The position numbers and the translations under genes were made by a program. The notes under the pieces were generated by a model. It searched no databases. It saw nothing but the letters and a program-made list of their open reading frames with translations, and was not told where the DNA came from. Positions 1 to 64,000 of a stretch of DNA of 64,000 nucleotides are shown here, piece after piece. The stretch is from Pontibacillus sp. HMF3514 (GTDB lineage: Bacteria; Bacillota; Bacilli; Bacillales; BH030062). The stretch spans positions 1,302,001-1,366,000 of the forward strand of contig NZ_CP047393.1 in the NCBI RefSeq assembly GCF_009858175.1, given 5' to 3'. The stretch's first letter is position 1. Each line of letters opens with the position of its first letter.

Positions 1-95
1 GGTGCGTCAATCATTGCTTTAATAATTATAGTTTGTTCATTTCCAAAGTTCGACGAATCCGTTAGCTGAAAAGGCATTCCAGATACTTGTATCAT
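1..95 (-). CDS. Partial CDS, N-terminus only, unknown product
   Basis: An open frame runs on the minus strand from an ATG at 95 off the left edge of the window. The start is preceded by a GGGGTG ribosome-binding site. Only about 31 residues are visible, beginning MIQVSGMPFQLTDSSNF. That is too little to name a family. It is divergent from the operon that starts at 474. Confidence 0.5.
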   Translation of the reverse strand, partial: MIQVSGMPFQLTDSSNFGNEQTIIIKAMIDA

Positions 96-473
96 GTCAC
101 ACCCCATTTCAGATTTATTTTGTTACTTATCTTATTCGATAGTTGTTTTGAACATGTTTCAATAACAGCTTAATCATTACTTTCACAATAACTTGTCTTC
201 TAATGCCCTTTTCCTTTCAAAAAATTATTTCCTAGGTAATTTTTGGTCCATAGTTTTTACACAAGTAAGATTTCTAGATAAACCAAAGCTAGTTGAGCGT
301 TGACAAAAAATAACTGAAGATAGAGTTGCTTACGTCTATATAGTGGTGAGAAAAAAGCCTTTGCAGGATAGTATTTTTGGAGATCTTACACTACAATTTA
401 ACTAGATTTGTAAAAAAGTGAAACAAAACAGGGGACTTTTTCGTCTAAAAGAAGGAGCATAGGGGGGAGAACT
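96..473. other. Divergent intergenic region
   Basis: This 378-base AT-rich stretch separates the partial minus-strand gene from the large operon starting at 474. It should hold both promoters. The only promoter-like element I see for the plus strand is a perfect TTGACA at 300-305. The best -10 candidate, TAGAGT at 321-326, leaves a spacer of only 15 bases, so the promoter call is weak. No RNA gene or repeat is evident. Confidence 0.4.
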
Positions 474-2849
474 GTGAATAAACAGATCATAAAAATTACA
501 GCATGTGCATTACTTTTAATATGCATGGTTACTGGTGTTAGTAATCTAGCGCATGCTGAAGAAGGCCGATTACAGATAAAAGTCGATGAAGGCCTAAATG
601 GAAAAGCGAAAAGAAATAAGGGTTTCCCAATAACGTTAACCGTTACAAATAATGGAGAGGACTTTTCAGGAGACTTAACAGTGGTCATTCCTCGAGATTA
701 TAATTCAATCGGAAATAAAGTCATTCCCATTGATATTGCTGCTGGTGCAACAAAAAAGATCCATTTTTCCGTTCCGCAAATGGAAGGGATGAATGTGTTC
801 CGAAATGGACTAGGGCAACCAAGTGTTGAACAGTTCCATTTATATGAAGGAAACTGGGAAGATGGGAAAAAAGTTCCCGTTGATACTGGATTATCGATTA
901 GCCCAACGTACATACAAGATAACAAAGCGGTAATCGGTGTTCTGACAGATCAACCGGACCAATTAAATTACTTAAAATTACTTTCTTTTATGGGAGAAAG
1001 TCCAGAAATCCTTTTCTTAGATGCTGAGGATATCCCGAAAGATTCCACGGGGCTTCATGTATTGGATGTTCTTGTGATACAAGATTATGATATAGCAAAC
1101 CTATCTGAAAATCGTCAAAAGGCTATTAAACAGTGGATGCAAAAGGGTGGCCATATTGCAACAGGTAGTACACCTGGTTTGATGCAGCAATATGGAATCC
1201 TTAGTGAGGATCTGCCTTTCCAAATAGAAGGTAAGAAATCTGTGAATTCAATTGAGCGCTTCAATCAAATCGAGCAGTTCGATATCACGAATTTCGAATT
1301 GTACAAGGGAACCGCTGGAAAAGCGGCTACCATTAAGTATGAGGAGAACGGTTCGCCTTTAGTGATTCAACAAAATCAAGGACAGGGTAAGATCACACAA
1401 TTCACCTATGATATTAGTCACCCCGCTTTTCAAGAATGGGGTGGAAATGAAGATATATGGGATTCAGTTGTTGGAAATTATCAGCCTAACCACAATATGA
1501 ATCTCTATGATCGCCTGGGGGATACGTCTCGTTATTTTGAAACATTAGCGAATTTTAAACTTTCTACTCTAGCCTTTCTGTTTTTAGGCTATATTTTATT
1601 GGTTGTTCCCATTCTGTATTTCATTTTGAAGAAGATAGATAAGCGAGAGTGGGCATGGTTGGTGATTCCTGCGCTTGCTGTAATCACTTCGGTTGGATTA
1701 TATGTAGTTGGTGCCCAAGATCGATTAGGCGATTACAAAACAAAAGCTGTTTCGATCGTATCCGTCGATCAAAATGGAGAGGGATACGGAAAAGGATCTG
1801 TCTCCATGCTTTCCAAAGAATCTGGCACATACACATTAGAAGTGGATGCTTCACTTGAATCGTTCCCAACCAACACAAGACGTTCTACAAACATGCGCGC
1901 TGAGGATATACCTTATATTGAAACGGGTAGTGACAACAGTCGTGTGTACTTTGAGGATGTAGAATTTTGGTCCCCCCGTAGTGTAACAGTGAATCTTCCA
2001 TTTAAGGAATATGGACATTTCTCAAACACAATTAATTTCGATGACAAACATTTAACCGGCGAAATCACGAATAATTTCCCTTATTCATTTGAGGATGTGT
2101 ACATCGTTGGGGGACAGTCTTATCAAGAGATTGGTTCAATCCAGGCTGGTGAATCTAAGTCACTCGATATCAATATGCAAACGCAATTGTTATTCCAAGC
2201 ACCGGATGAACGTACCGCCTATCAAATGTTTAATAGACCAACGAACAATTTGAATCAAAATGAACAAAACGTAAGAAGAGACCTAGTTCAAATGGCAGCT
2301 CGATACGGCATGTTTGCAGATCAAAATAACCCAGTTCTCATTGGGTTTACTAAGGATAAAATCTATGATGCGAATGTAAATGGTAAAGAAACATCTCAAG
2401 ATAACCTTCATCTCGTAACCCAAGCTGTGAACATTAATTTAGGTAGTGGGAATAAATCTGTTTCAACGGAATTGAGAAATCCAACATTAACTACAGTTGA
2501 AGGGCAAGTTCGATATAATGGCTTAACCCGAGGGGATTTAATGTTTGATGCTAATCAAGGTACGTATCTATTAAAGTATAATCTGCCTGAAGCATTTACC
2601 AAGCAAGGTTTTGAAGTGAATAAATTATCCTTAGACTTTCAACAACGACCTGGTGGTGTAAGTTTTGCCATCTATAATGCGAAGGTTGATGCGTACGATT
2701 CGATTGAGGATGCTTCTTTTGATCAGAACGTTCAAGAGACCTATATTGAAGAAAATACGATTACAATTCGGGCTACGGTACCGAGTAATAACATGAAAGG
2801 TCCGATTTTCGTACCAAGCATTAACGTGAAAGGGGTGACAAATCCATGA
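474..2849 (+). CDS. Membrane-anchored surface protein heading the MoxR/VWA operon
   Basis: The GTG start at 474 follows AGGGGGGAGA. The 791-residue product has a signal peptide ending at about AHA-EE (residue 28) and an extracellular part with Ig-like beta-rich and GATase/ThuA-like segments. Two membrane helices follow at about 362-384 and 393-414, then roughly 375 more residues outside the membrane. I do not recognise a characterised homologue. It is first in a run of eight tightly packed genes and overlaps the next by four bases, so it is probably a partner of the ABC exporter and the VWA proteins encoded downstream. Function is unknown; membership of this surface or secretion complex is inferred from gene order. 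Confidence 0.85.
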   Translation: MNKQIIKITACALLLICMVTGVSNLAHAEEGRLQIKVDEGLNGKAKRNKGFPITLTVTNNGEDFSGDLTVVIPRDYNSIGNKVIPIDIAAGATKKIHFSVPQMEGMNVFRNGLGQPSVEQFHLYEGNWEDGKKVPVDTGLSISPTYIQDNKAVIGVLTDQPDQLNYLKLLSFMGESPEILFLDAEDIPKDSTGLHVLDVLVIQDYDIANLSENRQKAIKQWMQKGGHIATGSTPGLMQQYGILSEDLPFQIEGKKSVNSIERFNQIEQFDITNFELYKGTAGKAATIKYEENGSPLVIQQNQGQGKITQFTYDISHPAFQEWGGNEDIWDSVVGNYQPNHNMNLYDRLGDTSRYFETLANFKLSTLAFLFLGYILLVVPILYFILKKIDKREWAWLVIPALAVITSVGLYVVGAQDRLGDYKTKAVSIVSVDQNGEGYGKGSVSMLSKESGTYTLEVDASLESFPTNTRRSTNMRAEDIPYIETGSDNSRVYFEDVEFWSPRSVTVNLPFKEYGHFSNTINFDDKHLTGEITNNFPYSFEDVYIVGGQSYQEIGSIQAGESKSLDINMQTQLLFQAPDERTAYQMFNRPTNNLNQNEQNVRRDLVQMAARYGMFADQNNPVLIGFTKDKIYDANVNGKETSQDNLHLVTQAVNINLGSGNKSVSTELRNPTLTTVEGQVRYNGLTRGDLMFDANQGTYLLKYNLPEAFTKQGFEVNKLSLDFQQRPGGVSFAIYNAKVDAYDSIEDASFDQNVQETYIEENTITIRATVPSNNMKGPIFVPSINVKGVTNP

Positions 2850-3778
2850 TTGAAATTACGAACTTAACCAAACGTTACGGATCATTTACAGCGTTAAATG
2901 ACTTGAATTTAACGATCGATAAAGGGACAGTATTTGGATTTGTTGGTCCGAATGGAGCAGGAAAATCTACAACGTTTTCGATTTTAGCTACACTCCTAGC
3001 TCCAACAAGTGGTACAGCTTATGTAAATGGGTATGACGTAACTAAATCACCCAATCAGGTTCGAAAACATATTGGTTATATGCCGGACTTCTTCGGTGTG
3101 TATGATCAATTTAAAGTTCATGAGTACCTCGACTTTTATGGAGCAAGTTACGGGGTTCCAAGCAAGGAACGTAAAGCCATCGTTCCGCAATTGCTTGAGC
3201 TTGTGAATTTAACGGATAAAAGAGATGCTTATGTTGACTACCTATCTCGAGGTATGAAGCAACGACTTTGCCTTGCACGTTCTCTCATCCATGATCCAGA
3301 GGTGCTCATTTTGGATGAACCAGCTTCAGGATTAGATCCGCGAGCACGTATTGAAATGCGCGGGATTTTGCAAGAGCTTAAAAATATGGAAAAAACGATT
3401 CTGATCTCCTCGCATATTTTGCCTGAGTTATCGGAGATGTGTGATTACCTTGGTGTCATTGAGCATGGCAACCTGATCGCAAGTGGAAATGTGACTCACA
3501 TTGAGAACCAGCTGCAAGCGCAAAAAGTATTACAAGTTTCGGTACAAAATAATGTGGATCAGGCTGTTTCCTTTTTTGAAGATGATCCGAATGTGCAACA
3601 AATCGACCGTGATGAAAAAGATGAGTTGCTCATCCATGTTTCCTATGATGGATCAGATGATGAACAAATTGAACTGCTGAAAAAAGCAGTGACGCAAGGG
3701 ATTCCTATCCTTTCGTTTACGCAAAAACAAAGTAATTTAGAAGATATCTTCATGGAAATCACGAAGGGAGGGGAGTAA
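2846..3778 (+). CDS. ABC transporter ATP-binding protein
   Basis: This 310-residue ATPase has a Walker A GPNGAGKST near residue 37, the ABC signature LSRGMKQRL near 135, Walker B VLILDEPASGLDP near 155 and the switch histidine in ISSHIL near 190. The C-terminal 80 residues form the regulatory tail usual in ABC-2 type exporters. It overlaps the upstream gene through ATGA and abuts the permease at 3779 with no gap, so the two should form one exporter. The substrate is unknown; association with MoxR and VWA proteins suggests export or assembly of a surface component rather than drug efflux. Confidence 0.93.
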   Translation: MIEITNLTKRYGSFTALNDLNLTIDKGTVFGFVGPNGAGKSTTFSILATLLAPTSGTAYVNGYDVTKSPNQVRKHIGYMPDFFGVYDQFKVHEYLDFYGASYGVPSKERKAIVPQLLELVNLTDKRDAYVDYLSRGMKQRLCLARSLIHDPEVLILDEPASGLDPRARIEMRGILQELKNMEKTILISSHILPELSEMCDYLGVIEHGNLIASGNVTHIENQLQAQKVLQVSVQNNVDQAVSFFEDDPNVQQIDRDEKDELLIHVSYDGSDDEQIELLKKAVTQGIPILSFTQKQSNLEDIFMEITKGGE

Positions 3779-4651
3779 ATGAATAAACTATCTTCCCTAT
3801 TCATAAATCCGGTTTTGAACAAAGAAATTAAATTACGCTTTCGTTCGTTTAAGAGTTTCCTTGGTATTTTGTTTTACCTAGCCGTATGTGCTGCAGTATG
3901 TCTTGCTTTTATATGGATTGAAGGTCATAACCGAAACGGCTTCACGGCTAATGATAGTCGAACATTGTTTTTGCTTTTATCCATGGGACAAATGGGTTTG
4001 ATCGCCTTTATTACGCCAGGGCTCACAGCGGGTGCTATCAGTGGGGAGCGTGAACGTCAGACGCTTAACATCCTGCTTACTACCCAACAATCTTCTATGT
4101 CGATTGTGATTAGTAAACTGTTTTCGTCCCTAGCATTTCTTGTTTTAATGCTAATCGCGTCGCTTCCGTTATACAGCCTTGTGTTTTTGTATGGTGGGGT
4201 TTCACCCAAGATGGTGCTGATCACGTTTGGGTTACATTTATTAACGATGCTCATGATTGGTAGTCTAGGTGTCATGTTTTCGACAATTATTCGAAAGACG
4301 ATGGTCGCAACCATTACGACGTATGGCGTTATGCTGTTCTTTGTAGTCGGAACAGGTCTTTTGTATATTTTGCTAGGTGAGATTATGTATAACCTTAATC
4401 AAAATCCAACAACGACAAATCAAAGGTGGCTCCCTTATATCTCCCTTATGTTGAATCCGGGTATAGTGCTTTTCAATTCATTTGAAGCAGGTGGCCTTGA
4501 TTATGCATTACAAAGGTTGGGGATCACATGGCCGATTTGGAAAGGGTTCACGTTATCCTATATCGGAATTAGTATCTTTGCTTTGTTTGTAAGTATCATG
4601 CGTTTACGACCTCGCATGCGTTCGAAAAAAGTGAAAAAGAAGGCGTCTTAA
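3779..4651 (+). CDS. ABC-2 type transporter permease
   Basis: This 290-residue polytopic protein has about six hydrophobic segments and the GLTAGAISGERERQTLNIL stretch typical of ABC-2 permeases, where a cytoplasmic coupling helix with SGERE(R)QT follows the second helix. It ends in a basic tail. It directly follows the ATPase gene (ATG at 3779 immediately after the stop) and is followed with no gap by the coiled-coil protein gene, so translation is probably coupled. It is the membrane half of the exporter; its substrate is not predictable from sequence. Confidence 0.92.
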   Translation: MNKLSSLFINPVLNKEIKLRFRSFKSFLGILFYLAVCAAVCLAFIWIEGHNRNGFTANDSRTLFLLLSMGQMGLIAFITPGLTAGAISGERERQTLNILLTTQQSSMSIVISKLFSSLAFLVLMLIASLPLYSLVFLYGGVSPKMVLITFGLHLLTMLMIGSLGVMFSTIIRKTMVATITTYGVMLFFVVGTGLLYILLGEIMYNLNQNPTTTNQRWLPYISLMLNPGIVLFNSFEAGGLDYALQRLGITWPIWKGFTLSYIGISIFALFVSIMRLRPRMRSKKVKKKAS

Positions 4652-6280
4652 ATGAATGAACAACGACAATTTTTTCATTTGTTGAAGGAAGTGAAACGGA
4701 AGCTTTGGATTCATGAAGGGATTCGGATCTTCTATATGAGTCTTCTGGCTTATGCGGGTGTGACGTTGTTTTGGCTTGCTTTGAGTCGGTTTTTCTTGAT
4801 CCTACACGTTGATACAAAAGTTTTTGCAAGTGTAGCTATCGTGCTCCTAGCAAGCTTGACTTATTTTGTTGTGAAGAAGCCTTCAGATATGGAGGTAGCT
4901 TCACGATTTGATGATCAAGGGTTAGAGTCACGTGTTCAAACAGCATATCACTATATGGAAGACGAATCGGATATGGCAAAACTTCAGCGTAAGGATACGT
5001 TGAACAAGATGAAAGAGGTTTTGCCAATGATCAAGCAGGAGCGCATGGGGTGGTTCGATTGGAAAAAGCTTTCGATTGCTCTTGGCTTATTTGCTCTTGC
5101 TTATCTTTCTCTCCTTTTTCCGAGTAGTGTGATGGAACAGGCAGATCAACAGGAAAAAGAGGAAAAGATCGTCGAGGAACAAAAGAAGAAAGTGGAAGAG
5201 CTTGCTGAGGATCAAAAGGACACGGGTGAGGAAGCGAAGAAAGAGTTAGAAAAGCTCGTTGAAGAAGTAAAGAAAGAGCAAAAAGCGGAGGAGATTCAAG
5301 AGGATCTGCTTCGAGCTGAAAATCAGTTAGATAAGTTGAAAAAGCAGGCTGAACAATCGAAACAAAAGCTTCAAGATATGAGTGAACAAATGAAAGGCTT
5401 GAATCTGGATAGCTTAGCTCAAGCATTGAGTAACGTGAATCAAGCTCAAATGGAAAATCGGATGGCGGACTTAAAGAAGCAGTTAGAAGGTATGGACCAA
5501 GAACAACTTGAACAATTGCAAAAGCAATTACAAGAGGCCGCTAAACAGATGGGGCTTGATGGTGAGAATGTGAACCAACAATCCCTTTCAAAAGAAGAAT
5601 TCGAAAAGTTAATGGCTCAGATGGAAGATGAATTGAAGAAAATGATGAAGAAAGCTGGGAAAGCCTCGAAGCTTGCCCAAACCCAAGCCGATCTTCAAAA
5701 GCTAGCCCAACAAATGAATCAGCAAATGTTGAGTGCAGGATTAGGGACATCTGGATCGTTATCTTTTGCAGGAAGTTCTTCATCAAGAGGCTCGTTTGGA
5801 GGCCAAGGACAATCAGGTCAAAATGGACAGTCTGGCTCTGGTTCTGGTTCAAATGGCTCTGGATCAAAAGGATCGGGATCTGGAAGCGGTTCAGGATCAG
5901 GTTCAGGGAGTGGATCAGGTTCTGGTAGCGGTTCAGGATCAGGGTCTGGAACGGGAAATGGTTCTGGTACTGGGGCAGGTAATGGAGCTGGTCTCGGTGC
6001 TGGGAATCAGAATTTAACGGTTCCTCAGGAAGGATTAGACGGACAGAATAATGTTGAGCGCGATACTGGTGAACTAGGTGAAGGTTCAAGTGAGCAGCAA
6101 ATCGCTCCTGATGCACCGATTTTACCTGGGCAGGTGCGTTCCTATGAGGAAGTGTATAAGAAGTATGAAGATACGTATCGTCAGGCTTTAGAACGCAATG
6201 ATTATCCAGACCGACTGCAGCGTATCATCAAGGAATATTTCTCAGATATTGAACCGAAGGAAGGGGACAGCGGATCATGA
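4652..6280 (+). CDS. Coiled-coil membrane protein with Gly-Ser repeat region
   Basis: This 542-residue protein has two N-terminal membrane helices (about 28-70) and a third near 138-155. A long charged coiled coil rich in Glu, Lys and Gln covers about 160-360. Next comes a low-complexity region of alternating Gly and Ser (about 365-450), and last a conserved-looking tail with a Tyr-rich helix (EVYKKYEDTYRQ). The layout resembles the DUF4175-type proteins found beside MoxR ATPases. Its position between exporter and MoxR genes suggests a scaffold in the same complex. The Gly-Ser tract is encoded by imperfect ggatca/ggttct hexamers and is probably length-variable. Exact function is unknown. Confidence 0.85.
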   Translation: MNEQRQFFHLLKEVKRKLWIHEGIRIFYMSLLAYAGVTLFWLALSRFFLILHVDTKVFASVAIVLLASLTYFVVKKPSDMEVASRFDDQGLESRVQTAYHYMEDESDMAKLQRKDTLNKMKEVLPMIKQERMGWFDWKKLSIALGLFALAYLSLLFPSSVMEQADQQEKEEKIVEEQKKKVEELAEDQKDTGEEAKKELEKLVEEVKKEQKAEEIQEDLLRAENQLDKLKKQAEQSKQKLQDMSEQMKGLNLDSLAQALSNVNQAQMENRMADLKKQLEGMDQEQLEQLQKQLQEAAKQMGLDGENVNQQSLSKEEFEKLMAQMEDELKKMMKKAGKASKLAQTQADLQKLAQQMNQQMLSAGLGTSGSLSFAGSSSSRGSFGGQGQSGQNGQSGSGSGSNGSGSKGSGSGSGSGSGSGSGSGSGSGSGSGSGTGNGSGTGAGNGAGLGAGNQNLTVPQEGLDGQNNVERDTGELGEGSSEQQIAPDAPILPGQVRSYEEVYKKYEDTYRQALERNDYPDRLQRIIKEYFSDIEPKEGDSGS

Positions 6281-7269
6281 CAGCCATAAATGAACAATTT
6301 TTAGCTGAAATCAAAGAACATATCGATCTCGTAAAAACCGAACTCCGTAAGTTTATTGTCGGTCAGGAGGATGTGGTCGAACAACTTCTCTGGGGGATTT
6401 TTGCCGAGGGGCATGTCCTTTTAGAAGGACTACCTGGACTTGGAAAAACGATGCTAGTACGAAAAATATCGGAAGTCATGGAGCTTCAGTTTTCCCGCGT
6501 TCAGTTTACACCTGACTTGATGCCAACAGATATTACCGGAACAAACATGATTCAGCCGAATGAACAGGGTGGCCAGTCCTTTGTGTTTCATGAAGGGCCG
6601 CTCTTTTCCAATATCGTGTTAGCTGATGAGGTAAACCGTGCCACCCCCAAAACGCAGAGTGCTTTACTAGAGGCGATGGGAGAAAAAACGGTAACGGTGA
6701 TGGGGCAAATGCACCGACTACCAGAACCCTTTTTTGTTTTGGCTACCCAGAACCCGATTGAATTAGAAGGCACGTACCCATTGCCAGAAGCACAGATGGA
6801 CCGTTTCATTATGAAAATTGATGTGAAATATCCGTCACGTGAAGAGTTAAAGGAGATTGCGGTACGCACGACAGCTCCGAACATTGAACCTCTACAAAAA
6901 CGCGTTGATGCTGAGTTTGTGGTAAATGTGCAAAAAACAGCGAAGGAGTTACTTGTCGCTGAGCCTGTTCTTGATTATGCGGTGAATATTGTTATGGCGA
7001 GCCACCCTGAAGATGAAGGAACTACGGATGAGATTCGTGAGTATGTACGATATGGTTCAGGGCCACGTGGACTGCAAAGCTTACTCTCTATTGCAAAGGT
7101 TAGAGCGCTTTTTGATGGTCGTTACAACGTATCGGTAGGCGATATTAAAAAGGCGGCTTTTCCAGTTTTACGTCACCGTATGTTCTTAAACTTTGAAGGA
7201 GAAGCGTCAGGCGTTTCGAAAGACGATCTTATCCAAGCCTTGCTGGAATCTGTAGCGGAAAGGGCGTGA
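6277..7269 (+). CDS. MoxR-family AAA+ ATPase
   Basis: The 330-residue product has Walker A in GLPGLGKTM (about residues 50-58), Walker B in IVLADEVNRA, a sensor-1 region FVLATQNPIE and the C-terminal AAA lid, all at the usual positions for MoxR ATPases. MoxR proteins work with VWA-domain partners in chaperone-like maturation of protein or metal-cofactor complexes. Here the following genes supply a DUF58 protein and two VWA proteins, the standard set. The ATG overlaps the stop of the preceding gene in ATGA, indicating coupled translation. Confidence 0.95.
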   Translation: MTAINEQFLAEIKEHIDLVKTELRKFIVGQEDVVEQLLWGIFAEGHVLLEGLPGLGKTMLVRKISEVMELQFSRVQFTPDLMPTDITGTNMIQPNEQGGQSFVFHEGPLFSNIVLADEVNRATPKTQSALLEAMGEKTVTVMGQMHRLPEPFFVLATQNPIELEGTYPLPEAQMDRFIMKIDVKYPSREELKEIAVRTTAPNIEPLQKRVDAEFVVNVQKTAKELLVAEPVLDYAVNIVMASHPEDEGTTDEIREYVRYGSGPRGLQSLLSIAKVRALFDGRYNVSVGDIKKAAFPVLRHRMFLNFEGEASGVSKDDLIQALLESVAERA

Positions 7270-7273
7270 GGAT

Positions 7274-8155
7274 ATGAGCACGCTGTTATCACCTGTTCTA
7301 ACGAAGCGTTTAGCTAACTTTTCACTAACGACCAGACAAACTGTACGAGGGGGACATAAGGGTGAACGCCGGTCTCAGCGACTTGGTTCTTCGCTTGAGT
7401 TCTCTGATTATCGCTTGTACAGTCCTGGTGATGATTTAAGACAGATTGATTGGAACACATATGCGCGAACAGAGAAATATTACATTAAGCGCTTTTTAGA
7501 TGAACAGGAGCTTCCGGTATCGGTCTATTTGGATTGTACGAAATCAATGGGAATCGATGAGAGAAAGTGGTTGCGCGCTAAGCAAATGGCAGCGGTTTTT
7601 ACCTTTTTGTCTCTTGCGAATTCTGATCGCCTTTCCGTAACTCCTGTGGCGTCTTCATCGCGAGCTTATCCCTATACAAAAGGGAAGGCGATGACAAAAA
7701 AAGTGATGGATTATATAGAGGATGTGTCGCTAGCTCCTGAAAATGAAGCTTTTGGCTATCATCTTTTAAAAAATGTGGATCGCTCTCGTCAAGGTAGCTT
7801 CAGCATTGTGATTAGCGACTTTTTAGAGGATCCAACGAATTTGTTTTCTTCCATTAAAAAGATGCAAGCGAAACGGCAGCAAGTGTTGCTGATACAGGTT
7901 TTGTTACCGGAAGAGAAGGATCCGAACTATGCAGGGGATCTAAAACTGATTGATATTGAATCGAGTAGAGAACGGGATATTTCGATGAATCCCCGTGTCA
8001 TTAAGCAGTACAGGGAACGATTTGAAGAACATACAAACAACATAAAATCGTTTTGCAATAAGCGTGGGATTGATCTTGTACCATGTTTAACCTCAGACAG
8101 CCTTGAGGAGACGATTTTTTCATCACTTATGAAGAAAGGCTGGATCGGGAGGTGA
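7274..8155 (+). CDS. DUF58 domain-containing protein
   Basis: This 293-residue cytoplasmic protein carries the DUF58 core YSPGDDLRQIDWNTYART followed by a VWA-like fold whose metal site is degenerate (YLDCTKSMG, with Cys-Thr-Lys where DxSxS would give Ser). DUF58 proteins occur almost always beside MoxR ATPases, as here, four bases downstream. The protein probably links the ATPase to the membrane VWA proteins. I would not assign a biochemical activity. Confidence 0.93.
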   Translation: MSTLLSPVLTKRLANFSLTTRQTVRGGHKGERRSQRLGSSLEFSDYRLYSPGDDLRQIDWNTYARTEKYYIKRFLDEQELPVSVYLDCTKSMGIDERKWLRAKQMAAVFTFLSLANSDRLSVTPVASSSRAYPYTKGKAMTKKVMDYIEDVSLAPENEAFGYHLLKNVDRSRQGSFSIVISDFLEDPTNLFSSIKKMQAKRQQVLLIQVLLPEEKDPNYAGDLKLIDIESSRERDISMNPRVIKQYRERFEEHTNNIKSFCNKRGIDLVPCLTSDSLEETIFSSLMKKGWIGR

Positions 8156-8159
8156 GCTT

Positions 8160-9965
8160 ATGGGTTTCTTAGCACCAGTATCCCTATGGTTTTTAAGTGC
8201 AATTCCTATTTTATTGGCATTTTATTTTTTCAAAAAACAATATGAGAAACAATCGATTTCGTCGATTTATCTTTGGGAGAAGACGTTAAAGGAGTGGGAG
8301 ACGGATCGCTGGTGGAATAAGCTACAGAAAAATATCCTACTGTTTCTTCAGCTTCTCATTCTTCTTTTTTTAATCATGGCGTTGTTGCGCCCTTATTTTC
8401 CTGGGGAGAAAGTACAGGGGGAACAACTTGTAATCGTGATGGATTCTTCAGCTTCGATGGCTGGTGAAGAGCGATTTTTAGATGTTAAAGAGGATGCAAA
8501 AACCTTAATTGACAGCCTTGGGAATGAGCAACAGGTAAGTGTAATTGTAGCTGAAGAATCTCCAAAGCTACTTGTCTCAAGAGAACAAAATAAAAATGAG
8601 GCGAAGCGTGTGATTGATGGGCTGAATCTGTCCTATCAGCACGAAAACATGCATGATAGCTTGCAGTTAGCCTCGTCACTTCTCCAGGAAGGAAACGGGG
8701 AGATTCATGTTTATACAGATGGATTAAAGCAGGAAGAGGTAGAAGTTGAAGGTCCTTTTGTCATACATAATCGTGAGGGCAACGTTTCGAACAGTTCGAT
8801 TTCTGCATTCGGTGTTAGGCAAAACGGTGATACGGTTTCTGGTATCGTGACAGTTCATAACCAGTCTGATGTGTCTAAGAACGTATCGTTAACGGTTTTT
8901 GGCGAGGATGAAGTGCTGAAGGAAGTGACAGAAGAGGTTCCGGCTGGGGAGCAGCGTACAGTTACGTTAAATCAGCTACCTGTAAGAGAGTATTATAAAG
9001 TGGATACAGATGCGGACAATTATGAGATAGACAATGAGATGTTTGCCTTTTTACCCAATAATGCACCGTCATCTATTTTTCTCGCAGGTGATGTGAATCC
9101 GTTCATTCATAAAGCATTGCGATCTGCAGGGATTGAAGCAGTTTCGATCTCTCAGAAAGAGGGTGGGATGTATCGCTTTTCCCAGGGAGATGAAGCGGTA
9201 TATCTATTATCTGGTATCGACGCAGGAGCTTGGCCAGAAGGTCCGAAGCTTATTCTCTCTCCTGAAACGGGAGGTCCTTTTGGCGTTGAGGAAAAGCGAA
9301 CGTTGCAATATACGTTGAAAAAAACAGCAGATGATCCGCTGTTACAGTATTCAGATGTGGAAGAGGCTTATCTTGGTAAAGCTTACGGAATTGGGGAGTT
9401 AAACGGACTTCACCCTCTTGTTATGAGTGGGGATACGATCACTATGGCTAAAGGGATGTATCAAGGTTCGCCGATGGTCCTCTTTCCATTTGATATTCAG
9501 GATTCGGATTGGCCTCTGCATCCTGGTTTTCCGATTTTGTTATCTAATGTTATTGATTATTTGGGGAAAGATGGAGAGAATCTAGGATACTTTGAACCTG
9601 GAGAGGAAACCCAACTACCCCTATCTACAACGACAACGGAAGCAGTTTTTGAGACCCTTTCTGGAGATGATATTTCGGAGATTGATATGAGTAAATCTGT
9701 AGCTACTGTGCCTACTAAGCCAGGAATCTATCAATTGCATGAGAGAACCTCAAATGGATCTAAGTATCAGTATTTCGTGGTGCAAGTACCTGGTGAAGAA
9801 CGAAACGTTGAGACTTCTGCGTCGTTCAGGATGACTGAAGAAGGACAACAAGGTGGTAATGTGACAGTCTCTAAACAGGAGATCTGGCGTTGGTTTGCAG
9901 CAATTGCTCTTTTAATTTTGTTCTTAGAATGGGAGGTGTATCGACGTGGTCTTTCAAGTCGATAA
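8160..9965 (+). CDS. BatA-like membrane protein with VWA domain
   Basis: The 601-residue product begins with a BatA-type N-terminus (PVSLWFLSAIPILLAFYFFKK) and has membrane helices near 5-24 and 55-77. A VWA domain with an intact DxSxS metal site (VIVMDSSASM, about 88-97) follows, then a beta-rich middle and a last membrane helix near 575-595. The start ATG follows GGGAGGTGAGCTT. It overlaps the next gene by 20 bases. In MoxR systems such proteins display the VWA domain outside the membrane for partner binding. The substrate is unknown. Confidence 0.92.
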   Translation: MGFLAPVSLWFLSAIPILLAFYFFKKQYEKQSISSIYLWEKTLKEWETDRWWNKLQKNILLFLQLLILLFLIMALLRPYFPGEKVQGEQLVIVMDSSASMAGEERFLDVKEDAKTLIDSLGNEQQVSVIVAEESPKLLVSREQNKNEAKRVIDGLNLSYQHENMHDSLQLASSLLQEGNGEIHVYTDGLKQEEVEVEGPFVIHNREGNVSNSSISAFGVRQNGDTVSGIVTVHNQSDVSKNVSLTVFGEDEVLKEVTEEVPAGEQRTVTLNQLPVREYYKVDTDADNYEIDNEMFAFLPNNAPSSIFLAGDVNPFIHKALRSAGIEAVSISQKEGGMYRFSQGDEAVYLLSGIDAGAWPEGPKLILSPETGGPFGVEEKRTLQYTLKKTADDPLLQYSDVEEAYLGKAYGIGELNGLHPLVMSGDTITMAKGMYQGSPMVLFPFDIQDSDWPLHPGFPILLSNVIDYLGKDGENLGYFEPGEETQLPLSTTTTEAVFETLSGDDISEIDMSKSVATVPTKPGIYQLHERTSNGSKYQYFVVQVPGEERNVETSASFRMTEEGQQGGNVTVSKQEIWRWFAAIALLILFLEWEVYRRGLSSR

Positions 9966-12756
9966 TCCTCTATGGTTGCTGACCCTTATCCCAATGGTTC
10001 TTGTGCTGGTTTTGTATGCACGGGGGCTAACTGCGATAAGAGGTAGCAGAAAAATACTATTGATGGTTTTACGAACCCTCGTGTTTACGCTTATTATTTT
10101 AGCCTTGGCTGGAGTACAAATTCTTTCTCCCATTAAGCACATGGCTACTGCTTTTGTAGTCGATCGATCTCATAGTATGCAAGATCAGGAGAATGAAGCT
10201 TTGCAACAGGTACAGGAAGCGGTTAAGGGAAAAGCTCCAGAAGATGAAGTTGGGGTGATTTCAACCGGGGCTAAAGCTCAAGTAGAGATTCCTTTAACGA
10301 ATTCGGAGGATGCCGTACAGTCTTTCCAAACCGATATCAATACGTCCTACACGAACCTAGGTGCAGGTCTCCAGTTAGGAGGGAGTCTTTTTTCTGGGGA
10401 TGCCAAGGGACGCGTTGTGTTGCTAACGGATGGAAATGAGAATGTTGGGGATGCAGTCAGACAGGCAGGCTACTTGAAGCGCCAAGGATATGTAGTCGAT
10501 GTCTTTCCTTATTCAACGACATTTCAACAAGACGTGGCGATTGATTCGTTTGACGTACCAGAAAGTATCTATTTAGGTGAACAAGCTTCCTTGTCTTTAA
10601 GCATTCAAAGTAGCATTGATACAACGAGTACCGTGCGTGTACAGCAAAATGGGGAGCTGATTTTAGATCAGGAAGTGAACTTGAGCGCAGGGATGAATCA
10701 GTTATCCTTTGAACACCTCGTCACCGAAGACGGCTTCCACACCTTTCAAGCTGAAATCGTGGCGGAGGGTGATCAAGTTTTAGAGAATAATAAACTCTCT
10801 GCTTTTGCTGAAACGAAAGGTATTCCCCGCGTGTTGGTTGTGGAAGCTAAAGATGAAGCGGCTGTGAATCTTGAAGAATCGTTAAATTCATCAGCTGTTC
10901 AAGCGGAGCGAATTCCTGTCGAGCTTCTACCGACTCAATTAAGTACCTTTTTACAGTATGATTCGATTGTGATGAGTAACGTTTCTGCTCATACGATGAC
11001 GGAGAGTCAGATGAACCTGATTCATAAAGCGGTACAAGATTTTGGAGTAGGTTTTGTCATGACAGGTGGCGACCAATCCTATGGTGTTGGAGGCTATTTT
11101 AAGACGCCAATTGAACGATTGCTTCCAGTGGATATGGACATCAAAGGGAAGAAAGAGTTGCCGTCTCTTGGGCTATCGATTGTAGTAGACAAGTCCGGAA
11201 GTATGGGCGGTAATAAAATGGCTCTGGCGCGAGAAGCTGCCGTACGATCGATAGAACTTTTGCGTGAAAAGGACACACTTGGTGTCATTGCGTTTGATTC
11301 GACGCCTTGGCAAATCGTCGAGACTGGACCTATTGGGGATAAAAAAGCGGTTATCCAAAAGGTTCGATCGATCATGCCAAGTGGTGGGACAGATATTTTC
11401 ACACCAACTGCACAAGCCTTTTCCCAATTGGGACCAATGGAGCTGAAGCGAAAACATATTATTCTCTTAACAGACGGGCAATCAGCGGCATCTATGAACT
11501 ATCGCCAAATGATTCAAGATGGGAAAGAAAATGGTGTGACGTTGTCGACTGTAGCGATTGGAACAGGGGCTGATGGACCTCTGTTAGATGAGATGGCCCA
11601 AATTGGAGATGGTCGTTTTTATCAAGTTCAAAATGCGACCAAAATTCCGACCATTCTATCGCGTGAAACAGCCCTGATTACACGTACGTACATTGAAGAT
11701 GATCCGTTTTATCCAAAGCTCGTTCGTGGATATGAGTGGGCTCCTTATTTTGAAAATGGCGTACCGAGAATGAATGCTTACATTGCTACATCACCTAAAG
11801 GGCGAGCTCAACAGGTACTGGTTAGTGAGAAAGATTATCCAGTGTTGAGCCGCTGGCAGTATGGGCTGGGGAAAACCGTAGCATGGACATCTGATTTAGC
11901 GGGTAAGTGGGCTGGAGAATGGCCTAAATGGGGGAATTGGTCACCATTATGGAATGATATCGTCACATGGACGTTTCCTCAGTATGAGAGTGATGCTTAT
12001 GAGGTCACAAAGCAGGTTGAAGGAAATGAAATCACGCTCAACGTAAAAGCTGCTGACGAAGGTGCTTCTATACTGGAAGGAAGCTTGGTTAATGAAGCGG
12101 GAGAAGAAGTGGATCTAGATCTTCAAGCAAAAGCTCCTGGTGTCTATGAAGGAACCTTCCAAGCTGATGGAGCAGGTGTGTACTTTTTAAATCTGACAGA
12201 ACAAGAAGACGGTGAACCCGTTGGCTCCTTTAAAACAGGCGTGGTTGTTCCATATTCAGAAGAGTACTCGTTTGAACCAACGAACGATAAGCTCATTGGT
12301 GAAATAGCAGAAGCTGGTGGAGGAAAGGTGCTAGAGAACATGAACGGCGTCTTTTCTACTAGAGGATTGGGACCTCGCTATGAAAAGCAGGATCTGTTTT
12401 ATCTACTTTTAGCTTTAGCGTTGATTTTGTTCATGCTTGATGTTGCTATTAGACGCTTCCATGTGAACTTGGCGTTTGTAGGGAAGCTGCGTACTTCTTC
12501 TGAGCAGAAAAAGAAGAGGGAGAAGCAGGTAACAGAGAAGAGGAGCTCTCAATTAAGTCAGTTGAAGAGTGCTTCGACGAAGTGGACGCAAGGGTCTTCT
12601 TCTAGTGAAACGAAGAGAGAGAAGAAGTCTTTTATTCAAGAGAAGCCGGACTTAAATCAAAAGCCACCTAAGAAAGAGAAGCAGAAAGAATCTTCTGGTG
12701 GTGAAACGAGAGAAGAGCGGATGAATCGTTTGCTTAATGCGAAAAAGCGGAAGTAG
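9946..12756 (+). CDS. Large membrane protein with two VWA domains and GATase-like domain
   Basis: The GTG start at 9946 lies inside the end of the previous gene behind GGGAGGTG. The 936-residue product has two N-terminal membrane helices, a first VWA domain (AFVVDRSHSM, near 68), a GATase1-like segment (about 300-400) and a second VWA domain with a complete metal site (LSIVVDKSGSMGG, near 410). One membrane helix lies near 820. A very basic Lys/Ser-rich cytoplasmic tail of about 100 residues ends it. It is the last gene of the operon. The tandem VWA plus GATase plan matches large MoxR-associated proteins; the long charged tail is less usual. Confidence 0.9.
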   Translation: MVFQVDNPLWLLTLIPMVLVLVLYARGLTAIRGSRKILLMVLRTLVFTLIILALAGVQILSPIKHMATAFVVDRSHSMQDQENEALQQVQEAVKGKAPEDEVGVISTGAKAQVEIPLTNSEDAVQSFQTDINTSYTNLGAGLQLGGSLFSGDAKGRVVLLTDGNENVGDAVRQAGYLKRQGYVVDVFPYSTTFQQDVAIDSFDVPESIYLGEQASLSLSIQSSIDTTSTVRVQQNGELILDQEVNLSAGMNQLSFEHLVTEDGFHTFQAEIVAEGDQVLENNKLSAFAETKGIPRVLVVEAKDEAAVNLEESLNSSAVQAERIPVELLPTQLSTFLQYDSIVMSNVSAHTMTESQMNLIHKAVQDFGVGFVMTGGDQSYGVGGYFKTPIERLLPVDMDIKGKKELPSLGLSIVVDKSGSMGGNKMALAREAAVRSIELLREKDTLGVIAFDSTPWQIVETGPIGDKKAVIQKVRSIMPSGGTDIFTPTAQAFSQLGPMELKRKHIILLTDGQSAASMNYRQMIQDGKENGVTLSTVAIGTGADGPLLDEMAQIGDGRFYQVQNATKIPTILSRETALITRTYIEDDPFYPKLVRGYEWAPYFENGVPRMNAYIATSPKGRAQQVLVSEKDYPVLSRWQYGLGKTVAWTSDLAGKWAGEWPKWGNWSPLWNDIVTWTFPQYESDAYEVTKQVEGNEITLNVKAADEGASILEGSLVNEAGEEVDLDLQAKAPGVYEGTFQADGAGVYFLNLTEQEDGEPVGSFKTGVVVPYSEEYSFEPTNDKLIGEIAEAGGGKVLENMNGVFSTRGLGPRYEKQDLFYLLLALALILFMLDVAIRRFHVNLAFVGKLRTSSEQKKKREKQVTEKRSSQLSQLKSASTKWTQGSSSSETKREKKSFIQEKPDLNQKPPKKEKQKESSGGETREERMNRLLNAKKRK

Positions 12757-12767
12757 TGGGTTGATGG

Positions 12768-12825
12768 AGTAGCTCAGTTTTGGAGTGTGATTATTTTATG
12801 CTTCTTAATTGAGTTGCTTTTTTAT
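12768..12825 (+). terminator. Weak candidate terminator of the MoxR/VWA operon
   Basis: AGTAGCTCA near 12768 can pair, with G-U pairs, with TTGAGTTGCT near 12810, which is followed by six T. The loop is long, so this is only a candidate. Confidence 0.35.
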
Positions 12826-12927
12826 GGATCTATCGACAAGTTGCACAACACCATAATTTACCTTTATGAGCACCTTGAAAAGTTGTTGGATCTGTTGAAC
12901 TCGTGTAGAACGTGGCATCGTCATTGA

Positions 12928-12990
12928 GCGTCACTTTTTTGGATTTTAGCGTCAATATTTTGAGTTTAGGCGTCACTTATTCTTTTTATA
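12928..12990. repeat. Three-unit 21-bp degenerate tandem repeat
   Basis: The head GCGTCA occurs at 12928, 12949 and 12970, exactly 21 bases apart, each followed by a T-rich, divergent body. The array lies between the MoxR/VWA operon and the next small gene. Unit sequence differs from the arrays at 42.0 and 43.8 kb but the period is the same. Confidence 0.7.
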
Positions 12991-13013
12991 AACTTAATGT
13001 AGGGTGATAAATA

Positions 13014-13328
13014 GTGATAAAAGCTTTAAAGTTTCTAACAGTGATCGTTTTGGTCACAATTGGACTGTATTTGTATCCTATTGGAAAGTTGGTATTGACT
13101 GATGCTCAAGTAACTCAATCACTTCTGGTAGATGAGTATTATGTGAAAATATCATCAGATGAGTTTGATTTTAATGTTGTTCGTGATTATTTGAAAAAAG
13201 AAGGTTGGAAAGAAATCAAACATCAGCGTATGGGTGGTTTATATGTGTTTGAAAGAGACGGTAAAATCAAAAGGATTATAAACACGCAGGTTAAGACTAT
13301 TTTCATTGATGGTAAGCTGAATTTGTGA
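13014..13328 (+). CDS. Small single-pass membrane protein, unknown
   Basis: The GTG start at 13014 follows AGGGTGATAA. The 104-residue product has one N-terminal hydrophobic helix (about 7-25) and then a mixed charged domain, presumably outside the membrane, with the stretch YLKKEGWKEIKHQRMGG. I recognise no family. It stands 132 bases before another small anchored protein of similar plan, and the two may be co-transcribed. Function unknown. Confidence 0.65.
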   Translation: MIKALKFLTVIVLVTIGLYLYPIGKLVLTDAQVTQSLLVDEYYVKISSDEFDFNVVRDYLKKEGWKEIKHQRMGGLYVFERDGKIKRIINTQVKTIFIDGKLNL

Positions 13329-13459
13329 ATGAGTAGCTCTAAGACGATAAAAATATTAAGTGTAACTTGATGGAATAATAAAACAGCAGAGAGGAGTAGG
13401 TCTAGAGTTATAAGAGAGATTGCTTATGAAAGGTTAGATTTACATAGGGGTGATCCAGA

Positions 13460-13996
13460 TTGAACAACAAGAGAAATGCGCTTATCTTACTTAGCTTTAT
13501 AACCATCGTACTGACTATTTCTCTACTTAACTATGAAAAGAAGATCTATGGTAACAATAAAGAGTCTATTATTAAATTGATAAATTCAATTGAGGGGTAT
13601 GAGCATTATTCGATTAACATTTTAGAGATTAGGGATTTTGAAGATGTAAGAGTTGTCGCCTTTTTAGCCAATAATAGTCCAGCTTATATGCGTTTGGAAA
13701 AAAACGAAGAGGAAAATTATTATTGGAACAGCATACGAGTCGCGAGAAATGAAGATTTTGAGAATTTTATACCAGATTTGCCTCGTGAAGAACAACCCAG
13801 GTTTATGATTGTAAAAAATCAACAGAGTGACATCGCCAAAATGGAAGTGGATGTAAACAAAGAAAAGGTTCACAAAACCTTTAAAGTAGATCAACCTTCA
13901 GTTAGTTGGCTTGTGTTTCCTAAAACAGATAAATCACATTTCACCTTTCGTAATTACAAGTATTATGACAAGAATGGCGAACCTATAGAAAGGTAA
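13460..13996 (+). CDS. Small membrane-anchored protein, unknown
   Basis: A TTG start at 13460 is supported by GGGGTGATCC seven bases upstream. The 178-residue product has a hydrophobic N-terminal helix (about 7-24) that could be an uncleaved anchor or signal peptide. A soluble domain rich in Tyr, Phe and acidic residues follows. No motif that I recognise is present. A strong bidirectional terminator follows at 14012-14052. Confidence 0.65.
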   Translation: MNNKRNALILLSFITIVLTISLLNYEKKIYGNNKESIIKLINSIEGYEHYSINILEIRDFEDVRVVAFLANNSPAYMRLEKNEEENYYWNSIRVARNEDFENFIPDLPREEQPRFMIVKNQQSDIAKMEVDVNKEKVHKTFKVDQPSVSWLVFPKTDKSHFTFRNYKYYDKNGEPIER

Positions 13997-14011
13997 TAAT
14001 TGTTTCAGTAA

Positions 14012-14052
14012 AAAAGAGTCCAGTATTGCAAAAATGCAAACTGGACTCTTTT
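14012..14052. terminator. Bidirectional terminator
   Basis: AAAAGAGTCCAGT at 14012-14024 pairs perfectly with its complement at 14040-14052, with A and T runs on the two sides. It serves the plus-strand gene ending at 13996 and the minus-strand PAP2 gene ending at 14054. Confidence 0.9.
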
Positions 14053-14053
14053 A

Positions 14054-14746
14054 TTATGCCTGAACCTTATCCTGTTTAACGATATGACTCTTCCCTTGTC
14101 TCATCAAAGTCATTTCTAATGCCAAGATGGAAAGGAATAACCACGAAAATCCAATACCTAAACCAGCAATAACATCTGTTGGATAATGAATGTGGCCAAA
14201 AACACGGCTGATGCTAATCGCTACAATCATAAAGGACGAGACGATGTTGATCGTCCATTTTGCCGTGCTGGAGAGGTTGCTCACGAGAACGATATAAATG
14301 ATAAATCCAAAAAAAGCTACCGCACCGGATGTATGGCCGCTTGGAAAGCTTGCTGATGTGCCTCCAAATTCCGTTTCATCAGGACGAGGGCGGTTGTAAA
14401 AGATTTTCAATAGTTTGGTAATGCCACTAACGCCAATCATGTTCACAGCAAAATATGCGGCAAACCATTTGCTATAGGAGGAGAAGAATAAAAAGTATCC
14501 CATCAAGAGAAGTGAAGTAGCGGTAAGAACCGGCACAGACCCGACCTTCGTAACCCAGAGCATGGTTTGTTTCACCCAGTCTGGCATGGCCGTAGCCCAA
14601 TCAAATATGACCTGATCGATATATAAGGTTTTCTCATTCAAAACTTCATTCCCTACGAGAAAATAAAAGGATAGGGTAGATACAGTAAGAAGAATGGTGA
14701 TTATAGCTAGAATCGGAAATGTTTTAGATGTGGATTCTCTAAGCAT
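14054..14746 (-). CDS. PAP2-superfamily membrane phosphatase
   Basis: The 230-residue polytopic protein carries all three PAP2 phosphatase motifs: KIFYNRPRP (KX6RP), FPSGH, and SRVFGHIH (SRX5H) with the catalytic histidine. Such enzymes dephosphorylate undecaprenyl pyrophosphate, phosphatidylglycerophosphate or similar lipids on the outer face of the membrane; which one cannot be told here. I place the start at ATG 14746 because GAGGAGG lies eight bases upstream. An upstream in-frame ATG at 14815 would add 23 residues but has no ribosome-binding site. It is a single gene, divergent from the flotillin gene. Confidence 0.92.
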   Translation of the reverse strand: MLRESTSKTFPILAIITILLTVSTLSFYFLVGNEVLNEKTLYIDQVIFDWATAMPDWVKQTMLWVTKVGSVPVLTATSLLLMGYFLFFSSYSKWFAAYFAVNMIGVSGITKLLKIFYNRPRPDETEFGGTSASFPSGHTSGAVAFFGFIIYIVLVSNLSSTAKWTINIVSSFMIVAISISRVFGHIHYPTDVIAGLGIGFSWLFLSILALEMTLMRQGKSHIVKQDKVQA

Positions 14747-14880
14747 AAAGTGACCTCCTCGGCTTTCTGCAAGTTCTATAGTGGTGATGGTATTCCCATA
14801 TAATTTTGTTATCAAACACCTGAAGGATCGGCTCTAGCTTCATCTGAAAATGGTGGGGGATTAAAATTTTGAAGATTTTA

Positions 14881-14909
14881 TGAAACGTGAAGGGGACTCT
14901 TTCCGTAAA
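14881..14909 (+). promoter_or_regulatory. Sigma-W-type promoter for the flotillin gene
   Basis: TGAAAC at 14881-14886 and CGTA at 14904-14907 are separated by 17 bases. This fits the sigma-W consensus (TGAAAC, 16-17 bases, CGTA). It lies about 145 bases upstream of the flotillin start. In Bacillus subtilis floT is in the sigma-W regulon, which supports the call. Confidence 0.75.
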
Positions 14910-15052
14910 TATTTTATAGGCAAAAACAACAAGGGATCCCTACAAAGCAATTCAAGCAAAATATAGAAAATCCAAAATTTGTATAAATTGTATCGACGTT
15001 TTTGCTTTAAGTTGTTAAAATAAACCATAAATGGGAAAAGGGGGAATCGAGT

Positions 15053-16588
15053 ATGACATCATTTGTCGTGTTTGTTGTGTTAGCCATTTTAGCTGGCTTA
15101 GCACTAATCGGCGGAATTGTTACATTTATTATTTTCCGCATTCGTTACAAAACAGCAAGCTCAAATGAAGCGCTTATTGTAACAGGTCCAAAACTGGGAG
15201 ATCCAGAGAAAGAGAAGAACGTCTTCGAGGATGCGAATGGACGTTCCATGAAAATCATTCGTGGTGGCGGGTATCGCTTACGTATGTTCCAAACTGCAAC
15301 ACCGATTGATTTAACATCCTTCCAGTTACAAGTTAATTCTGAGAAAGCTTACACCAAAGAAGGTATTCCAATCCGTGTTGCAAGTACAGCCGTAATCAGT
15401 ATCGGTAGTGATTTAGAGATCATGGCGAACTTTGCGGAGAAATTCCTAGGTAAGAAACAAAGTGAACGTGAATCGGAATTGAAAGACGTACTTAATGGTC
15501 ATCTTCGTTCAATTATTGCATCACTTCCAATCGAGAAGGTCTATAATGACTTTAAAGAAGTTAATACACAGGTGAAAAACATAGCTGAAGCTGACTTAAA
15601 AGGCATGGGCTTCGAAATTACATCCTTTGCTCTAAATGACGTGGAAGACGTTGATGAAGAGAATGGGTATATCGACGCGTTAGGCCGTCCCCACATTGCT
15701 GAAGTTCAGAAAAAAGCGGACATGGCAGAATCCGATGCGAAGAAAGAAACAAGTATTTATCAAGCGAAAAACGATCAGGAAGCGAAGGACGAAGAAAACC
15801 GTCGCTTAACATCGATCGCAGAGTCTAAGAAAGACAAAGACATTAAAGAAGCTGAGTTCCAAAAAGAAACGAACCGTGCTAAAGCTCAATCCGAGCAAGC
15901 TGGTGAGCTAGAGCGTCAAAAACTAGCTCAGCAGGTTAAGGAAGAAGAGCTTAAAGTTCAATACATTGAAAAGCAACGTGCTGTTGAACTAGAAGAAGAA
16001 GAAAACAAACGCCGTCGTTCTATTGCAGACGCAGAGGCGTACGAATTAACAAAAAGAGCGCAAGCTGAAGCCGACCAAGAGCGTATCAAGGGTGAATCTG
16101 AAGCAGAAGTTATCCGTCAACGCGGTATTGCTGAAGCAGAATCCAAAGAACGCATGGCAAAAGCTATGGAACACTATGGCGAAGCTGCGATTGTGGAAAT
16201 GCTTATCTCCGTATTGCCTGAATACGCTGATAAAGTAGCGAAACCACTATCTCAGATTCAGGATATGAAAGTGATCGACATGGGCGGAAGCGGTTCTCAA
16301 GGTGGAACAGCGAAAGTGGCAAACAGTGTAACGTCTACGATGCTTGGTATCCAAGAGTCACTTAAAGAAACAACAGGTATGGATCTAAAAGCTTTAATTG
16401 AAAGCTTTGTTTCCCGTGGAGCTGTTAATAACTTTGATCTTCATCCAGATGAAGCTCGTGAGAAGCAGCTTCAAGAAACATCTGCATCCCAGGAGACTGA
16501 TGTAGAACGAGAAACTTCTGCTGAAGCGAGCAATGATAAAGCAGAAAGTGCAGAACAACAAAGTGATAGTGAAGAAGAGCAGAACTAA
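15053..16588 (+). CDS. floT: Flotillin-like protein FloT
   Basis: The 511-residue protein matches FloT of Bacillus subtilis in length and plan. An N-terminal membrane helix (about 4-27) is followed by an SPFH/band-7 domain (about 40-220) with NEALIVTGPKLGDP and RGGGYRLRMF. A long coiled coil rich in Glu and Ala (about 215-375, with EAEVIRQRGIAEAE) comes next, and then a C-terminal oligomerisation region. Flotillins organise fluid membrane domains and help the cell-envelope stress response. The acidic Glu/Ser-rich tail (last 40 residues) is an addition. ATG follows AAAGGGGGAATCGAGT. The NfeD-like partner (YuaF), usually just upstream in B. subtilis, is absent here. Confidence 0.95.
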   Translation: MTSFVVFVVLAILAGLALIGGIVTFIIFRIRYKTASSNEALIVTGPKLGDPEKEKNVFEDANGRSMKIIRGGGYRLRMFQTATPIDLTSFQLQVNSEKAYTKEGIPIRVASTAVISIGSDLEIMANFAEKFLGKKQSERESELKDVLNGHLRSIIASLPIEKVYNDFKEVNTQVKNIAEADLKGMGFEITSFALNDVEDVDEENGYIDALGRPHIAEVQKKADMAESDAKKETSIYQAKNDQEAKDEENRRLTSIAESKKDKDIKEAEFQKETNRAKAQSEQAGELERQKLAQQVKEEELKVQYIEKQRAVELEEEENKRRRSIADAEAYELTKRAQAEADQERIKGESEAEVIRQRGIAEAESKERMAKAMEHYGEAAIVEMLISVLPEYADKVAKPLSQIQDMKVIDMGGSGSQGGTAKVANSVTSTMLGIQESLKETTGMDLKALIESFVSRGAVNNFDLHPDEAREKQLQETSASQETDVERETSAEASNDKAESAEQQSDSEEEQN

Positions 16589-16605
16589 TTCACTTCGGTT
16601 TTGAG

Positions 16606-16640
16606 AAGCATGTGAGCCTTCGGGTTTGCATGCTTTTTCT
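16606..16640 (+). terminator. Terminator of floT
   Basis: AAGCATG at 16606-16612 pairs with CATGCTT at 16629-16635, enclosing an inner pairing around a TTCG tetraloop. A T-rich run follows. Confidence 0.8.
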
Positions 16641-16725
16641 ATTTTCTTTTACATAATTGAGGGGGGAGACTTAACCTCTTTCTGGTAAAATTTATGGCAT
16701 AATAATAGGAGGGAGGGGAGTTTTG

Positions 16726-17151
16726 ATGAAACCAATTCAAAAGGCATATGGGTATATCACAAGAGAAAAGAAGGGAAAACCACAAGTTTTAGTGTTCCAA
16801 CTCCCTATACCTGAAGCAGGCATACAAATCCCGAAAGGAACGGTAAAAGAAGGAGAGGCTCCTGAGCAAGCTGTAGTACGAGAAATGAAGGAAGAAACAG
16901 GCTTACATAACTTATCGCTAAAAGGCTTGATTGCTAAAGATATGTGGAAAGCAGATGATGGAGCTTTACATGAACGTTTTTTCTATCACTTTTCTGCCCC
17001 TAATACAAAAGAGGAGTGGAGCTTTAATCCAACTGGTGGAGGAGAAGAGGATGGACTTACTTTCAGGTTCTTTTGGATTTCAGGGGTACATGGTATTCAA
17101 TTAATACGAGGACACGGAGATTATTTAGGGGAAGTATTAGATGAGGAATAG
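16726..17151 (+). CDS. Nudix hydrolase
   Basis: The 141-residue protein has a full Nudix box beginning GTVKEGEAPEQAVVREM and ending EETGL (residues about 38-60), so it should hydrolyse a nucleoside-diphosphate-linked substrate with a metal ion. The substrate is unknown. I choose ATG 16726, behind GGGAGGGGAG, over the adjacent TTG at 16723. It overlaps by 11 bases a second Nudix gene of different sequence, so the two are a translationally coupled pair. Confidence 0.9.
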   Translation: MKPIQKAYGYITREKKGKPQVLVFQLPIPEAGIQIPKGTVKEGEAPEQAVVREMKEETGLHNLSLKGLIAKDMWKADDGALHERFFYHFSAPNTKEEWSFNPTGGGEEDGLTFRFFWISGVHGIQLIRGHGDYLGEVLDEE

Positions 17152-17530
17152 AGGCTCGACCATTATCATAAAAGGATATCAAGTTTGTTTAATTAAGCGC
17201 GTGAAGAATTCTGAAGTGTACTATGTTTTTCCTGGTGGTGGAATTGAGGAAGGAGAGACTCCAAGAGAAGCTGCAAAAAGAGAGGCTTTTGAAGAATTAG
17301 GCGTATATGTGTCTCTTGATAATCTTTTTCGTACTGTTTCATTTCATGGAACGCAATATTTCTATATCGCTGAAATCGTAGGAGGTACTTTTGGCACTGG
17401 TCAAGGAATGGAGTTTACCGAGAATGATAATGGATTATATGAGCCTATGTGGGTGGATATAGCGACTTTATTATCGTTAGATGTTCGCCCGAAAGAAATT
17501 GCACATCAGATTGTATACATGTACAAATAA
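17141..17530 (+). CDS. Nudix hydrolase
   Basis: This second Nudix protein has 129 residues and carries the box GGGIEEGETPREAAKREA followed by FEELGV (about residues 32-55). All metal-binding glutamates are present. Its start at ATG 17141 lies within the end of the preceding Nudix gene. The two proteins share little outside the box, so they are not a recent duplication and may act on different substrates. A terminator follows directly. Confidence 0.9.
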   Translation: MRNRGSTIIIKGYQVCLIKRVKNSEVYYVFPGGGIEEGETPREAAKREAFEELGVYVSLDNLFRTVSFHGTQYFYIAEIVGGTFGTGQGMEFTENDNGLYEPMWVDIATLLSLDVRPKEIAHQIVYMYK

Positions 17531-17566
17531 AAAAGCGCAATCTCAAATAGAGTATTGCGCTTTTTG
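17531..17566. terminator. Bidirectional terminator
   Basis: AAAAGCGCAAT at 17531-17541 pairs with ATTGCGCTTTT at 17554-17564. It lies between the second Nudix gene (plus) and the small membrane protein gene ending at 17567 (minus). Confidence 0.88.
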
Positions 17567-17695
17567 TTATAAAAGGGTCAGGAGGCCTGCGATGACAGCG
17601 AAGATCATGATAAACACGAACACCATAATGCCTTCTTTGGCTGAAAATCGCTTTGCAGTTTCTTTGTTTTTACTATAAAAACGACCTGGTAGCAT
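17567..17695 (-). CDS. 42-residue single-pass membrane protein
   Basis: A short frame starts at ATG 17695, behind an AAGGAGG site seven bases upstream, and encodes 42 residues. The first half is basic (MLPGRFYSKNKETAKRFSAK) and the second half is one hydrophobic helix. It is 26 bases downstream of the NADH dehydrogenase-like gene on the same strand, so it is probably in that operon. In B. subtilis I recall a small gene (yuzG) beside yutJ, and this may be its equivalent, but I cannot confirm homology. Perfect ribosome-binding site and placement before a terminator support it as a real gene. Confidence 0.7.
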   Translation of the reverse strand: MLPGRFYSKNKETAKRFSAKEGIMVFVFIMIFAVIAGLLTLL

Positions 17696-17721
17696 GCTTA
17701 AGACCTCCTTGCTCCGTATCA

Positions 17722-18780
17722 TTAGTTCTGAAACTTATGATACCATAAAACGCCGGTTTTGATGACACGTGGAAGTACCCCTTTTAAAGGATAGTTCAGT
17801 GTCAGACCAAATCCATCGTCTTTTCCAAGTGATCCTAGTGTTCCTTTGATCACAATTTTAGATGGCTTTTTAGGGTCTTTGCCTCTTAAGATGTTTGTTA
17901 AAATGTCTGCAATTTGTTTTCCTTGTTGTTCTGCAAGCTGAGCACTTGGAGGCAAGTAAAGGCTTGCGCAATCTCCTGTTACAAAAATGTTTGGATGCTC
18001 AGGAACTTGGTGATAGTCATTTAGAATAATTCTGCCTGCGTTATCTTTTTCTAAATCAAGCTTGTCCACAACTTTACTAGGCTTGATTCCAGCAGTCCAA
18101 ATGGTAACGTCACTTAATAAGCATGTCCCAGCATTACATAAAATGTTTGGTTCAACATAGTCTACTTTGGATTGATACACGAGTTCAACATCGTGCTCTT
18201 TAAACCATTCGATCGCATGCTCTTGAATCTTTTCAGGGAACGATTTCAGAATGCTGTCTCCACGGTCCAAAAGGCGAATGTTGATGTCAGGTCTGCTTTC
18301 ACGAAGCTCGGATGCCATTTCAACACCACTTAGTCCTCCACCGACAATGGTAGCGGTACCATAATTCTTCATATTGTTCACAGCTTCATAGGTTTGACGG
18401 GTCTTTTTAATCGTTGAAATCTTATGCGTATATTCGCTAGCGCCGTCAATACCGTGGAAGTTGTCTTCAGATCCAAGACCAATAATCAGGTAGTCATAAT
18501 ATACTTTTTCAGTGTGTCGTAAGCTTACGGATTGATGCTCAATGTTAATGTGTAGTATCTCATCTGCAATAAAATGAAGTCGTTCATCTTCAGGAAACGA
18601 TGTGCGTACATCCTTTTCAGCAATCGTTCCAGCTGCAAGTGCATAGAACTCTGTTTTCATGGAATGGTATGGGTTTCGATCAATCAATGTAATCGATGTC
18701 TCTCGATCTGTATTAGAGAGAAGCTGTTGAGCAATTTTTAACCCACCATAACCTCCACCTAATATCACGATGCGGTTCAT
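17722..18780 (-). CDS. NADH dehydrogenase-like FAD protein (YutJ-type)
   Basis: This 352-residue pyridine nucleotide-disulfide oxidoreductase has an N-terminal FAD-binding ILGGGYGGLKIA motif and a central NAD(P)H-binding Rossmann motif (VGGGLSGVEMA, near 150). The later FAD contact is VTGDCASLY (near 270). Length and layout fit type II NADH dehydrogenase relatives such as YutJ of B. subtilis, which is my best guess. Activity as a quinone reductase is inferred, not shown. ATG 18780 follows AGAGGTGATCTT. A CcpA-site-like sequence overlaps the expected -35 region upstream. Confidence 0.88.
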   Translation of the reverse strand: MNRIVILGGGYGGLKIAQQLLSNTDRETSITLIDRNPYHSMKTEFYALAAGTIAEKDVRTSFPEDERLHFIADEILHINIEHQSVSLRHTEKVYYDYLIIGLGSEDNFHGIDGASEYTHKISTIKKTRQTYEAVNNMKNYGTATIVGGGLSGVEMASELRESRPDINIRLLDRGDSILKSFPEKIQEHAIEWFKEHDVELVYQSKVDYVEPNILCNAGTCLLSDVTIWTAGIKPSKVVDKLDLEKDNAGRIILNDYHQVPEHPNIFVTGDCASLYLPPSAQLAEQQGKQIADILTNILRGKDPKKPSKIVIKGTLGSLGKDDGFGLTLNYPLKGVLPRVIKTGVLWYHKFQN

Positions 18781-18835
18781 AAGATCACCTCTATTATGTA
18801 ATATCCCCCCTTATTTTACCACGCAAAACACAAGT

Positions 18836-18849
18836 TGAAAGCGTAAACA
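18836..18849. promoter_or_regulatory. Candidate cre (CcpA) site
   Basis: TGAAAGCGTAAACA matches the degenerate cre consensus TGWAARCGYTWNCW at 13 of 14 positions. On the minus strand it lies 56-69 bases before the NADH dehydrogenase-like start, where it would overlap a -35 element preceding a TAAAAT -10. This suggests carbon-catabolite control. Confidence 0.5.
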
Positions 18850-18964
18850 TGAAAATTGATCCATTTTGTCGTAAGGAGATGCTTTAAATGTTGGCATGAA
18901 AGGGTATAGGGGGGCTATAAAATTAATATTTTGATGCAAAAGAAGCTTGGGACTTGATCTAAGA

Positions 18965-19003
18965 AAAATCACTCAGAGGCTAGATAACTCTGAGTGATTC
19001 TTC
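18965..19003. terminator. Terminator for the minus-strand gene ending at 19006
   Basis: AATCACTCAGAG at 18967-18978 pairs perfectly with CTCTGAGTGATT at 18988-18999. On the minus strand it is followed by a T run. Confidence 0.85.
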
Positions 19004-19005
19004 TA

Positions 19006-19314
19006 TTACTCATTGATTTCGTTAATCTTATCAAACACCTCGTCTAATGATTCAAACCCTTTATACTCAGCGTTTTCAGCTTGAATCGTCCACTCGGGCT
19101 TTGCGAGTGCTAAATGATCTTCATCGTTCTTTTCAAAAGGCATATGAATGTGATATGTTTTACCACCTTTTAATACCGTGTATCCAATATAGTAGGTGTC
19201 ACCTTCGCCTTCCTCTTCATAAATCGAAGCCTCAGCAAGGTTGTACTGCTTAATGAGAACAGATAGTGATTCTTTAAAATCATTTAAAATGGTTTCCACA
19301 CTGATATAGTCCAC
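19006..19314 (-). CDS. Conserved-looking hypothetical protein
   Basis: I start this gene at GTG 19314 because AGGGGGAT lies at the right distance upstream. An ATG at 19350 would add 12 residues but has no ribosome-binding site. The 102-residue product is acidic and soluble, with a beta-rich middle (YYIGYTVLKGGKTYHIHMPF) and helical ends. I do not recognise the family. It is a single gene followed by its own terminator. Confidence 0.75.
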   Translation of the reverse strand: MDYISVETILNDFKESLSVLIKQYNLAEASIYEEEGEGDTYYIGYTVLKGGKTYHIHMPFEKNDEDHLALAKPEWTIQAENAEYKGFESLDEVFDKINEINE

Positions 19315-19380
19315 AGGGATCCCCCTCAAAATCTTTTTCTTCCCAATCATACCATATCTGGAAAGGGTTGAGCTTGTTTG

Positions 19381-19539
19381 TTACTCTCCGCTTGGGAATT
19401 CGTTCATCAGTCTTGTTACGCGAGTTGAGTCACCATTTTCAATTTCTTCTTCTGTAGCATCCTCGCCGTAAGAATCCTCTTCGTTAACGGTAGGTGCTAC
19501 AGTTTCTTCGGTTTCATATTCTCGTTTCTTTTTGTTCAT
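19381..19539 (-). CDS. 52-residue acidic protein, unknown
   Basis: A short frame from ATG 19539 (AAGGAG eight bases upstream; a second in-frame ATG at 19545 sits too close to that site) encodes 52 residues. A basic start (MNKKKREYE) is followed by a strongly acidic middle and a tail ending RLMNEFPSGE. Small hydrophilic proteins of this type are common in spore formers, but no function can be given. It lies 66 bases upstream of the 102-residue gene on the same strand. Confidence 0.65.
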   Translation of the reverse strand: MNKKKREYETEETVAPTVNEEDSYGEDATEEEIENGDSTRVTRLMNEFPSGE

Positions 19540-19654
19540 GTTCATCACTCCTTATGCTCTTATTTTGGCTAAAAAAGTTATAAATATTGATGATATGCAA
19601 AATCCGGCGCATAGAATGGGAGTAGAAGCTTATTTTTTAAAGGAGCTGGTGTGA

Positions 19655-20932
19655 TTGATCTATGTAGTGAAGTCAGGGGATTCTTTATGGAGGATTTCAC
19701 AAAGGTATAATGTGTCAATTCAAGCGATAAGCGAAGTGAATGGATTAGCCTCCGTGGATCAACTCGTCCCAGGGCTTGCGTTATATATTCCAAAAGAGAG
19801 CTTGAACGATCGTGTATATGTCATACAAGCAGGTGATACATATTGGAAGCTTGCACAGCGGTTTCAAACGAGTACTCAACTTATTATAGAAGCGAATCCA
19901 GGGGTTGATCCAAGTCTATTATCGATTGGGCAACAGATACAAATCCCTTCGCCTCAGCCTTTAAATATTGAGACACTAGGATTTCTCGTGCCTTACAATA
20001 TCGAACCGTTTTTACCTAGGTTACAAGAGATATCGCAGCATCTCACTTATTTAGCTGTTGTAGCCTATTCCTTTACTGAAGAAGGATATGCGTATAAGCA
20101 GGGAGAGGATGAACAAGTTGTAGAGGCTTGTAAACAGTTTGGCATTCAACCTTTATTGTGTATTCGAAATTTTAAGGATGGTGATTTTTCAGCAGAATTA
20201 GTCGGGGGTGTCTTTGCAAACGAATCTTATCGAACCAATTTAGTTCAGAGTATGGTTCGTTTCGTAGATCAACAAGGGTATGCCGGTGTTAGTATAGACT
20301 TTGAGTTTGTTCCACCTCCACAACGAGGTGATTTTGAATTATTTTTACAAGCATTAAAAACGGAGCTAGGAGGTCGAATTCTCCATGTGAATGTTCATGC
20401 TAAAACAGCTGATGTTCCTACCAACCCAATTATTGGCGCCTATGATTACAAAGTAATTGGTGAAATCGCTGATATTGTTGCTGTTATGACGATCGACTAT
20501 GGCTATCCGACTGGCCCGCCAAAAGCAATTGCACCGATTTGGTGGATGGAAGAGGTTGTCCGTTTTGCACTAACCAAAATACCGGCTAGAAAAATGCAAG
20601 TGAGCTTTCCGGTGTATGGATACGATAAAGTAATCCCTGGGTTCGAGACAAGTGCACTATCTGCTTTGGACGCTCAAAACATGGCAATCAGGCGTTGGCT
20701 GCCCATTCAATTTGAGGAACGAAGTCAGTCACCATTTTATAGGTATGTATTGAATAACAGGCAACATGAAGTATGGTTCGAAGACATACGAAGTTATAAA
20801 GCTAAGTATGAATTGCTTGATGCGTATAATTTGCTTGGGACGACATTCTGGCAAGTGCGCTTTCGTTTCCCTCAAAACTGGGCGTTTATGGACCAGCATA
20901 TAAAGGTTATGAAAGACTTAGATAAGGTGTAG
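19655..20932 (+). CDS. LysM-GH18 spore peptidoglycan glycosidase (SleL/YaaH type)
   Basis: The TTG start at 19655 follows AAGGAGCTGG. The 425-residue product has two N-terminal LysM repeats (IYVVKSGDSLWRIS and VYVIQAGDTYWKLA, about 1-48 and 51-97) and then a GH18 barrel. The catalytic stretch is GVSIDFEFV (near 200), where the glutamate is the acid. In SleL/YaaH enzymes this fold acts as N-acetylglucosaminidase on spore-cortex muropeptides. There is no signal peptide, as in those spore proteins. It indicates a spore-forming organism. Confidence 0.92.
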   Translation: MIYVVKSGDSLWRISQRYNVSIQAISEVNGLASVDQLVPGLALYIPKESLNDRVYVIQAGDTYWKLAQRFQTSTQLIIEANPGVDPSLLSIGQQIQIPSPQPLNIETLGFLVPYNIEPFLPRLQEISQHLTYLAVVAYSFTEEGYAYKQGEDEQVVEACKQFGIQPLLCIRNFKDGDFSAELVGGVFANESYRTNLVQSMVRFVDQQGYAGVSIDFEFVPPPQRGDFELFLQALKTELGGRILHVNVHAKTADVPTNPIIGAYDYKVIGEIADIVAVMTIDYGYPTGPPKAIAPIWWMEEVVRFALTKIPARKMQVSFPVYGYDKVIPGFETSALSALDAQNMAIRRWLPIQFEERSQSPFYRYVLNNRQHEVWFEDIRSYKAKYELLDAYNLLGTTFWQVRFRFPQNWAFMDQHIKVMKDLDKV

Positions 20933-21121
20933 AGCCTTATCTTTTTTGTGAAGGTAAAATTTAATAAATGCCTCTACTTGAATGTATGAAAATAGTGATT
21001 TGAGGATAGAAAAAGTATGTTATAAAGAACGAACATAAGAAAAAATGAAATTTTGTCTATTTTCCATTCTCAAGGGTTGTCTATATACTGTAAGAAATTC
21101 TGAGAAAAGGGAGAGTTGAAA

Positions 21122-21433
21122 ATGACAAGAGTTCATGAAATCAAGGAAGAAGTCATTGTACCAGCCAACCACAGGCAAGACGAAACAGTTAAATATCATG
21201 TGTGTTATGGAACGGTAAATTGGGAGAAAACAGAAGGGGCTGAACGAGAAGCCATCTATGTTTTAATGAGCTATCACGGTGTGAAAAATTATCGAGTCCC
21301 TGCTCACCTCACCTTAGACAATGAAGGAGAGAAGGATTTCGATAAGGTGATGGAAGCAATGAGGTATTTGCGTGAGAAGTATAAGGTTTGGGAGAGGTAT
21401 GAAGTACATCAATTAGAGAAGACTTTTCATTAA
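21122..21433 (+). CDS. Hypothetical protein, about 103 residues
   Basis: I use ATG 21122 (GGGAGAG eight bases upstream) rather than the in-frame TTG at 21116. The protein is soluble and charged, with YHVCYGTVNWEKTEG in a predicted beta region and a helical second half (KVMEAMRYLREKYKVWERY). I do not recognise a family. It is followed after about 96 bases by the helicase gene. Confidence 0.7.
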   Translation: MTRVHEIKEEVIVPANHRQDETVKYHVCYGTVNWEKTEGAEREAIYVLMSYHGVKNYRVPAHLTLDNEGEKDFDKVMEAMRYLREKYKVWERYEVHQLEKTFH

Positions 21434-21529
21434 AAAGTTTCCAGAAACGAACGTTCATTTTCTACTACATCGACCTTCGTAACCATGCTACAATTGAAGA
21501 ATTGAGTTTTGTTACGGAGGTAGAACACT

Positions 21530-23263
21530 ATGAAGGAGTTTCCAACAGATCAGGATATAAATAGAGCAGTGGAATTATTGCTTGATACATATAACGTACC
21601 GGATCGTATTATTAAAGGGTTACTGGGTAAAGAGCAAATTTCACAATTAAACCGTCTGCTTCAGGATTTTTCAAAAGAATCCATGAGTTCATATGAGTTA
21701 ACGCGTCTAGTTGTTATGCAAAAAGGAGCCGATTTGTTTTCAGGATCCAATCAGGCTGTACGTGATCTGCGCAAATTTCTATTAAAAACCTTAGAGGATG
21801 AAGAAGTCATAGATCTCTATCAAAAGCATCCGAATCCGAAGAAAAAGATTACGTCTCCCAACTATATGTACGGAGAACTTTCCTCGAAAAAGTGGATTCC
21901 AGGTGGGAGATGGCCGAAAGAGTTTGTGAGAACATTAGGTTTTTCAAACATCTTCGCAGGTGTGAATCAAAAGAGTGGTCCGAAAAAGGCTGTTTTTGAG
22001 GATATTTCACCACAAAAGAAAGTACCAGCACTTGTCCCATATCAAGAAGACATGAAAAAACGCATGCTCGAAGTGTTGAATCGAGAGGGAAAACACACAC
22101 GTTGCATGCTTTCTCTTCCAACAGGCGGAGGTAAGACAAGAATTGCTGTAGAGAGTTTTATCGAATGGATGCAACCACGGTTTTATGATGGCAAATATAT
22201 GGTCTGGATTGCGCAAAGTGAAGAGTTGTGTGAGCAGGCGATCTCTTGTATTTCGGACATGTGGGTCGATAAGGAGTTTGCGGAAAGTCTACGAATTTAT
22301 CGTTATTTTGGTGGTAATGACGTGGACCCTGATGATTTAACGGGTGGAGTGGTTGTGGCAAGTATCCGTCAGCTACATTCCCGTATCCAAAATGAAGATC
22401 CATTTATCCATGAGGTTCTTCGTGATTGTGGTGCAATGATTATTGATGAGGCGCACCATGCTGCAGCACCTATGTATGCCAAGCTTTTTGAAATAGCAGA
22501 AGAGCTTGCAGGAAAGGGGCTATTTGCTGTATGTGGTCTCACCGCTACTCCTGGACGAAGTGATGAATCCACTTATACGCTAGTTGATCGATTTGAAGCT
22601 TATTTGATCAAGCCTGAATTTAAATGGAGCGAAGCGTATGATCGCAGTCCGCTACAATTCTTCAGAGATGAAGGTTACCTTGCAACACCTAAGCATATTG
22701 TTTATGAGAATAATAACAACCCGATTGAAATTAAAGAGGACAGTTTGTTTGACCATTTTGGTGACTTTACACCAGAATTCTTACGTGTCTTAGCAGCTGA
22801 TTCAAAACGGAATAAACTGATTACGAAGCGGTTAATGGATATCCCGGCTTATTCACCTACGCTTGTCTATGCTTGTACGGTAGAGCATGCAGAGTTTTTA
22901 TCAAGTGTTATGAACGCTTTTGGACGCAAAGCTGTTGCCATTTCAGCCAAAACTTCCAAAGCGCAAAGAAGAGTTTATATTAAAGCCTTTAAGCGTGGAG
23001 AGATTGAGTTCTTATTCAACTATGGCGTGTTAACAACTGGTTTTGATGCACCGAAAACCGAGTATATTGTGATTTGTCGACCTACAACAAGTGCTGTGTT
23101 GTATGAACAAATCATAGGACGTGGTTTACGTGGCCCTAAATTCGGAGGAACGGAGCAATGTACGATCGTTGATTTTTCCGATAACATCTTAAATCTTGGT
23201 CCTCCACTTGCCTATACCCGATTTAAGGAACTTTGGGAAGCCAAGGAAGCGGTCATACAATAA
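21530..23263 (+). CDS. DEAH-box superfamily 2 helicase
   Basis: The 577-residue protein shows the SF2 set: motif I SLPTGGGKT (near 200), motif II IIDEAHHAA (near 308), motif III LTATPGRSD (near 340) and motif VI EQIIGRGLRGP (near 540). About 165 residues with no recognised domain precede the helicase core and probably determine partner or substrate. The layout resembles stand-alone restriction- or repair-type helicases. No nuclease or methylase gene lies beside it. ATG follows ACGGAGGTAGAACACT. Confidence 0.92.
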   Translation: MKEFPTDQDINRAVELLLDTYNVPDRIIKGLLGKEQISQLNRLLQDFSKESMSSYELTRLVVMQKGADLFSGSNQAVRDLRKFLLKTLEDEEVIDLYQKHPNPKKKITSPNYMYGELSSKKWIPGGRWPKEFVRTLGFSNIFAGVNQKSGPKKAVFEDISPQKKVPALVPYQEDMKKRMLEVLNREGKHTRCMLSLPTGGGKTRIAVESFIEWMQPRFYDGKYMVWIAQSEELCEQAISCISDMWVDKEFAESLRIYRYFGGNDVDPDDLTGGVVVASIRQLHSRIQNEDPFIHEVLRDCGAMIIDEAHHAAAPMYAKLFEIAEELAGKGLFAVCGLTATPGRSDESTYTLVDRFEAYLIKPEFKWSEAYDRSPLQFFRDEGYLATPKHIVYENNNNPIEIKEDSLFDHFGDFTPEFLRVLAADSKRNKLITKRLMDIPAYSPTLVYACTVEHAEFLSSVMNAFGRKAVAISAKTSKAQRRVYIKAFKRGEIEFLFNYGVLTTGFDAPKTEYIVICRPTTSAVLYEQIIGRGLRGPKFGGTEQCTIVDFSDNILNLGPPLAYTRFKELWEAKEAVIQ

Positions 23264-23265
23264 AA

Positions 23266-23301
23266 AAAGCCACTAACCTATTTCACTAGGTTAGTGGCTT
23301 T
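23266..23301. terminator. Bidirectional terminator
   Basis: A perfect 15-bp stem (AAAGCCACTAACCTA at 23266-23280 with its complement at 23287-23301) is flanked by A and T runs. It serves the helicase gene and the convergent pterin dehydratase gene. Confidence 0.92.
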
Positions 23302-23307
23302 AATCAT

Positions 23308-23598
23308 TTACTTCATTTTCTCAAACGTATCATCAATCTTCTGAGCTAGTTTAAAGTCGCGCTCTGTTAAACCTCCAGCATCATGGGATGTAACAGCTAC
23401 GACCACTTCGCCATATTCGATTTGAATAGATGGATGATGGTCCATTTCCTCTGCTGTACGTCCGATGTCATATGCGAATTGTACACCGTCCATGTATTGT
23501 TTAAATTTAAAGCTTCGAGAAATAAATTTTTCGTTAGAAACTTCCCACTGTGGTACATTCTCAAGTTGGTTATTGATTTGATCTTGTGTTAGTGCCAT
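23308..23598 (-). CDS. phhB: Pterin-4a-carbinolamine dehydratase
   Basis: The 96-residue protein has the family signature around EEMDHHPSIQIEYGEV with the catalytic histidine pair, and a THDxGLT-like SHDAGGLTERD near the C-terminus. These enzymes dehydrate 4a-hydroxytetrahydrobiopterin or similar pterins, recycling the cofactor of aromatic amino acid hydroxylases. In Bacilli lacking such a hydroxylase the role is uncertain. I start at ATG 23598 because AGGAGG lies seven bases upstream; an upstream ATG at 23637 has no site. Confidence 0.9.
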   Translation of the reverse strand: MALTQDQINNQLENVPQWEVSNEKFISRSFKFKQYMDGVQFAYDIGRTAEEMDHHPSIQIEYGEVVVAVTSHDAGGLTERDFKLAQKIDDTFEKMK

Positions 23599-23710
23599 GT
23601 AATACCTCCTAATCAATCTATTTCTGCTTGCATGCAAACCATTCCTGTTATTCCAATATAGTAAACATATTTTTTTGAGAGTCTTTTTCTTTATTTACTA
23701 GGCAATAAGA

Positions 23711-24004
23711 GTGACCCTAGCATTTTTGGTGATTATAGTAAATTTATTAATTGCTATACCTATCATCATTAAGAGGCTTAGAGTTCATAGTAGTCTCACA
23801 AAGACAATTGGTTATGTTCAAAAGACTGTATTAGTAAATTCATTTGTTCTTTACATTATTGTTGCTGTAATAACGAATGTTGTATTTGCAAGAATTCTAA
23901 TTTTTGTAACTTATCTACTCTTATTTACATTAACTTCATTAGAAGTAATTATTATTGAGAAAATAATGAGACGCAAAGAAAATTCACATGTTATAGGTTC
24001 CTGA
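23711..24004 (+). CDS. Small polytopic membrane protein, uncertain
   Basis: An open frame from a GTG at 23711 encodes 97 residues with about three hydrophobic helices and a basic C-terminal tail (EKIMRRKENS). I see no convincing ribosome-binding site, so the start, and to some extent the gene, are uncertain. It lies between a divergent gene and a good terminator, which favours a real transcript. No family recognised. Confidence 0.45.
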   Translation: MTLAFLVIIVNLLIAIPIIIKRLRVHSSLTKTIGYVQKTVLVNSFVLYIIVAVITNVVFARILIFVTYLLLFTLTSLEVIIIEKIMRRKENSHVIGS

Positions 24005-24051
24005 TCATTTTTAATTAATAGGTACATTTTTGAACAACAAATCATTAAAAT

Positions 24052-24084
24052 AAAAACGCAGGGATATTATCCTCTGCGTTTTTG
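24052..24084 (+). terminator. Terminator
   Basis: AAAAACGCAGG and CCTCTGCGTTTTT form a stem with a short AT-rich loop, ending in T residues, downstream of the small membrane protein gene. Confidence 0.82.
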
Positions 24085-24213
24085 TGTGTGATTTTGTACT
24101 TTTTACTTCACAAGCAAACTACTTACCAGTTGTGGTGTCTTTTTTATTTCAAGAAGGAAATTACATTTTTTATCGAATAGAATAAAGACCAATAAATGAA
24201 AAGAGGTAAAGGT

Positions 24214-24699
24214 GTGAACAGTGTCTTATTTGTCTGTACAGATAACTTTACGAGAAGTGTTACAGCTGAGTTTTCTTTAAAGCATTACCTGAACAAAAAC
24301 GGAATTCAAGATGTTATTGTAGAATCAGCTGGCTTCAAAGCTGATAGTGATCTTTCGAAGTTTTCAACTACTCATTTTGCCCATCTTGCTGAGTTAGGGA
24401 TAAGCACCTCACAACATACTCGCATCCCATTTCAGCAAAATTTTCTTCATGATTATGATTTGATTATTGCAATGGGGGACGAACATCAAGACTACCTAAC
24501 AAATGAGTATAATTACAGAGCTCCCTTATTTAATGAAGTGTGCCTGAATGAGTCTACTTCAATTCGTGTACCAGCTCCTGGTGGAAATGAAGACGTTGAG
24601 CAAGCACTAAGGAAGATGGTTGATTACATACACCAACACACCCCTAGGGTCTACGAACACATGAGAAAGAAAGGTGATGATGATGAAAGAGAACTATGA
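24214..24699 (+). CDS. Diverged low-molecular-weight protein-tyrosine-phosphatase-like protein
   Basis: From GTG 24214 (AGAGGTAAAG upstream) the 161-residue product starts [15 protein letters not shown], placing the CX5R phosphate loop (Cys8-Arg14) at the N-terminus as in the LMW-PTP family. An ATG at 24196 would add six residues but lacks a site. The loop differs from the usual CTGNxCRS (Gly to Asp, second Cys to Thr). The C-terminal general-acid Asp-Pro appears as Ala-Pro (VPAPGGNED). It may therefore be a slow or substrate-restricted phosphatase or a binding protein. It overlaps the downstream FAH-family gene. Confidence 0.82.
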
Positions 24700-25330
24700 T
24701 TCCATTCGCAATATTTATTGTGTAGGAAGGAACTATGCTCAGCATGCTCAGGAGCTGGGAAATGACCTTCCAACAAAACCGATGATATTTTCAAAACCTA
24801 CACATGCGTTACATCCCGCAGAAGGAGAGCTTAATTTACCTTCTGAAATAGGACAAATTCATTACGAGGTGGAGCTAGTGGTGAAAATGGCAGAAGCCTA
24901 TGTTCCTGATAAACCTCTCGAGCAAATTGTTGATGGGGTTGCACTGGGTATTGACCTCACTGCACGTGATGTACAAGCTCAATTAAAAGAAAAAGGGCAT
25001 CCATGGATCGTCTCCAAAGGGTTTAAAGGATCGGCTGTGTTAACGGAGTTTATTCCATTCGAGAGTCTTGAGGCATTTAATAAGATAAAATTTAGTCTAT
25101 TAAAAAATGGAGTAGAGGTTCAACATGGTCTACCAACCCATATGATCTTTCCTCTTGAAGAGTTACTATCCTATATTGCTTCTAACCTTGGATTAGGAAA
25201 AGGCGATATTGTGTACACAGGTACACCAGAAGGAGTCGGCCCTTTACGAGACGGGGATGTATTAGAAATGAAAGCTGAACTATCAGAGAGTACAAAAACC
25301 TTTGGTTTTTTAAACGTTACATTCGTATAA
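24683..25330 (+). CDS. Fumarylacetoacetate hydrolase family protein
   Basis: The roughly 215-residue protein has the FAH fold signature: the metal-binding acidic set in [11 protein letters not shown] (Glu-x-Glu) and [10 protein letters not shown] (Asp), the substrate-side [11 protein letters not shown], and the closing [12 protein letters not shown]. Relatives include acylpyruvate hydrolases and oxaloacetate decarboxylases of the YisK/FAHD1 type; the substrate here is not resolvable. Several in-frame starts (GTG 24674, ATG 24677, 24680, 24683) are possible. I prefer 24683 by its distance from AAAGG. It overlaps the phosphatase-like gene by about 17 bases, so the two are coupled. Confidence 0.9.
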
Positions 25331-25338
25331 GTAAAGAG

Positions 25339-25374
25339 AGCAGAAAGAACGTTGGCATTCTTTCTGCTTTTTTT
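25339..25374 (+). terminator. Terminator
   Basis: AGCAGAAAGAA at 25339-25349 pairs with TTCTTTCTGCT at 25358-25368 and is followed by seven T, downstream of the FAH-family gene. Confidence 0.87.
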
Positions 25375-25962
25375 CTATTCTTTTTGAATGTTCTTGATAA
25401 GGTTTTCTATTTGCTTTTGAACTTCAGGGTTATTCATAACATCCTGCAACGTATCACTTGATAAACCCTCTGAATCTTTGTTTTCTTCAGATTTCATTTT
25501 TTTAGCAATTTGTTTAATACTGTCTTGGATCCCCTCATCCTGTAAAACACCTTCTACGAGTTTGGAAATCGAACTAGATTTCTTCTCATCCGACATGTGC
25601 TTATTCCCCTCCTTGTTGACTAACTTTCCTGCTATGTTTGCACTTATTTTCTCGATTGTTCGATCGATTAAGTGTGTGCTTGTATTCTGTATAAGCTTAA
25701 CGGTTTTGTCTGATAGCTGAGGTAGTTTAATTTTTTCATTAAGGAAAGTGGCGGTACTCGTTTGTTTTTCTTCACTTTTACCGGAAAATTGGAGTGCATC
25801 ATATTTGCATTCTTTTCTAAGGTCATCGAATAAGCTGTTTAAATCCTTTGGTTTATTTGAGGAAGAATTTGAGTGAGTAGTGTTGGTTGGTATGGTCAAC
25901 GACCTTAATAAATTTTGTGGTAAGTCCAACATGCCTCCTAAAGCTGAACGATTATTCTTCAT
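25375..25962 (-). CDS. Hydrophilic hypothetical protein
   Basis: The 195-residue product starts at ATG 25962 behind GCAGGAGGTGAATTT. It is rich in Ser, Lys, Asn and Glu, with predicted amphipathic helices and no membrane segment or Cys-rich motif. The C-terminus has a repeated helical stretch (NPEVQKQIENLIKNIQKE). No family recognised. It resembles small hydrophilic spore or coat-associated proteins in composition, but that is only a guess. Confidence 0.75.
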   Translation of the reverse strand: MKNNRSALGGMLDLPQNLLRSLTIPTNTTHSNSSSNKPKDLNSLFDDLRKECKYDALQFSGKSEEKQTSTATFLNEKIKLPQLSDKTVKLIQNTSTHLIDRTIEKISANIAGKLVNKEGNKHMSDEKKSSSISKLVEGVLQDEGIQDSIKQIAKKMKSEENKDSEGLSSDTLQDVMNNPEVQKQIENLIKNIQKE

Positions 25963-26208
25963 AAATTCACCTCCTGCATAGCTATTTTATGTTTGGGATT
26001 GGACGAGGGAAGTGTGGATACCTATTAAATGAATAAGCATTTCAACTATTTTTTAATAGAATTGATAGAAAAACAAACTTATGCCACCTACCATAAACCC
26101 TGTCAAAAGAAGCTAGACTTCATATAAATAAGGTGTGAGATAGAAAAGATTTCGCCAAGTATGAATCTAGTCTATCTTCACAACTAATTGAATATGGAGG
26201 TGGCACAC

Positions 26209-26295
26209 ATGGTGGTCGGTTTAGCGATTTTAGTGTTGCTGATCTTTCTAGTTGTTTTCGAAGCGAGTTATCACACTGGATATGTAGCTCCGTAA
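26209..26295 (+). CDS. 28-residue membrane micropeptide
   Basis: ATG 26209 lies behind a strong GGAGGTGG site and opens a 28-codon frame. The peptide is a single hydrophobic helix (MVVGLAILVLLIFLVVFEA) followed by a short polar tail, SYHTGYVAP. A strong terminator begins 14 bases after the stop. The combination of ribosome-binding site, compact helix and terminator makes it likely to be translated. It resembles short sporulation peptides in size, but I recognise no family. Confidence 0.65.
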   Translation: MVVGLAILVLLIFLVVFEASYHTGYVAP

Positions 26296-26308
26296 CACAG
26301 GAAATAAG

Positions 26309-26345
26309 AAAGCTCTCACCCCTTTAGGGGTGAGAGCTTTTATTT
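26309..26345. terminator. Bidirectional terminator
   Basis: A 15-bp stem, AAAGCTCTCACCCCT at 26309-26323 with its complement at 26326-26340, has A- and T-rich flanks. It separates the micropeptide gene and the convergent hemAT gene. Confidence 0.92.
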
Positions 26346-26350
26346 CTTTA

Positions 26351-27694
<1,344 letters not shown>

Positions 27695-27902
27695 CTATTT
27701 ATTATATAGTAAAAAATATTGGAAACCTATACTGGTATTGGAAAAATTTTGTGACAATTTTATGATAGCGATTTGAACTATGAAAAATCCGATATTTGTC
27801 GATGAGTTTCTAGAGAAATAATTCGAAACTCGAAGGAAAATACGCTATACTGGATTTATTCGTAATATTATCAGAATATTTCCAAAAGGGGAGGAATCGA
27901 GA

Positions 27903-29420
27903 ATGGCGGTAGCAGTAAATGAATCGCTTCAACAATTGAAGCAGTTAGATGAGAAAATTTCTGCGTTTTCAAGCATATTGAGTTTGGCTGGATGGGACCA
28001 GAAGGTGATGGCTCCTAAAAAAGGACGCGGTACATTTGCTAAATCCATGGGTGCTGTTTCCACTGAGGTTTTCAAAATGTCCATCTCACCAGAATTGGGT
28101 GAGGCTTTAGAGGAGTTAACGAAGCCTGAAGTGTACGATACGTTAGATGAAAAAGACCAGGCTCTCGTACGTGACTACAACCATAATTACAAGCGTAGCA
28201 AAAGCATCCCAACAGACCTTTTCCAAGAGTATAGTGTCTTAACAGGGGAAGCGAATCAAGCATGGGAAGAGGCTCGTGCAAATAATGACTTTGCTTCGTA
28301 TCAGCCTTATTTAGAAAAAATGGTCGATTTCAAGCGCAAGTTTGCGGAGTATTTTGGATATGAAGATCATCCATACGATGCGTTAATGGACGCATTTGAG
28401 CCAGGACTTAAGGTGAAAGATATCGATCCTATTTTCCGTGATTTACGTGAAAGCTCCATAAACCTACTAGAACGCATTCAGAATTCTGGTACGAAAATGG
28501 ATCGTTCATTCTTAGAGAAACATTATGATGTGGATACGCAAAAAGAATTTTTACATAACCTTCTGCCAAAGCTTTGCTATGACACAGAAGCAGGACGTCT
28601 TGATGCAACAGCGCATCCATTTGCACAAAAAGTAAACATTGGCGATGTTCGTATCACGACACGTTATGATGAGGATAATCTATCTTTTGCTTTATTCTCA
28701 ACCATTCACGAGGTTGGTCACGCACTCTATGAACAAGGTGTGAGAGAAGATTTAGAGGGTACCGGTCTAAATGGCGGTACGTCTCTTGGTATTCATGAGT
28801 CCCAGTCCCGATTCTTAGAAAACATGGTCGGTCGTACGCCGGAATTTTGGCAGGCTCATTATAGCGATCTTCAAGAGGCATTTCCTGAGCAGCTGAAGGA
28901 TGTTTCCCGAGAAGATTTCTATCATGCAGTGAATAGTGTTCAACCATCCTTTATCCGAGTTGAAGCGGATGAATTAACGTATAACCTACACATCATGATT
29001 CGATATGAAATTGAAAAAGGCCTTATTGCAGGCGATATTGAAGTAAAAGATCTTCCACGGGTATGGAATGAGAAAATGGTAGAGTATCTTGGTATTGTTC
29101 CAGATAACGATAGCGTCGGTGTCCTTCAGGATGTTCACTGGTCATTCGGTGCAATTGGGTACTTCCATACGTATTCACTAGGAAATCTTTATTCTGCACA
29201 GATTTTAAATACCATCCAAAAAGAGATCCCTGATTTCTACGAGCAAATCGCTCAAGGTGATCTAACTCAAATTCGTGAATGGTTAGGTGAAAAAATCCAC
29301 CAGCACGGAAGCATCTATCAGCCAAGTCAGTTGATTGAAATGGTAACGGGTGAAAAATTGAATTCTGATTATCTTGTAAATTATTTAGAAGAGAAGTATT
29401 CGAAGTTGTATAATCTCTAA
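27903..29420 (+). CDS. M32-family metallocarboxypeptidase (Taq type)
   Basis: The 505-residue protein has the zinc-binding HEVGH (about 267-271) and the third-ligand segment GIHESQSRFLEN about 26 residues later, both diagnostic of M32 carboxypeptidases. Length matches the family (about 500 residues; YpwA in B. subtilis). It removes C-terminal residues from peptides in the cytoplasm. ATG follows GGGGAGGAATCGAGA. It is a single gene with its own terminator. Confidence 0.95.
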   Translation: MAVAVNESLQQLKQLDEKISAFSSILSLAGWDQKVMAPKKGRGTFAKSMGAVSTEVFKMSISPELGEALEELTKPEVYDTLDEKDQALVRDYNHNYKRSKSIPTDLFQEYSVLTGEANQAWEEARANNDFASYQPYLEKMVDFKRKFAEYFGYEDHPYDALMDAFEPGLKVKDIDPIFRDLRESSINLLERIQNSGTKMDRSFLEKHYDVDTQKEFLHNLLPKLCYDTEAGRLDATAHPFAQKVNIGDVRITTRYDEDNLSFALFSTIHEVGHALYEQGVREDLEGTGLNGGTSLGIHESQSRFLENMVGRTPEFWQAHYSDLQEAFPEQLKDVSREDFYHAVNSVQPSFIRVEADELTYNLHIMIRYEIEKGLIAGDIEVKDLPRVWNEKMVEYLGIVPDNDSVGVLQDVHWSFGAIGYFHTYSLGNLYSAQILNTIQKEIPDFYEQIAQGDLTQIREWLGEKIHQHGSIYQPSQLIEMVTGEKLNSDYLVNYLEEKYSKLYNL

Positions 29421-29450
29421 AGAAGATACTATTGACCGTTAGTAGATATT

Positions 29451-29510
29451 AGGTAGTCCGATTCATGAGTATATGAATGTGATTTATACTCTTGATTGGA
29501 CTACTTTTTT
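29451..29510 (+). terminator. Terminator of the M32 carboxypeptidase gene
   Basis: A long imperfect stem pairs GTAGTCCGATTCATGAGTAT near 29453 with ATACTCTTGATTGGACTAC near 29486 and ends in six T. Confidence 0.82.
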
Positions 29511-29654
29511 ATGTTTGGGATGTGTATATTTTACTGTTGTATAACCCTCTTATTAAAAAAAATAGTTCTATATAGGACTTAAGTTTATCGTGTTTATAGT
29601 TCTTTTGTTATAATGTATTTTATTGCGTTTTACATTACTTGAAAGGATGATTAA

Positions 29655-31208
29655 GTGTTACAACAAAAAAACAAGACAATGCTCCTATTCTCTATTATTG
29701 GAATAATTGTATCTGTAATGATTCATTGGACTCATAGGAATTTTCAGATTAATAGTTCATTATCTAATACCCAACAAGACCTTTCTTTGTTATATCTTTA
29801 CTTGACTATACCTATTATAATATTCCTTTTTGCTTTATACATATATATTAAGGATTCAAGTCACCAACTGTTGCCATGGACAATGAGTGTATTGTTTACC
29901 TTTATTAGTATTGCAATGATTGTAAATGGAGAAGGTATGGTGGTTTATCATTTCTCAATTTTTCTAGTTGTTTCCCTAATTGCTTTTTATGACAGAATCG
30001 ATATTATTGCCATTATGACTGCCATTTTTGCTGTGTTTCATTTATCTGGAATGTTTGTTGGGACAGAAGTATTATATGGTTCATCTAACTATACTTGGTT
30101 TATGTTTTTCTTACATGCGTTTTACTTAGTTCTCACAAGTATGGGAACCTCTTATCAAATTCGTCTAAAGAATAAGAATATAAAAGAATTAGAATATCAA
30201 AATGATGAAAAACAATTACAAATGAAAGAACTATTAGGGCAAATGGATAATATGGAACAAACAGTTCGCAATACTGTAGAATCACTTAAAGATGAATCAA
30301 ATGGGGCTACTAGCACCTTTGAACAAATTGAAGAGCTTCTAGCAGAAAGAAACCATCATTCTGAAAACCAAGTGAAAGAAGCAGAGAACAATGCAGTAAG
30401 TATATCTGATATTCAATCAGCAGTTGAACAAATTAACGAAAGTATTGAAGTGGTTCTAAATCAAGCAAATCACACAACCGAAGCAACCAATGAAGGGAAA
30501 CGTTCACTTGATCAAATTAATAAGAATATGGATTCGACTGAGTCAGCTATTAATAGAACGAGCGAGGTCATTCATATTCTTCATGAGCGATCAGATGAAA
30601 TTAACAGTATTACCGAAGAAATTTCAGCAATTACTGAGAATACGAATCTCTTAGCGTTAAATGCATCAATAGAAGCAGCAAGAGCAGGGGAACACGGTAA
30701 AGGATTTAGTGTTGTTGCTGAAGAAGTTCAAAAACTTGCAAAGCAGTCGGATGAAGCAACTCAACGTATTTTTAACATTATGGGGTCCATTCAAGACGAA
30801 ATCCGAGATGCAAGAGATCGTTCTACTGAAGGTATGAATCAAATGGAAAAAAGTCGTCACTTCCTTGAAGATATGAAAGTAAATTTGGATGGAATATTAG
30901 ACCAGTCTAAAGAAGTTGAAGAACAAACCGTTGAAGTTAGCTCATCTAGTCTACATCTTCAAAGTACTGTGAATGCACTTACGAACTCTTTTAATAGTCT
31001 TCTATTGTTTACGAAAGATGCGAAGGACCAAAATGAGCATGTAATGGGAGTGTCAAAAGCTCAATTAGAAACGATTCAACGTATGTCTGAACAAGTTGAG
31101 ACGTTGACGAATATGACAGGAAACATGAATGATTTGACAAGAAAGTTAAATAATCAAGATTTGAAAAACTACGAAATTCAATCTCCTTCAGTTTCAAAAG
31201 CCAGTTAA
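29655..31208 (+). CDS. Methyl-accepting chemotaxis protein with polytopic N-terminus
   Basis: A GTG start at 29655 follows GAAAGGATGA. The 517-residue protein has about six hydrophobic helices in the first 175 residues with very short loops. There is thus no classical extracellular ligand domain. A coiled coil follows, then a methyl-accepting signalling domain with [21 protein letters not shown]. No HAMP domain is obvious. It probably senses a signal within or through the membrane, for example membrane state or light/redox; the ligand is unknown. It is a single gene with its own terminator. Confidence 0.9.
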   Translation: MLQQKNKTMLLFSIIGIIVSVMIHWTHRNFQINSSLSNTQQDLSLLYLYLTIPIIIFLFALYIYIKDSSHQLLPWTMSVLFTFISIAMIVNGEGMVVYHFSIFLVVSLIAFYDRIDIIAIMTAIFAVFHLSGMFVGTEVLYGSSNYTWFMFFLHAFYLVLTSMGTSYQIRLKNKNIKELEYQNDEKQLQMKELLGQMDNMEQTVRNTVESLKDESNGATSTFEQIEELLAERNHHSENQVKEAENNAVSISDIQSAVEQINESIEVVLNQANHTTEATNEGKRSLDQINKNMDSTESAINRTSEVIHILHERSDEINSITEEISAITENTNLLALNASIEAARAGEHGKGFSVVAEEVQKLAKQSDEATQRIFNIMGSIQDEIRDARDRSTEGMNQMEKSRHFLEDMKVNLDGILDQSKEVEEQTVEVSSSSLHLQSTVNALTNSFNSLLLFTKDAKDQNEHVMGVSKAQLETIQRMSEQVETLTNMTGNMNDLTRKLNNQDLKNYEIQSPSVSKAS

Positions 31209-31287
31209 ACTTTATAAAGTAGAACGATTTTCTTAATAGTTCAGAAATTTTTAAAGTGATCAACCAAACAGCTACATAACTTCACCG

Positions 31288-31321
31288 ATACTCAGAGCTT
31301 AATAAGCTCTGAGTATTTTTT
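31288..31321 (+). terminator. Terminator
   Basis: ATACTCAGAGCTTA and its complement flank a two-base loop and are followed by six T, downstream of the chemoreceptor gene. Confidence 0.9.
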
Positions 31322-31442
31322 CTTCTAAATGATGCATTTCCAAAAATCCATTAATGAAAAGACAAGTTTGATAATAAGATAGAATAACTGAAATGTTTCG
31401 CATAAATCTAATCCATTTTGAACATAAGCGGGGTGACGGATC

Positions 31443-32636
31443 GTGTCCTATGCTTCAAAACAAGTTCAAAGCTTACCGCCTTATTTGTTTTCGGTATTCC
31501 ATGAAAAAAAGAAACGCCTGCAAGCTAAAGGTGTAGATGTAATTGACCTTGGAATTGGTGCACCTGACTTACCGACACCGGAATTTATTGTGGAACGGCT
31601 CAAAAGCGAAGCGATTAAACCTGAGAATCACAAATATGCTCCTTATGCAGGTACACAAGCGTTCAGAGAAGCAGTTGCGGCTTTTTATCAAAAGCAGTAT
31701 AACGTCAAACTGGATCCAAACAAGGAAGTCCTGACACTGATTGGTTCTAAAGAGGGCATAGCTCACATGATGTATGCAGTGATTGATCCCGGTGATGGCG
31801 TTCTCATTCCTGACCCAGGTTATCCCGTTTATGATTCCGCAGTCCATCTGGCAAATGGAAAAGGCATACCGTTACCGCTCGATCCTGACAGAGGGTACGT
31901 TCCTATGTTTGATCTAATGGATAAAAGAGAGCTCAAAAAAGCTAAGCTCATGCTCTTAAACTATCCAAGCAATCCAACTGGTGCGACTGTGGAGATGGAT
32001 ACGTTTTTAGAAGCTGTTTTATTCGCAAAGAAGCATAACTTATGTATCGCCCAAGATGCAGCTTATGGATTAGTAACATTTGATGATTACCAAGCTCCAA
32101 GTATCCTGCAAGTTCCAGGCGCGAAAGAGGTTGCTGTGGAATTTGGATCCTTGTCAAAGAGCTTTAATATGACAGGTTGGCGGATCGGTTATGTGGTTGG
32201 AAACGAGGAGATCATTCGAGCATTGTCTATTGTAAAAAGCAATATGGATACAGGCCAGTTTTTGCCAATTCAAAAAGCTGGTGTAACAGCATTACAAAGT
32301 GATTTTTCAGCTGTACGAAATAACAATGACATTTATCAAAAGCGAATGGAAACCATGTTAGAGGCCTTATGGGACATGGGGATTCAAGCTGAAAAGCCAA
32401 GAGGGACATTTTTCATTTGGGCGAAGGTGCCTGGACAGGAATCATCCAAAGCGTTCGCTGAAAAGATGCTAGAGGAAGCTGGCGTCATTATAACCCCTGG
32501 TACAGCTTTTGGTGAGCAAGGTGAAGGATTTTTCCGCATTTCACTGTCTGTTCCTACTAAACGATTAAGTGAAGCGGTACAACGAATGAAAACGTTCCAA
32601 GCAGGAGGGCGCCTAGATGATTCCAAAAAAACGTAA
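31443..32636 (+). CDS. Class I/II PLP aminotransferase, candidate 2-aminoadipate aminotransferase
   Basis: The GTG start follows GGGGTGACGGATC. The 397-residue fold-type I aminotransferase has the PLP lysine in SLSKSFNMTGWRIGY (about residue 238), NYPSNPTGA and the C-terminal arginine segment FFRISLSVP. By sequence alone it could be named LL-diaminopimelate or aspartate aminotransferase-like. Its operon partners suggest otherwise: it is followed by a ThDP decarboxylase-type enzyme, an aldehyde dehydrogenase and lysine 6-dehydrogenase. The inferred role is conversion of 2-aminoadipate to 2-oxoadipate in lysine breakdown. The next gene starts 20 bases before its stop. Confidence 0.88.
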   Translation: MSYASKQVQSLPPYLFSVFHEKKKRLQAKGVDVIDLGIGAPDLPTPEFIVERLKSEAIKPENHKYAPYAGTQAFREAVAAFYQKQYNVKLDPNKEVLTLIGSKEGIAHMMYAVIDPGDGVLIPDPGYPVYDSAVHLANGKGIPLPLDPDRGYVPMFDLMDKRELKKAKLMLLNYPSNPTGATVEMDTFLEAVLFAKKHNLCIAQDAAYGLVTFDDYQAPSILQVPGAKEVAVEFGSLSKSFNMTGWRIGYVVGNEEIIRALSIVKSNMDTGQFLPIQKAGVTALQSDFSAVRNNNDIYQKRMETMLEALWDMGIQAEKPRGTFFIWAKVPGQESSKAFAEKMLEEAGVIITPGTAFGEQGEGFFRISLSVPTKRLSEAVQRMKTFQAGGRLDDSKKT

Positions 32637-34266
32637 TATGCAAAGTGGAGCTAAAGCGATTGTCGAGTGCATGAAACGAGAATCTGTTTCGCATGTCTTT
32701 TGTGTGCCAGGCGAGAGTTATTTGCCTGTGCTTGATGCCATTCATGATGAGGAATCCATAACACTTATTTCAGCGAGACATGAGGGTGGCGCGTCATTCA
32801 TGGCTGAGGGCTTCGCCAAAGCGAGTGGAAAACCTGGAGTTGTGATGGCGACGCGTGGTGTTGGAGGATCAAATTTGACGATTGGAGTTCATACCGCCTA
32901 TCAGGACTCGACGCCAATGGTGGTTTTTCTAGGTCAAGTTCATCGAGATTTCAGGGGACGAGAAGGGTTTCAAGAGATCGATCTTGATCAGTATTTCAAC
33001 CATATTGCCAAGTGGACCGTTGAAATCCAAGATGCCAAACGGGTTCCTGAACTTGTACAAAGAGCGTTTCGAATTGCTCAGACAGGTCGACCAGGCCCAG
33101 TAGTTGTTTCGCTACCTGAGGATATGCTTGTAGAGGAAGCGGAAATGACTTTTGGAAAACCTGTGAAAAAACCTTCACCACGTCCTTCTGCAAAAGAAAT
33201 CGAAGAGATTGAGTCCCTATTACATCAGGCTGAACGTCCTCTTATTATCGCTGGTGGTGGAGTGCAGCGGTCACGAGCGGAGTTAAGTCTTTGGGGATTT
33301 GCTACAAAATATGAAATTCCTGTGATGGCAGCCTTTCGAAGGCATGATGTGTTTCCTAATAATAATGAGCATTATGTCGGACACCTTGGGCTTAGCACAC
33401 ATGCAAACATTTTAAAAACAGTGGAAAAAGCAGACACAATTTTAGCTTTCGGTACACGCTTATCAGAGGTCACCACGCAGGACTACTCGATTATCAAAGA
33501 CGATCATAAACTCATTCATGTAGACATCGATTATGAAACCATCGGTAATGTGTATGCACCTGATGTGGGTGTCGTAGCTGATTTAAAAGAAGGATTGCAG
33601 GCACTTTCAAAAATAAATGTCATGAATAGGTGGAGTGAATGGCGGAAAGAAACGCGAAGAGCGTACGAGGATGCGACGACCATTGACTCGGAATCCTTAA
33701 ACCAAAATGTGATTGCTTCCTTGCAAAAGATTTTACCTGAAGAATCGGTGTTAACGAATGATGCAGGGAATTTTGCTGGATGGCTCCATTCTTTTTATCA
33801 ATTCAGGAAAAAGAACTCGTATGTCGGACCAACTTCTGGTGCGATGGGATATGGAATGCCAGCAGCTCTGGGAGTTAAGCTGGCTCGACCAGAACGAACC
33901 GTTGTGTCCCTATCTGGGGATGGTGGATTTATGATGACGATGCAAGAACTGGAGACAGCTGTACGATGCAATATCCCAATCATTAGTTTGGTTTTTAACA
34001 ACCGAATGTACGGAACGATTCGCATGCATCAGGAAATTCATTACCCAACCAAAACCATTGGTACCGATTTAGGAAATGTTCAATTTTCAGAGATAGCAAA
34101 AGGAATGGGAGTTCGAGGTTTTTATGTGAGATCAATTGAGGAATTTGAAGAGGCATTAACAGAAGCCATGAATTGTGGAGTGGCTTCAGTTATCGAAATT
34201 GAAACAGATCCTGAACAAATTTCTGTTTCATCAACGATTCAACAAATGCGAGACAAACATAGATAA
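32617..34266 (+). CDS. ThDP-dependent enzyme, candidate 2-oxoadipate decarboxylase
   Basis: The 549-residue protein has the three-domain ThDP fold. The catalytic glutamate lies in SARHEGGAS (Glu56), and the GDG...NN cofactor motif begins at SGDGGFMM (about 433) and ends in VFNN. It resembles acetolactate synthase large subunits, but the usual small-subunit gene is absent. Its neighbours are lysine-degradation enzymes. The inferred reaction is decarboxylation of 2-oxoadipate to glutarate semialdehyde. Acetolactate or benzoylformate-type chemistry cannot be excluded. The start sits in the end of the aminotransferase gene behind AGGAGGGCG. Confidence 0.88.
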   Translation: MIPKKRNMQSGAKAIVECMKRESVSHVFCVPGESYLPVLDAIHDEESITLISARHEGGASFMAEGFAKASGKPGVVMATRGVGGSNLTIGVHTAYQDSTPMVVFLGQVHRDFRGREGFQEIDLDQYFNHIAKWTVEIQDAKRVPELVQRAFRIAQTGRPGPVVVSLPEDMLVEEAEMTFGKPVKKPSPRPSAKEIEEIESLLHQAERPLIIAGGGVQRSRAELSLWGFATKYEIPVMAAFRRHDVFPNNNEHYVGHLGLSTHANILKTVEKADTILAFGTRLSEVTTQDYSIIKDDHKLIHVDIDYETIGNVYAPDVGVVADLKEGLQALSKINVMNRWSEWRKETRRAYEDATTIDSESLNQNVIASLQKILPEESVLTNDAGNFAGWLHSFYQFRKKNSYVGPTSGAMGYGMPAALGVKLARPERTVVSLSGDGGFMMTMQELETAVRCNIPIISLVFNNRMYGTIRMHQEIHYPTKTIGTDLGNVQFSEIAKGMGVRGFYVRSIEEFEEALTEAMNCGVASVIEIETDPEQISVSSTIQQMRDKHR

Positions 34267-34287
34267 CCAATTAAGGAGGTTACTTAA

Positions 34288-35790
34288 ATGCCAAAAACAC
34301 TCATTAAAGTGGAAAAGTTGAAGAATTACATTAATGGGGAGTGGGTGAATTCTGCAAGTGATCAATACGCATCTGTCACAAACCCTGCTACGTTAGAGTC
34401 TCTTGTCCAGGTTCCGTTATCAAGTGCAGGGGATGTGGATCAAGCTGTTCAGGTAGCCAAAAAAGCTCAAAAATCTTGGGCTCTTGTACCTGCCCCTCAA
34501 CGAGCAGAAGTCTTATACCGTGTAGGCTTATTGATGAAGGAGAGAAAAGAGGATCTTGCTCAAATTTTAACGATGGAAAATGGGAAAGTAATCGAGGAAG
34601 CGCGTGGGGAGGTACAAGAAGGAATTGATATGGCATTTTACATGGCTGGAGAAGGGCGTCGCTTGTTTGGACAGACGACACCTTCAGAACTAAAAGATAA
34701 ATTCGCCATGAGTGTTCGTTCTCCAGTTGGTGTGGTGGGGATTATTACCCCATGGAATTTCCCTATCGCTATTGCGACATGGAAGTCCTTTCCAGCTATT
34801 GTGGCGGGCAATACGGTGATTTGGAAGCCAGCAACAGAAACGCCTTTAATGGCCTATGAACTGACAAAAATATTTGAAGAAGCAGGACTGCCAAAAGGGG
34901 TTCTAAACCTTGTATTAGGATCAGGTTCAACAGTTGGAGATGCCATGGTAGAACATGATGATATCCGCGTGATTTCCTTTACGGGATCCAATGATGTTGG
35001 CCGAAATATTGCTGGGAAGTGTGGGCAAAAGTTAAAGAAGGTCTCGCTCGAGATGGGTGGAAAAAACGCCATTACGGTTATGGATGATGCAGATCTATCC
35101 TTAGCTGTTGAAGGTATTCTGTGGAGTGCTTTTGGAACGAGTGGGCAGCGTTGTACGGCGTGCAGTCGTGTTATCGTTCATGAGGATATAAAAGAGAGAT
35201 TAGAAGAGCAACTTCTAAATGAGATGGCGAAGCTTACGATTGGAAACGGTTTGGATGAATCGGTTAAAGTAGGTCCCATTATTAATAAAGCTGGACTTGA
35301 AAAGATAGAAGAATATATGGAAATCGGAAAGAAAGAAGGAGCAAAACTGCTTGCGGGTGGCTACGTTTTGAATGAAGGAAAACATGCAAATGGTTATTAC
35401 TTTGCGCCAACCTTATTCACAGATGCCACATCTGACATGCGTATAGCTCAGGAAGAGATTTTCGGGCCTGTAGTGTCACTTATTCCAGTGAAGTCTTTTG
35501 AGGAAGCAATTGAGGTGAATAATGGGGTGGAATATGGTCTATCGAGTTCCATTTTTACAAGGGATGTGAACAAAGTTTTTGCTGCGCAACGTGATTTAGA
35601 TACAGGAATTGTCTATGTTAATGCTGGGACAATCGGTGCTGAAATCCATCTTCCTTTTGGCGGAACAAAAGGAACAGGGAACGGCCATCGTGATTCTGGT
35701 GTAGCGGCACTTGATGTGTTTACGGAATGGAAGGCGGTCTATGTAGACTACAGCGGAAAGTTACAACGCGCTCAAATTGACGTTGAGTAA
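34288..35790 (+). CDS. Aldehyde dehydrogenase, candidate aminoadipate/glutarate semialdehyde dehydrogenase
   Basis: The 500-residue NAD(P)-dependent aldehyde dehydrogenase has [10 protein letters not shown], the general-base glutamate in SLEMGGKN (about 255) and the catalytic cysteine in TSGQRCTAC (about 288). The C-terminal segment is [17 protein letters not shown], a form seen in semialdehyde dehydrogenases of the oxovalerate/aminoadipate type. Lying between the ThDP enzyme and lysine 6-dehydrogenase genes, it could oxidise 2-aminoadipate 6-semialdehyde to 2-aminoadipate, and also glutarate semialdehyde to glutarate. The ATG follows TTAAGGAGGTTACTTAA, a very strong site. Confidence 0.9.
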
Positions 35791-35821
35791 GGGGAGTCTA
35801 TCAGGGTAAGGGGGAATTCGC

Positions 35822-36976
35822 ATGAAAGTAGCGGTACTAGGTTCAGGACTGATGGGAAAAGAGGCTGCACGTGATTTAGTGCAAAGCTCAGGAGTGAAAG
35901 AGGTAGGCTTAGCTGATATTGAACTTTCGAGGGCAGAGAATGTTTGTCAGCAGCTTGGATCTTCTAAAATTCAAGCTTATAAAGTGGATGCAGGCGATGC
36001 CAATGATCTTGCTCAATTTTTGAGTAGGTTCGACGTTGTCATTAATGCCTTGTTCTATTCGTTTAATGAGATTGTAGCGGAAACAGCCATAAAGGTTGGG
36101 ATCAGCTCCGTCGATTTAGGCGGTCATATTGGTCATGTGACTGATAATGTTTTGAACATGCATGATCAAGCGAAAGCAGCTGGGGTGACCGTGATACCAG
36201 ATTTAGGTGTAGCCCCTGGAATGATCAACATCCTATCTGGTTATGGTGTCAGCAAGCTTGATCAGCCTCATTCTATTAAGCTTTATGTTGGAGGAATTCC
36301 TGTAAAACCAGATCCACCACTTGAGTACAATCACGTCTTTTCTATGGAAGGCTTACTTGATCACTATACAGACCCATCTACCATTATTCGAAATGGCAAA
36401 GAACAACAAGTACCATCTTTATCCGAGATAGAGCGCTTGTATTTTGAAAAGTTCGGTCCTCTAGAGTCGTTTCACACTTCAGGCGGAACTTCGACATTAC
36501 CTAAATCCTATCCTTACTTAGATACGTTAGAGTATAAAACGATTCGTTACCCAGGCCATGCGGATAAAATGCGACTATTAGTAGATTTGAACCTTACCCG
36601 AAATGATTACGAAATTGAGCTCGATGGTAGAAAAGTAAAACCTCGCGAAGTGTTGTTAAAGACGATTGACCCGATTGTGGAGTTAAAAGATAAAGATGAT
36701 GCAGTACTCTTACGTGTAATGGTTGCTGGGAAGAAGAACGGAGCACAAACATCATATACGTACGAGATGGTTACTTATAAAGATCGTGTCAACAGTGTAA
36801 CAGCAATGGCAAGGGCAACAGCCAACACTATTTCAGTCGTTGCACAAATGATCGGAAGCGGTGCGATTACAAAAAGAGGTGTTCATCCTCCAGAAAATAT
36901 TGTTCCTGGTGCACTTTATATTGAAGAGATGGGGAAACGTGGAGTGAAGATCTTGGAGTCAAGTTCGACGGAATAA
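35822..36976 (+). CDS. lysDH: L-lysine 6-dehydrogenase
   Basis: The 384-residue saccharopine-dehydrogenase-like protein has an N-terminal Rossmann motif ([15 protein letters not shown]). Long stretches agree with my memory of the Geobacillus stearothermophilus lysine 6-dehydrogenase, among them [54 protein letters not shown] and [10 protein letters not shown]. That enzyme (EC 1.4.1.18) oxidatively deaminates the epsilon amino group of lysine with NAD to give 2-aminoadipate 6-semialdehyde/piperideine-6-carboxylate. The ATG follows AAGGGGGAATTCGC, and the gene closes a four-gene operon ending in a terminator at 36986. The agreement is recalled, not computed, but it is extensive. Confidence 0.9.
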
Positions 36977-36985
36977 ATTGTAGTT

Positions 36986-37018
36986 AAGGAAACTGTCAAA
37001 AGCGGCAGTTTCCTTTTT
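36986..37018 (+). terminator. Terminator of the lysine-degradation operon
   Basis: AAGGAAACTG at 36986-36995 pairs perfectly with CAGTTTCCTT at 37006-37015, followed by T residues. Confidence 0.88.
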
Positions 37019-37019
37019 A

Positions 37020-37456
37020 ATTTTTATCATTTCGATTTAAAGCTATGAAGATTACATTCTAGTAGAGATGAAAAGAGACAAAGATTATAAAGATCATCCT
37101 ATTCACCTAAGTAACATTAAAGGACATACGACTAAAGTCTCGCTTGTGAAGAGTAGAAAAAAGTCGGTTACTCCATAATGAGTGATCGATTTTTTATTTT
37201 AACGAATTACAGTGTTAATATAAAACGGTAAAAAAATAGGAATGAAACGGTTGCAAATATAAAGATGAGAGAGCTTTATTTTTTATGAGATGGTATGAGG
37301 ATCATATAACTCTTCATGTAACCGCTTTCCTTCGATTTTTCGTATATTTCCGCATGACTTCCTTGAAAGCCCTTGCTTAAAAACAACGGTTTGTTATGAT
37401 TAACAACGTTGCAAAATAATCCGAACGTTACAAACGAACAGGAGCGTGCATACATC
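37020..37456. other. Long leader upstream of the proline operon
   Basis: This 437-base AT-rich stretch precedes proC. It holds the candidate promoter at 37373-37400. I looked for a T-box (no GGGTGGTACCGCG-like element) and for a terminator-antiterminator pair and saw neither. An osmotically controlled promoter, as for proHJ in B. subtilis and proHJA in Halobacillus, is possible but not provable from sequence. Confidence 0.4.
37373..37400 (+). promoter_or_regulatory. Candidate sigma-A promoter of the proline operon
   Basis: TTGCTT at 37373-37378 and TATGAT at 37395-37400 are separated by 16 bases, 57 bases before the proposed proC start. Confidence 0.5.
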
Positions 37457-38287
37457 GTGAATCAAACAATTGCTTTTCTAGGAGCCGGATCGATGGCTGA
37501 GGCGATGATCTCAGGTATTGTTCAATCTGGTAAACTATCACCAAAGAAAATTATCGTCAGTAACAAAAGCAATCACAACCGTTTACAAGAATTAAAAGTG
37601 AAATATGGAATTAAAGCTATCAGTCGTGATCAATTAGATTATGAATCCATTGACCTATTCATTTTGGCTATGAAACCAAAGGATATTGATTATGTACTTG
37701 ATCATCTTCAAAGTAAAGTGAAACCCGAACAGTTATTGGTTTCTGTCCTAGCAGGAATCTCCACATCCTACATTGAGGAATATCTACCGCAACAACAGGT
37801 GATTCGAGTCATGCCGAATACATCAAGTATGATTAGTGAATCGTCTACCGCTATATCTCCAGGAACTTATACACCAGAACAACGAGTAGACACTGTGAAA
37901 TCCTTGATGGAATGCATCGGGGAAGCTTATGTAATTGATGAATCAAACATGGATATTTTTACAGGAATCGCAGGAAGCGGTCCAGCGTATTTTTATAATC
38001 TTATGGAACATATTGAGGAAGCAGGTGTTGAAGGCGGGTTAGACCGTGAAACAGCTCGTAGCATTGCAGCTCAAACCATTCTTGGTGCTGGAAAAATGAT
38101 GCTCGAACAAGATGACACCCCAACAGAACTCAGAAAGAAAGTAACATCTCCGAATGGAACAACTGCAGCAGGTCTTGATGCCTTAAATGCTCATGGTGGA
38201 GGCGAAGCTCTATCCGAAGCTGTAAAAGGCGCTGCAAAGAGATCCAAAGAGATTAGTGAGCAAATGAAGCCACTTGTCCATTCATAA
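37457..38287 (+). CDS. proC: Pyrroline-5-carboxylate reductase
   Basis: From GTG 37457 the 276-residue protein begins MNQTIAFLGAGSMAEAM, a Rossmann NAD(P)H motif at the very N-terminus as in all ProC enzymes. An in-frame start at 37409 would add 16 residues of unlikely sequence. The ProC signature region GSGPAYFYNLMEHI and the C-terminal TSPNGTTAAGLDAL are present. It reduces pyrroline-5-carboxylate to proline. Gene order proC-proB-proA equals the proHJA operon of Halobacillus halophilus, used there for proline as a compatible solute, so an osmotic role is likely. GGAG lies 12 bases upstream of the start. Confidence 0.95.
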   Translation: MNQTIAFLGAGSMAEAMISGIVQSGKLSPKKIIVSNKSNHNRLQELKVKYGIKAISRDQLDYESIDLFILAMKPKDIDYVLDHLQSKVKPEQLLVSVLAGISTSYIEEYLPQQQVIRVMPNTSSMISESSTAISPGTYTPEQRVDTVKSLMECIGEAYVIDESNMDIFTGIAGSGPAYFYNLMEHIEEAGVEGGLDRETARSIAAQTILGAGKMMLEQDDTPTELRKKVTSPNGTTAAGLDALNAHGGGEALSEAVKGAAKRSKEISEQMKPLVHS

Positions 38288-38352
38288 AACAAGATAATCA
38301 ACTATACAAATGAAACGTACAACGATATAAACGTGAAACTAGGAGTGAGCGA

Positions 38353-39486
38353 GTGGTACCTGATACCGATAAGAAACGCATTGTTATTAAAATTGGAAGT
38401 AGTTCTTTAACGAGCTTACAAGGTGAAATTAGTCGTCGAAAGCTTGAAAAACTAGTAGATGAAGTGGTTCGATTAAAAGATGAAGGGCATGAAGTGTTGC
38501 TTGTATCATCTGGAGCTGTTGCTGCAGGATATCGTCGACTTGGCTGTTTATCTCGACCAAGTTCATTACCAGAAAAGCAGGCAGCGGCATCTATTGGTCA
38601 GGGACTTCTAATTGAATCTTATTCAGACCTCTTTTTATCCCATGGCTATGTAGCCTCTCAAATCCTCATCACCCGCAGTGATTTTTCTGATGAGAATCGA
38701 TATAATAACGCTCGAAATACGATCAATGTTCTTCTAGAGCGTGGAATCATCCCAATCGTGAACGAGAATGATACCATCACGATGGACTTTTTAAAGTTCG
38801 GTGATAACGACACACTTTCTGCCAAAGTCGCAGGGTTAGTGGATGCTGATCAGCTCATTATTTTATCCGACATTGAAGGACTGTATAATGACAATCCATC
38901 AGAAAACCCTGATGCAAAGCTGATTACACAGGTGCAAGAAATTACACCTGAAATTGAAGCTGTAGCAGGAGATCCAGGAAGCGCTGTAGGTACAGGGGGC
39001 ATGCGATCCAAAATTGATGCCTTTAAAATCGCCATGGCGTCTGGAATTTCATCTTTCTTAGGAAAAGCAAGCAACCCTGACATCGTCTATAAAGCAGCTC
39101 ATAACGAAGCGGTGGGGACGTACTTTTCTTCAAATGTCGAGTCGAATAACCTGGATCAGAAACAACAATGGATTGCGTTTAACTCAGGTCCTGAGGGTGA
39201 TGTGATTGTTGATGCCTCTACTGTGGAGACAGTGATTGAAGCTAAAGAAAGCCTTCAACCGGAAAACGTCCATAGCGTTAAAGGCGATTTTGATGAAGGC
39301 GCTGTGGTCCGCATCCTTGATCTTGAAGGGGAAGAGGTCGGCCTTGGCGTAGTCAATTATTCTTCAGAAACGTTTAAGCAAATTAAAGAATCGGAAAGTA
39401 AAGATCTTGAACAATACCAACAAGCTGCTGTTGAAAGTGATGACCTTGTATGTCATCTTGAAATCTCTATTCCAATTGGAGTTTAA
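38353..39486 (+). CDS. proB: Glutamate 5-kinase with PUA domain
   Basis: The GTG start at 38353 follows AGGAGTGAGCGA. The 377-residue protein has the amino-acid kinase domain (IVIKIGSSSLT at the N-terminus, LLVSSGAVAAGY, IVNENDTI, GTGGMRSKIDAF). A C-terminal PUA domain covers about 280-360. It phosphorylates glutamate at the gamma carboxyl, the committed step of proline synthesis. The length equals full ProB/ProJ enzymes. In osmotic (ProJ-type) enzymes proline feedback is weak, which cannot be judged from sequence. Confidence 0.95.
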   Translation: MVPDTDKKRIVIKIGSSSLTSLQGEISRRKLEKLVDEVVRLKDEGHEVLLVSSGAVAAGYRRLGCLSRPSSLPEKQAAASIGQGLLIESYSDLFLSHGYVASQILITRSDFSDENRYNNARNTINVLLERGIIPIVNENDTITMDFLKFGDNDTLSAKVAGLVDADQLIILSDIEGLYNDNPSENPDAKLITQVQEITPEIEAVAGDPGSAVGTGGMRSKIDAFKIAMASGISSFLGKASNPDIVYKAAHNEAVGTYFSSNVESNNLDQKQQWIAFNSGPEGDVIVDASTVETVIEAKESLQPENVHSVKGDFDEGAVVRILDLEGEEVGLGVVNYSSETFKQIKESESKDLEQYQQAAVESDDLVCHLEISIPIGV

Positions 39487-39504
39487 ATTTTAAAGGAGGA
39501 TTGG

Positions 39505-40761
39505 ATGCTAACAACAAACGTAAACGTTGAAAAGCAAGCCATAGAAGCGAAGAAAGCATCGAAAAAACTATCTGTATTATCAACAGAAGAGAAAAATGAA
39601 GCTCTTATTACGCTAGCCAAAACATTAGAAACGAACTACGAAACCATCTTGAAAGCAAATGAAGAGGATTTAGCAAAAGGTCGCGAAAAAGGCTATGAAG
39701 ATGCCTTTATGGATCGTCTGGCTCTTTCTAAGGAACGTGTTTTTGAATTTGCTCAAGGGTTACGCGATGTAGCTGAACTTGAGGATCCAACTGGTCAGGT
39801 TCATTCGCAATGGGAGCTAGACAATGGGTTAGATGTCAAGCAGGTAGCCGTACCATTAGGTGTGATCGGCATGATTTATGAAGCACGCCCAAATGTAACA
39901 GTCGATGCGACAGGCCTAGCTTTAAAATCCGGTAATGCAATCATCTTAAAAGGTGGCTCTTCAGCCATCACATCCAACAAAGCCATTGTGGATGTGATGA
40001 AGCAAGGGTTAGAAGAAACGAAAATTCCAACTGATGCAATTCAGTTTATTGATAGTACAGACCGAAAAGCCACACAAGAATTGTTCACAATGAAAGAGCA
40101 TGTAGATGTTCTTATCCCTCGTGGAGGCGGCTCTCTCATTAAAGCTGTAGTCGATAATGCGACTGTTCCTGTATTAGAAACAGGGGTAGGGAATTGTCAT
40201 ATTTACATCGATGAACATGCTGATGTAGAAAAGGCTCTCAATATTTTGGTCAATGCTAAAACCGATCGTCCGGCTGTGTGTAACGCAGCTGAAACCGTGA
40301 TTATTCATAAAGCATGGTTAGATGCCCATAAAGATGAGTTGTATGAAACATTGCAAAAGCATGAGATCTCCACACATGGTGATGATTTTGCTCAGGAAGC
40401 AATCCCAGGTACGGAACCAGCTGGTGAGCAAGATTGGGGCAGTGAATATCTGAGTAAAGATATCGCCGTAAAAACCGTTTCAGATGTACTGGAGGCAATT
40501 GAACATATTGAAACGTACGGCACGAAACACTCTGAAGCGATTGTAACGGAGAGCGAGAAAAATGCAGATACATTTATGAAACTAGTAGATGCTGCAGCTC
40601 TTTATCATAATGCATCCACTCGATTTACGGATGGAGGAGCACTAGGCTTCGGTGCAGAAATCGGTATTTCCACACAAAAACTTCATGCAAGAGGACCTAT
40701 GGGACTCCCAGCCTTAACGACTGTAAAATATATGATGAGTGGAAATGGACAAATTCGATAG
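39505..40761 (+). CDS. proA: Glutamate-5-semialdehyde dehydrogenase
   Basis: The 418-residue gamma-glutamyl phosphate reductase shows GVIGMIYEARPNVT, the conserved VLIPRGGGSLI, and the catalytic cysteine in RPAVCNAAE (about 257). C-terminal FGAEIGISTQKLHARGPMG is diagnostic for ProA. It converts gamma-glutamyl phosphate to glutamate semialdehyde. ATG follows AAAGGAGGATTGG. It is the last gene of the operon; the terminator follows at 40774. Confidence 0.96.
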   Translation: MLTTNVNVEKQAIEAKKASKKLSVLSTEEKNEALITLAKTLETNYETILKANEEDLAKGREKGYEDAFMDRLALSKERVFEFAQGLRDVAELEDPTGQVHSQWELDNGLDVKQVAVPLGVIGMIYEARPNVTVDATGLALKSGNAIILKGGSSAITSNKAIVDVMKQGLEETKIPTDAIQFIDSTDRKATQELFTMKEHVDVLIPRGGGSLIKAVVDNATVPVLETGVGNCHIYIDEHADVEKALNILVNAKTDRPAVCNAAETVIIHKAWLDAHKDELYETLQKHEISTHGDDFAQEAIPGTEPAGEQDWGSEYLSKDIAVKTVSDVLEAIEHIETYGTKHSEAIVTESEKNADTFMKLVDAAALYHNASTRFTDGGALGFGAEIGISTQKLHARGPMGLPALTTVKYMMSGNGQIR

Positions 40762-40773
40762 AACAAGAGGAAG

Positions 40774-40809
40774 GCATGCTCAGATCTGAAATCTGGGCAT
40801 GTTTTTTTT
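40774..40809 (+). terminator. Terminator of the proline operon
   Basis: CATGCTCAGAT near 40775 pairs with ATCTGGGCATG near 40791, and eight T follow. Confidence 0.83.
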
Positions 40810-40892
40810 ATGGGATTAATTGGTTAGTTAGTTACGTTCTCATAGGGTGGGCATATGATGGTGGTGTGTATATTTAATAAGGAGATGAGTAC

Positions 40893-41765
40893 ATGTACTT
40901 TGGACCCGGAACGTATCAATATTACGTTCAACAGCCAAATGGTATGCCACGAAATCATCAAGGAGTAGATGAGCAAATCTGTGAAGCAATTCGCTCTAGC
41001 ATTAGTAGAGAAGCATCATCCATGGATCTTTATCATCGATTAGCGGATATGGCACCAGATCAAAACCATCAACACCACATTCTTCAGTCATTCGAAAACA
41101 AAAGAGCTCACTTAAACCAATTTACTGATTTATATGTAAACCTAACAGGAACACAGCCAACGTATCAAATCGAGCAAGTACCTTTCCACAGTTACCAAGA
41201 AGGGCTACAAAGAGCTTATGAAGCAGAAGTAGCGGGGTATGAAGAGTATCAAAATAGCCTTTTACTTACTCAACACCCATTTGTTCAACAAGTTTTTCAC
41301 TGGGCTCTGAATGGGGAGAGTGATAACGCAACAAGACTCGGAAACCTGAATCGAGAAGCAAGAAAAGATTATGGTGGAGAACCGTATGTTGTTAATATTG
41401 AAAAAGCAACGGTTAAAAATAAAAATTTTCGAAAGGCGATCTGGACGGGTGAACATTATCAAGTGACTTTGATGAGCATTCAACCCGGAGAAGACGTTGG
41501 ATTAGAAATTCATCCGGATGTGGATCAATTCCTCCGTATCGAGCAAGGGCAAGGCCTCGTTCAAATGGGAGATCGAAAAAACAACCTCACCTACGAAAAG
41601 AAAGTAAAGGACAACTATGCGATCATGGTTCCTGCTGGTAAATGGCATAACCTAACCAATACAGGAGATAAGCCATTGAAGCTGTATTCTATCTATGCTC
41701 CACCTGAGCATCCTAAGGGTACAGTTCACAGAACAAAAGCAGAGGCTATGGCTGGGGAAGAGTAG
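40893..41765 (+). CDS. Helical (ferritin-like) plus cupin fusion protein
   Basis: The 290-residue product has two parts. Residues about 1-150 form a long-helix bundle with many His, Glu and Gln, resembling a ferritin-like fold (AIRSSISREASSMDLYHRLADM, with FENKRAHL). Residues about 165-285 form a cupin with the first metal-binding segment LEIHPDVDQFLRIEQGQG and the second PAGKWHNLTNTG, ending YAPPEHPKGTVHRTKAEA. Stand-alone cupins of this exact type are common in Firmicutes; the helical extension is not. Function unknown. ATG follows AAGGAGATGAGTAC. It is a single gene. Confidence 0.82.
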   Translation: MYFGPGTYQYYVQQPNGMPRNHQGVDEQICEAIRSSISREASSMDLYHRLADMAPDQNHQHHILQSFENKRAHLNQFTDLYVNLTGTQPTYQIEQVPFHSYQEGLQRAYEAEVAGYEEYQNSLLLTQHPFVQQVFHWALNGESDNATRLGNLNREARKDYGGEPYVVNIEKATVKNKNFRKAIWTGEHYQVTLMSIQPGEDVGLEIHPDVDQFLRIEQGQGLVQMGDRKNNLTYEKKVKDNYAIMVPAGKWHNLTNTGDKPLKLYSIYAPPEHPKGTVHRTKAEAMAGEE

Positions 41766-41779
41766 CATTGAAGATAAAG

Positions 41780-41814
41780 AGAGCATTTCCTTAATAAGAG
41801 AATGCTCTTTTTTG
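41780..41814 (+). terminator. Terminator of the cupin-fusion gene
   Basis: AGAGCATT at 41780-41787 pairs with AATGCTCT at 41801-41808, followed by T residues. Confidence 0.82.
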
Positions 41815-41883
41815 TTTTCTTTGCAGGGATAGAGAAAGAGAGGGTAGAAAAGTTTAAAGAGAAAATTCGAAGGAGAGAAAGCC

Positions 41884-41931
41884 ATGATGTTTCCGGTACT
41901 AATCGGAATGGAAGGCTCTTGGGAAGAGTAA
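41884..41931 (+). CDS. Possible 15-residue peptide
   Basis: A 15-codon frame (MMFPVLIGMEGSWEE) starts at 41884, with AAGGAGAG eleven bases upstream. It is very short and the spacing is long. It could be a leader peptide or chance. No promoter is evident. Confidence 0.2.
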   Translation: MMFPVLIGMEGSWEE

Positions 41932-42004
41932 CAATGATATAAAAAAAGCGATCTTAAGTAAGTGGGAACCTAATAAGATGGCTTTATCTGCTTGGGGTTA
42001 TAGA

Positions 42005-42180
42005 GTTCCGCGCAGAAGCGTCAGGGCTCCACACGAAAACGGGGGAGCTCCGCACGAAAGTGGGATAGCTCCGCACGAAAGTGGAAGGGCTCCGCACGAA
42101 AGCGAGAGAGAGCCGCACTAAAGCTGAAGAGCTCCACACATAAGTGCTAAAGCTCCACCCAAAAACTCTAAGCCCTACCG
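42005..42180. repeat. 21-bp degenerate tandem repeat array, about 8.5 units
   Basis: The head GCTCC (or a near match) recurs at 42005, 42026, 42047, 42068, 42089, 42110, 42131, 42152 and 42173, every step being exactly 21 bases. The best units read about agctccgcacgaaagtggga. The array sits between the cupin-fusion gene and the convergent transporter gene. Confidence 0.85.
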
Positions 42181-42183
42181 AAT

Positions 42184-42801
42184 CTATTTAAAAATCCCAA
42201 ATGGCTTACCTACTGGAAGCGTCACTTTACCGAAGTGTGTATTTAACACGCTTGCTGCTGAGCCATAGAAACTAAAGATGGCAATGAGAAATTCGGATAT
42301 TGCAGCAACTTTATGCATAGCTTCTGGTGCGAAACCTAAAGTGGATAAAGAGAGTCCTATAAATAGAAAATCTATGAGAACGAAAATAATGAACAATACT
42401 TTATGTGTCTCCATCGCACCGATTGTCATAAATAAGCTGAAAATTAAGTATCCAACAAATGCTATGCCGAGCTGTTTAGGATCGACTGCAGCTGCAGCTT
42501 CTTTACCAAAAACACCAAATTGGATTAACCATGAAGTTCCGACACCAAACCAAAATAGGCCAAAAGCTCCAAAAGCAGTAGTTCCGAATGTGTTATTGTG
42601 TTTTGCATCTTGAATGCTTGCAAAAAGCTGAGCTAGTCCACCTAGGAAAAGTGCCCAAGGAATGACAAAAGAAACACCGTCTGTCCAACCGAGTTTTGCG
42701 GAAGAAGCGACAAGCGTTACCATTGCTAGACCAAACAGACCTAATGAGGAAGGGTCAGCTGTTGAAATTTGAATGCGTTGTGTATTTTGTTGTTGATTCA
42801 T
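42184..42801 (-). CDS. GPR1/FUN34/YaaH (AceTr) family transporter
   Basis: The 205-residue membrane protein has about six helices, the N-terminal family motif near DPSSLGLFGLA (usually NPAPLGL) and FGTTAFGAFGLFWFG in the second helix region. Members such as SatP carry acetate or succinate with protons. The first motif deviates (Pro to Ser twice), so specificity may differ. ATG 42801 follows AGGAGGTATCATC. It is a single gene, divergent from the SRPBCC gene. Confidence 0.9.
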   Translation of the reverse strand: MNQQQNTQRIQISTADPSSLGLFGLAMVTLVASSAKLGWTDGVSFVIPWALFLGGLAQLFASIQDAKHNNTFGTTAFGAFGLFWFGVGTSWLIQFGVFGKEAAAAVDPKQLGIAFVGYLIFSLFMTIGAMETHKVLFIIFVLIDFLFIGLSLSTLGFAPEAMHKVAAISEFLIAIFSFYGSAASVLNTHFGKVTLPVGKPFGIFK

Positions 42802-42926
42802 GATGATACCTCCTATAAAACATACCTTCCTAATTTACATAAGAAAAGGATTCCGTGCAATACATTTTTAGATGTAAGCATTATTTTCATAAATTCTTTA
42901 AAATAAAGAGAAGAAGGAGTAAAAAA

Positions 42927-43391
42927 ATGCCTGTTATCGAACTTGAAATGTATATTCATGCTTCTATCGAAACGTGCTTTGATCTTGCTAGACATGTAGA
43001 TACGCATACTGAAACAACCAAGAATACACAGGAGAAAGCTATAGATGGTGTGACAAGTGGTCTGATGGAAGAGGGGGACTGGGTGACGTGGGAAGCTATT
43101 CATTTTGGGATTAAACAACAACTTACAGCCAAAATCACAGAAATGAACAAGCCTTATCAATTTACTGATGTCATGGTGAAAGGTGCTTTTCACTCATTTA
43201 CGCATATCCATGAATTTGTAAGAAGTGGTTCAGGAACAATTATGAAAGACCGCTTTGCATATAAATCCCCATTTGGTTTTTTGGGGATGGTAGCAGATAA
43301 ATTATTCTTAGAAAATTATATGAAAAAACTGCTTAAAGTAAGAGCTTATGAATTAAAAAGAATCGCAGAAGACCAAGAAGAGTGGTGGTAA
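42927..43391 (+). CDS. SRPBCC-family protein
   Basis: I begin this gene at ATG 42927 (GAAGGAGT upstream). An in-frame start at 42855 would add 24 residues of basic sequence without a site. The 154-residue product has the helix-grip pattern of SRPBCC/Bet v 1 proteins (IHASIETCFDLARHVDTHTE, then alternating beta strands, then a long C-terminal helix). Such proteins bind hydrophobic ligands. The annotation of relatives as cell-division inhibitors is by family only. Function unknown. Confidence 0.82.
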   Translation: MPVIELEMYIHASIETCFDLARHVDTHTETTKNTQEKAIDGVTSGLMEEGDWVTWEAIHFGIKQQLTAKITEMNKPYQFTDVMVKGAFHSFTHIHEFVRSGSGTIMKDRFAYKSPFGFLGMVADKLFLENYMKKLLKVRAYELKRIAEDQEEWW

Positions 43392-43452
43392 ATGAAATAC
43401 GCTCGTATTGGGCAGTGAAATAGATTGGGTTAAGTGGAAAGGAGATTCCCAG

Positions 43453-43737
43453 ATGGTTCTTTATATCATAGCTATATCCATTATCATTGGCAGTTGGTAT
43501 CTGTTTAGTAAAAGAATTAAAAAGAAAAAATCAACCCTCATCTTTAGTCTCATCATGGTTGGTGTACCCGTGTTTTTTCATATATTTGGAATGGTCTATT
43601 CATCTATCGTTCATAATCAAAGTATAGGATTTACCTCCGCTTACTTAATGTCTGTACTTTATATCAATAGTTTAATTATGCTCATTGTTCATTACTCTTT
43701 AGGTATGAAACGAAGGAAGGGCAAGAGGGGAAGCTAA
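43453..43737 (+). CDS. Small polytopic membrane protein
   Basis: ATG 43453 follows AAAGGAGATTCCCAG and gives 94 residues with three hydrophobic helices and a basic tail (RRKGKRGS). An in-frame TTG at 43408 would add 15 residues but has no site. It is 61 bases downstream of the SRPBCC gene and probably co-transcribed. No family recognised. Confidence 0.65.
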   Translation: MVLYIIAISIIIGSWYLFSKRIKKKKSTLIFSLIMVGVPVFFHIFGMVYSSIVHNQSIGFTSAYLMSVLYINSLIMLIVHYSLGMKRRKGKRGS

Positions 43738-43762
43738 TATGCAAGTGATGAGGTAGAAGTAT

Positions 43763-44004
43763 GTGAAGAACACCCTTGGAATAGTGAGGAAGTTTGGGTG
43801 AAAAGTGAAGAACACCCTTGGAATAGTGAGGAAGTTTGGGTGAAAAGTGAAGAACGGCCCTGGAATAGTGATGAAGATTGGTGAAGAAGTGAAGGACGGC
43901 TCCATATTAGTGAGGAAGCTAGGGCAATAAGTGAAGAACCCCTCCAGATTAGTGAGGAAGTTATGTAAATAAGTGAAGAACTGCCTTCGATTAGTGAAGA
44001 AATA
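43763..44004. repeat. 21-bp degenerate tandem repeat array, 12 units with 42-bp superperiod
   Basis: GTGA heads occur at 43763 and at every 21st base to 43994 (12 units) with no slip. Two unit types alternate: one like gtgaagaacacccttggaat, the other like gtgaggaagtttgggtgaaa. This gives a 42-base superperiod. The first four units are two near-identical 42-mers; later units are more diverged. It lies between the small membrane protein gene and the terminator of the acyl-CoA dehydrogenase gene. Confidence 0.9.
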
Positions 44005-44020
44005 AAACAATATATACCAA

Positions 44021-44069
44021 ATAAAAAAACAACCAAGCCCAGACAAAAAATAGATTGAGCTTGGTTGTT
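44021..44069 (-). terminator. Terminator of the glutaryl-CoA dehydrogenase-like gene
   Basis: AACAACCAAGC at 44028-44038 pairs with GCTTGGTTGTT at 44059-44069. On the minus strand a run of T follows. Confidence 0.85.
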
Positions 44070-44080
44070 CATTTAAAAAC

Positions 44081-45271
44081 TCATTCAAACGGCCACTCGG
44101 GCAACATCCGATTCAACTGCTTATCCTTCCGATACCCCAACACATACTCAGCCTGCATCACCGTATGAATTTCTCGCGTACCTTCGTATATTACGGGTGC
44201 TTTGGAGTTGCGTAGATAACGTTCAACTGGATATTCGTTTGAGTATCCATACGCACCATGGATTTGCACAGCATCATCTGCAGCCTGGTTAGCATAATCA
44301 CAAGCTTGCCACTTGGCTAGGGAAGTCTCGCGTGTATTTCGTTTTCCATCATTTTTTAATTCACCTGCTCGGTACACAAGAAGACGGCTCATTTGAAGTC
44401 CAGCTTCCATTTTCGCAATCATTTGTTGAACAAGCTGATGTTTGCCAATCTCTTTTCCGAATGTTTTGCGTTCGTGGCAGTAGTCCACGCTAGCTTCTAA
44501 GCATGCCATTATCTGTCCGCAAGCTCCAGCAGCTACTGTGAAGCGGCCGTTATCGAGAGCAGACATTGCAATTTTAAACCCCTCGCCTTCTTCACCAAGT
44601 AAATTTTCTTTCGGAACCTTTACATCGTCAAAAAATAATTCACCTGTGTTACCAGCACGTATGCCTAATTTTCCTTTAGTAGCTTTAGAGGAGAAGCCAG
44701 GATACGTACGCTCCACAATGAAAGCAGAGATCCCGTGATGTTTTTTGTCCTTATCGGTATAAGCAAACACTAAAAAATGATCAGCTGTATCACATAAGGA
44801 AATCCACGTCTTTTGTCCATTTAATACATAAAAATCCCCATCTCGGTTAGCCGTGGTTTGAAGAGCGGCAACATCAGAACCAGCGCCAGGTTCAGTAAGT
44901 CCAAATGCTCCAACTTTCTCACCTTTCGCCTGTGGAATTAAATACTTTTGCTTCTGTTCTTCTGATCCCCATTGCAAAAGGGTCATGGAATTTAAACCCG
45001 TATGTACGGAAACAGCGGTTCGAAAAGCTGTATCCCCTCGCTCTAGCTCCTCACACACGATTGCTAATGAGTTGTAATCCATCCCACTTCCGCCATATTG
45101 AGTTGGAATGCAGACACCCATTAAGCCCAAGTTCGCCAGTTTATCGAGGATACTCGTGTCAAAGTGACCTTTCTCATCCCACTCAGCAATGTTCGGCATA
45201 ATTTCTTTATCCACAAAATCTCGCACGGTTTTTCTCAGCATATTTTGTTCATCGGTAAATTCGAAGTCCAT
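44081..45271 (-). CDS. gcdH: Acyl-CoA dehydrogenase, glutaryl-CoA dehydrogenase-like
   Basis: The 396-residue FAD-dependent acyl-CoA dehydrogenase has FGLTEPGAGSDV, NGQKTWIS and the catalytic base in PVIYEGTREIH (Glu363), matching the TYEGT(H)DIH position of glutaryl-CoA dehydrogenases. Arg84 in AFRTAVSVH corresponds to the Arg of GCDH (YRSAMSV) that binds the substrate gamma-carboxylate; general acyl-CoA dehydrogenases lack it. The next gene upstream on this strand is a glutarate-type CoA-transferase, 11 bases away. Glutaryl-CoA to crotonyl-CoA plus CO2 is the likely reaction; a non-decarboxylating enzyme remains possible. ATG follows AAGGAGTGTTTGC. Confidence 0.85.
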   Translation of the reverse strand: MDFEFTDEQNMLRKTVRDFVDKEIMPNIAEWDEKGHFDTSILDKLANLGLMGVCIPTQYGGSGMDYNSLAIVCEELERGDTAFRTAVSVHTGLNSMTLLQWGSEEQKQKYLIPQAKGEKVGAFGLTEPGAGSDVAALQTTANRDGDFYVLNGQKTWISLCDTADHFLVFAYTDKDKKHHGISAFIVERTYPGFSSKATKGKLGIRAGNTGELFFDDVKVPKENLLGEEGEGFKIAMSALDNGRFTVAAGACGQIMACLEASVDYCHERKTFGKEIGKHQLVQQMIAKMEAGLQMSRLLVYRAGELKNDGKRNTRETSLAKWQACDYANQAADDAVQIHGAYGYSNEYPVERYLRNSKAPVIYEGTREIHTVMQAEYVLGYRKDKQLNRMLPEWPFE

Positions 45272-45282
45272 GCAAACACTCC

Positions 45283-46470
45283 TTAAATCGTTTTATTTTT
45301 CCTTAACTCATGTACTTCTTTTTCTGTATAGCCAATTCCTTGTAGAATCTCATCTGTATGTTCTCCAGGTTCAGGTGGGTGGTACTTTACGTTGACTGGT
45401 GTTCTAGAAAGCTTAAGAGGACTACCGATCATATTTATGGAACCTGCCTTAGGATGTTTAAAGGGAGTGAACATGTTTCTTGCTTGAAGTTGTGGGTCTT
45501 TTCCAAGTTCATCTATAGTCTGGATCGGTCCAAAAGGAATACCGGCTGAATGACACTCTTCTTTCCAGTGGTCCGTCGAATACATTCGAAATGCTTTTTG
45601 GAGGACAGCTACTAATTCCTCCCGATTTTCTACGCGATTAGGGTTTGTACGAAAACGATCATTGCTTGCAAGTTCAGGCATACCGATTACATGACAAAGA
45701 CTCTGAAACTGCCGATCGTTTCCGACAGCAATGACCATCTCCCCATCTTTTGTCGAAAAGGTTTGATAGGGAACAATGTTAGCGTGATGGTTCCCTAGAC
45801 GATCAGGGACTTTCCCTGACATTAGATAATTGCTGCCGATATTGATGAGGGAGGAGACGGCTGAATCATAGAGGGAGAGATCAATTTTTTGACCTATCCC
45901 TGATTGAGTTCTCTCCAGCAGAGCTCCTTGGATCCCGATACATGCATACAGTCCCGTTAAAATATCCGTTATGGCAACACCGACTTTCTGGGGACCTGAT
46001 TCCTCGTTTCCAGTAATACTCATCAACCCGCTCATAGCTTGAATGATAAAATCATAGCCTGGTAGATGCTTGTAAGGACCTGTTTCACCAAAGCCAGTAA
46101 TGGAACAGAAAATGATACGAGGATTAAGCTTATTTAAGGAATCATAATCCAGACCAAAGCGTTCCATCGTACCCGATTTGAAGTTATGAATAACCACATC
46201 GCTCTCAGCGACTAATTTCTTGATTATGTCCTGTCCTTTTTCAGATTTCAAATCAACAGTGAGGCTCTTTTTATTCCGATTCGCACAAATATAGTAAGCA
46301 CTAACTCCCTCTTGAAAAGGAGGTCCCCATTTTCTAGTATCATCACTTCCGCCTGGTGCTTCCACCTTAATAACATCAGCACCAAGGTCTCCAAGGATCA
46401 TAGAACAGTAGGGACCAGCCAAAACTCTTGTTAAGTCAAGGACACGGATTCCTTGTAACGAAGCAGTCAA
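45283..46470 (-). CDS. CaiB/BaiF CoA-transferase, SUGCT-like (succinyl-CoA:glutarate)
   Basis: The 395-residue type III CoA-transferase has LDLTRVLAGPYCSMILGDLG at its start, DDTRKWGPPF, and the catalytic aspartate in GVAITDILTGLYA (Asp169). These stretches closely resemble human SUGCT (DLTRVLAGP, GDLGAEVIKVE, DDTRTWGPPF, CSITGYGQTGP), which moves CoA to glutarate. With a glutaryl-CoA dehydrogenase-like gene 11 bases downstream, glutarate activation is the likely role. TTG start at 46470 follows AAGGAGCGTGATGAG. Other dicarboxylates, such as succinate or itaconate, cannot be excluded. Confidence 0.87.
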   Translation of the reverse strand: MTASLQGIRVLDLTRVLAGPYCSMILGDLGADVIKVEAPGGSDDTRKWGPPFQEGVSAYYICANRNKKSLTVDLKSEKGQDIIKKLVAESDVVIHNFKSGTMERFGLDYDSLNKLNPRIIFCSITGFGETGPYKHLPGYDFIIQAMSGLMSITGNEESGPQKVGVAITDILTGLYACIGIQGALLERTQSGIGQKIDLSLYDSAVSSLINIGSNYLMSGKVPDRLGNHHANIVPYQTFSTKDGEMVIAVGNDRQFQSLCHVIGMPELASNDRFRTNPNRVENREELVAVLQKAFRMYSTDHWKEECHSAGIPFGPIQTIDELGKDPQLQARNMFTPFKHPKAGSINMIGSPLKLSRTPVNVKYHPPEPGEHTDEILQGIGYTEKEVHELRKNKTI

Positions 46471-46625
46471 CTCATCACGCTCCTTTATGGGAAAAGCCAG
46501 CTGAGTCCAGAAGGATACAGGCTTGCTTTAAACTATTGAATAAAAGTAAGGCTATAATTGTAGTTTCCCTACTAATATCTTATTTTTGCGTAATCAAAAA
46601 TATACGAATTTCATGAGTAGGAGGA

Positions 46626-46671
46626 AAGTAAGTTAGATAATTTTCAAATAATTTCTAAAATTAACTTGCTT
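46626..46671. promoter_or_regulatory. Candidate operator for the ROK regulator
   Basis: AAGTAAGTTA at 46626-46635 and TAACTTGCTT at 46662-46671 form an inverted repeat with one mismatch, and the inner bases (AATTTT / AAAAT) extend it. It lies 55-100 bases upstream of the ROK gene, in a region shared with the divergent CoA-transferase promoter. Confidence 0.45.
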
Positions 46672-46725
46672 CACTGAAGAAAGAAAGTTAGAATGAGGAT
46701 AACTTACAAACAAGGGGTACTAAAA

Positions 46726-47952
46726 ATGAGTCAATTAAGAAAAGGAAACAGGGCTCTGATTAAGGATATGAACCGATCGCTCGTTATCAATACGATTCGG
46801 AAATTCGGGCCTATAAGCCGAACAGATATCTCCAATAAAACAGGCCTTGGCTTATCTACGATTACGAAAATTATTGATGAATTAACTCAAAACAACCTTG
46901 TATTTGAAACAGGTTCCGCTAGTTCCACTGGAGGAAGGCGAGCAATTCTTCTAGAGTTTAATCATCAAAGCGGTCATGCTATTGGCGTGAAAATCATGAA
47001 AGACCATCTCGTACTTGCTCTCACTGATTTGGATTCTACCATCCTAGATACACTTGAAATCTCATTTCAAAATAAAGAAGATGTCCCTCACATCATTCAT
47101 CTAATTATTTCCAACACCCAGATACTTTTAACACAACATCAACTTACAGAAGAGAACCTTGAAGGCGTAGGTATAGCTGTTTCAGGTTTGATTGATAATC
47201 AAAAAGGTACAGTTGTTCGATCATCCTTACTAAATTGGGAAGATGTAAACCTCTCTGAACCTATTCAACAAGCTTTAGAAACCCCAGTTTTTATAGACAA
47301 TGATGTTAACGCTTACACGTATGCGGAGATTGAAAAAGGGTATGGCGTATCTCATGAAAACTTTATTTGTTTATCTATTGGAGATGGAATAGGTGCCAGT
47401 TTAGTAATCAATCGTAAGCTCTATTCAGGTGAATTTGGTGGTGCTGGAGAGTTTGGACACACAGTTATCCATATGGATGGGCGACCTTGTCATTGTGGAC
47501 AGCACGGGTGTCTAGAAATGTATGCTTCGAATAAAGGATTTGAAGAGGAGGCATCAAACCTTATTGACCATTATCCAAACACATCACTGAACTTGGATAC
47601 CATTCAATTTGATCGCGTGTTAGAAGGTGCTCAAAAAGGAGATCAATTAGCTAAAAAGCTGTTTGAAAAGCAAGGGGAATATTTAGGGGTAGGTCTCCTT
47701 AATGCGATAAATAGTTTCAACCCTGGAACGATTGTCTTAATCGGAGAAGGCATGGTCGCAAAGGACTTTTTCTTACCAAATGCTATGGAGAGAGCAAAGA
47801 GGAACTTCTTTAATTTTGCCAATTGTGACACGGACATTGTTGTCTCCTCACTAGGCAATGATGCTTGGGTAAAAGGCGCAGCATTATTGGCAATCGATCA
47901 GCTTTTTCAACCTCCAATCTATGAAACTACTGTATCGTTGTTAAATGGTTGA
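46726..47952 (+). CDS. ROK-family transcriptional regulator
   Basis: From ATG 46726 (AAGGGG eight bases upstream; an ATG at 46693 has none) the 408-residue protein has an N-terminal winged helix (about 10-75, with GPISRTDISNKTGLGLSTIT). The ROK sugar-binding fold follows: DNDVNAYTYAEIEKGYG, GEFGGAGEFGHTVI and the zinc-type cluster PCHCGQHGCLEMYAS. It resembles XylR/NagC-type repressors, which bind a sugar as inducer. It precedes an ABC sugar importer and two glycosidases and most likely controls them. Confidence 0.93.
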   Translation: MSQLRKGNRALIKDMNRSLVINTIRKFGPISRTDISNKTGLGLSTITKIIDELTQNNLVFETGSASSTGGRRAILLEFNHQSGHAIGVKIMKDHLVLALTDLDSTILDTLEISFQNKEDVPHIIHLIISNTQILLTQHQLTEENLEGVGIAVSGLIDNQKGTVVRSSLLNWEDVNLSEPIQQALETPVFIDNDVNAYTYAEIEKGYGVSHENFICLSIGDGIGASLVINRKLYSGEFGGAGEFGHTVIHMDGRPCHCGQHGCLEMYASNKGFEEEASNLIDHYPNTSLNLDTIQFDRVLEGAQKGDQLAKKLFEKQGEYLGVGLLNAINSFNPGTIVLIGEGMVAKDFFLPNAMERAKRNFFNFANCDTDIVVSSLGNDAWVKGAALLAIDQLFQPPIYETTVSLLNG

Positions 47953-47997
47953 AAAGATTTATGCTAGCTGAATACTTGATAAAGAGAGGGTGACATC

Positions 47998-48882
47998 ATG
48001 GTAGGAGATAAGGGGTTTAAAAAGTTTTTCGTCATATGTATATTTCTTCTCCCTAACTTCATCGGATTTATCTTTTTCATTGGTGTTCCGATTCTGGCAT
48101 CGTTTGGGCTTAGTTTTACAGAATGGGATTTGATTTCAAACCCTTCTTGGATCGGAATTGAACACTACAAGGCACTTTGGGGAGATGAAGAGTTTCGATC
48201 AGCATTATTTCATACGTTTTACTTTATAGCAGGGTATCTTCCTTTAGTCATGAGTGGAGCTTTAGGTATTGCTCTTGTGTTGAATAAAAAGATTCGTGGA
48301 CGTGTTTTTTTCCGTGCAGCGTACTTCGTCCCTGTTATCACTTCATGGGTTGCGGTGTCCCTTATATGGAAGTGGTTATTCAACCCTACATACGGCCTTA
48401 TCAATTATGGGTTATCCATTATTGGTGTTTCTGGGCCAGCGTGGCTACATGATCCAACATGGGCTATGCCAGCGATTATTTTAACAAGTGTTTGGAAGGA
48501 CTTAGGGTTTGTTATGGTCATTTACTTAGCAGGTTTACAAGGGATTTCTCCAACATATTATGAAGCTGCTGATATCGATGGAGCTTCACCTTGGCAAAAG
48601 TTTCGAAACATTACGTTACCCTTATTAAACTCTACTACATTTTTTGTCTTAATAATTTCATTGATTAATTCCTTTCAAGTATTTGATCAAGTGATGATTA
48701 TGACTGAAGGAGGACCAGCAGGATCAACAACAGTTCTTGTTCAACAAATTTATAAGCATGCTTTTGATTATTATGAAATGGGGTATGCATCAGCGATTTC
48801 TTGGGTGCTATTCTTTATCATATTTGGCGTAACATTGGTTCAGATGAAATTGCAGAAAAGGTGGGTGGACTATGGAAATTAG
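47998..48882 (+). CDS. ABC sugar importer permease (MalF/UgpA type)
   Basis: The 294-residue protein has six membrane helices and the EAA coupling loop YYEAADIDGASPWQKFRNITLPLL (the Glu-Ala-Ala...Gly signature) in the usual place before the last helices. It belongs to the CUT1 family of oligosaccharide importers. ATG follows AGAGGGTGACATC. It overlaps the second permease gene by 11 bases. No ATPase gene is present in the cluster, so it should use a shared MsmX-type ATPase encoded elsewhere. Confidence 0.94.
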   Translation: MVGDKGFKKFFVICIFLLPNFIGFIFFIGVPILASFGLSFTEWDLISNPSWIGIEHYKALWGDEEFRSALFHTFYFIAGYLPLVMSGALGIALVLNKKIRGRVFFRAAYFVPVITSWVAVSLIWKWLFNPTYGLINYGLSIIGVSGPAWLHDPTWAMPAIILTSVWKDLGFVMVIYLAGLQGISPTYYEAADIDGASPWQKFRNITLPLLNSTTFFVLIISLINSFQVFDQVMIMTEGGPAGSTTVLVQQIYKHAFDYYEMGYASAISWVLFFIIFGVTLVQMKLQKRWVDYGN

Positions 48883-49756
48883 CAGAAGACATCAGCAAAC
48901 TACTCACATACCAAAAAACAAACCGACATTAACTCCAACACAAATGCTGAAAAAAGGGTTGTTTTATACGGTTCTCATTCTTGGAGCTCTCGTGATGATC
49001 ATTCCTTTTGTCTGGATGCTATCCACCTCTTTGAAAACATCAGGTGGAACCATGGTATTACCGCCACAAATTATTCCGGAAGAAGTGAACTGGAGTAATT
49101 ATCAAAGAGTTACGGAAGCTTTTCCGATCTTACGTTTTCTTTGGAATAGTACGTTAGTTGCAGGGTTATCAACAGTAGGTCAGTTAATCTTATGTTCTAT
49201 GGCAGCTTACGCATTTGCTCGTTTGCAATTTAAGGGGAGAGATGCACTATTTCTGTTATACCTAGCAACATTAATGGTGCCTACACAAGTTACGATGACC
49301 CCTCAGTTTATTCTGATGAAATACTTAGGTTGGACAGATACGTATCAAGGACTTATTTTGCCTGGAATGTTTAATGCATTTGGGACATTTCTGTTACGTC
49401 AGTTTTTCTTAAATATTCCGAGAGAGTTAGAAGAAGCAGCTTTTATTGATGGAGCTAGTCATTTTAGGGTGTATTGGCAGGTCATTTTACCTCTTGCGAA
49501 ACCTGCTCTCGCAACCCTTATGGTCTTCTCATTTATGCAATCATGGAACAACTTCCTTTGGCCACTCATTATCGTAAGTGATACCGAAATGATGACACTC
49601 CCACTGGGTCTAGCCAATTTACAAGGAAGATGGGCCACTGATTGGAATTTAATGATGGCCGGTGTAGTCATAAGTGTACTACCCGTTTTAGCTGTTTACA
49701 TGTTTGCTCAGAAGTACTTCATTCAAGGTTTAACAATGGGTGGACTAAAAGAGTAA
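48872..49756 (+). CDS. ABC sugar importer permease (MalG/UgpE type)
   Basis: The 294-residue partner permease has six helices and the EAA loop EEAAFIDGASHFRVYWQVILPLAKPAL. It begins within the last codons of the first permease gene, so production is coupled. Together they form the CUT1 membrane channel. It ends with the family's typical KYFIQGLTMGGLKE tail. Confidence 0.94.
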   Translation: MEISRRHQQTTHIPKNKPTLTPTQMLKKGLFYTVLILGALVMIIPFVWMLSTSLKTSGGTMVLPPQIIPEEVNWSNYQRVTEAFPILRFLWNSTLVAGLSTVGQLILCSMAAYAFARLQFKGRDALFLLYLATLMVPTQVTMTPQFILMKYLGWTDTYQGLILPGMFNAFGTFLLRQFFLNIPRELEEAAFIDGASHFRVYWQVILPLAKPALATLMVFSFMQSWNNFLWPLIIVSDTEMMTLPLGLANLQGRWATDWNLMMAGVVISVLPVLAVYMFAQKYFIQGLTMGGLKE

Positions 49757-49783
49757 CATTCGTCTTCTTTATTTTCACACCTA

Positions 49784-49797
49784 TGAAAACGCATTCA
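49784..49797. promoter_or_regulatory. Candidate cre (CcpA) site before the sugar-binding protein
   Basis: TGAAAACGCATTCA matches the consensus TGWAARCGYTWNCW at 13 of 14 positions on either strand. It lies in the 114-base gap between the permease genes and the binding-protein gene, suggesting an internal, catabolite-controlled promoter. Confidence 0.5.
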
Positions 49798-49870
49798 ATA
49801 TGGTGGTTAACCAATCTAATGTTGGTTTTTCATAAGGAATTTTATCAATTTATTAGGGGAGGAATTATTA

Positions 49871-51133
49871 GTGAAAAAGTGGATGGGTATGGTTGCCTTG
49901 TTGGTGATGGTTATGATGGTGGCAGCAGGATGTTCATCTGAGACATCTCAAGGGGAAGATGGAAAGGTAGAACTAGATTACTTTACGTTCTCTCCAGGGG
50001 AAGCACATGAGAAAGATCTGAAAAAGATGATTGAAGAATTTGAAAAGCAAAATCCAGATATCAAGATTAATTATGAAATGGCTGCCTTTGAGGATTACTT
50101 TACAAAGCTCCAGACACGTTTGGCAGGTGGAGATGCACCTGATACGTTCGAATTGAACTATGAGAATTTTGTAAACTATGCGTCCAAAGGTGCCTTAATG
50201 GATCTAGATAAGCTTATTCAAGAGGACAGTGACTTTAGTTCAGATCAACTGAATCAGGAAGCCTTTAAAGCTTTCCAATATGATGGGAAACAGTATGGAA
50301 TGGTCGAAAGCTTTTCGAATGTCGTTCTCTTCTATAACAAGGACCTTTTTGATGAAGCGGGAGTAGATTATCCAACTGCTGATTGGACTTGGGAAGATGA
50401 ATTAGCAGCAGCACAAAAATTAACGAATAAAGATGAAGGAATTTACGGTACCTATGCTCCTATTCAATTCTGGGAGTTCTACAAGACGATTGCTCAAAAT
50501 GGCGGTTCTGTTTTCAATGAAGATATGACTAAAGCAACGGTTAATAGTGAAGCAAATATCGAAGCACTCCAGTGGATGGTAGATAAGGTAAATAAATATG
50601 ATGTAACTCCATCTGAAAAAGAAATGTCAGGACAATCCAATGGAGACCTCTTTAAGGCAGGAAAAATTGCAATGCTTCGAACAGGAATCTGGATGTTTGA
50701 TGGTTTTAAAGATACAGACTTCGAATGGGATATTGCACTTGAACCAGGTAAAACGCAGAAAGCTCACCATTTCTTTGCAAATGGGTTAGCGGTATCAAAA
50801 GATACAGAGCATGCTGAAGCCGCTTGGAAATGGGTGAAGTTTATGAGTGCTAGTGAAGAAGCTGCTCAAATTCGTGTAGATAACGCTTGGGAACTTCCGG
50901 CCGTTAGTAATGAAGAGCTCGTTCAGGATTACCTGGAACAAACACCTCCTGAATCACGTCAGGTAGTATTTGATGCACTCGATTCCCTTGTTGTTCCACC
51001 AGTAATTGAAGAGTGGAATAAGCTTACAGATGCTTTTTCTAAAGAGCTTGATTTAGTGAAGCTAGGAGATAAAACGCCAGAAGAAGCATTAAATGATCTG
51101 CAACCAAAAGTACAGGATTTAATCGATAAGTAA
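49871..51133 (+). CDS. Sugar-binding lipoprotein of the ABC importer
   Basis: A GTG start at 49871 follows GGGGAGGAATTATTA. The 420-residue protein has a lipoprotein signal peptide with lipobox VAAGC (Cys21), so it is lipid-anchored outside the membrane. The rest is a cluster D/CUT1 solute-binding fold (DYFTKLQTRLAGGDAPDTFELNY, NGLAVSKDTEHAEAAWKWVKFM). The ligand is probably an oligosaccharide. It follows rather than precedes the permease genes, an unusual order. A long stem-loop follows it. Confidence 0.93.
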   Translation: MKKWMGMVALLVMVMMVAAGCSSETSQGEDGKVELDYFTFSPGEAHEKDLKKMIEEFEKQNPDIKINYEMAAFEDYFTKLQTRLAGGDAPDTFELNYENFVNYASKGALMDLDKLIQEDSDFSSDQLNQEAFKAFQYDGKQYGMVESFSNVVLFYNKDLFDEAGVDYPTADWTWEDELAAAQKLTNKDEGIYGTYAPIQFWEFYKTIAQNGGSVFNEDMTKATVNSEANIEALQWMVDKVNKYDVTPSEKEMSGQSNGDLFKAGKIAMLRTGIWMFDGFKDTDFEWDIALEPGKTQKAHHFFANGLAVSKDTEHAEAAWKWVKFMSASEEAAQIRVDNAWELPAVSNEELVQDYLEQTPPESRQVVFDALDSLVVPPVIEEWNKLTDAFSKELDLVKLGDKTPEEALNDLQPKVQDLIDK

Positions 51134-51139
51134 TCGGTC

Positions 51140-51175
51140 AATCGAAAAGGGATTTTCCCTTTTCGATTTTCTTTA
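51140..51175 (+). terminator. Stem-loop after the binding-protein gene (partial terminator)
   Basis: A perfect 13-bp stem (51140-51152 with 51156-51168), a 3-base loop and a T-rich tail separate the binding-protein gene from the glycosidase genes. Because those genes follow within 26 bases on the same strand, it probably lets some transcripts through and protects the binding-protein mRNA. Confidence 0.75.
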
Positions 51176-51193
51176 CGAAGGAGCTGAAGAGAT

Positions 51194-53026
51194 ATGTACA
51201 TTCCTACAGGAAATGAACAGGTTTCGATTCCTACATTGTCTATAGATGGAAGTATTGAAAATATCAATGTAATGAGTATGCACTACAGAGGTCTGATTGA
51301 ATTTTGTGGTTCACAAAATTCGCCTTTCATGCAACCTTATGTGATTCATCAAGGTTCCAAATTAGAGTGGGACTTAGAGTGGAGCCGAGAGGATTACTGG
51401 ATTCCTCGTTTTCAAGGTCAGTCTAGTAATTTTGAGTTCACTGGTGAGATCGTAGCTCCTCTAGGTGAAAGAGGTTTTTATTATTACTTATCCTTAACGA
51501 ATAAGAGCGATCAACATCATAATGTTGAACTTGGTATGGATGGAACATGGAATGAAACACTACATACCATTAATGAAAGTAAATCTATGCGAGCAAAGAA
51601 AATAGTTATGGAAAGTGGTTGGAATCATTCCATTGTGTTCGAATTAATGAATGAAGCTCCTATCTTGTCTTTTGCACCAATGACCTGTACATCGTTAGAT
51701 CGTGTAGATTATAAGGAAACCAAAAATGAAGTGAATTACACACTAGGCAAAACTTATGCCCTTGCACCTGGAGAAACAACATCCCTTTGTTTTTATTGGG
51801 GGATTGGGCTTGAGGAGGTTGGAGCAGCTACCTCAGCAAAGGAAATGTTTCGCAAAGGGTCAGTCCAATTAAAAGGTCACTTAAAGAAATGGTTACAAGA
51901 ACGTTCTAGAACTACAGGTGATCAAGACCTTGATGAGGTTATGAATATCAATCTATTCTTCAACTATTTCTATGCTACAGGGAAGACAATAGACTCAGAA
52001 GAAGATGTTCTCGTTACGTCCCGTAGCCCAAGGTATTATGTAAGTGCAGCCTACTGGGATCGAGATAGTCTTTTATGGAGTTTCCCATCCATTTTAGTTA
52101 CAGATGCAAAACGTGCACGATCGATGCTTGATTATGTCTTTACAACACAGCAAAAAAACATAGGCATTCATAGTCGTTATATTGATGGGGTTGTGCTTGA
52201 GCCAGGTTTTGAACTGGATGAACTATGTGCACCCGTTATCGCTTTGCATATGTACCTTGAAAAAACAGGAGATTGGTCATATGTATCACGTTCCTATGTA
52301 AAAGACAGCTTGGATTTAATCCTTGAGCGCCTGGAAGAACATAAGCATCCGGATATCTATTTATATGATACATTCTTACAACCTACTGATGACCCAATTG
52401 TATATCAATATTTAACTTATAATAATGTCTTGGTTTGGAAAGTGTATAACATTGTGGCTCAACTGTGCGAGCATGTATCACTCCCTTATTCAACTGTAGA
52501 ATTACACAAACATGCTCAAAAAATTAAAGAAGCTATCTACAATCATGCAGTGATTGAAGAAGAAACAGGTAAATGTTTTGCTTGGTCATTTGATTTGAAG
52601 GGGAATTATAATGTCTATGACGAACCTCCAGGGAGTTTGCAGCTTCTTCCTTATTATGAGTTTTGTTCATTGAAAGAGCCAATCTATCAAAATACCGTTC
52701 AACTGATTCGCTCAGATCGATATGAATATGCTTTTAAAGGAAAGCCTTTTGAAGAGTTAGGTTGTGCACATGCAAATCATCCATGGGTATTATCGATCGC
52801 GAATAGCTTTTTGTCAGGCCGCGAGAAAGAAGCGCGAGATCTTGTATTAAGAAGTCCTATGGATGGTGGGATTGCTTGTGAAAGCATTGATGAATATACA
52901 GGAGAGCCGCGAACTGGAGAACACTTTGCTACTTGTGCAGGATTCTTAGCGTTTGCTATTTATCAAGCGTACGGAATAAAACATGAGAAAGTTCTTTCAT
53001 ATCCTAATCAGGAAGGGAGTGCTTAA
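51194..53026 (+). CDS. Cytoplasmic (alpha/alpha)6-barrel glycosidase-like protein
   Basis: The 610-residue protein has a beta-rich N-terminal half (about 1-230) and an (alpha/alpha)6-type C-terminal half. That half contains AAYWDRDSLLWSFPSI (like the WGRDS of glycogen-debranching and GH15/GH133 enzymes), PGFELDELCAPVIALH, and DGGIACESIDEYTGEPRTGEHFA. No signal peptide is present, so it acts inside the cell. I cannot place it in one glycoside hydrolase family. The context (importer, then GH31) suggests it cleaves the imported oligosaccharide or trims its product. ATG follows AAGGAGCTGAAGAGAT. Confidence 0.8.
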   Translation: MYIPTGNEQVSIPTLSIDGSIENINVMSMHYRGLIEFCGSQNSPFMQPYVIHQGSKLEWDLEWSREDYWIPRFQGQSSNFEFTGEIVAPLGERGFYYYLSLTNKSDQHHNVELGMDGTWNETLHTINESKSMRAKKIVMESGWNHSIVFELMNEAPILSFAPMTCTSLDRVDYKETKNEVNYTLGKTYALAPGETTSLCFYWGIGLEEVGAATSAKEMFRKGSVQLKGHLKKWLQERSRTTGDQDLDEVMNINLFFNYFYATGKTIDSEEDVLVTSRSPRYYVSAAYWDRDSLLWSFPSILVTDAKRARSMLDYVFTTQQKNIGIHSRYIDGVVLEPGFELDELCAPVIALHMYLEKTGDWSYVSRSYVKDSLDLILERLEEHKHPDIYLYDTFLQPTDDPIVYQYLTYNNVLVWKVYNIVAQLCEHVSLPYSTVELHKHAQKIKEAIYNHAVIEEETGKCFAWSFDLKGNYNVYDEPPGSLQLLPYYEFCSLKEPIYQNTVQLIRSDRYEYAFKGKPFEELGCAHANHPWVLSIANSFLSGREKEARDLVLRSPMDGGIACESIDEYTGEPRTGEHFATCAGFLAFAIYQAYGIKHEKVLSYPNQEGSA

Positions 53027-53029
53027 TAA

Positions 53030-56000
53030 ATGAAGGTGAAAGAAATTCATACTCCTTTTGATATTCACTATGATCAACTTGAAGAGAAACAAGAATTAGC
53101 TCAACAAAAACTACAATCCTCCGTTCCCACTTCATCTAATGACATAATAGACTGGGCTTTGTGGTTATGGGCAATAGCTGAACAAGTTGAACGTTTTGAA
53201 GACACTTTCTTACTTGAAGAATATGAACAATCGATTCAAGAGGGGATATCTTTTCTTCAAAATAAATGGGATACTCCTCAATCGAATGTTTGGGATCAAC
53301 TGAACGATCAGATTCATACCTCTACATTAGGAATGGTTTATGCAGCCTTATTAGGATTGAAAAACATTGGATACACATCTGTCCAGCCAACGATTACGAG
53401 CTTAAGAGATTCCATTTTTCAGTATCATCTTGATGGAGGTATGTTAGTCCGATCGAGAGAAATAAAGGAAGTCTCAACGGATTTATTATATACTGTGATG
53501 CCATTCGGGCTGTTTTCTCCTGAAGACCTTGTAATGGTTGAAGCGGTTAAAGAGATGGAAGATCGTCTTGTTACAAAAGAGGGTGTTTATCGATATAGAG
53601 GGGATACGCAACCCTCATCAGAAAGTGCTCTTATGCTTTCTTGGTACTTTTATGAAAAAGGTACAACGAATAAAGCAAAGATGTATTTTGATATTGCCGA
53701 GAAAACCCCAGAAAAACCGGAGTACTATAATACTTTGAAAAGCATTGTACTCGTGTACATGGAGGAACAGCTAAAACAAGATGAAATTACCATACACCAT
53801 CAACCATATGGAAATGACAACCCCTATGACCAACAAGTGTTTGAACGTAAACCAAGGAACCCTGAAGTTGGAGATAACGTATATGTTTTTAATCAGGTAC
53901 ATGGTGTTGAGAAAGGAGAAGAAATTGATGTCCACCTAAAAGTACAACAGGGAGAAGATATACGTGTGATTCCAAGTACATTAAAAGAATTACAAGGTGA
54001 TGAAGTATGGGAGGCTCCCCTAGGTGACTTTGAAACGCTTGATCCAGTGATGTATTGGTTTGAAGCTACGGTTAAGGGTAAGAAAGTGAAAAGTGATATC
54101 TATCATTTCAAGCCTCTGAAAAAGTATGGATTAACTAGAATTCATTCCTATTATGAAGATAAAAACATTCTATGGTTACAAGGGGATACTACTTACTCCG
54201 GAAAGTCTATTTATATGTACTTTGAAAAACAAGGCAGTCAGTTTGGCATAACAATTGATGCTCCAGAAATTAATCTGCTGAAAATTGAAAGTGAAGATCT
54301 ACATTTTACTCTTCAAAATTATTCGGTCACTGTACAAGAACAAGGAAAAAGGATTCAGTTGTATAAAGGTGATCAAGTCTTCTTGCAAAGTTATCCTGAA
54401 GAAACGTTCCCTCTAGTTGAGTGGCTACAAAACGAGGATGGTTTTGTTCATCAAGTATGCTGGAATTTCCATTCTCCTCTAGAAGAGCGTTTTTTCGGAT
54501 TGGGGGAAAGGTACCATAAGCTAGAGTACCGTGGTGATGAAATAGATTGCTATGTTTACAATCAATATCGAGATCAAGGGAGTAGAACATATATCCCTGT
54601 CCCATTCTATATAAGTTCTGAAGGCTATGGACTACATTTGAAAACCGAACATTATTCTGTGTTTGATTTTGCTCATCATTTTAGTGATCGTCTTCATATT
54701 CGATGTGATATAGCATCATCAACATTAAACCAAAAGTTTAATCTGTTTATAGGAAATCCTAAGCAAGTTGTGGCTTCGTTTACGGAAGAGACAGGTGAAG
54801 CTGTTTTACCACCTGTATGGGCTTTCGGTCCATGGATGTCGAGTAATAATTGGGATCGAGATTCGATTGTACGTGAGCAAGTGAAACAAACCAATGACTT
54901 ACAAATTCCTTCAACGGTTTTGGTTATGGAGCAATGGAGTGATGAAGCAACTTACTATATTTTTAATGATGCAGAATACGAGGTTAAGCCAGGGAACGAA
55001 GTACATCGCTATGATGATTATCATTTTCCGAAATGGGGACGCTGGCCGGATCCTAAAGGTTTAATGGAATATTTACATGACAATGGGTTGAAGGCCATAC
55101 TATGGCAAATTCCGATACAAAAGTATTTAAACCGTCAACATCATCCTCAAAAAGATAATGATGAAGCATTTATGATTGAGCAGGGATACACGGTGAAAGA
55201 TGAAGACGGCAATCCTTATCGCATGCCTGAGGGGTGGTTTAAAGAGAGTTTATTAATGGATTTTACCAATCCGAATGGGTCTAAATGGTGGTTTGATAAA
55301 CGTAAGTATTTACTTGATATCGGTGTCGATGGTTTTAAAACCGATGGGGGAGAGTTTGTGTTTGGTCGAAATACAACGTTTTATAATGGTTCGACCGGGC
55401 ATGATATGCGAAATCAGTATCCCAATGATTATATTGAGGCTTATTATCGTTTTGCAACTGACTATCATAACGGAGATGCTCTAACATTTAGTCGTGCTGG
55501 TTATACAGGAGCACAAACTATTCCAGCGCACTGGGCAGGAGATGAACGGTCAACCTTTGATGCATTTCGAAATTCTTTAATAGCTGGTCTTTCTTCGGGG
55601 ATATCAGGCATATCCATGTGGGGTTGGGATTTAGCAGGTTTTAATGGAGACATTCCAACAGTTGAATTATTTATTCGTTCAGCTCAAATGGCTGCTTTTT
55701 GTCCAATTATGCAATATCATGCTGAAAGTAAAGCGGAATTCAACCAGGATCGAACCCCTTGGAATATTGCAGATCGTACTGGAGATGAAAGAGCCATATC
55801 AGGTTATCGATATTATGCAAATTTGAGAATGAATCTATTGCCTTATATTTATGAACAGGCTCGAAAAGCAACAAGAACAGGAGTCCCTCTAATGAAGTCT
55901 TTGTTTATGGAGTATCCCGATGATACAAAGGTTTATGACATTTTTGATCAGTACTTTTTCGGAGAAAACTTAATGGTTGCACCTATCATTCAAGAGGGTG

Positions 56001-56437
56001 CAGAAGAACGTGAAGTTTATTTTCCAGAGGGTGAATGGATACACCTGTTTACGAATGAAAGCATAACTGGTCCTTGTTATAGAAAAGTAAAAGCTTCCTT
56101 CATGGACATTCCCGTTTATGTGAAAAAGGGAACTATCCTCGTTAGCAATCTTAGTGAAGAGTTAAAATGGGGATCATGGGTTGGGAATGACACAACCGCT
56201 TATGAGGTACCCACACTACATTTATATCCTGGTAAGGAGTTAAGTCAGTGTGTTTCAGATCATCTGGGTAATGAATGGAAAGTAAAAATAGATGAAAATA
56301 GAGTTATTAATGTTGTGGGGATTGAAGAAACTAGGGTGATCATTACTAAACATTTAGATCATTATGAAAAGGTTACATTGAATGGTTATCCATGTGAAAA
56401 GTTAGAGCGTGAGAATGACTCTATTTATTATGTATAA
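53030..56437 (+). CDS. GH31 alpha-glycosidase with extra N-terminal helical domain
   Basis: The 1135-residue protein lacks a signal peptide. Residues about 1-240 form a helical region resembling part of a GH15-type (alpha/alpha) barrel (GGMLVRSREIKEVSTDLLYT, then ESALMLSWYFYEKG). A beta-sandwich region comes next. From about 560 there is a GH31 TIM barrel with catalytic nucleophile Asp in GFKTDGGEFVFG and acid/base Asp in HWAGDERSTFDAFR, then the usual C-terminal beta domains. GH31 includes alpha-glucosidases and alpha-xylosidases; which applies here is unknown. It is four bases after the preceding glycosidase gene. Confidence 0.92.
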   Translation: MKVKEIHTPFDIHYDQLEEKQELAQQKLQSSVPTSSNDIIDWALWLWAIAEQVERFEDTFLLEEYEQSIQEGISFLQNKWDTPQSNVWDQLNDQIHTSTLGMVYAALLGLKNIGYTSVQPTITSLRDSIFQYHLDGGMLVRSREIKEVSTDLLYTVMPFGLFSPEDLVMVEAVKEMEDRLVTKEGVYRYRGDTQPSSESALMLSWYFYEKGTTNKAKMYFDIAEKTPEKPEYYNTLKSIVLVYMEEQLKQDEITIHHQPYGNDNPYDQQVFERKPRNPEVGDNVYVFNQVHGVEKGEEIDVHLKVQQGEDIRVIPSTLKELQGDEVWEAPLGDFETLDPVMYWFEATVKGKKVKSDIYHFKPLKKYGLTRIHSYYEDKNILWLQGDTTYSGKSIYMYFEKQGSQFGITIDAPEINLLKIESEDLHFTLQNYSVTVQEQGKRIQLYKGDQVFLQSYPEETFPLVEWLQNEDGFVHQVCWNFHSPLEERFFGLGERYHKLEYRGDEIDCYVYNQYRDQGSRTYIPVPFYISSEGYGLHLKTEHYSVFDFAHHFSDRLHIRCDIASSTLNQKFNLFIGNPKQVVASFTEETGEAVLPPVWAFGPWMSSNNWDRDSIVREQVKQTNDLQIPSTVLVMEQWSDEATYYIFNDAEYEVKPGNEVHRYDDYHFPKWGRWPDPKGLMEYLHDNGLKAILWQIPIQKYLNRQHHPQKDNDEAFMIEQGYTVKDEDGNPYRMPEGWFKESLLMDFTNPNGSKWWFDKRKYLLDIGVDGFKTDGGEFVFGRNTTFYNGSTGHDMRNQYPNDYIEAYYRFATDYHNGDALTFSRAGYTGAQTIPAHWAGDERSTFDAFRNSLIAGLSSGISGISMWGWDLAGFNGDIPTVELFIRSAQMAAFCPIMQYHAESKAEFNQDRTPWNIADRTGDERAISGYRYYANLRMNLLPYIYEQARKATRTGVPLMKSLFMEYPDDTKVYDIFDQYFFGENLMVAPIIQEGAEEREVYFPEGEWIHLFTNESITGPCYRKVKASFMDIPVYVKKGTILVSNLSEELKWGSWVGNDTTAYEVPTLHLYPGKELSQCVSDHLGNEWKVKIDENRVINVVGIEETRVIITKHLDHYEKVTLNGYPCEKLERENDSIYYV

Positions 56438-56452
56438 AAACATCATTATGAA

Positions 56453-56487
56453 AAACAGCTGTCAGTAAATTGATAGCTGTTTTTTTA
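56453..56487 (+). terminator. Terminator of the sugar operon
   Basis: AACAGCTGTCA near 56454 pairs with TTGATAGCTGTT near 56470 and seven T follow. Confidence 0.85.
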
Positions 56488-56555
56488 TGAATATGTTTAC
56501 AATTTATGGTTCGTAGATTATATTGGCTAAAAGTACGCAAAAGGGGCGGGAGAGT

Positions 56556-57155
56556 GTGAACAAGAAAAATTGGATTGTCATCTTTCTGATTGTAATCATT
56601 GTTTCTCAATTTATATATATTCAACAACAAAATGCTAAGCAGAATGAGAGGCAAAAATTATTATTCATGCAATTTCTTGATACAGACTTTGTGCAGTCTA
56701 GAGAGGTATATCAAGGGATACATGCTTTAGAAGTAAAACAAAAAGAGGATGCTAAAGAAGCGTTGATAACAGCTTATCAAGATTTAGGAGTAGTCAATCG
56801 TAGTTATTTACGCAATAATGTAATGAATTTTCGTGAGTTCGATAGTTATAATTATCAAGGAAAATGGAGCGATGCAGAAAGATTTATCCACTATTTATTG
56901 ATGGAAGGTCATTATGATGAGTTCCCCAAAGATGACATAGAACGGATCAAGGTTATGAGACACGGCTTTGATATCATGCATAGGTATCTTATTGATATAA
57001 GGAAAGAGGCTGGTGGTAAGAGTTGGGGTGATATTAAATCTGATGGGGAAATTAAACGTATTATTCAAGCAATGAATAAGGAGCTAGATGAATTACCAAG
57101 CATATGGGATGAGATAAATGGCGTTCCAAAGGATATTCGTAATGAGAATGAATAG
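56556..57155 (+). CDS. Membrane-anchored hypothetical protein
   Basis: GTG 56556 follows GGGCGGGAGAGT; an in-frame start at 56523 would add 11 residues without a site. The 199-residue protein has one N-terminal hydrophobic helix (about 5-22) and then a soluble, mostly helical, charged domain, probably outside. There is a FIHYLLMEGHYDEFPKDD segment but no recognised motif. The next small gene starts 37 bases downstream and is likely in the same operon. Confidence 0.72.
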   Translation: MNKKNWIVIFLIVIIVSQFIYIQQQNAKQNERQKLLFMQFLDTDFVQSREVYQGIHALEVKQKEDAKEALITAYQDLGVVNRSYLRNNVMNFREFDSYNYQGKWSDAERFIHYLLMEGHYDEFPKDDIERIKVMRHGFDIMHRYLIDIRKEAGGKSWGDIKSDGEIKRIIQAMNKELDELPSIWDEINGVPKDIRNENE

Positions 57156-57192
57156 ATGAGTATTTATATTGTGAATTCAGGAGGTCTTGATT

Positions 57193-57570
57193 TTGAAGGT
57201 GCTTATATACATAGGGATATCATCCTTTCTAATAATCCTGTTCCTTTTTTCCTTAACTGGGCAGTTGTCGATAAAACAAAGTCACTCACCAGGGGAAGGT
57301 ATGGGTGGGACATTAAGTAAGGAACAAGTATTAAAAGGCAATCCTGATGCCGATCTATTTGAATTTCAAGGAAAAGTGTACAAAACAGGCGTTAATTGGA
57401 TTGAGGAAAGGGATTTAACAAAAGGCGAGCAAATTGGTGTTATATCAGGAGGTATGGCAACAAAATTACCTAACGGAGCTAAAATTTTTGTTCCAAAAGA
57501 AAGAAGAGATATTTTAATTGTTTCCTATAAGGGGAAGGAAAAACGGTATTTGCTCATGCTTGGGGAGTGA
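57193..57570 (+). CDS. Small membrane-anchored hypothetical protein
   Basis: I use TTG 57193 because AGGAGG lies eight bases before it; an in-frame TTG at 57187 is too close to that site. The 125-residue protein has an N-terminal helix (about 3-22) and a beta-rich domain (FEFQGKVYKTGVNWIEERD) ending in a Gly-Glu tail. No family recognised. It follows the previous small anchored protein on the same strand. Confidence 0.7.
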   Translation: MKVLIYIGISSFLIILFLFSLTGQLSIKQSHSPGEGMGGTLSKEQVLKGNPDADLFEFQGKVYKTGVNWIEERDLTKGEQIGVISGGMATKLPNGAKIFVPKERRDILIVSYKGKEKRYLLMLGE

Positions 57571-57587
57571 GTTGTTTAACAAGTAGA

Positions 57588-57620
57588 GAAAAGCCCAGAG
57601 GATGAGCTGATCTCTGAGCC
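57588..57620 (-). terminator. Terminator of the FAD-enzyme gene
   Basis: On the minus strand GGCTCAGAG and CTCTGGGC form a stem followed by TTTTC. It lies just after the stop at 57622. Confidence 0.6.
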
Positions 57621-57621
57621 A

Positions 57622-59007
57622 TTAATGGTGATGCTTTTCTGCTTGCTTGAACTGTTTATCAGCAACATTCGACAAATATTTCCCGAGAAATAGTCCGGAG
57701 GCAGCTGCTTGTGATAAGGAATGTGTATCTCCTGAGCAATCACCGACTAAGAAGAGGTTGGGAATATTAGATTCAAAGGTTTTGTTGGTTTCTACTTTTG
57801 GTTCATAAAACTTGGCATCCATGGCATAAAGGAGGGTGTCTTCACTAAGCTTCTCACCAATTAAACCTTCTATAGCTTCAGCCATATCGAGGTAGGCTCG
57901 AAGATATAATTCGGGCATTTCTTCTATTAAATTCCCCGGTTCTATTTCATCGAGTGAGGGTCTAATAGAATTATCTTCAATACTCTTTTGTGTAGTAGCT
58001 TCTTGGTTATATAAATCCCCCAGACGTTGAACGACAATACGACCTTTATCTTGATTGACTCCTTCAATAATAGAACGCGAGTAGGTTCTCGCTTCTTCGT
58101 AGGTATCAAAATATCGAGGGATAAAAAGCGAGTAATTCAAGTTCTTCGTTTGTTCGGTTTTTTCTCCGTAATTTTGTCCATCTGCCATAACGAGTCCAGC
58201 CTGGTGTTTTCGAATAATACGGCCACCTGGGTTCATACAGTAGGTAGTTGCTTCATAATCTTCACCTCGATAGCGAAGTTTTGTTTCAAAAGTATGTTTG
58301 AGTAATGGGTTCAATTGTTTACGGTTCATCTCAATTCTTAATCCCAGATCTACTCTTGTTCGACTCGGTTGAATTCCTAGTGATGTACATTGTTTTTGCA
58401 TCCATTCGCTACCACTCATACCTGTAGCCAATACAATTTTTGAAGAGTGAAAGGATCCTTGATTTGTATGAATGTAGAAACCATTATCTGACTTAGAAAT
58501 AGATTGAACATCAGCTTCAAAAGTAAATGAGATGAACTCCTTGAGGTCATCAAAGAGTTTTTGAAAAATATTCGTAGCCAGTTTTGTTCCAAGATGTCTT
58601 ACGGATGTAGAGAGAACATCCAAACCATATTTCTTTGCTTCTCGCTCTAATCCAGGGTTTTGGGTGCTGTACTTTTCAATTTGATCCGCGCCGTAAGAAC
58701 AGAGTATTTGATCCACTTCATCCATGAGTTCAAGTGTTTCCTGCTCACCAATTTTATCTCCGAGTTGTCCTCCAAAATCATTTGTGTAATTAAATTTTCC
58801 CTCTGATTTACCTAGTCCAGCAAAGCCATAGTATTTGGGGCAAGCCTCACAATTACAATTTCCTCCATGATCTAATGGACACACTCGATCCTCTAATTGT
58901 TTTCCTTTATCGATGATATGTATGTTAAGGTTTTTGTTTTGTTCTTGAAGCTTATAAGCTAGAAATACGCTACTAACGCCAGCTCCGATAATAGTAATAT
59001 CGTACAT
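57622..59007 (-). CDS. FAD-dependent oxidoreductase with four-cysteine motif (COG2509 type)
   Basis: From ATG 59007 (AAGGGGTCATTCG upstream) the 461-residue protein begins MYDITIIGAGVSSVFLAY, a classic FAD Rossmann motif. Near residue 45 is CPLDHGGNCNCEACP, with four cysteines that could bind a metal or iron-sulfur cluster. GFAGLGKSEGKFNYTNDFGGQLG follows. This layout is that of uncharacterised COG2509 dehydrogenases. The C-terminus is basic and ends in three His. Substrate unknown. A start at 59034 would add nine residues without a site. Confidence 0.85.
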   Translation of the reverse strand: MYDITIIGAGVSSVFLAYKLQEQNKNLNIHIIDKGKQLEDRVCPLDHGGNCNCEACPKYYGFAGLGKSEGKFNYTNDFGGQLGDKIGEQETLELMDEVDQILCSYGADQIEKYSTQNPGLEREAKKYGLDVLSTSVRHLGTKLATNIFQKLFDDLKEFISFTFEADVQSISKSDNGFYIHTNQGSFHSSKIVLATGMSGSEWMQKQCTSLGIQPSRTRVDLGLRIEMNRKQLNPLLKHTFETKLRYRGEDYEATTYCMNPGGRIIRKHQAGLVMADGQNYGEKTEQTKNLNYSLFIPRYFDTYEEARTYSRSIIEGVNQDKGRIVVQRLGDLYNQEATTQKSIEDNSIRPSLDEIEPGNLIEEMPELYLRAYLDMAEAIEGLIGEKLSEDTLLYAMDAKFYEPKVETNKTFESNIPNLFLVGDCSGDTHSLSQAAASGLFLGKYLSNVADKQFKQAEKHHH

Positions 59008-59128
59008 CGAATGACCCCTTTCTATTAGATTCAAGTGTATCGTAATTTGTTCCTTTCGTTAAGCTATACCTAATTAGAAGTCTCAGTTCAGGAATAAGAA
59101 AAATTTTATATGTGTTTGGAAAAAGGCA

Positions 59129-59157
59129 TTGACTCTTTCATGTGTCCTATATAAAAT
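59129..59157 (+). promoter_or_regulatory. Sigma-A promoter for the adenine deaminase riboswitch leader
   Basis: TTGACT at 59129-59134 and TAAAAT at 59152-59157 are 17 bases apart, about 42 bases upstream of the riboswitch aptamer. Confidence 0.8.
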
Positions 59158-59198
59158 ATGAAACAATACTTTTTACAAACAAAATAACGAATAAGAAA

Positions 59199-59380
59199 CC
59201 ACTCGTATAACGTTGGAAATAAGGTCCAAAAGTATCTACCAAACTACCGTAAATAGTTTGACTACGAGGGGATGGATTGGGTAAGTCTGTTTTCGTAGAG
59301 GTGACCTATGTCATCTTGAGAAAACGATTCAATCGACTCCTCTTTGTCAAACTCTAGGTACTTTGCCTAGAGTTTTTTTA
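59199..59380 (+). ncRNA. Guanine-class purine riboswitch with terminator expression platform
   Basis: The aptamer at about 59199-59270 has P1 CTCGTA/TACGAG (59202-59207 with 59263-59268), the L2 loop AATAAGG and the conserved TCTACC core. P3 AAACT/AGTTT encloses an ACCGTAAAT loop. The specificity base in GACTACGAG is C, as in guanine riboswitches (adenine types have U). A perfect terminator, AAACTCTAGG at 59349-59358 with CCTAGAGTTT at 59366-59375 and a T run, lies before adenine deaminase. The 3' aptamer segment AGTTTGAC (59255-59262) is exactly complementary to GTCAAACT (59346-59353), which forms the antiterminator. Guanine or hypoxanthine should therefore switch the gene off. Confidence 0.93.
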
Positions 59381-59401
59381 ATAGGAACAGGAGGTAACAC
59401 C

Positions 59402-61153
59402 ATGACCATGACCAATCAAAAAGAACAACTACGTAAACGAATTAAAGTAGCAAACAAGCAACAACCAGCAGATGTCGTGATAAAAAATGGTCGGATTATA
59501 GATGTATTTAACCAAGATATTGTAGAAGTGGATGTAGCTATAGTAGATGGTATGATCGCTGGGCTGGGTGAGTTCGATGGAGAACGAACGATTGATGCTC
59601 AGGGGAAATATGTCTGTCCTGGTTTTATAGATGGGCATGTGCATATTGAATCTTCAATGGTCACACCTAGTGAGTTTTCCAAAGTAGTTATTCCTCATGG
59701 CGTGACATCCGTAATCACAGATCCTCATGAAATTGCTAATGTATCTGGGGAGGAAGGTATCCAATTTATGATTGAGGATGCCCAAACCAGCTTATTAGAT
59801 GTTTACTTTATGGCTCCTTCAAGTGTTCCAGCTACACCTATGGAGAATAATGGAGCCCATTTAGCGGCGAATCAATTAGCTCCTTTTTATGAGCAAAAAG
59901 ATGTGATTGGTTTAGCTGAAGTGATGGATTACCCTTCAGTAGCCAATGCTTCAGAGGATATGGTGGAAAAGCTTTTAAACGCTTCTAAGCTCAAACTTAA
60001 TATTGACGGACACGCAGCAGGTTTTGGACCAAATGAACTAAATGTTTATAATGCAGCAGGAATTCGTACAGACCATGAATGTAATACAGGAGAAGAAGCA
60101 CTGGATCGAGTGAGAAGAGGGATGCATGTTTTGATTCGAGAAGGGTCAGCTTCAGAAGATTTAACCTCCATCATTTCAGTTGTGAATCCTCGTAACGCTC
60201 ATCGCTTTCTGTTTTGTACGGATGATAAAGGGCTGGACGAGCTGATTAGTGAAGGAAGCATTGATCACAATGTTCGCTTAAGTATCCAACACGGAGCTGA
60301 ACCGATTCAGGCGATTCAAATGGCTACACTGAATGCAGCTCAGTGTTACGGTTTAGAACATAAGGGCGCAATAGCTCCAGGTTATGAGGCGGATTTTTTA
60401 CTTCTTGATGATCTGGAATCGATTCGAATAAATGAAGTGTATAAAGGAGGTATGTGTGTATCGCTTGGAGGAGAATATGTAGGGGAAGATTCACCATCAA
60501 TTGAACCTCGAACTTCCATTACGAATTCAGTGAACTTGCTTGATATAAACCTAGAAGACTTACAAATACCGGTCACGTCTTCGAAAAAAGCGCATGTAAT
60601 GGAAGTTATCCCTAATTGTCTTCTAACGAACAAACTAGTTATGGATGTTGATGAGCAAAATGGCCTTTTCCTTCCATCTTTTGATCGAGATCAAGCAAAA
60701 TTAGCAGTTATCGAAAGACATCAGAGAACAGGAAATATAGGGCTAGGTATTGTGAAAGGATTATATCTTGAGGAAGGTGCGATTGCCTCAACGGTCGCTC
60801 ATGATTCTCACAATCTAGTCGTAGCAGGTACGAACGATCATGATATTCTATTAGCCATTATCCATTTGAAGGAAGTAAATGGCGGATTAGTTGTTGCAAA
60901 AGACAGTGAGATCCTTGCATCTATCCCTTTTGGTATAGGTGGGTTAATGTCAAAAAAGGATTACAGCACAGTCAATCAACAGTTACATCACCTTCATAAC
61001 TCCTTACAGTATGTGATGAAACAAGATGCGTCGTTTAATCCTTTTTTAACTTTGTCATTTTTAACCCTACCCGTAATACCAGAGTTGAAGTTAACGGATA
61101 AGGGTCTTTACGATGTGACAAAACACAAACATATGTCAATAGAAGGTGAATGA
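59402..61153 (+). CDS. ade: Adenine deaminase
   Basis: The 583-residue amidohydrolase has the metal-binding GHVHIESSMV (about 80), DPHEIANVSG, FCTDDKG and the C-terminal beta domain typical of adenine deaminase (Ade/AdeC). It converts adenine to hypoxanthine in purine salvage. ATG 59402 follows AGGAGGTAACACC; an earlier in-frame start at 59363 lies inside the terminator. It is controlled by the guanine riboswitch upstream, which fits because its product hypoxanthine feeds the guanine pool. Confidence 0.95.
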   Translation: MTMTNQKEQLRKRIKVANKQQPADVVIKNGRIIDVFNQDIVEVDVAIVDGMIAGLGEFDGERTIDAQGKYVCPGFIDGHVHIESSMVTPSEFSKVVIPHGVTSVITDPHEIANVSGEEGIQFMIEDAQTSLLDVYFMAPSSVPATPMENNGAHLAANQLAPFYEQKDVIGLAEVMDYPSVANASEDMVEKLLNASKLKLNIDGHAAGFGPNELNVYNAAGIRTDHECNTGEEALDRVRRGMHVLIREGSASEDLTSIISVVNPRNAHRFLFCTDDKGLDELISEGSIDHNVRLSIQHGAEPIQAIQMATLNAAQCYGLEHKGAIAPGYEADFLLLDDLESIRINEVYKGGMCVSLGGEYVGEDSPSIEPRTSITNSVNLLDINLEDLQIPVTSSKKAHVMEVIPNCLLTNKLVMDVDEQNGLFLPSFDRDQAKLAVIERHQRTGNIGLGIVKGLYLEEGAIASTVAHDSHNLVVAGTNDHDILLAIIHLKEVNGGLVVAKDSEILASIPFGIGGLMSKKDYSTVNQQLHHLHNSLQYVMKQDASFNPFLTLSFLTLPVIPELKLTDKGLYDVTKHKHMSIEGE

Positions 61154-61219
61154 ATATTCGTTTTTAATGAATTTGAAATATGTATTGTCAAAACAATTGA
61201 TAAATAATAGAATTTAAAA

Positions 61220-61253
61220 CGAACGTTTTAAAATAAAACAATAAAAACATTCG
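61220..61253. promoter_or_regulatory. Candidate PurR-box pair
   Basis: CGAACGTT at 61220 and AACATTCG ending at 61253 face each other with 18 bases between, close to the 16-17 of B. subtilis PurR-box pairs. The second half deviates in one core base. It lies just upstream of the nucleosidase gene. Confidence 0.35.
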
Positions 61254-61276
61254 TCAAGTAGAAAAGGAGTGCTAGC

Positions 61277-62098
61277 ATGAACATTCAAACTTTTACTAAA
61301 AACATCATTGGATTATTAACAATCCTACTTATTATCTCAGGTTGTAGTCAGGAACAATCCAATACTTCTGCAGCAACAAAGAAGGAAGAAAAAACAGTCG
61401 GTATTATTGGTCCTATGGAAGTTGAAATTGATATATTACGATCTCACATGGATGTCCAAGATACAGTGGAAAAAGGAAAGCTTACATACTACGAAGGTGA
61501 ACTGAATGGCCAACATATCGTCCTTGTTCAGTCTGGAATTGGAAAGGTCAATGCAACTGTAGCAGCTCAGACGCTAGTTAGTGAGTTTGATGTAGATGCC
61601 TTAATTAACTCAGGAGTAGCAGGAGGAATTCATCCTGATCTGGGACTTGGTGATATTGTAATCTCAACGGAAACTGTCCACCATGATATGGATGAAACTG
61701 CAAAAGGATTCAAACCCGGACAAATTCCAGGAATGGATCCAAGGTTCTTCAAAGCCGATGAGAAACTTGTAGATTTAGCAATGAAAGGTACCGAAGATTT
61801 GCCTGATTATGTAGATGTTTTTAAAGGCCGCATTGCAACGGGAGATCAATTCATTGCGAGCAAAAAGAAAACCGAGTGGATCTATGACACATTTAATGCT
61901 TACGTTGTTGAAATGGAAGGTGCAGCTGTAGGACAAGTAGCTTACCTAAATGAAATTCCGTATGTCGTTATTCGTTCTGCTTCTGATGATGCTGGGGAAG
62001 AAGCAGCATCCATACAAGAAAACTTTGTGGAAGAAGCTGCGAAGAATTCTAGTCATGTGATTGAAGAAATTCTTAAAGGTATGAGTGAGAAAAAGTAA
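61277..62098 (+). CDS. Lipoprotein MTA/SAH nucleosidase (exported)
   Basis: The 273-residue protein combines a lipoprotein signal peptide (lipobox LIISGC, Cys23) with a complete 5'-methylthioadenosine/S-adenosylhomocysteine nucleosidase. The first catalytic Glu is in IGPMEVEI (Glu48), GVAGGIHPDLGLGDIV forms the phosphorylase fold, Glu lies in VEMEGAAVGQ and the general acid Asp in SASDDAG (Asp237). The catalytic set is intact, so it should release adenine from MTA, SAH or 5'-deoxyadenosine outside the membrane. Ordinary MTANs are cytosolic; an exported one is unusual. ATG follows AAAGGAGTGCTAGC. Confidence 0.9.
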   Translation: MNIQTFTKNIIGLLTILLIISGCSQEQSNTSAATKKEEKTVGIIGPMEVEIDILRSHMDVQDTVEKGKLTYYEGELNGQHIVLVQSGIGKVNATVAAQTLVSEFDVDALINSGVAGGIHPDLGLGDIVISTETVHHDMDETAKGFKPGQIPGMDPRFFKADEKLVDLAMKGTEDLPDYVDVFKGRIATGDQFIASKKKTEWIYDTFNAYVVEMEGAAVGQVAYLNEIPYVVIRSASDDAGEEAASIQENFVEEAAKNSSHVIEEILKGMSEKK

Positions 62099-62109
62099 TA
62101 AACCACACC

Positions 62110-62146
62110 AAAAAACCAACTCTTTTAAAAAGGAGTTGGTTTTTTG
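62110..62146 (+). terminator. Terminator of the nucleosidase gene
   Basis: AAAAAACCAACTC at 62110-62122 pairs perfectly with GAGTTGGTTTTTT at 62133-62145. Confidence 0.92.
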
Positions 62147-62265
62147 GTTTTTATTTACATTTGTGAAACGATTTCGAAAGCCTATCGTATACCAATTAAA
62201 CATCCTTTCTTTGATGCACACCTATATCAATTTAAGAGCTTTATTAAAAATAGGGAGGAATGGAA

Positions 62266-62445
62266 ATGATTTGGTTATACATGTTAAGTCCACTTATTGT
62301 GATTTTTGGAATAGCCATTTTGGTAGATATAAAAAGGAAGAAGAATGATAACGCTGGAGAGAATGTAGATCGTAATAAGTATCGTGACAAAGCTTATGCA
62401 GAGCTTGAACGTTATGAAGATATTAACAGTAATGGGGGCTATTAA
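62266..62445 (+). CDS. 59-residue single-pass membrane protein
   Basis: I start at ATG 62266, seven bases after GGGAGG; the ATG at 62260 is too close to the site. The peptide has one hydrophobic helix (about 1-22) followed by a basic patch (DIKRKKN) and a hydrophilic, acidic helix. It is a typical small inner-membrane protein; no family recognised. A terminator follows. Confidence 0.68.
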   Translation: MIWLYMLSPLIVIFGIAILVDIKRKKNDNAGENVDRNKYRDKAYAELERYEDINSNGGY

Positions 62446-62455
62446 AAGGTACACA

Positions 62456-62487
62456 AAATAGGAGCTATTTATGAATAGCTCCTATTT
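62456..62487. terminator. Bidirectional terminator
   Basis: AAATAGGAGCTATT and AATAGCTCCTATTT form a 14-bp stem around a TATG loop. It separates the 59-residue gene from the convergent minus-strand gene. Confidence 0.88.
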
Positions 62488-62494
62488 AAATCCT

Positions 62495-62860
62495 TTATTT
62501 GAATAGCTCCATCAACGTCGTAAAGTCTCCAGTTTCCTTATCTATCAAGTACCAATTCAACGTAGCTGTGTGCGAGCGATTTCCTTCTCTAACCAATTCA
62601 TATACATGAATGACGTAATACTGTTCATTCATATGATCATATTCAACTCGTAAATTAGAGTTTTCTGTTATGTTTAAAAGCTGTCTCACGAAATCTTCGG
62701 CATCCTCATTGGTCAATGAAACGTGATCTACGCTAGCAGATTTTACTTTATAATTAATGCTTTTCTTTTTAAGACTCAACTCATTGATATCCTCACTAAA
62801 CCCAAAACCCCCAAGTAACAAAAGCCCTGCAACAGAAATCGAAAATAGTTTTGTCTTCAA
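62495..62860 (-). CDS. Secreted hypothetical protein
   Basis: The TTG start at 62860 lies behind AAAGGAGATCATT. The 121-residue product has a signal peptide (MKTKLFSISVAGLLLLGGFG) with probable cleavage near residue 21 and a small alpha/beta domain ending TATLNWYLIDKETGDFTTL, a PepSY-like pattern of strand, turn and strand. No family can be assigned. It is located between a terminator and the BCCT transporter gene on the same strand. Confidence 0.75.
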   Translation of the reverse strand: MKTKLFSISVAGLLLLGGFGFSEDINELSLKKKSINYKVKSASVDHVSLTNEDAEDFVRQLLNITENSNLRVEYDHMNEQYYVIHVYELVREGNRSHTATLNWYLIDKETGDFTTLMELFK

Positions 62861-62909
62861 AATGATCTCCTTTCAAAGAAATGACGTGAAAATTAGAGTT
62901 ATTCCTTCA

Positions 62910-64000
62910 TTATTCATCCACCAGTTTTAAAAATGACATCGTCAATAACACCATAATGACGCAGCCAGGAAGTGCAACTAAAACCGTTACCGTTTGTAGC
63001 GTGTTTAATCCACCAATAAATAATAAAGCAGTAGGTGGGATCGCTAATGCGAATGCCCAAAACAATCGGTTCCATCGCACTGGGTCTTCATCCACTCGTT
63101 TTTGGGTTACAGCTGCTAGCATATAAGACGAAGTATCAAATGTTGTGGCCATAAAAATAATGGCGAGAATGGTGAAGAGAGACACCATGACCGATCCAAG
63201 TGGAAGGGTGTCGATGATTGTAATAATCGCTTCATAAGCAAGACCTTCTTGAATCATGATAGGTATGGATAGTTCTTGATTCATTTGAAGAAACAGCCCG
63301 TAATTCCCTAATACGAAAAAGAAAATCCAACACCCAAGTGAACCAAAGATGAGAGTTCCAAAAATCATCTGTTTTATAGTTCGTCCCTCGGAAACCTTGG
63401 CAATGAATAGACCAATGAAAGGGGCATACACAATCCACCAAGCCCAGAAGAAGATCGTCCACTTTTCTGGGAAGCCAGATTTTGCAATCGGATCGATCCA
63501 AGTGTTCAATCTAAAAAAGTTATTCATTATGAGACCAACACTATTTGTGGACACTTCAAGTATGAAAATGGTCGGTCCGAAAATAATGACAATGAACAAC
63601 AGCAAAACAACGAGGTACACATTCAAATCACTCAAGCGTTTTATCCCTTTATCTAACCCCGAATAAACACTTACCGCAAACACGCTTGTACAAATAAAAA
63701 GTAGAGCGAGATCTAACATGAAGTTATGCTCAATGCCTGTTACTTTTTCAACACCAGCAGCCATCATCGGTATGGAAATCCCAAGAGACGTCCCCGCTGC
63801 TCCTAATAATCCCAATACAAAACATAAGTCGATAAACTTACCCAAGATCCCGTCTGCATAATGCTTTAATACAGGACGGCAAGCTTCACTGATTTTTAAA
63901 ACCGATACTCCTTTTACATGATACAAATATGCAATAGGGAGGGCGGGTAAGCAATAAATTGCCCAAGCTGTGGGCCCTGAATGGAAGAGTCCGTACGCAG
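62910..64000 (-). CDS. BCCT-family compatible-solute transporter (5' truncated by window)
   Basis: The frame stays open to the right edge, so the N-terminus lies outside the window. Visible are about eight membrane helices and the BCCT hallmark in WTIFFWAWWIVYAPFIGLFIAKVSEGRTI, plus AYGLFHSGPTAWAIYCL, corresponding to the HWGxHxWAIY region of the family. These sodium-coupled transporters import glycine betaine, choline or carnitine and serve osmoprotection. Exact substrate is not resolvable. The stop is at 62910. Confidence 0.93.
   Translation of the reverse strand, partial: AYGLFHSGPTAWAIYCLPALPIAYLYHVKGVSVLKISEACRPVLKHYADGILGKFIDLCFVLGLLGAAGTSLGISIPMMAAGVEKVTGIEHNFMLDLALLFICTSVFAVSVYSGLDKGIKRLSDLNVYLVVLLLFIVIIFGPTIFILEVSTNSVGLIMNNFFRLNTWIDPIAKSGFPEKWTIFFWAWWIVYAPFIGLFIAKVSEGRTIKQMIFGTLIFGSLGCWIFFFVLGNYGLFLQMNQELSIPIMIQEGLAYEAIITIIDTLPLGSVMVSLFTILAIIFMATTFDTSSYMLAAVTQKRVDEDPVRWNRLFWAFALAIPPTALLFIGGLNTLQTVTVLVALPGCVIMVLLTMSFLKLVDE

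Follow-up and report, generated by a model that had tools for sequence, protein, structure and literature searches.

A proposed lysine-to-crotonyl-CoA route through free glutarate, encoded by two gene blocks in Pontibacillus sp. HMF3514

Results

Gene layout

The window (the whole stretch of DNA that was analysed, 64,000 nucleotides of Pontibacillus sp. HMF3514) contains two tight blocks of genes on opposite strands. An earlier note on this DNA had described six open reading frames here; all were recovered among the ORFs of the window at the positions below, and their Pfam families match the enzyme classes that it had named.

31287-31317, plus strand: terminator-like hairpin (14 pairs and a T-run), upstream of the four-gene block
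31443-32636, plus strand: class I aminotransferase, LL-DAP-aminotransferase-like (PF00155, GTG start); proposed 2-aminoadipate aminotransferase
32617-34266, plus strand: ThDP enzyme of the PRK08199 subfamily (NF006052); proposed 2-oxoadipate decarboxylase, glutarate-semialdehyde forming
34288-35790, plus strand: aldehyde dehydrogenase, ALDHa (PF00171); proposed 2-aminoadipate 6-semialdehyde dehydrogenase, possibly also acting on glutarate semialdehyde
35822-36976, plus strand: L-lysine 6-dehydrogenase, LysDH, of the saccharopine-dehydrogenase family (PF03435/PF16653)
36986-37015, plus strand: terminator-like hairpin (12 pairs and a T-run), directly 3' of the LysDH gene
44081-45271, minus strand: acyl-CoA dehydrogenase, assigned by its active-site residues as glutaryl-CoA dehydrogenase, GCDH, of proposed decarboxylating type
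45283-46470, minus strand: class III CoA-transferase (PF02515, TTG start); proposed succinyl-CoA:glutarate CoA-transferase, SUGCT-like

The ThDP enzyme ORF overlaps that of the aminotransferase by 20 bp, and is followed by gaps of 21 bp before ALDHa and 31 bp between ALDHa and LysDH; the GCDH and SUGCT ORFs are 11 bp apart. The 7.1 kb between the blocks holds proC-, proB- and proA-like genes and others, with a P5C-reductase-like gene approximately 430 bp downstream of LysDH. This proC-type spacer was seen again in only one (G003) of 40 fetched loci. Terminator-like motifs as a class are in slight excess only (7, against 4.8 ± 2.0 in shuffles).

Enzyme assignments

The seven residues modelled as the substrate pocket of the Geobacillus stearothermophilus lysine dehydrogenase LysEDH (V130, V172, F173, H181, Y238, T240 and R242; available text of PMC6697735) are all identical in the window LysDH, with the same numbering, and all seven are kept in every one of the 28 LysDH sequences aligned, the window protein among them. 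LysDH also matches structure 3abi (E 3.7e-37). The lysine 6-dehydrogenase assignment of the earlier note thus stands at the residue level, and the product of 35822-36976 is, as judged from its sequence, an L-lysine 6-dehydrogenase with a complete 6-deaminating active site.

The GCDH assignment also held up at the residue level: the expected Arg, Ser and Glu are present. R84, S88 and E363 are invariant among 26 aligned sequences (the looser relatives L126 and L142 being left out); we take the corresponding human residues to be R94 and S98, which grip the distal carboxylate, and the catalytic E370. R84 aligns with Arg in the Burkholderia and Desulfococcus enzymes and with Gly in 5ol2 and 4l1f. 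E77 and Y362 are likewise invariant in the 26; the corresponding residues of the Desulfococcus enzyme are Ala and Val. Decarboxylating enzymes are presumably marked by a Glu that precedes the Arg by seven residues (human E87) and by a Tyr in front of the catalytic Glu (human Y369), and the product of 44081-45271 is proposed to be of that type. It scored below the cut-off of NF045552 (glutaryl-CoA dehydrogenase Acd, GlutCoADH_Des; 381.7 vs 470 bits), which does not exclude the assignment since that model is taken to describe the Desulfococcus, non-decarboxylating kind.

The best of seven NCBIfam families listed for the CoA-transferase was NF052585 (succinate-glutarate CoA-transferase), at 466.8 bits against a cut-off of 750. 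It matches human SUGCT (9br6) with an E value of 1.6e-108, and the Asp of its GVAITD motif aligns with that of GVAMTD in the human enzyme, which we take to be the catalytic Asp of class III CoA-transferases. A SUGCT-like enzyme acting on glutarate is proposed from these similarities, probably with succinyl-CoA as donor. The failure of both SUGCT and GCDH to reach their NCBIfam equivalog cut-offs was counted against the proposed route.

The ThDP enzyme scored 746.8 bits with NF006052 (PRK08199; cut-off 539) and fell below the acetolactate synthase equivalog cut-offs (TIGR00118, 421.8 vs 538.35; TIGR02418, 314.7 vs 551.1 bits). The folds nearest to its AlphaFold model (pLDDT 90.1) are acetohydroxyacid synthase, HKA synthase and glyoxylate carboligase. 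Its best identity to the seven other ThDP-family matches in the same genome is 34%. Enzymes like PRK08199 are found in many other gene contexts, so the subfamily is not bound to one substrate, a point against the proposal; in this setting the substrate would probably be 2-oxoadipate. The aminotransferase scored 519.9 bits with NF006756 (PRK09276; cut-off 507) and 520.4 bits, below the cut-off of 593.25, with TIGR03540 (DapC_direct). Its closest solved structures are 2x5d and 6l1l, and the cluster context suggests 2-aminoadipate as its substrate.

An ALDHa-type gene is present in 23 of the 40 fetched loci (L104-L143) and is accompanied by LysDH in all 23; seven loci (L120-L123, L125, L128 and L143) have both genes without the ThDP gene. 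Two named loci, L163 and L171, have the aminotransferase, ThDP and window-type ALDHa genes, with LysDH absent from the fetched stretch, an arrangement that a double role for ALDHa would fit but that was also counted against the proposed route. A separate gene resembling succinate-semialdehyde dehydrogenase (SSADH) lies near GCDH in 8 of the 40 loci, and the window genome encodes a relative (54% identity) at 3.47 Mb, so a second aldehyde dehydrogenase is available. One genome, G121, lacks both ThDP and SUGCT yet retains the SSADH-like gene, a combination that the proposed scheme leaves unexplained and that counts against it.

Occurrence in other genomes

The survey covered 299 genomes of the order, with a proximity limit of 15 kb on one contig. 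LysDH and GCDH occurred together in 45 genomes (Fisher p ~1e-21), LysDH and ThDP in 43 (p ~1e-32) and ThDP and SUGCT in 45 (p ~1e-27), these values being uncorrected for relatedness. Where both genes lay on the same contig, the limit was kept by LysDH and GCDH in 34 of 39 genomes, by LysDH and ThDP in 36 of 37, and by ThDP and GCDH in 28 of 32. The association of the two blocks exceeds chance. The earlier note had named co-occurrence of the blocks beforehand as a test that could refute its proposal; across the 299 genomes they both co-occur and cluster.

All six genes share a single stretch in 12 of the 40 fetched loci, in seven families and in varied orders and strands. LysDH, GCDH, SUGCT and the aminotransferase are near ThDP in six of 80 named loci (Virgibacillus oceani, Lentibacillus halodurans, Thalassobacillus devorans, Halobacillus dabanensis, H. 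litoralis and Caenibacillus caldisaponilyticus). ThDP adjoins GCDH-SUGCT without LysDH in G232 (L116) and Gottfriedia (L173). Counted against the proposal are three genomes (G047, G086 and G191) with LysDH and an unlinked ThDP homologue, on another contig or 218 kb off, that lack SUGCT and GCDH.

Among the 45 genomes with LysDH and GCDH, ThDP and SUGCT were both present in 38 and both missing in six; one had SUGCT alone and none had ThDP alone (Fisher 8.6e-7, phylogeny ignored). Two of the six were counted against the proposal: G148 has, on a different contig, a CoA-transferase of 47% identity (413.6 bits) that falls outside the threshold, and in G064, assembled in 250 contigs, the LysDH match holds three in-frame stops. 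Counting the G148 enzyme gave 38 with both, five with neither and two split (Fisher 1.7e-5), and dropping G064 as well gave 1.1e-4, again ignoring phylogeny. Both states occur within families f2 and f22 and within genus g83 (G244 both, G148 neither), and the G121 cluster keeps the gene order of its relatives with only ThDP and SUGCT missing. This joint presence and absence fits a decarboxylase whose free glutarate needs re-activation, and backs the earlier note's argument that free glutarate from such an enzyme is why a CoA-transferase is needed. In 14 genomes, G000 and ThDP-minus ones among them, there was no second E1 of the 2-oxoglutarate-dehydrogenase type (each gave a single match with an E value of at most 1e-30), nor was 2-oxoacid:ferredoxin oxidoreductase enriched; no replacement for the ThDP-SUGCT bypass was therefore identified, which counts against the proposal.

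Discussion

Proposed route

The two blocks are best read as one lysine catabolic route via free glutarate, with a stand-alone decarboxylase in place of the textbook pathway's large enzyme complex; we give this a probability of about 0.7. It rests on gene content and layout, conservation of the cluster, the LysDH and GCDH residues and the ThDP-SUGCT co-variation. What the ThDP enzyme, the aminotransferase and the aldehyde dehydrogenases act on is inferred, as is the CoA donor of SUGCT. LysDH would oxidatively deaminate the 6-amino group of lysine to give 2-aminoadipate semialdehyde, in equilibrium with the cyclic imine, which ALDHa would convert to 2-aminoadipate and the aminotransferase to 2-oxoadipate. 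Non-oxidative decarboxylation by the ThDP enzyme would yield glutarate semialdehyde, to be oxidised to free glutarate by an aldehyde dehydrogenase, probably the product of the SSADH-like gene near GCDH in some relatives, and in the window genome either ALDHa again or the SSADH-like enzyme at 3.47 Mb. With succinyl-CoA as donor, the CoA-transferase would then turn glutarate into glutaryl-CoA, from which GCDH would form crotonyl-CoA and CO2. With the chances evenly balanced, the PRK08199-type enzyme of these Bacillota may be a natural ThDP 2-oxoadipate decarboxylase that forms with SUGCT a bypass gained and lost as a unit, replacing oxoadipate dehydrogenase, with DUF3870 as an accessory of the glutarate part.

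Lysine could instead be attacked first at its 2-position. The aminotransferase would deaminate it there, the ThDP enzyme would convert 2-oxo-6-aminohexanoate to 5-aminopentanal and ALDHa would form 5-aminovalerate, from which a class III aminotransferase and an SSADH-like enzyme would supply SUGCT and GCDH with glutarate, leaving LysDH on a branch of its own. Its counterpart in Pseudomonas would be the arginine transaminase pathway (AruH/AruI). Certain clusters do also hold a class III aminotransferase, an amino-acid permease and an SSADH-like enzyme, the class III aminotransferase of L113 exceeds the GABA-transaminase cut-off (TIGR00700, 620.5 vs 506.65), and L163 and L171 have the class I aminotransferase, ThDP and ALDHa genes in a stretch lacking LysDH. 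However, neither type of class III aminotransferase is present in the window block or in nine of the 12 six-gene loci (the exceptions are L106 and L107, and L108 with a 189-aa piece), ALDHa tracks LysDH and not ThDP in the 40 loci, and LysDH, with its full 6-deaminating active site, is in the same operon. We regard this order of steps as unlikely.

It is quite improbable that the blocks are two unrelated units, the plus-strand genes taking lysine to 2-aminoadipate or pipecolate as osmolyte or for nitrogen salvage and the minus-strand pair receiving glutarate from elsewhere. The P5C-reductase-like neighbour, the separation and opposite strands of the blocks, and the absence of LysDH from 26 of the 65 genomes with both SUGCT and GCDH would suit that arrangement, but the proC neighbourhood is hardly repeated, and both the LysDH-GCDH proximity and the ThDP-SUGCT co-variation speak for a single unit. 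Very little weight is given to the ThDP enzyme being a carboligase, or acting like acetolactate synthase on another 2-oxo acid, with its place in the cluster incidental: its closest folds and solved relatives are indeed acetohydroxyacid synthase, glyoxylate carboligase and HKA synthase, yet it is distinct from the other ThDP-family proteins of its genome and its presence follows SUGCT across genomes.

Relation to known pathways

Each enzyme of the proposed route belongs to a known kind. In the mammalian saccharopine pathway (AASS, AASADH, AADAT, the DHTKD1 complex and GCDH) SUGCT acts on free glutarate. The proposed route shares its 2-aminoadipate semialdehyde, 2-aminoadipate, 2-oxoadipate, glutaryl-CoA and crotonyl-CoA, and homologues of SUGCT and GCDH; it differs in having no saccharopine step and in using non-oxidative ThDP decarboxylation rather than an oxoadipate dehydrogenase complex, so that SUGCT would serve the main line whereas in mammals it serves salvage. 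The Pseudomonas AruH-AruI-KauB pathway, compared by description alone, has the same logic of aminotransferase, stand-alone ThDP decarboxylase and aldehyde dehydrogenase for a different amino acid; it is not known to include a lysine dehydrogenase, a CoA-transferase or an acyl-CoA dehydrogenase. Pseudomonas putida degrades lysine via 5-aminovalerate (DavBATD) to glutarate, which is then used through glutaryl-CoA dehydrogenation or CsiD/LhgO. Free glutarate as an intermediate, with one branch through glutaryl-CoA (available text of PMC5974017 and PMC6265302), is common to that organism and the proposed route, whereas entry by 6-dehydrogenation, 2-aminoadipate and the proposed ThDP decarboxylase contrast with its 5-aminovalerate. 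The G. stearothermophilus LysEDH, so like the window enzyme in its active site, is treated as an isolated enzyme in the available text of PMC6697735.

A search of an open-access library that covers part of the relevant papers turned up no description of the complete route and no 2-oxoadipate decarboxylase of the kind proposed here. If correct, the proposal would give many Bacillota a complete lysine-to-crotonyl-CoA route, would supply a substrate for a ThDP subfamily so far named generically, and would put free glutarate on the pathway with a CoA-transferase in charge of its re-activation. Glutarate is a disease-linked metabolite in humans. The ThDP enzyme could also serve in the production of glutarate or other five-carbon chemicals.

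Gene arrangement in the window

The ORF listing of the window (C1:1302001-1366000, in a genome of one contig, C1, of 3,976,892 bases) contains all six reading frames from which the earlier note had built a route from lysine through 2-aminoadipate, 2-oxoadipate, glutarate semialdehyde and glutarate to crotonyl-CoA, and each lies where that note had placed it:

31443-36976, plus strand: aminotransferase, ThDP enzyme (32617-34266), aldehyde dehydrogenase ALDHa (34288-35790) and L-lysine 6-dehydrogenase (LysDH)
44081-46470, minus strand: SUGCT-like class III CoA-transferase (SUGCT) and glutaryl-CoA dehydrogenase (GCDH)

The plus-strand genes are separated by one 20 bp overlap and then by gaps of 21 and 31 bp, with one terminator-like hairpin ahead of the block and another directly after it. 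The minus-strand pair runs in the order CoA-transferase, acyl-CoA dehydrogenase, with a spacing of 11 bp. Judged by their domains, the genes between the blocks encode a P5C reductase, an amino-acid kinase/PUA protein, an ALDH-family (proA-like) protein, a cupin, a GPR1/FUN34/YaaH transporter and small ORFs; a polyketide-cyclase-like match there is weak and below the Pfam cut-off. A pipecolate reading based on the adjacent proC was rejected because the proC neighbourhood recurs only in one genome, G003, among the 40 fetched loci. No lysine riboswitch was found at the gathering threshold in the window or in the nine of those 40 loci that were scanned.

Adjoining the CoA-transferase, a ROK-family protein followed by what appear by eye to be two ABC sugar permeases and a substrate-binding protein (46693-51133) looks like a sugar-uptake unit unrelated to the lysine blocks. 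A purine riboswitch (59183-59284, 84 bits) is closely followed by an adenine-deaminase-like ORF (59363-61153).

Co-occurrence and clustering

Among 299 genomes of the order, counts at set thresholds gave LysDH in 52, the ThDP enzyme in 54, SUGCT in 67 and GCDH in 88. LysDH matches at only 33% identity were left uncounted (G016, G061 and second matches in G143 and G260). For SUGCT the threshold was set at about 450 bits, reached in 67 of 93 matching genomes; this excludes the 46-47% identical CoA-transferases adjoining GCDH and the ThDP enzyme in G043 and G236, as well as those of G148 and G231. LysDH and the ThDP enzyme occur together in 43 genomes. Where both genes of a pair are on one contig they are less than 15 kb apart in 36 of 37 genomes for LysDH and the ThDP enzyme and in 28 of 32 for the ThDP enzyme and GCDH, one match being used for distances in genomes with two GCDH matches. 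The co-occurrence of the two blocks, which the earlier note had left to be checked, is borne out: all four genes are present in 38 genomes, and LysDH and GCDH, one from each block, lie within 15 kb in 34 of 39. SUGCT and GCDH are present without LysDH in 26 of the 65 genomes having both.

All six genes were found in 12 of the 40 fetched loci, from seven families and in several orders and orientations; these stretches were picked from the co-occurrence results and are not a random sample. LysDH, GCDH, SUGCT and the aminotransferase were near the ThDP gene in six of 80 named loci found with the ThDP profile (Virgibacillus oceani, Lentibacillus halodurans, Thalassobacillus devorans, Halobacillus dabanensis, H. 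litoralis and Caenibacillus caldisaponilyticus); the ORF picker used on these loci misses genes where they are GC-rich.

Joint presence or absence of the ThDP enzyme and the CoA-transferase

A CoA-transferase is required if the product of the ThDP enzyme is glutarate semialdehyde, which leads to free glutarate; where the enzyme is absent, glutaryl-CoA must arise directly and the transferase can be dispensed with. Of the 45 genomes having LysDH and GCDH, 38 have both the ThDP enzyme and SUGCT, six have neither and one (G019) has SUGCT alone (Fisher 8.6e-7, ignoring phylogeny). At the level of genomics this split backs the earlier note's claim that release of free glutarate by the decarboxylase accounts for the transferase. 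The genomes with neither gene are G029, G064, G105, G121, G148 and G159. Two are weaker cases: in G148 a 47% identical CoA-transferase (413.6 bits) lies on a different contig, and in G064 the assembly is fragmented and the LysDH match broken. With G148 taken as SUGCT-positive the Fisher value is 1.7e-5, and with G064 also removed 1.1e-4, phylogeny again being ignored. Both states are found within families f2 and f22, and within genus g83 G244 has both genes and G148 neither at the threshold used.

G121 has the order GCDH, succinate-semialdehyde-dehydrogenase-like (SSADH-like) gene, IclR, LysDH, ALDHa, aminotransferase, as in G001 (locus L105) and the family mates G055 and G009 (L106 and L107). 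The ThDP gene is gone from between ALDHa and the aminotransferase, where 84 bp remain, and SUGCT is gone from ahead of GCDH. Also missing are DUF3870 and the permease and class III aminotransferase which only the family mates have. The SSADH-like gene is retained without the ThDP enzyme or SUGCT, which the proposed scheme does not account for.

The glutaryl-binding residues of GCDH are kept in all five aligned loci of genomes with neither gene (L119-L123; G064 is not in the alignment). As a replacement for the missing step, no second 2-oxoglutarate dehydrogenase E1 was found, each of the 14 genomes searched having one, and 2-oxoacid:ferredoxin oxidoreductase was not enriched (two of six genomes with neither gene vs seven of eight others); neither explains the swap in these 14 genomes. 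The ordinary 2-oxoglutarate dehydrogenase is, by elimination only, a candidate for replacing the ThDP and SUGCT step.

Assignment of the individual enzymes

Seven pocket residues have been named for the characterised L-lysine 6-dehydrogenase of Geobacillus stearothermophilus (PMC6697735). All seven are identical, with the same numbering, in LysDH of the window, and they are identical in 28 of 28 aligned sequences. In GCDH, R84, S88 and E363 are invariant among 26 aligned sequences, an alignment that left out L126 and L142, looser acyl-CoA dehydrogenases in the GCDH cluster. R84 aligns with an arginine of the glutaryl-CoA dehydrogenases in PDB chains which we take to be from Burkholderia and Desulfococcus, and with glycine in 5ol2 and 4l1f; E77 and Y362 presumably fit the decarboxylating type. 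The closest NCBIfam model to the CoA-transferase is succinate-glutarate CoA-transferase, at 466.8 bits and below the cut-off of 750, and the protein aligns almost end to end with human SUGCT.

The ThDP protein exceeds the NCBIfam PRK08199 subfamily cut-off (746.8 vs 539 bits), falls under the acetolactate synthase equivalog cut-offs and differs from the seven other ThDP-family matches of its own genome (best identity 34%). A fold search with its AlphaFold model (pLDDT 90.1) returned acetohydroxyacid synthase, HKA synthase and glyoxylate carboligase; the resemblance identifies the general family and not the substrate.

Every ALDHa-type gene in the 40 fetched loci is accompanied by LysDH, even where the ThDP enzyme is lacking, and loci with the ThDP enzyme and no LysDH have another type of aldehyde dehydrogenase or none. 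This association suggests that ALDHa acts on the LysDH product. In L163 (Oceanobacillus bengalensis) and L171 (Cytobacillus), ALDHa (80% and 70%, respectively) occurs with the ThDP enzyme and the aminotransferase in a fetched stretch lacking LysDH, and it is therefore possible that ALDHa also acts on glutarate semialdehyde. A separate SSADH-like gene is near GCDH in eight of the 40 loci; the L105 protein scores 616 bits with TIGR01780, under the cut-off of 646.35. The window has no such gene; a 54% identical relative lies elsewhere in its genome, at C1:3467903-3469297.

Pseudomonas and E. coli are known to pass through free glutarate when they degrade lysine (PMC5974017, PMC6265302), and PMC9437556 deals with aminoadipate production engineered in E. 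coli. No description of a route that combines LysDH and aminoadipate with ThDP decarboxylation and glutarate was found in the open-access literature, and a prior description is possible. The enzyme families are known and their combination appears to be new; the putative ThDP activity is probably new. The pathway interpretation as a whole is supported at the genomics level.

The ThDP enzyme in other contexts

Eleven of the 54 genomes with the ThDP enzyme are without LysDH, and at the thresholds used six of these have SUGCT and eight GCDH. The ThDP gene directly adjoins GCDH and SUGCT in L116 (from G232) and L173 (Gottfriedia), so that its link with the glutaryl part does not depend on LysDH. 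Both loci also have an aldehyde dehydrogenase, a Glu/Leu/Phe/Val-dehydrogenase-family protein and an amino-acid permease. The same three accompany the ThDP gene in L141, GCDH and SUGCT being present only in L116 and L173. These three variants may represent entry of 2-aminoadipate by a dehydrogenase instead of the aminotransferase.

In several Alphaproteobacteria (eg L196, L208, L210, L212, L215 and L216) a ThDP relative (41-43%) is directly preceded by a CoA-transferase 46-48% identical to that of the window, which suggests that the pairing of SUGCT-like and PRK08199-like proteins extends past Bacillota. The gene surroundings of other ThDP relatives are quite different. The Pseudomonas loci L182 and L197 were inspected for an AruI-like (arginine) reading and neither was identified as AruI. 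The tree of 72 ThDP proteins took from the distant named loci (L175 onward, except L206) only the first 25 labelled ThDP.

Possible accessory genes

DUF3870 (PF12986, about 104 aa) recurs in clusters outside the window (L105:6397-6717, L106:8699-9013, L156:15840-16157 and others). The loci with it, 11 of 11 among the 40 fetched and four of four named, also hold SUGCT and GCDH, and it was not seen in the five loci lacking the ThDP enzyme and SUGCT. A fold search with its model (pLDDT 83.8) gave nothing under E 0.001, the top weak match being IscU at 3.9e-3. An IclR-family protein, a candidate regulator of the pathway, is beside or near LysDH in seven of the 40 fetched loci (eg L105:6736-7494) and is absent from the window's cluster. 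A PF03553 (Na+/H+ antiporter family) transporter, which we take to be a possible lysine carrier, flanks the cluster at L118:8588-10171 and L128:12911-14485.
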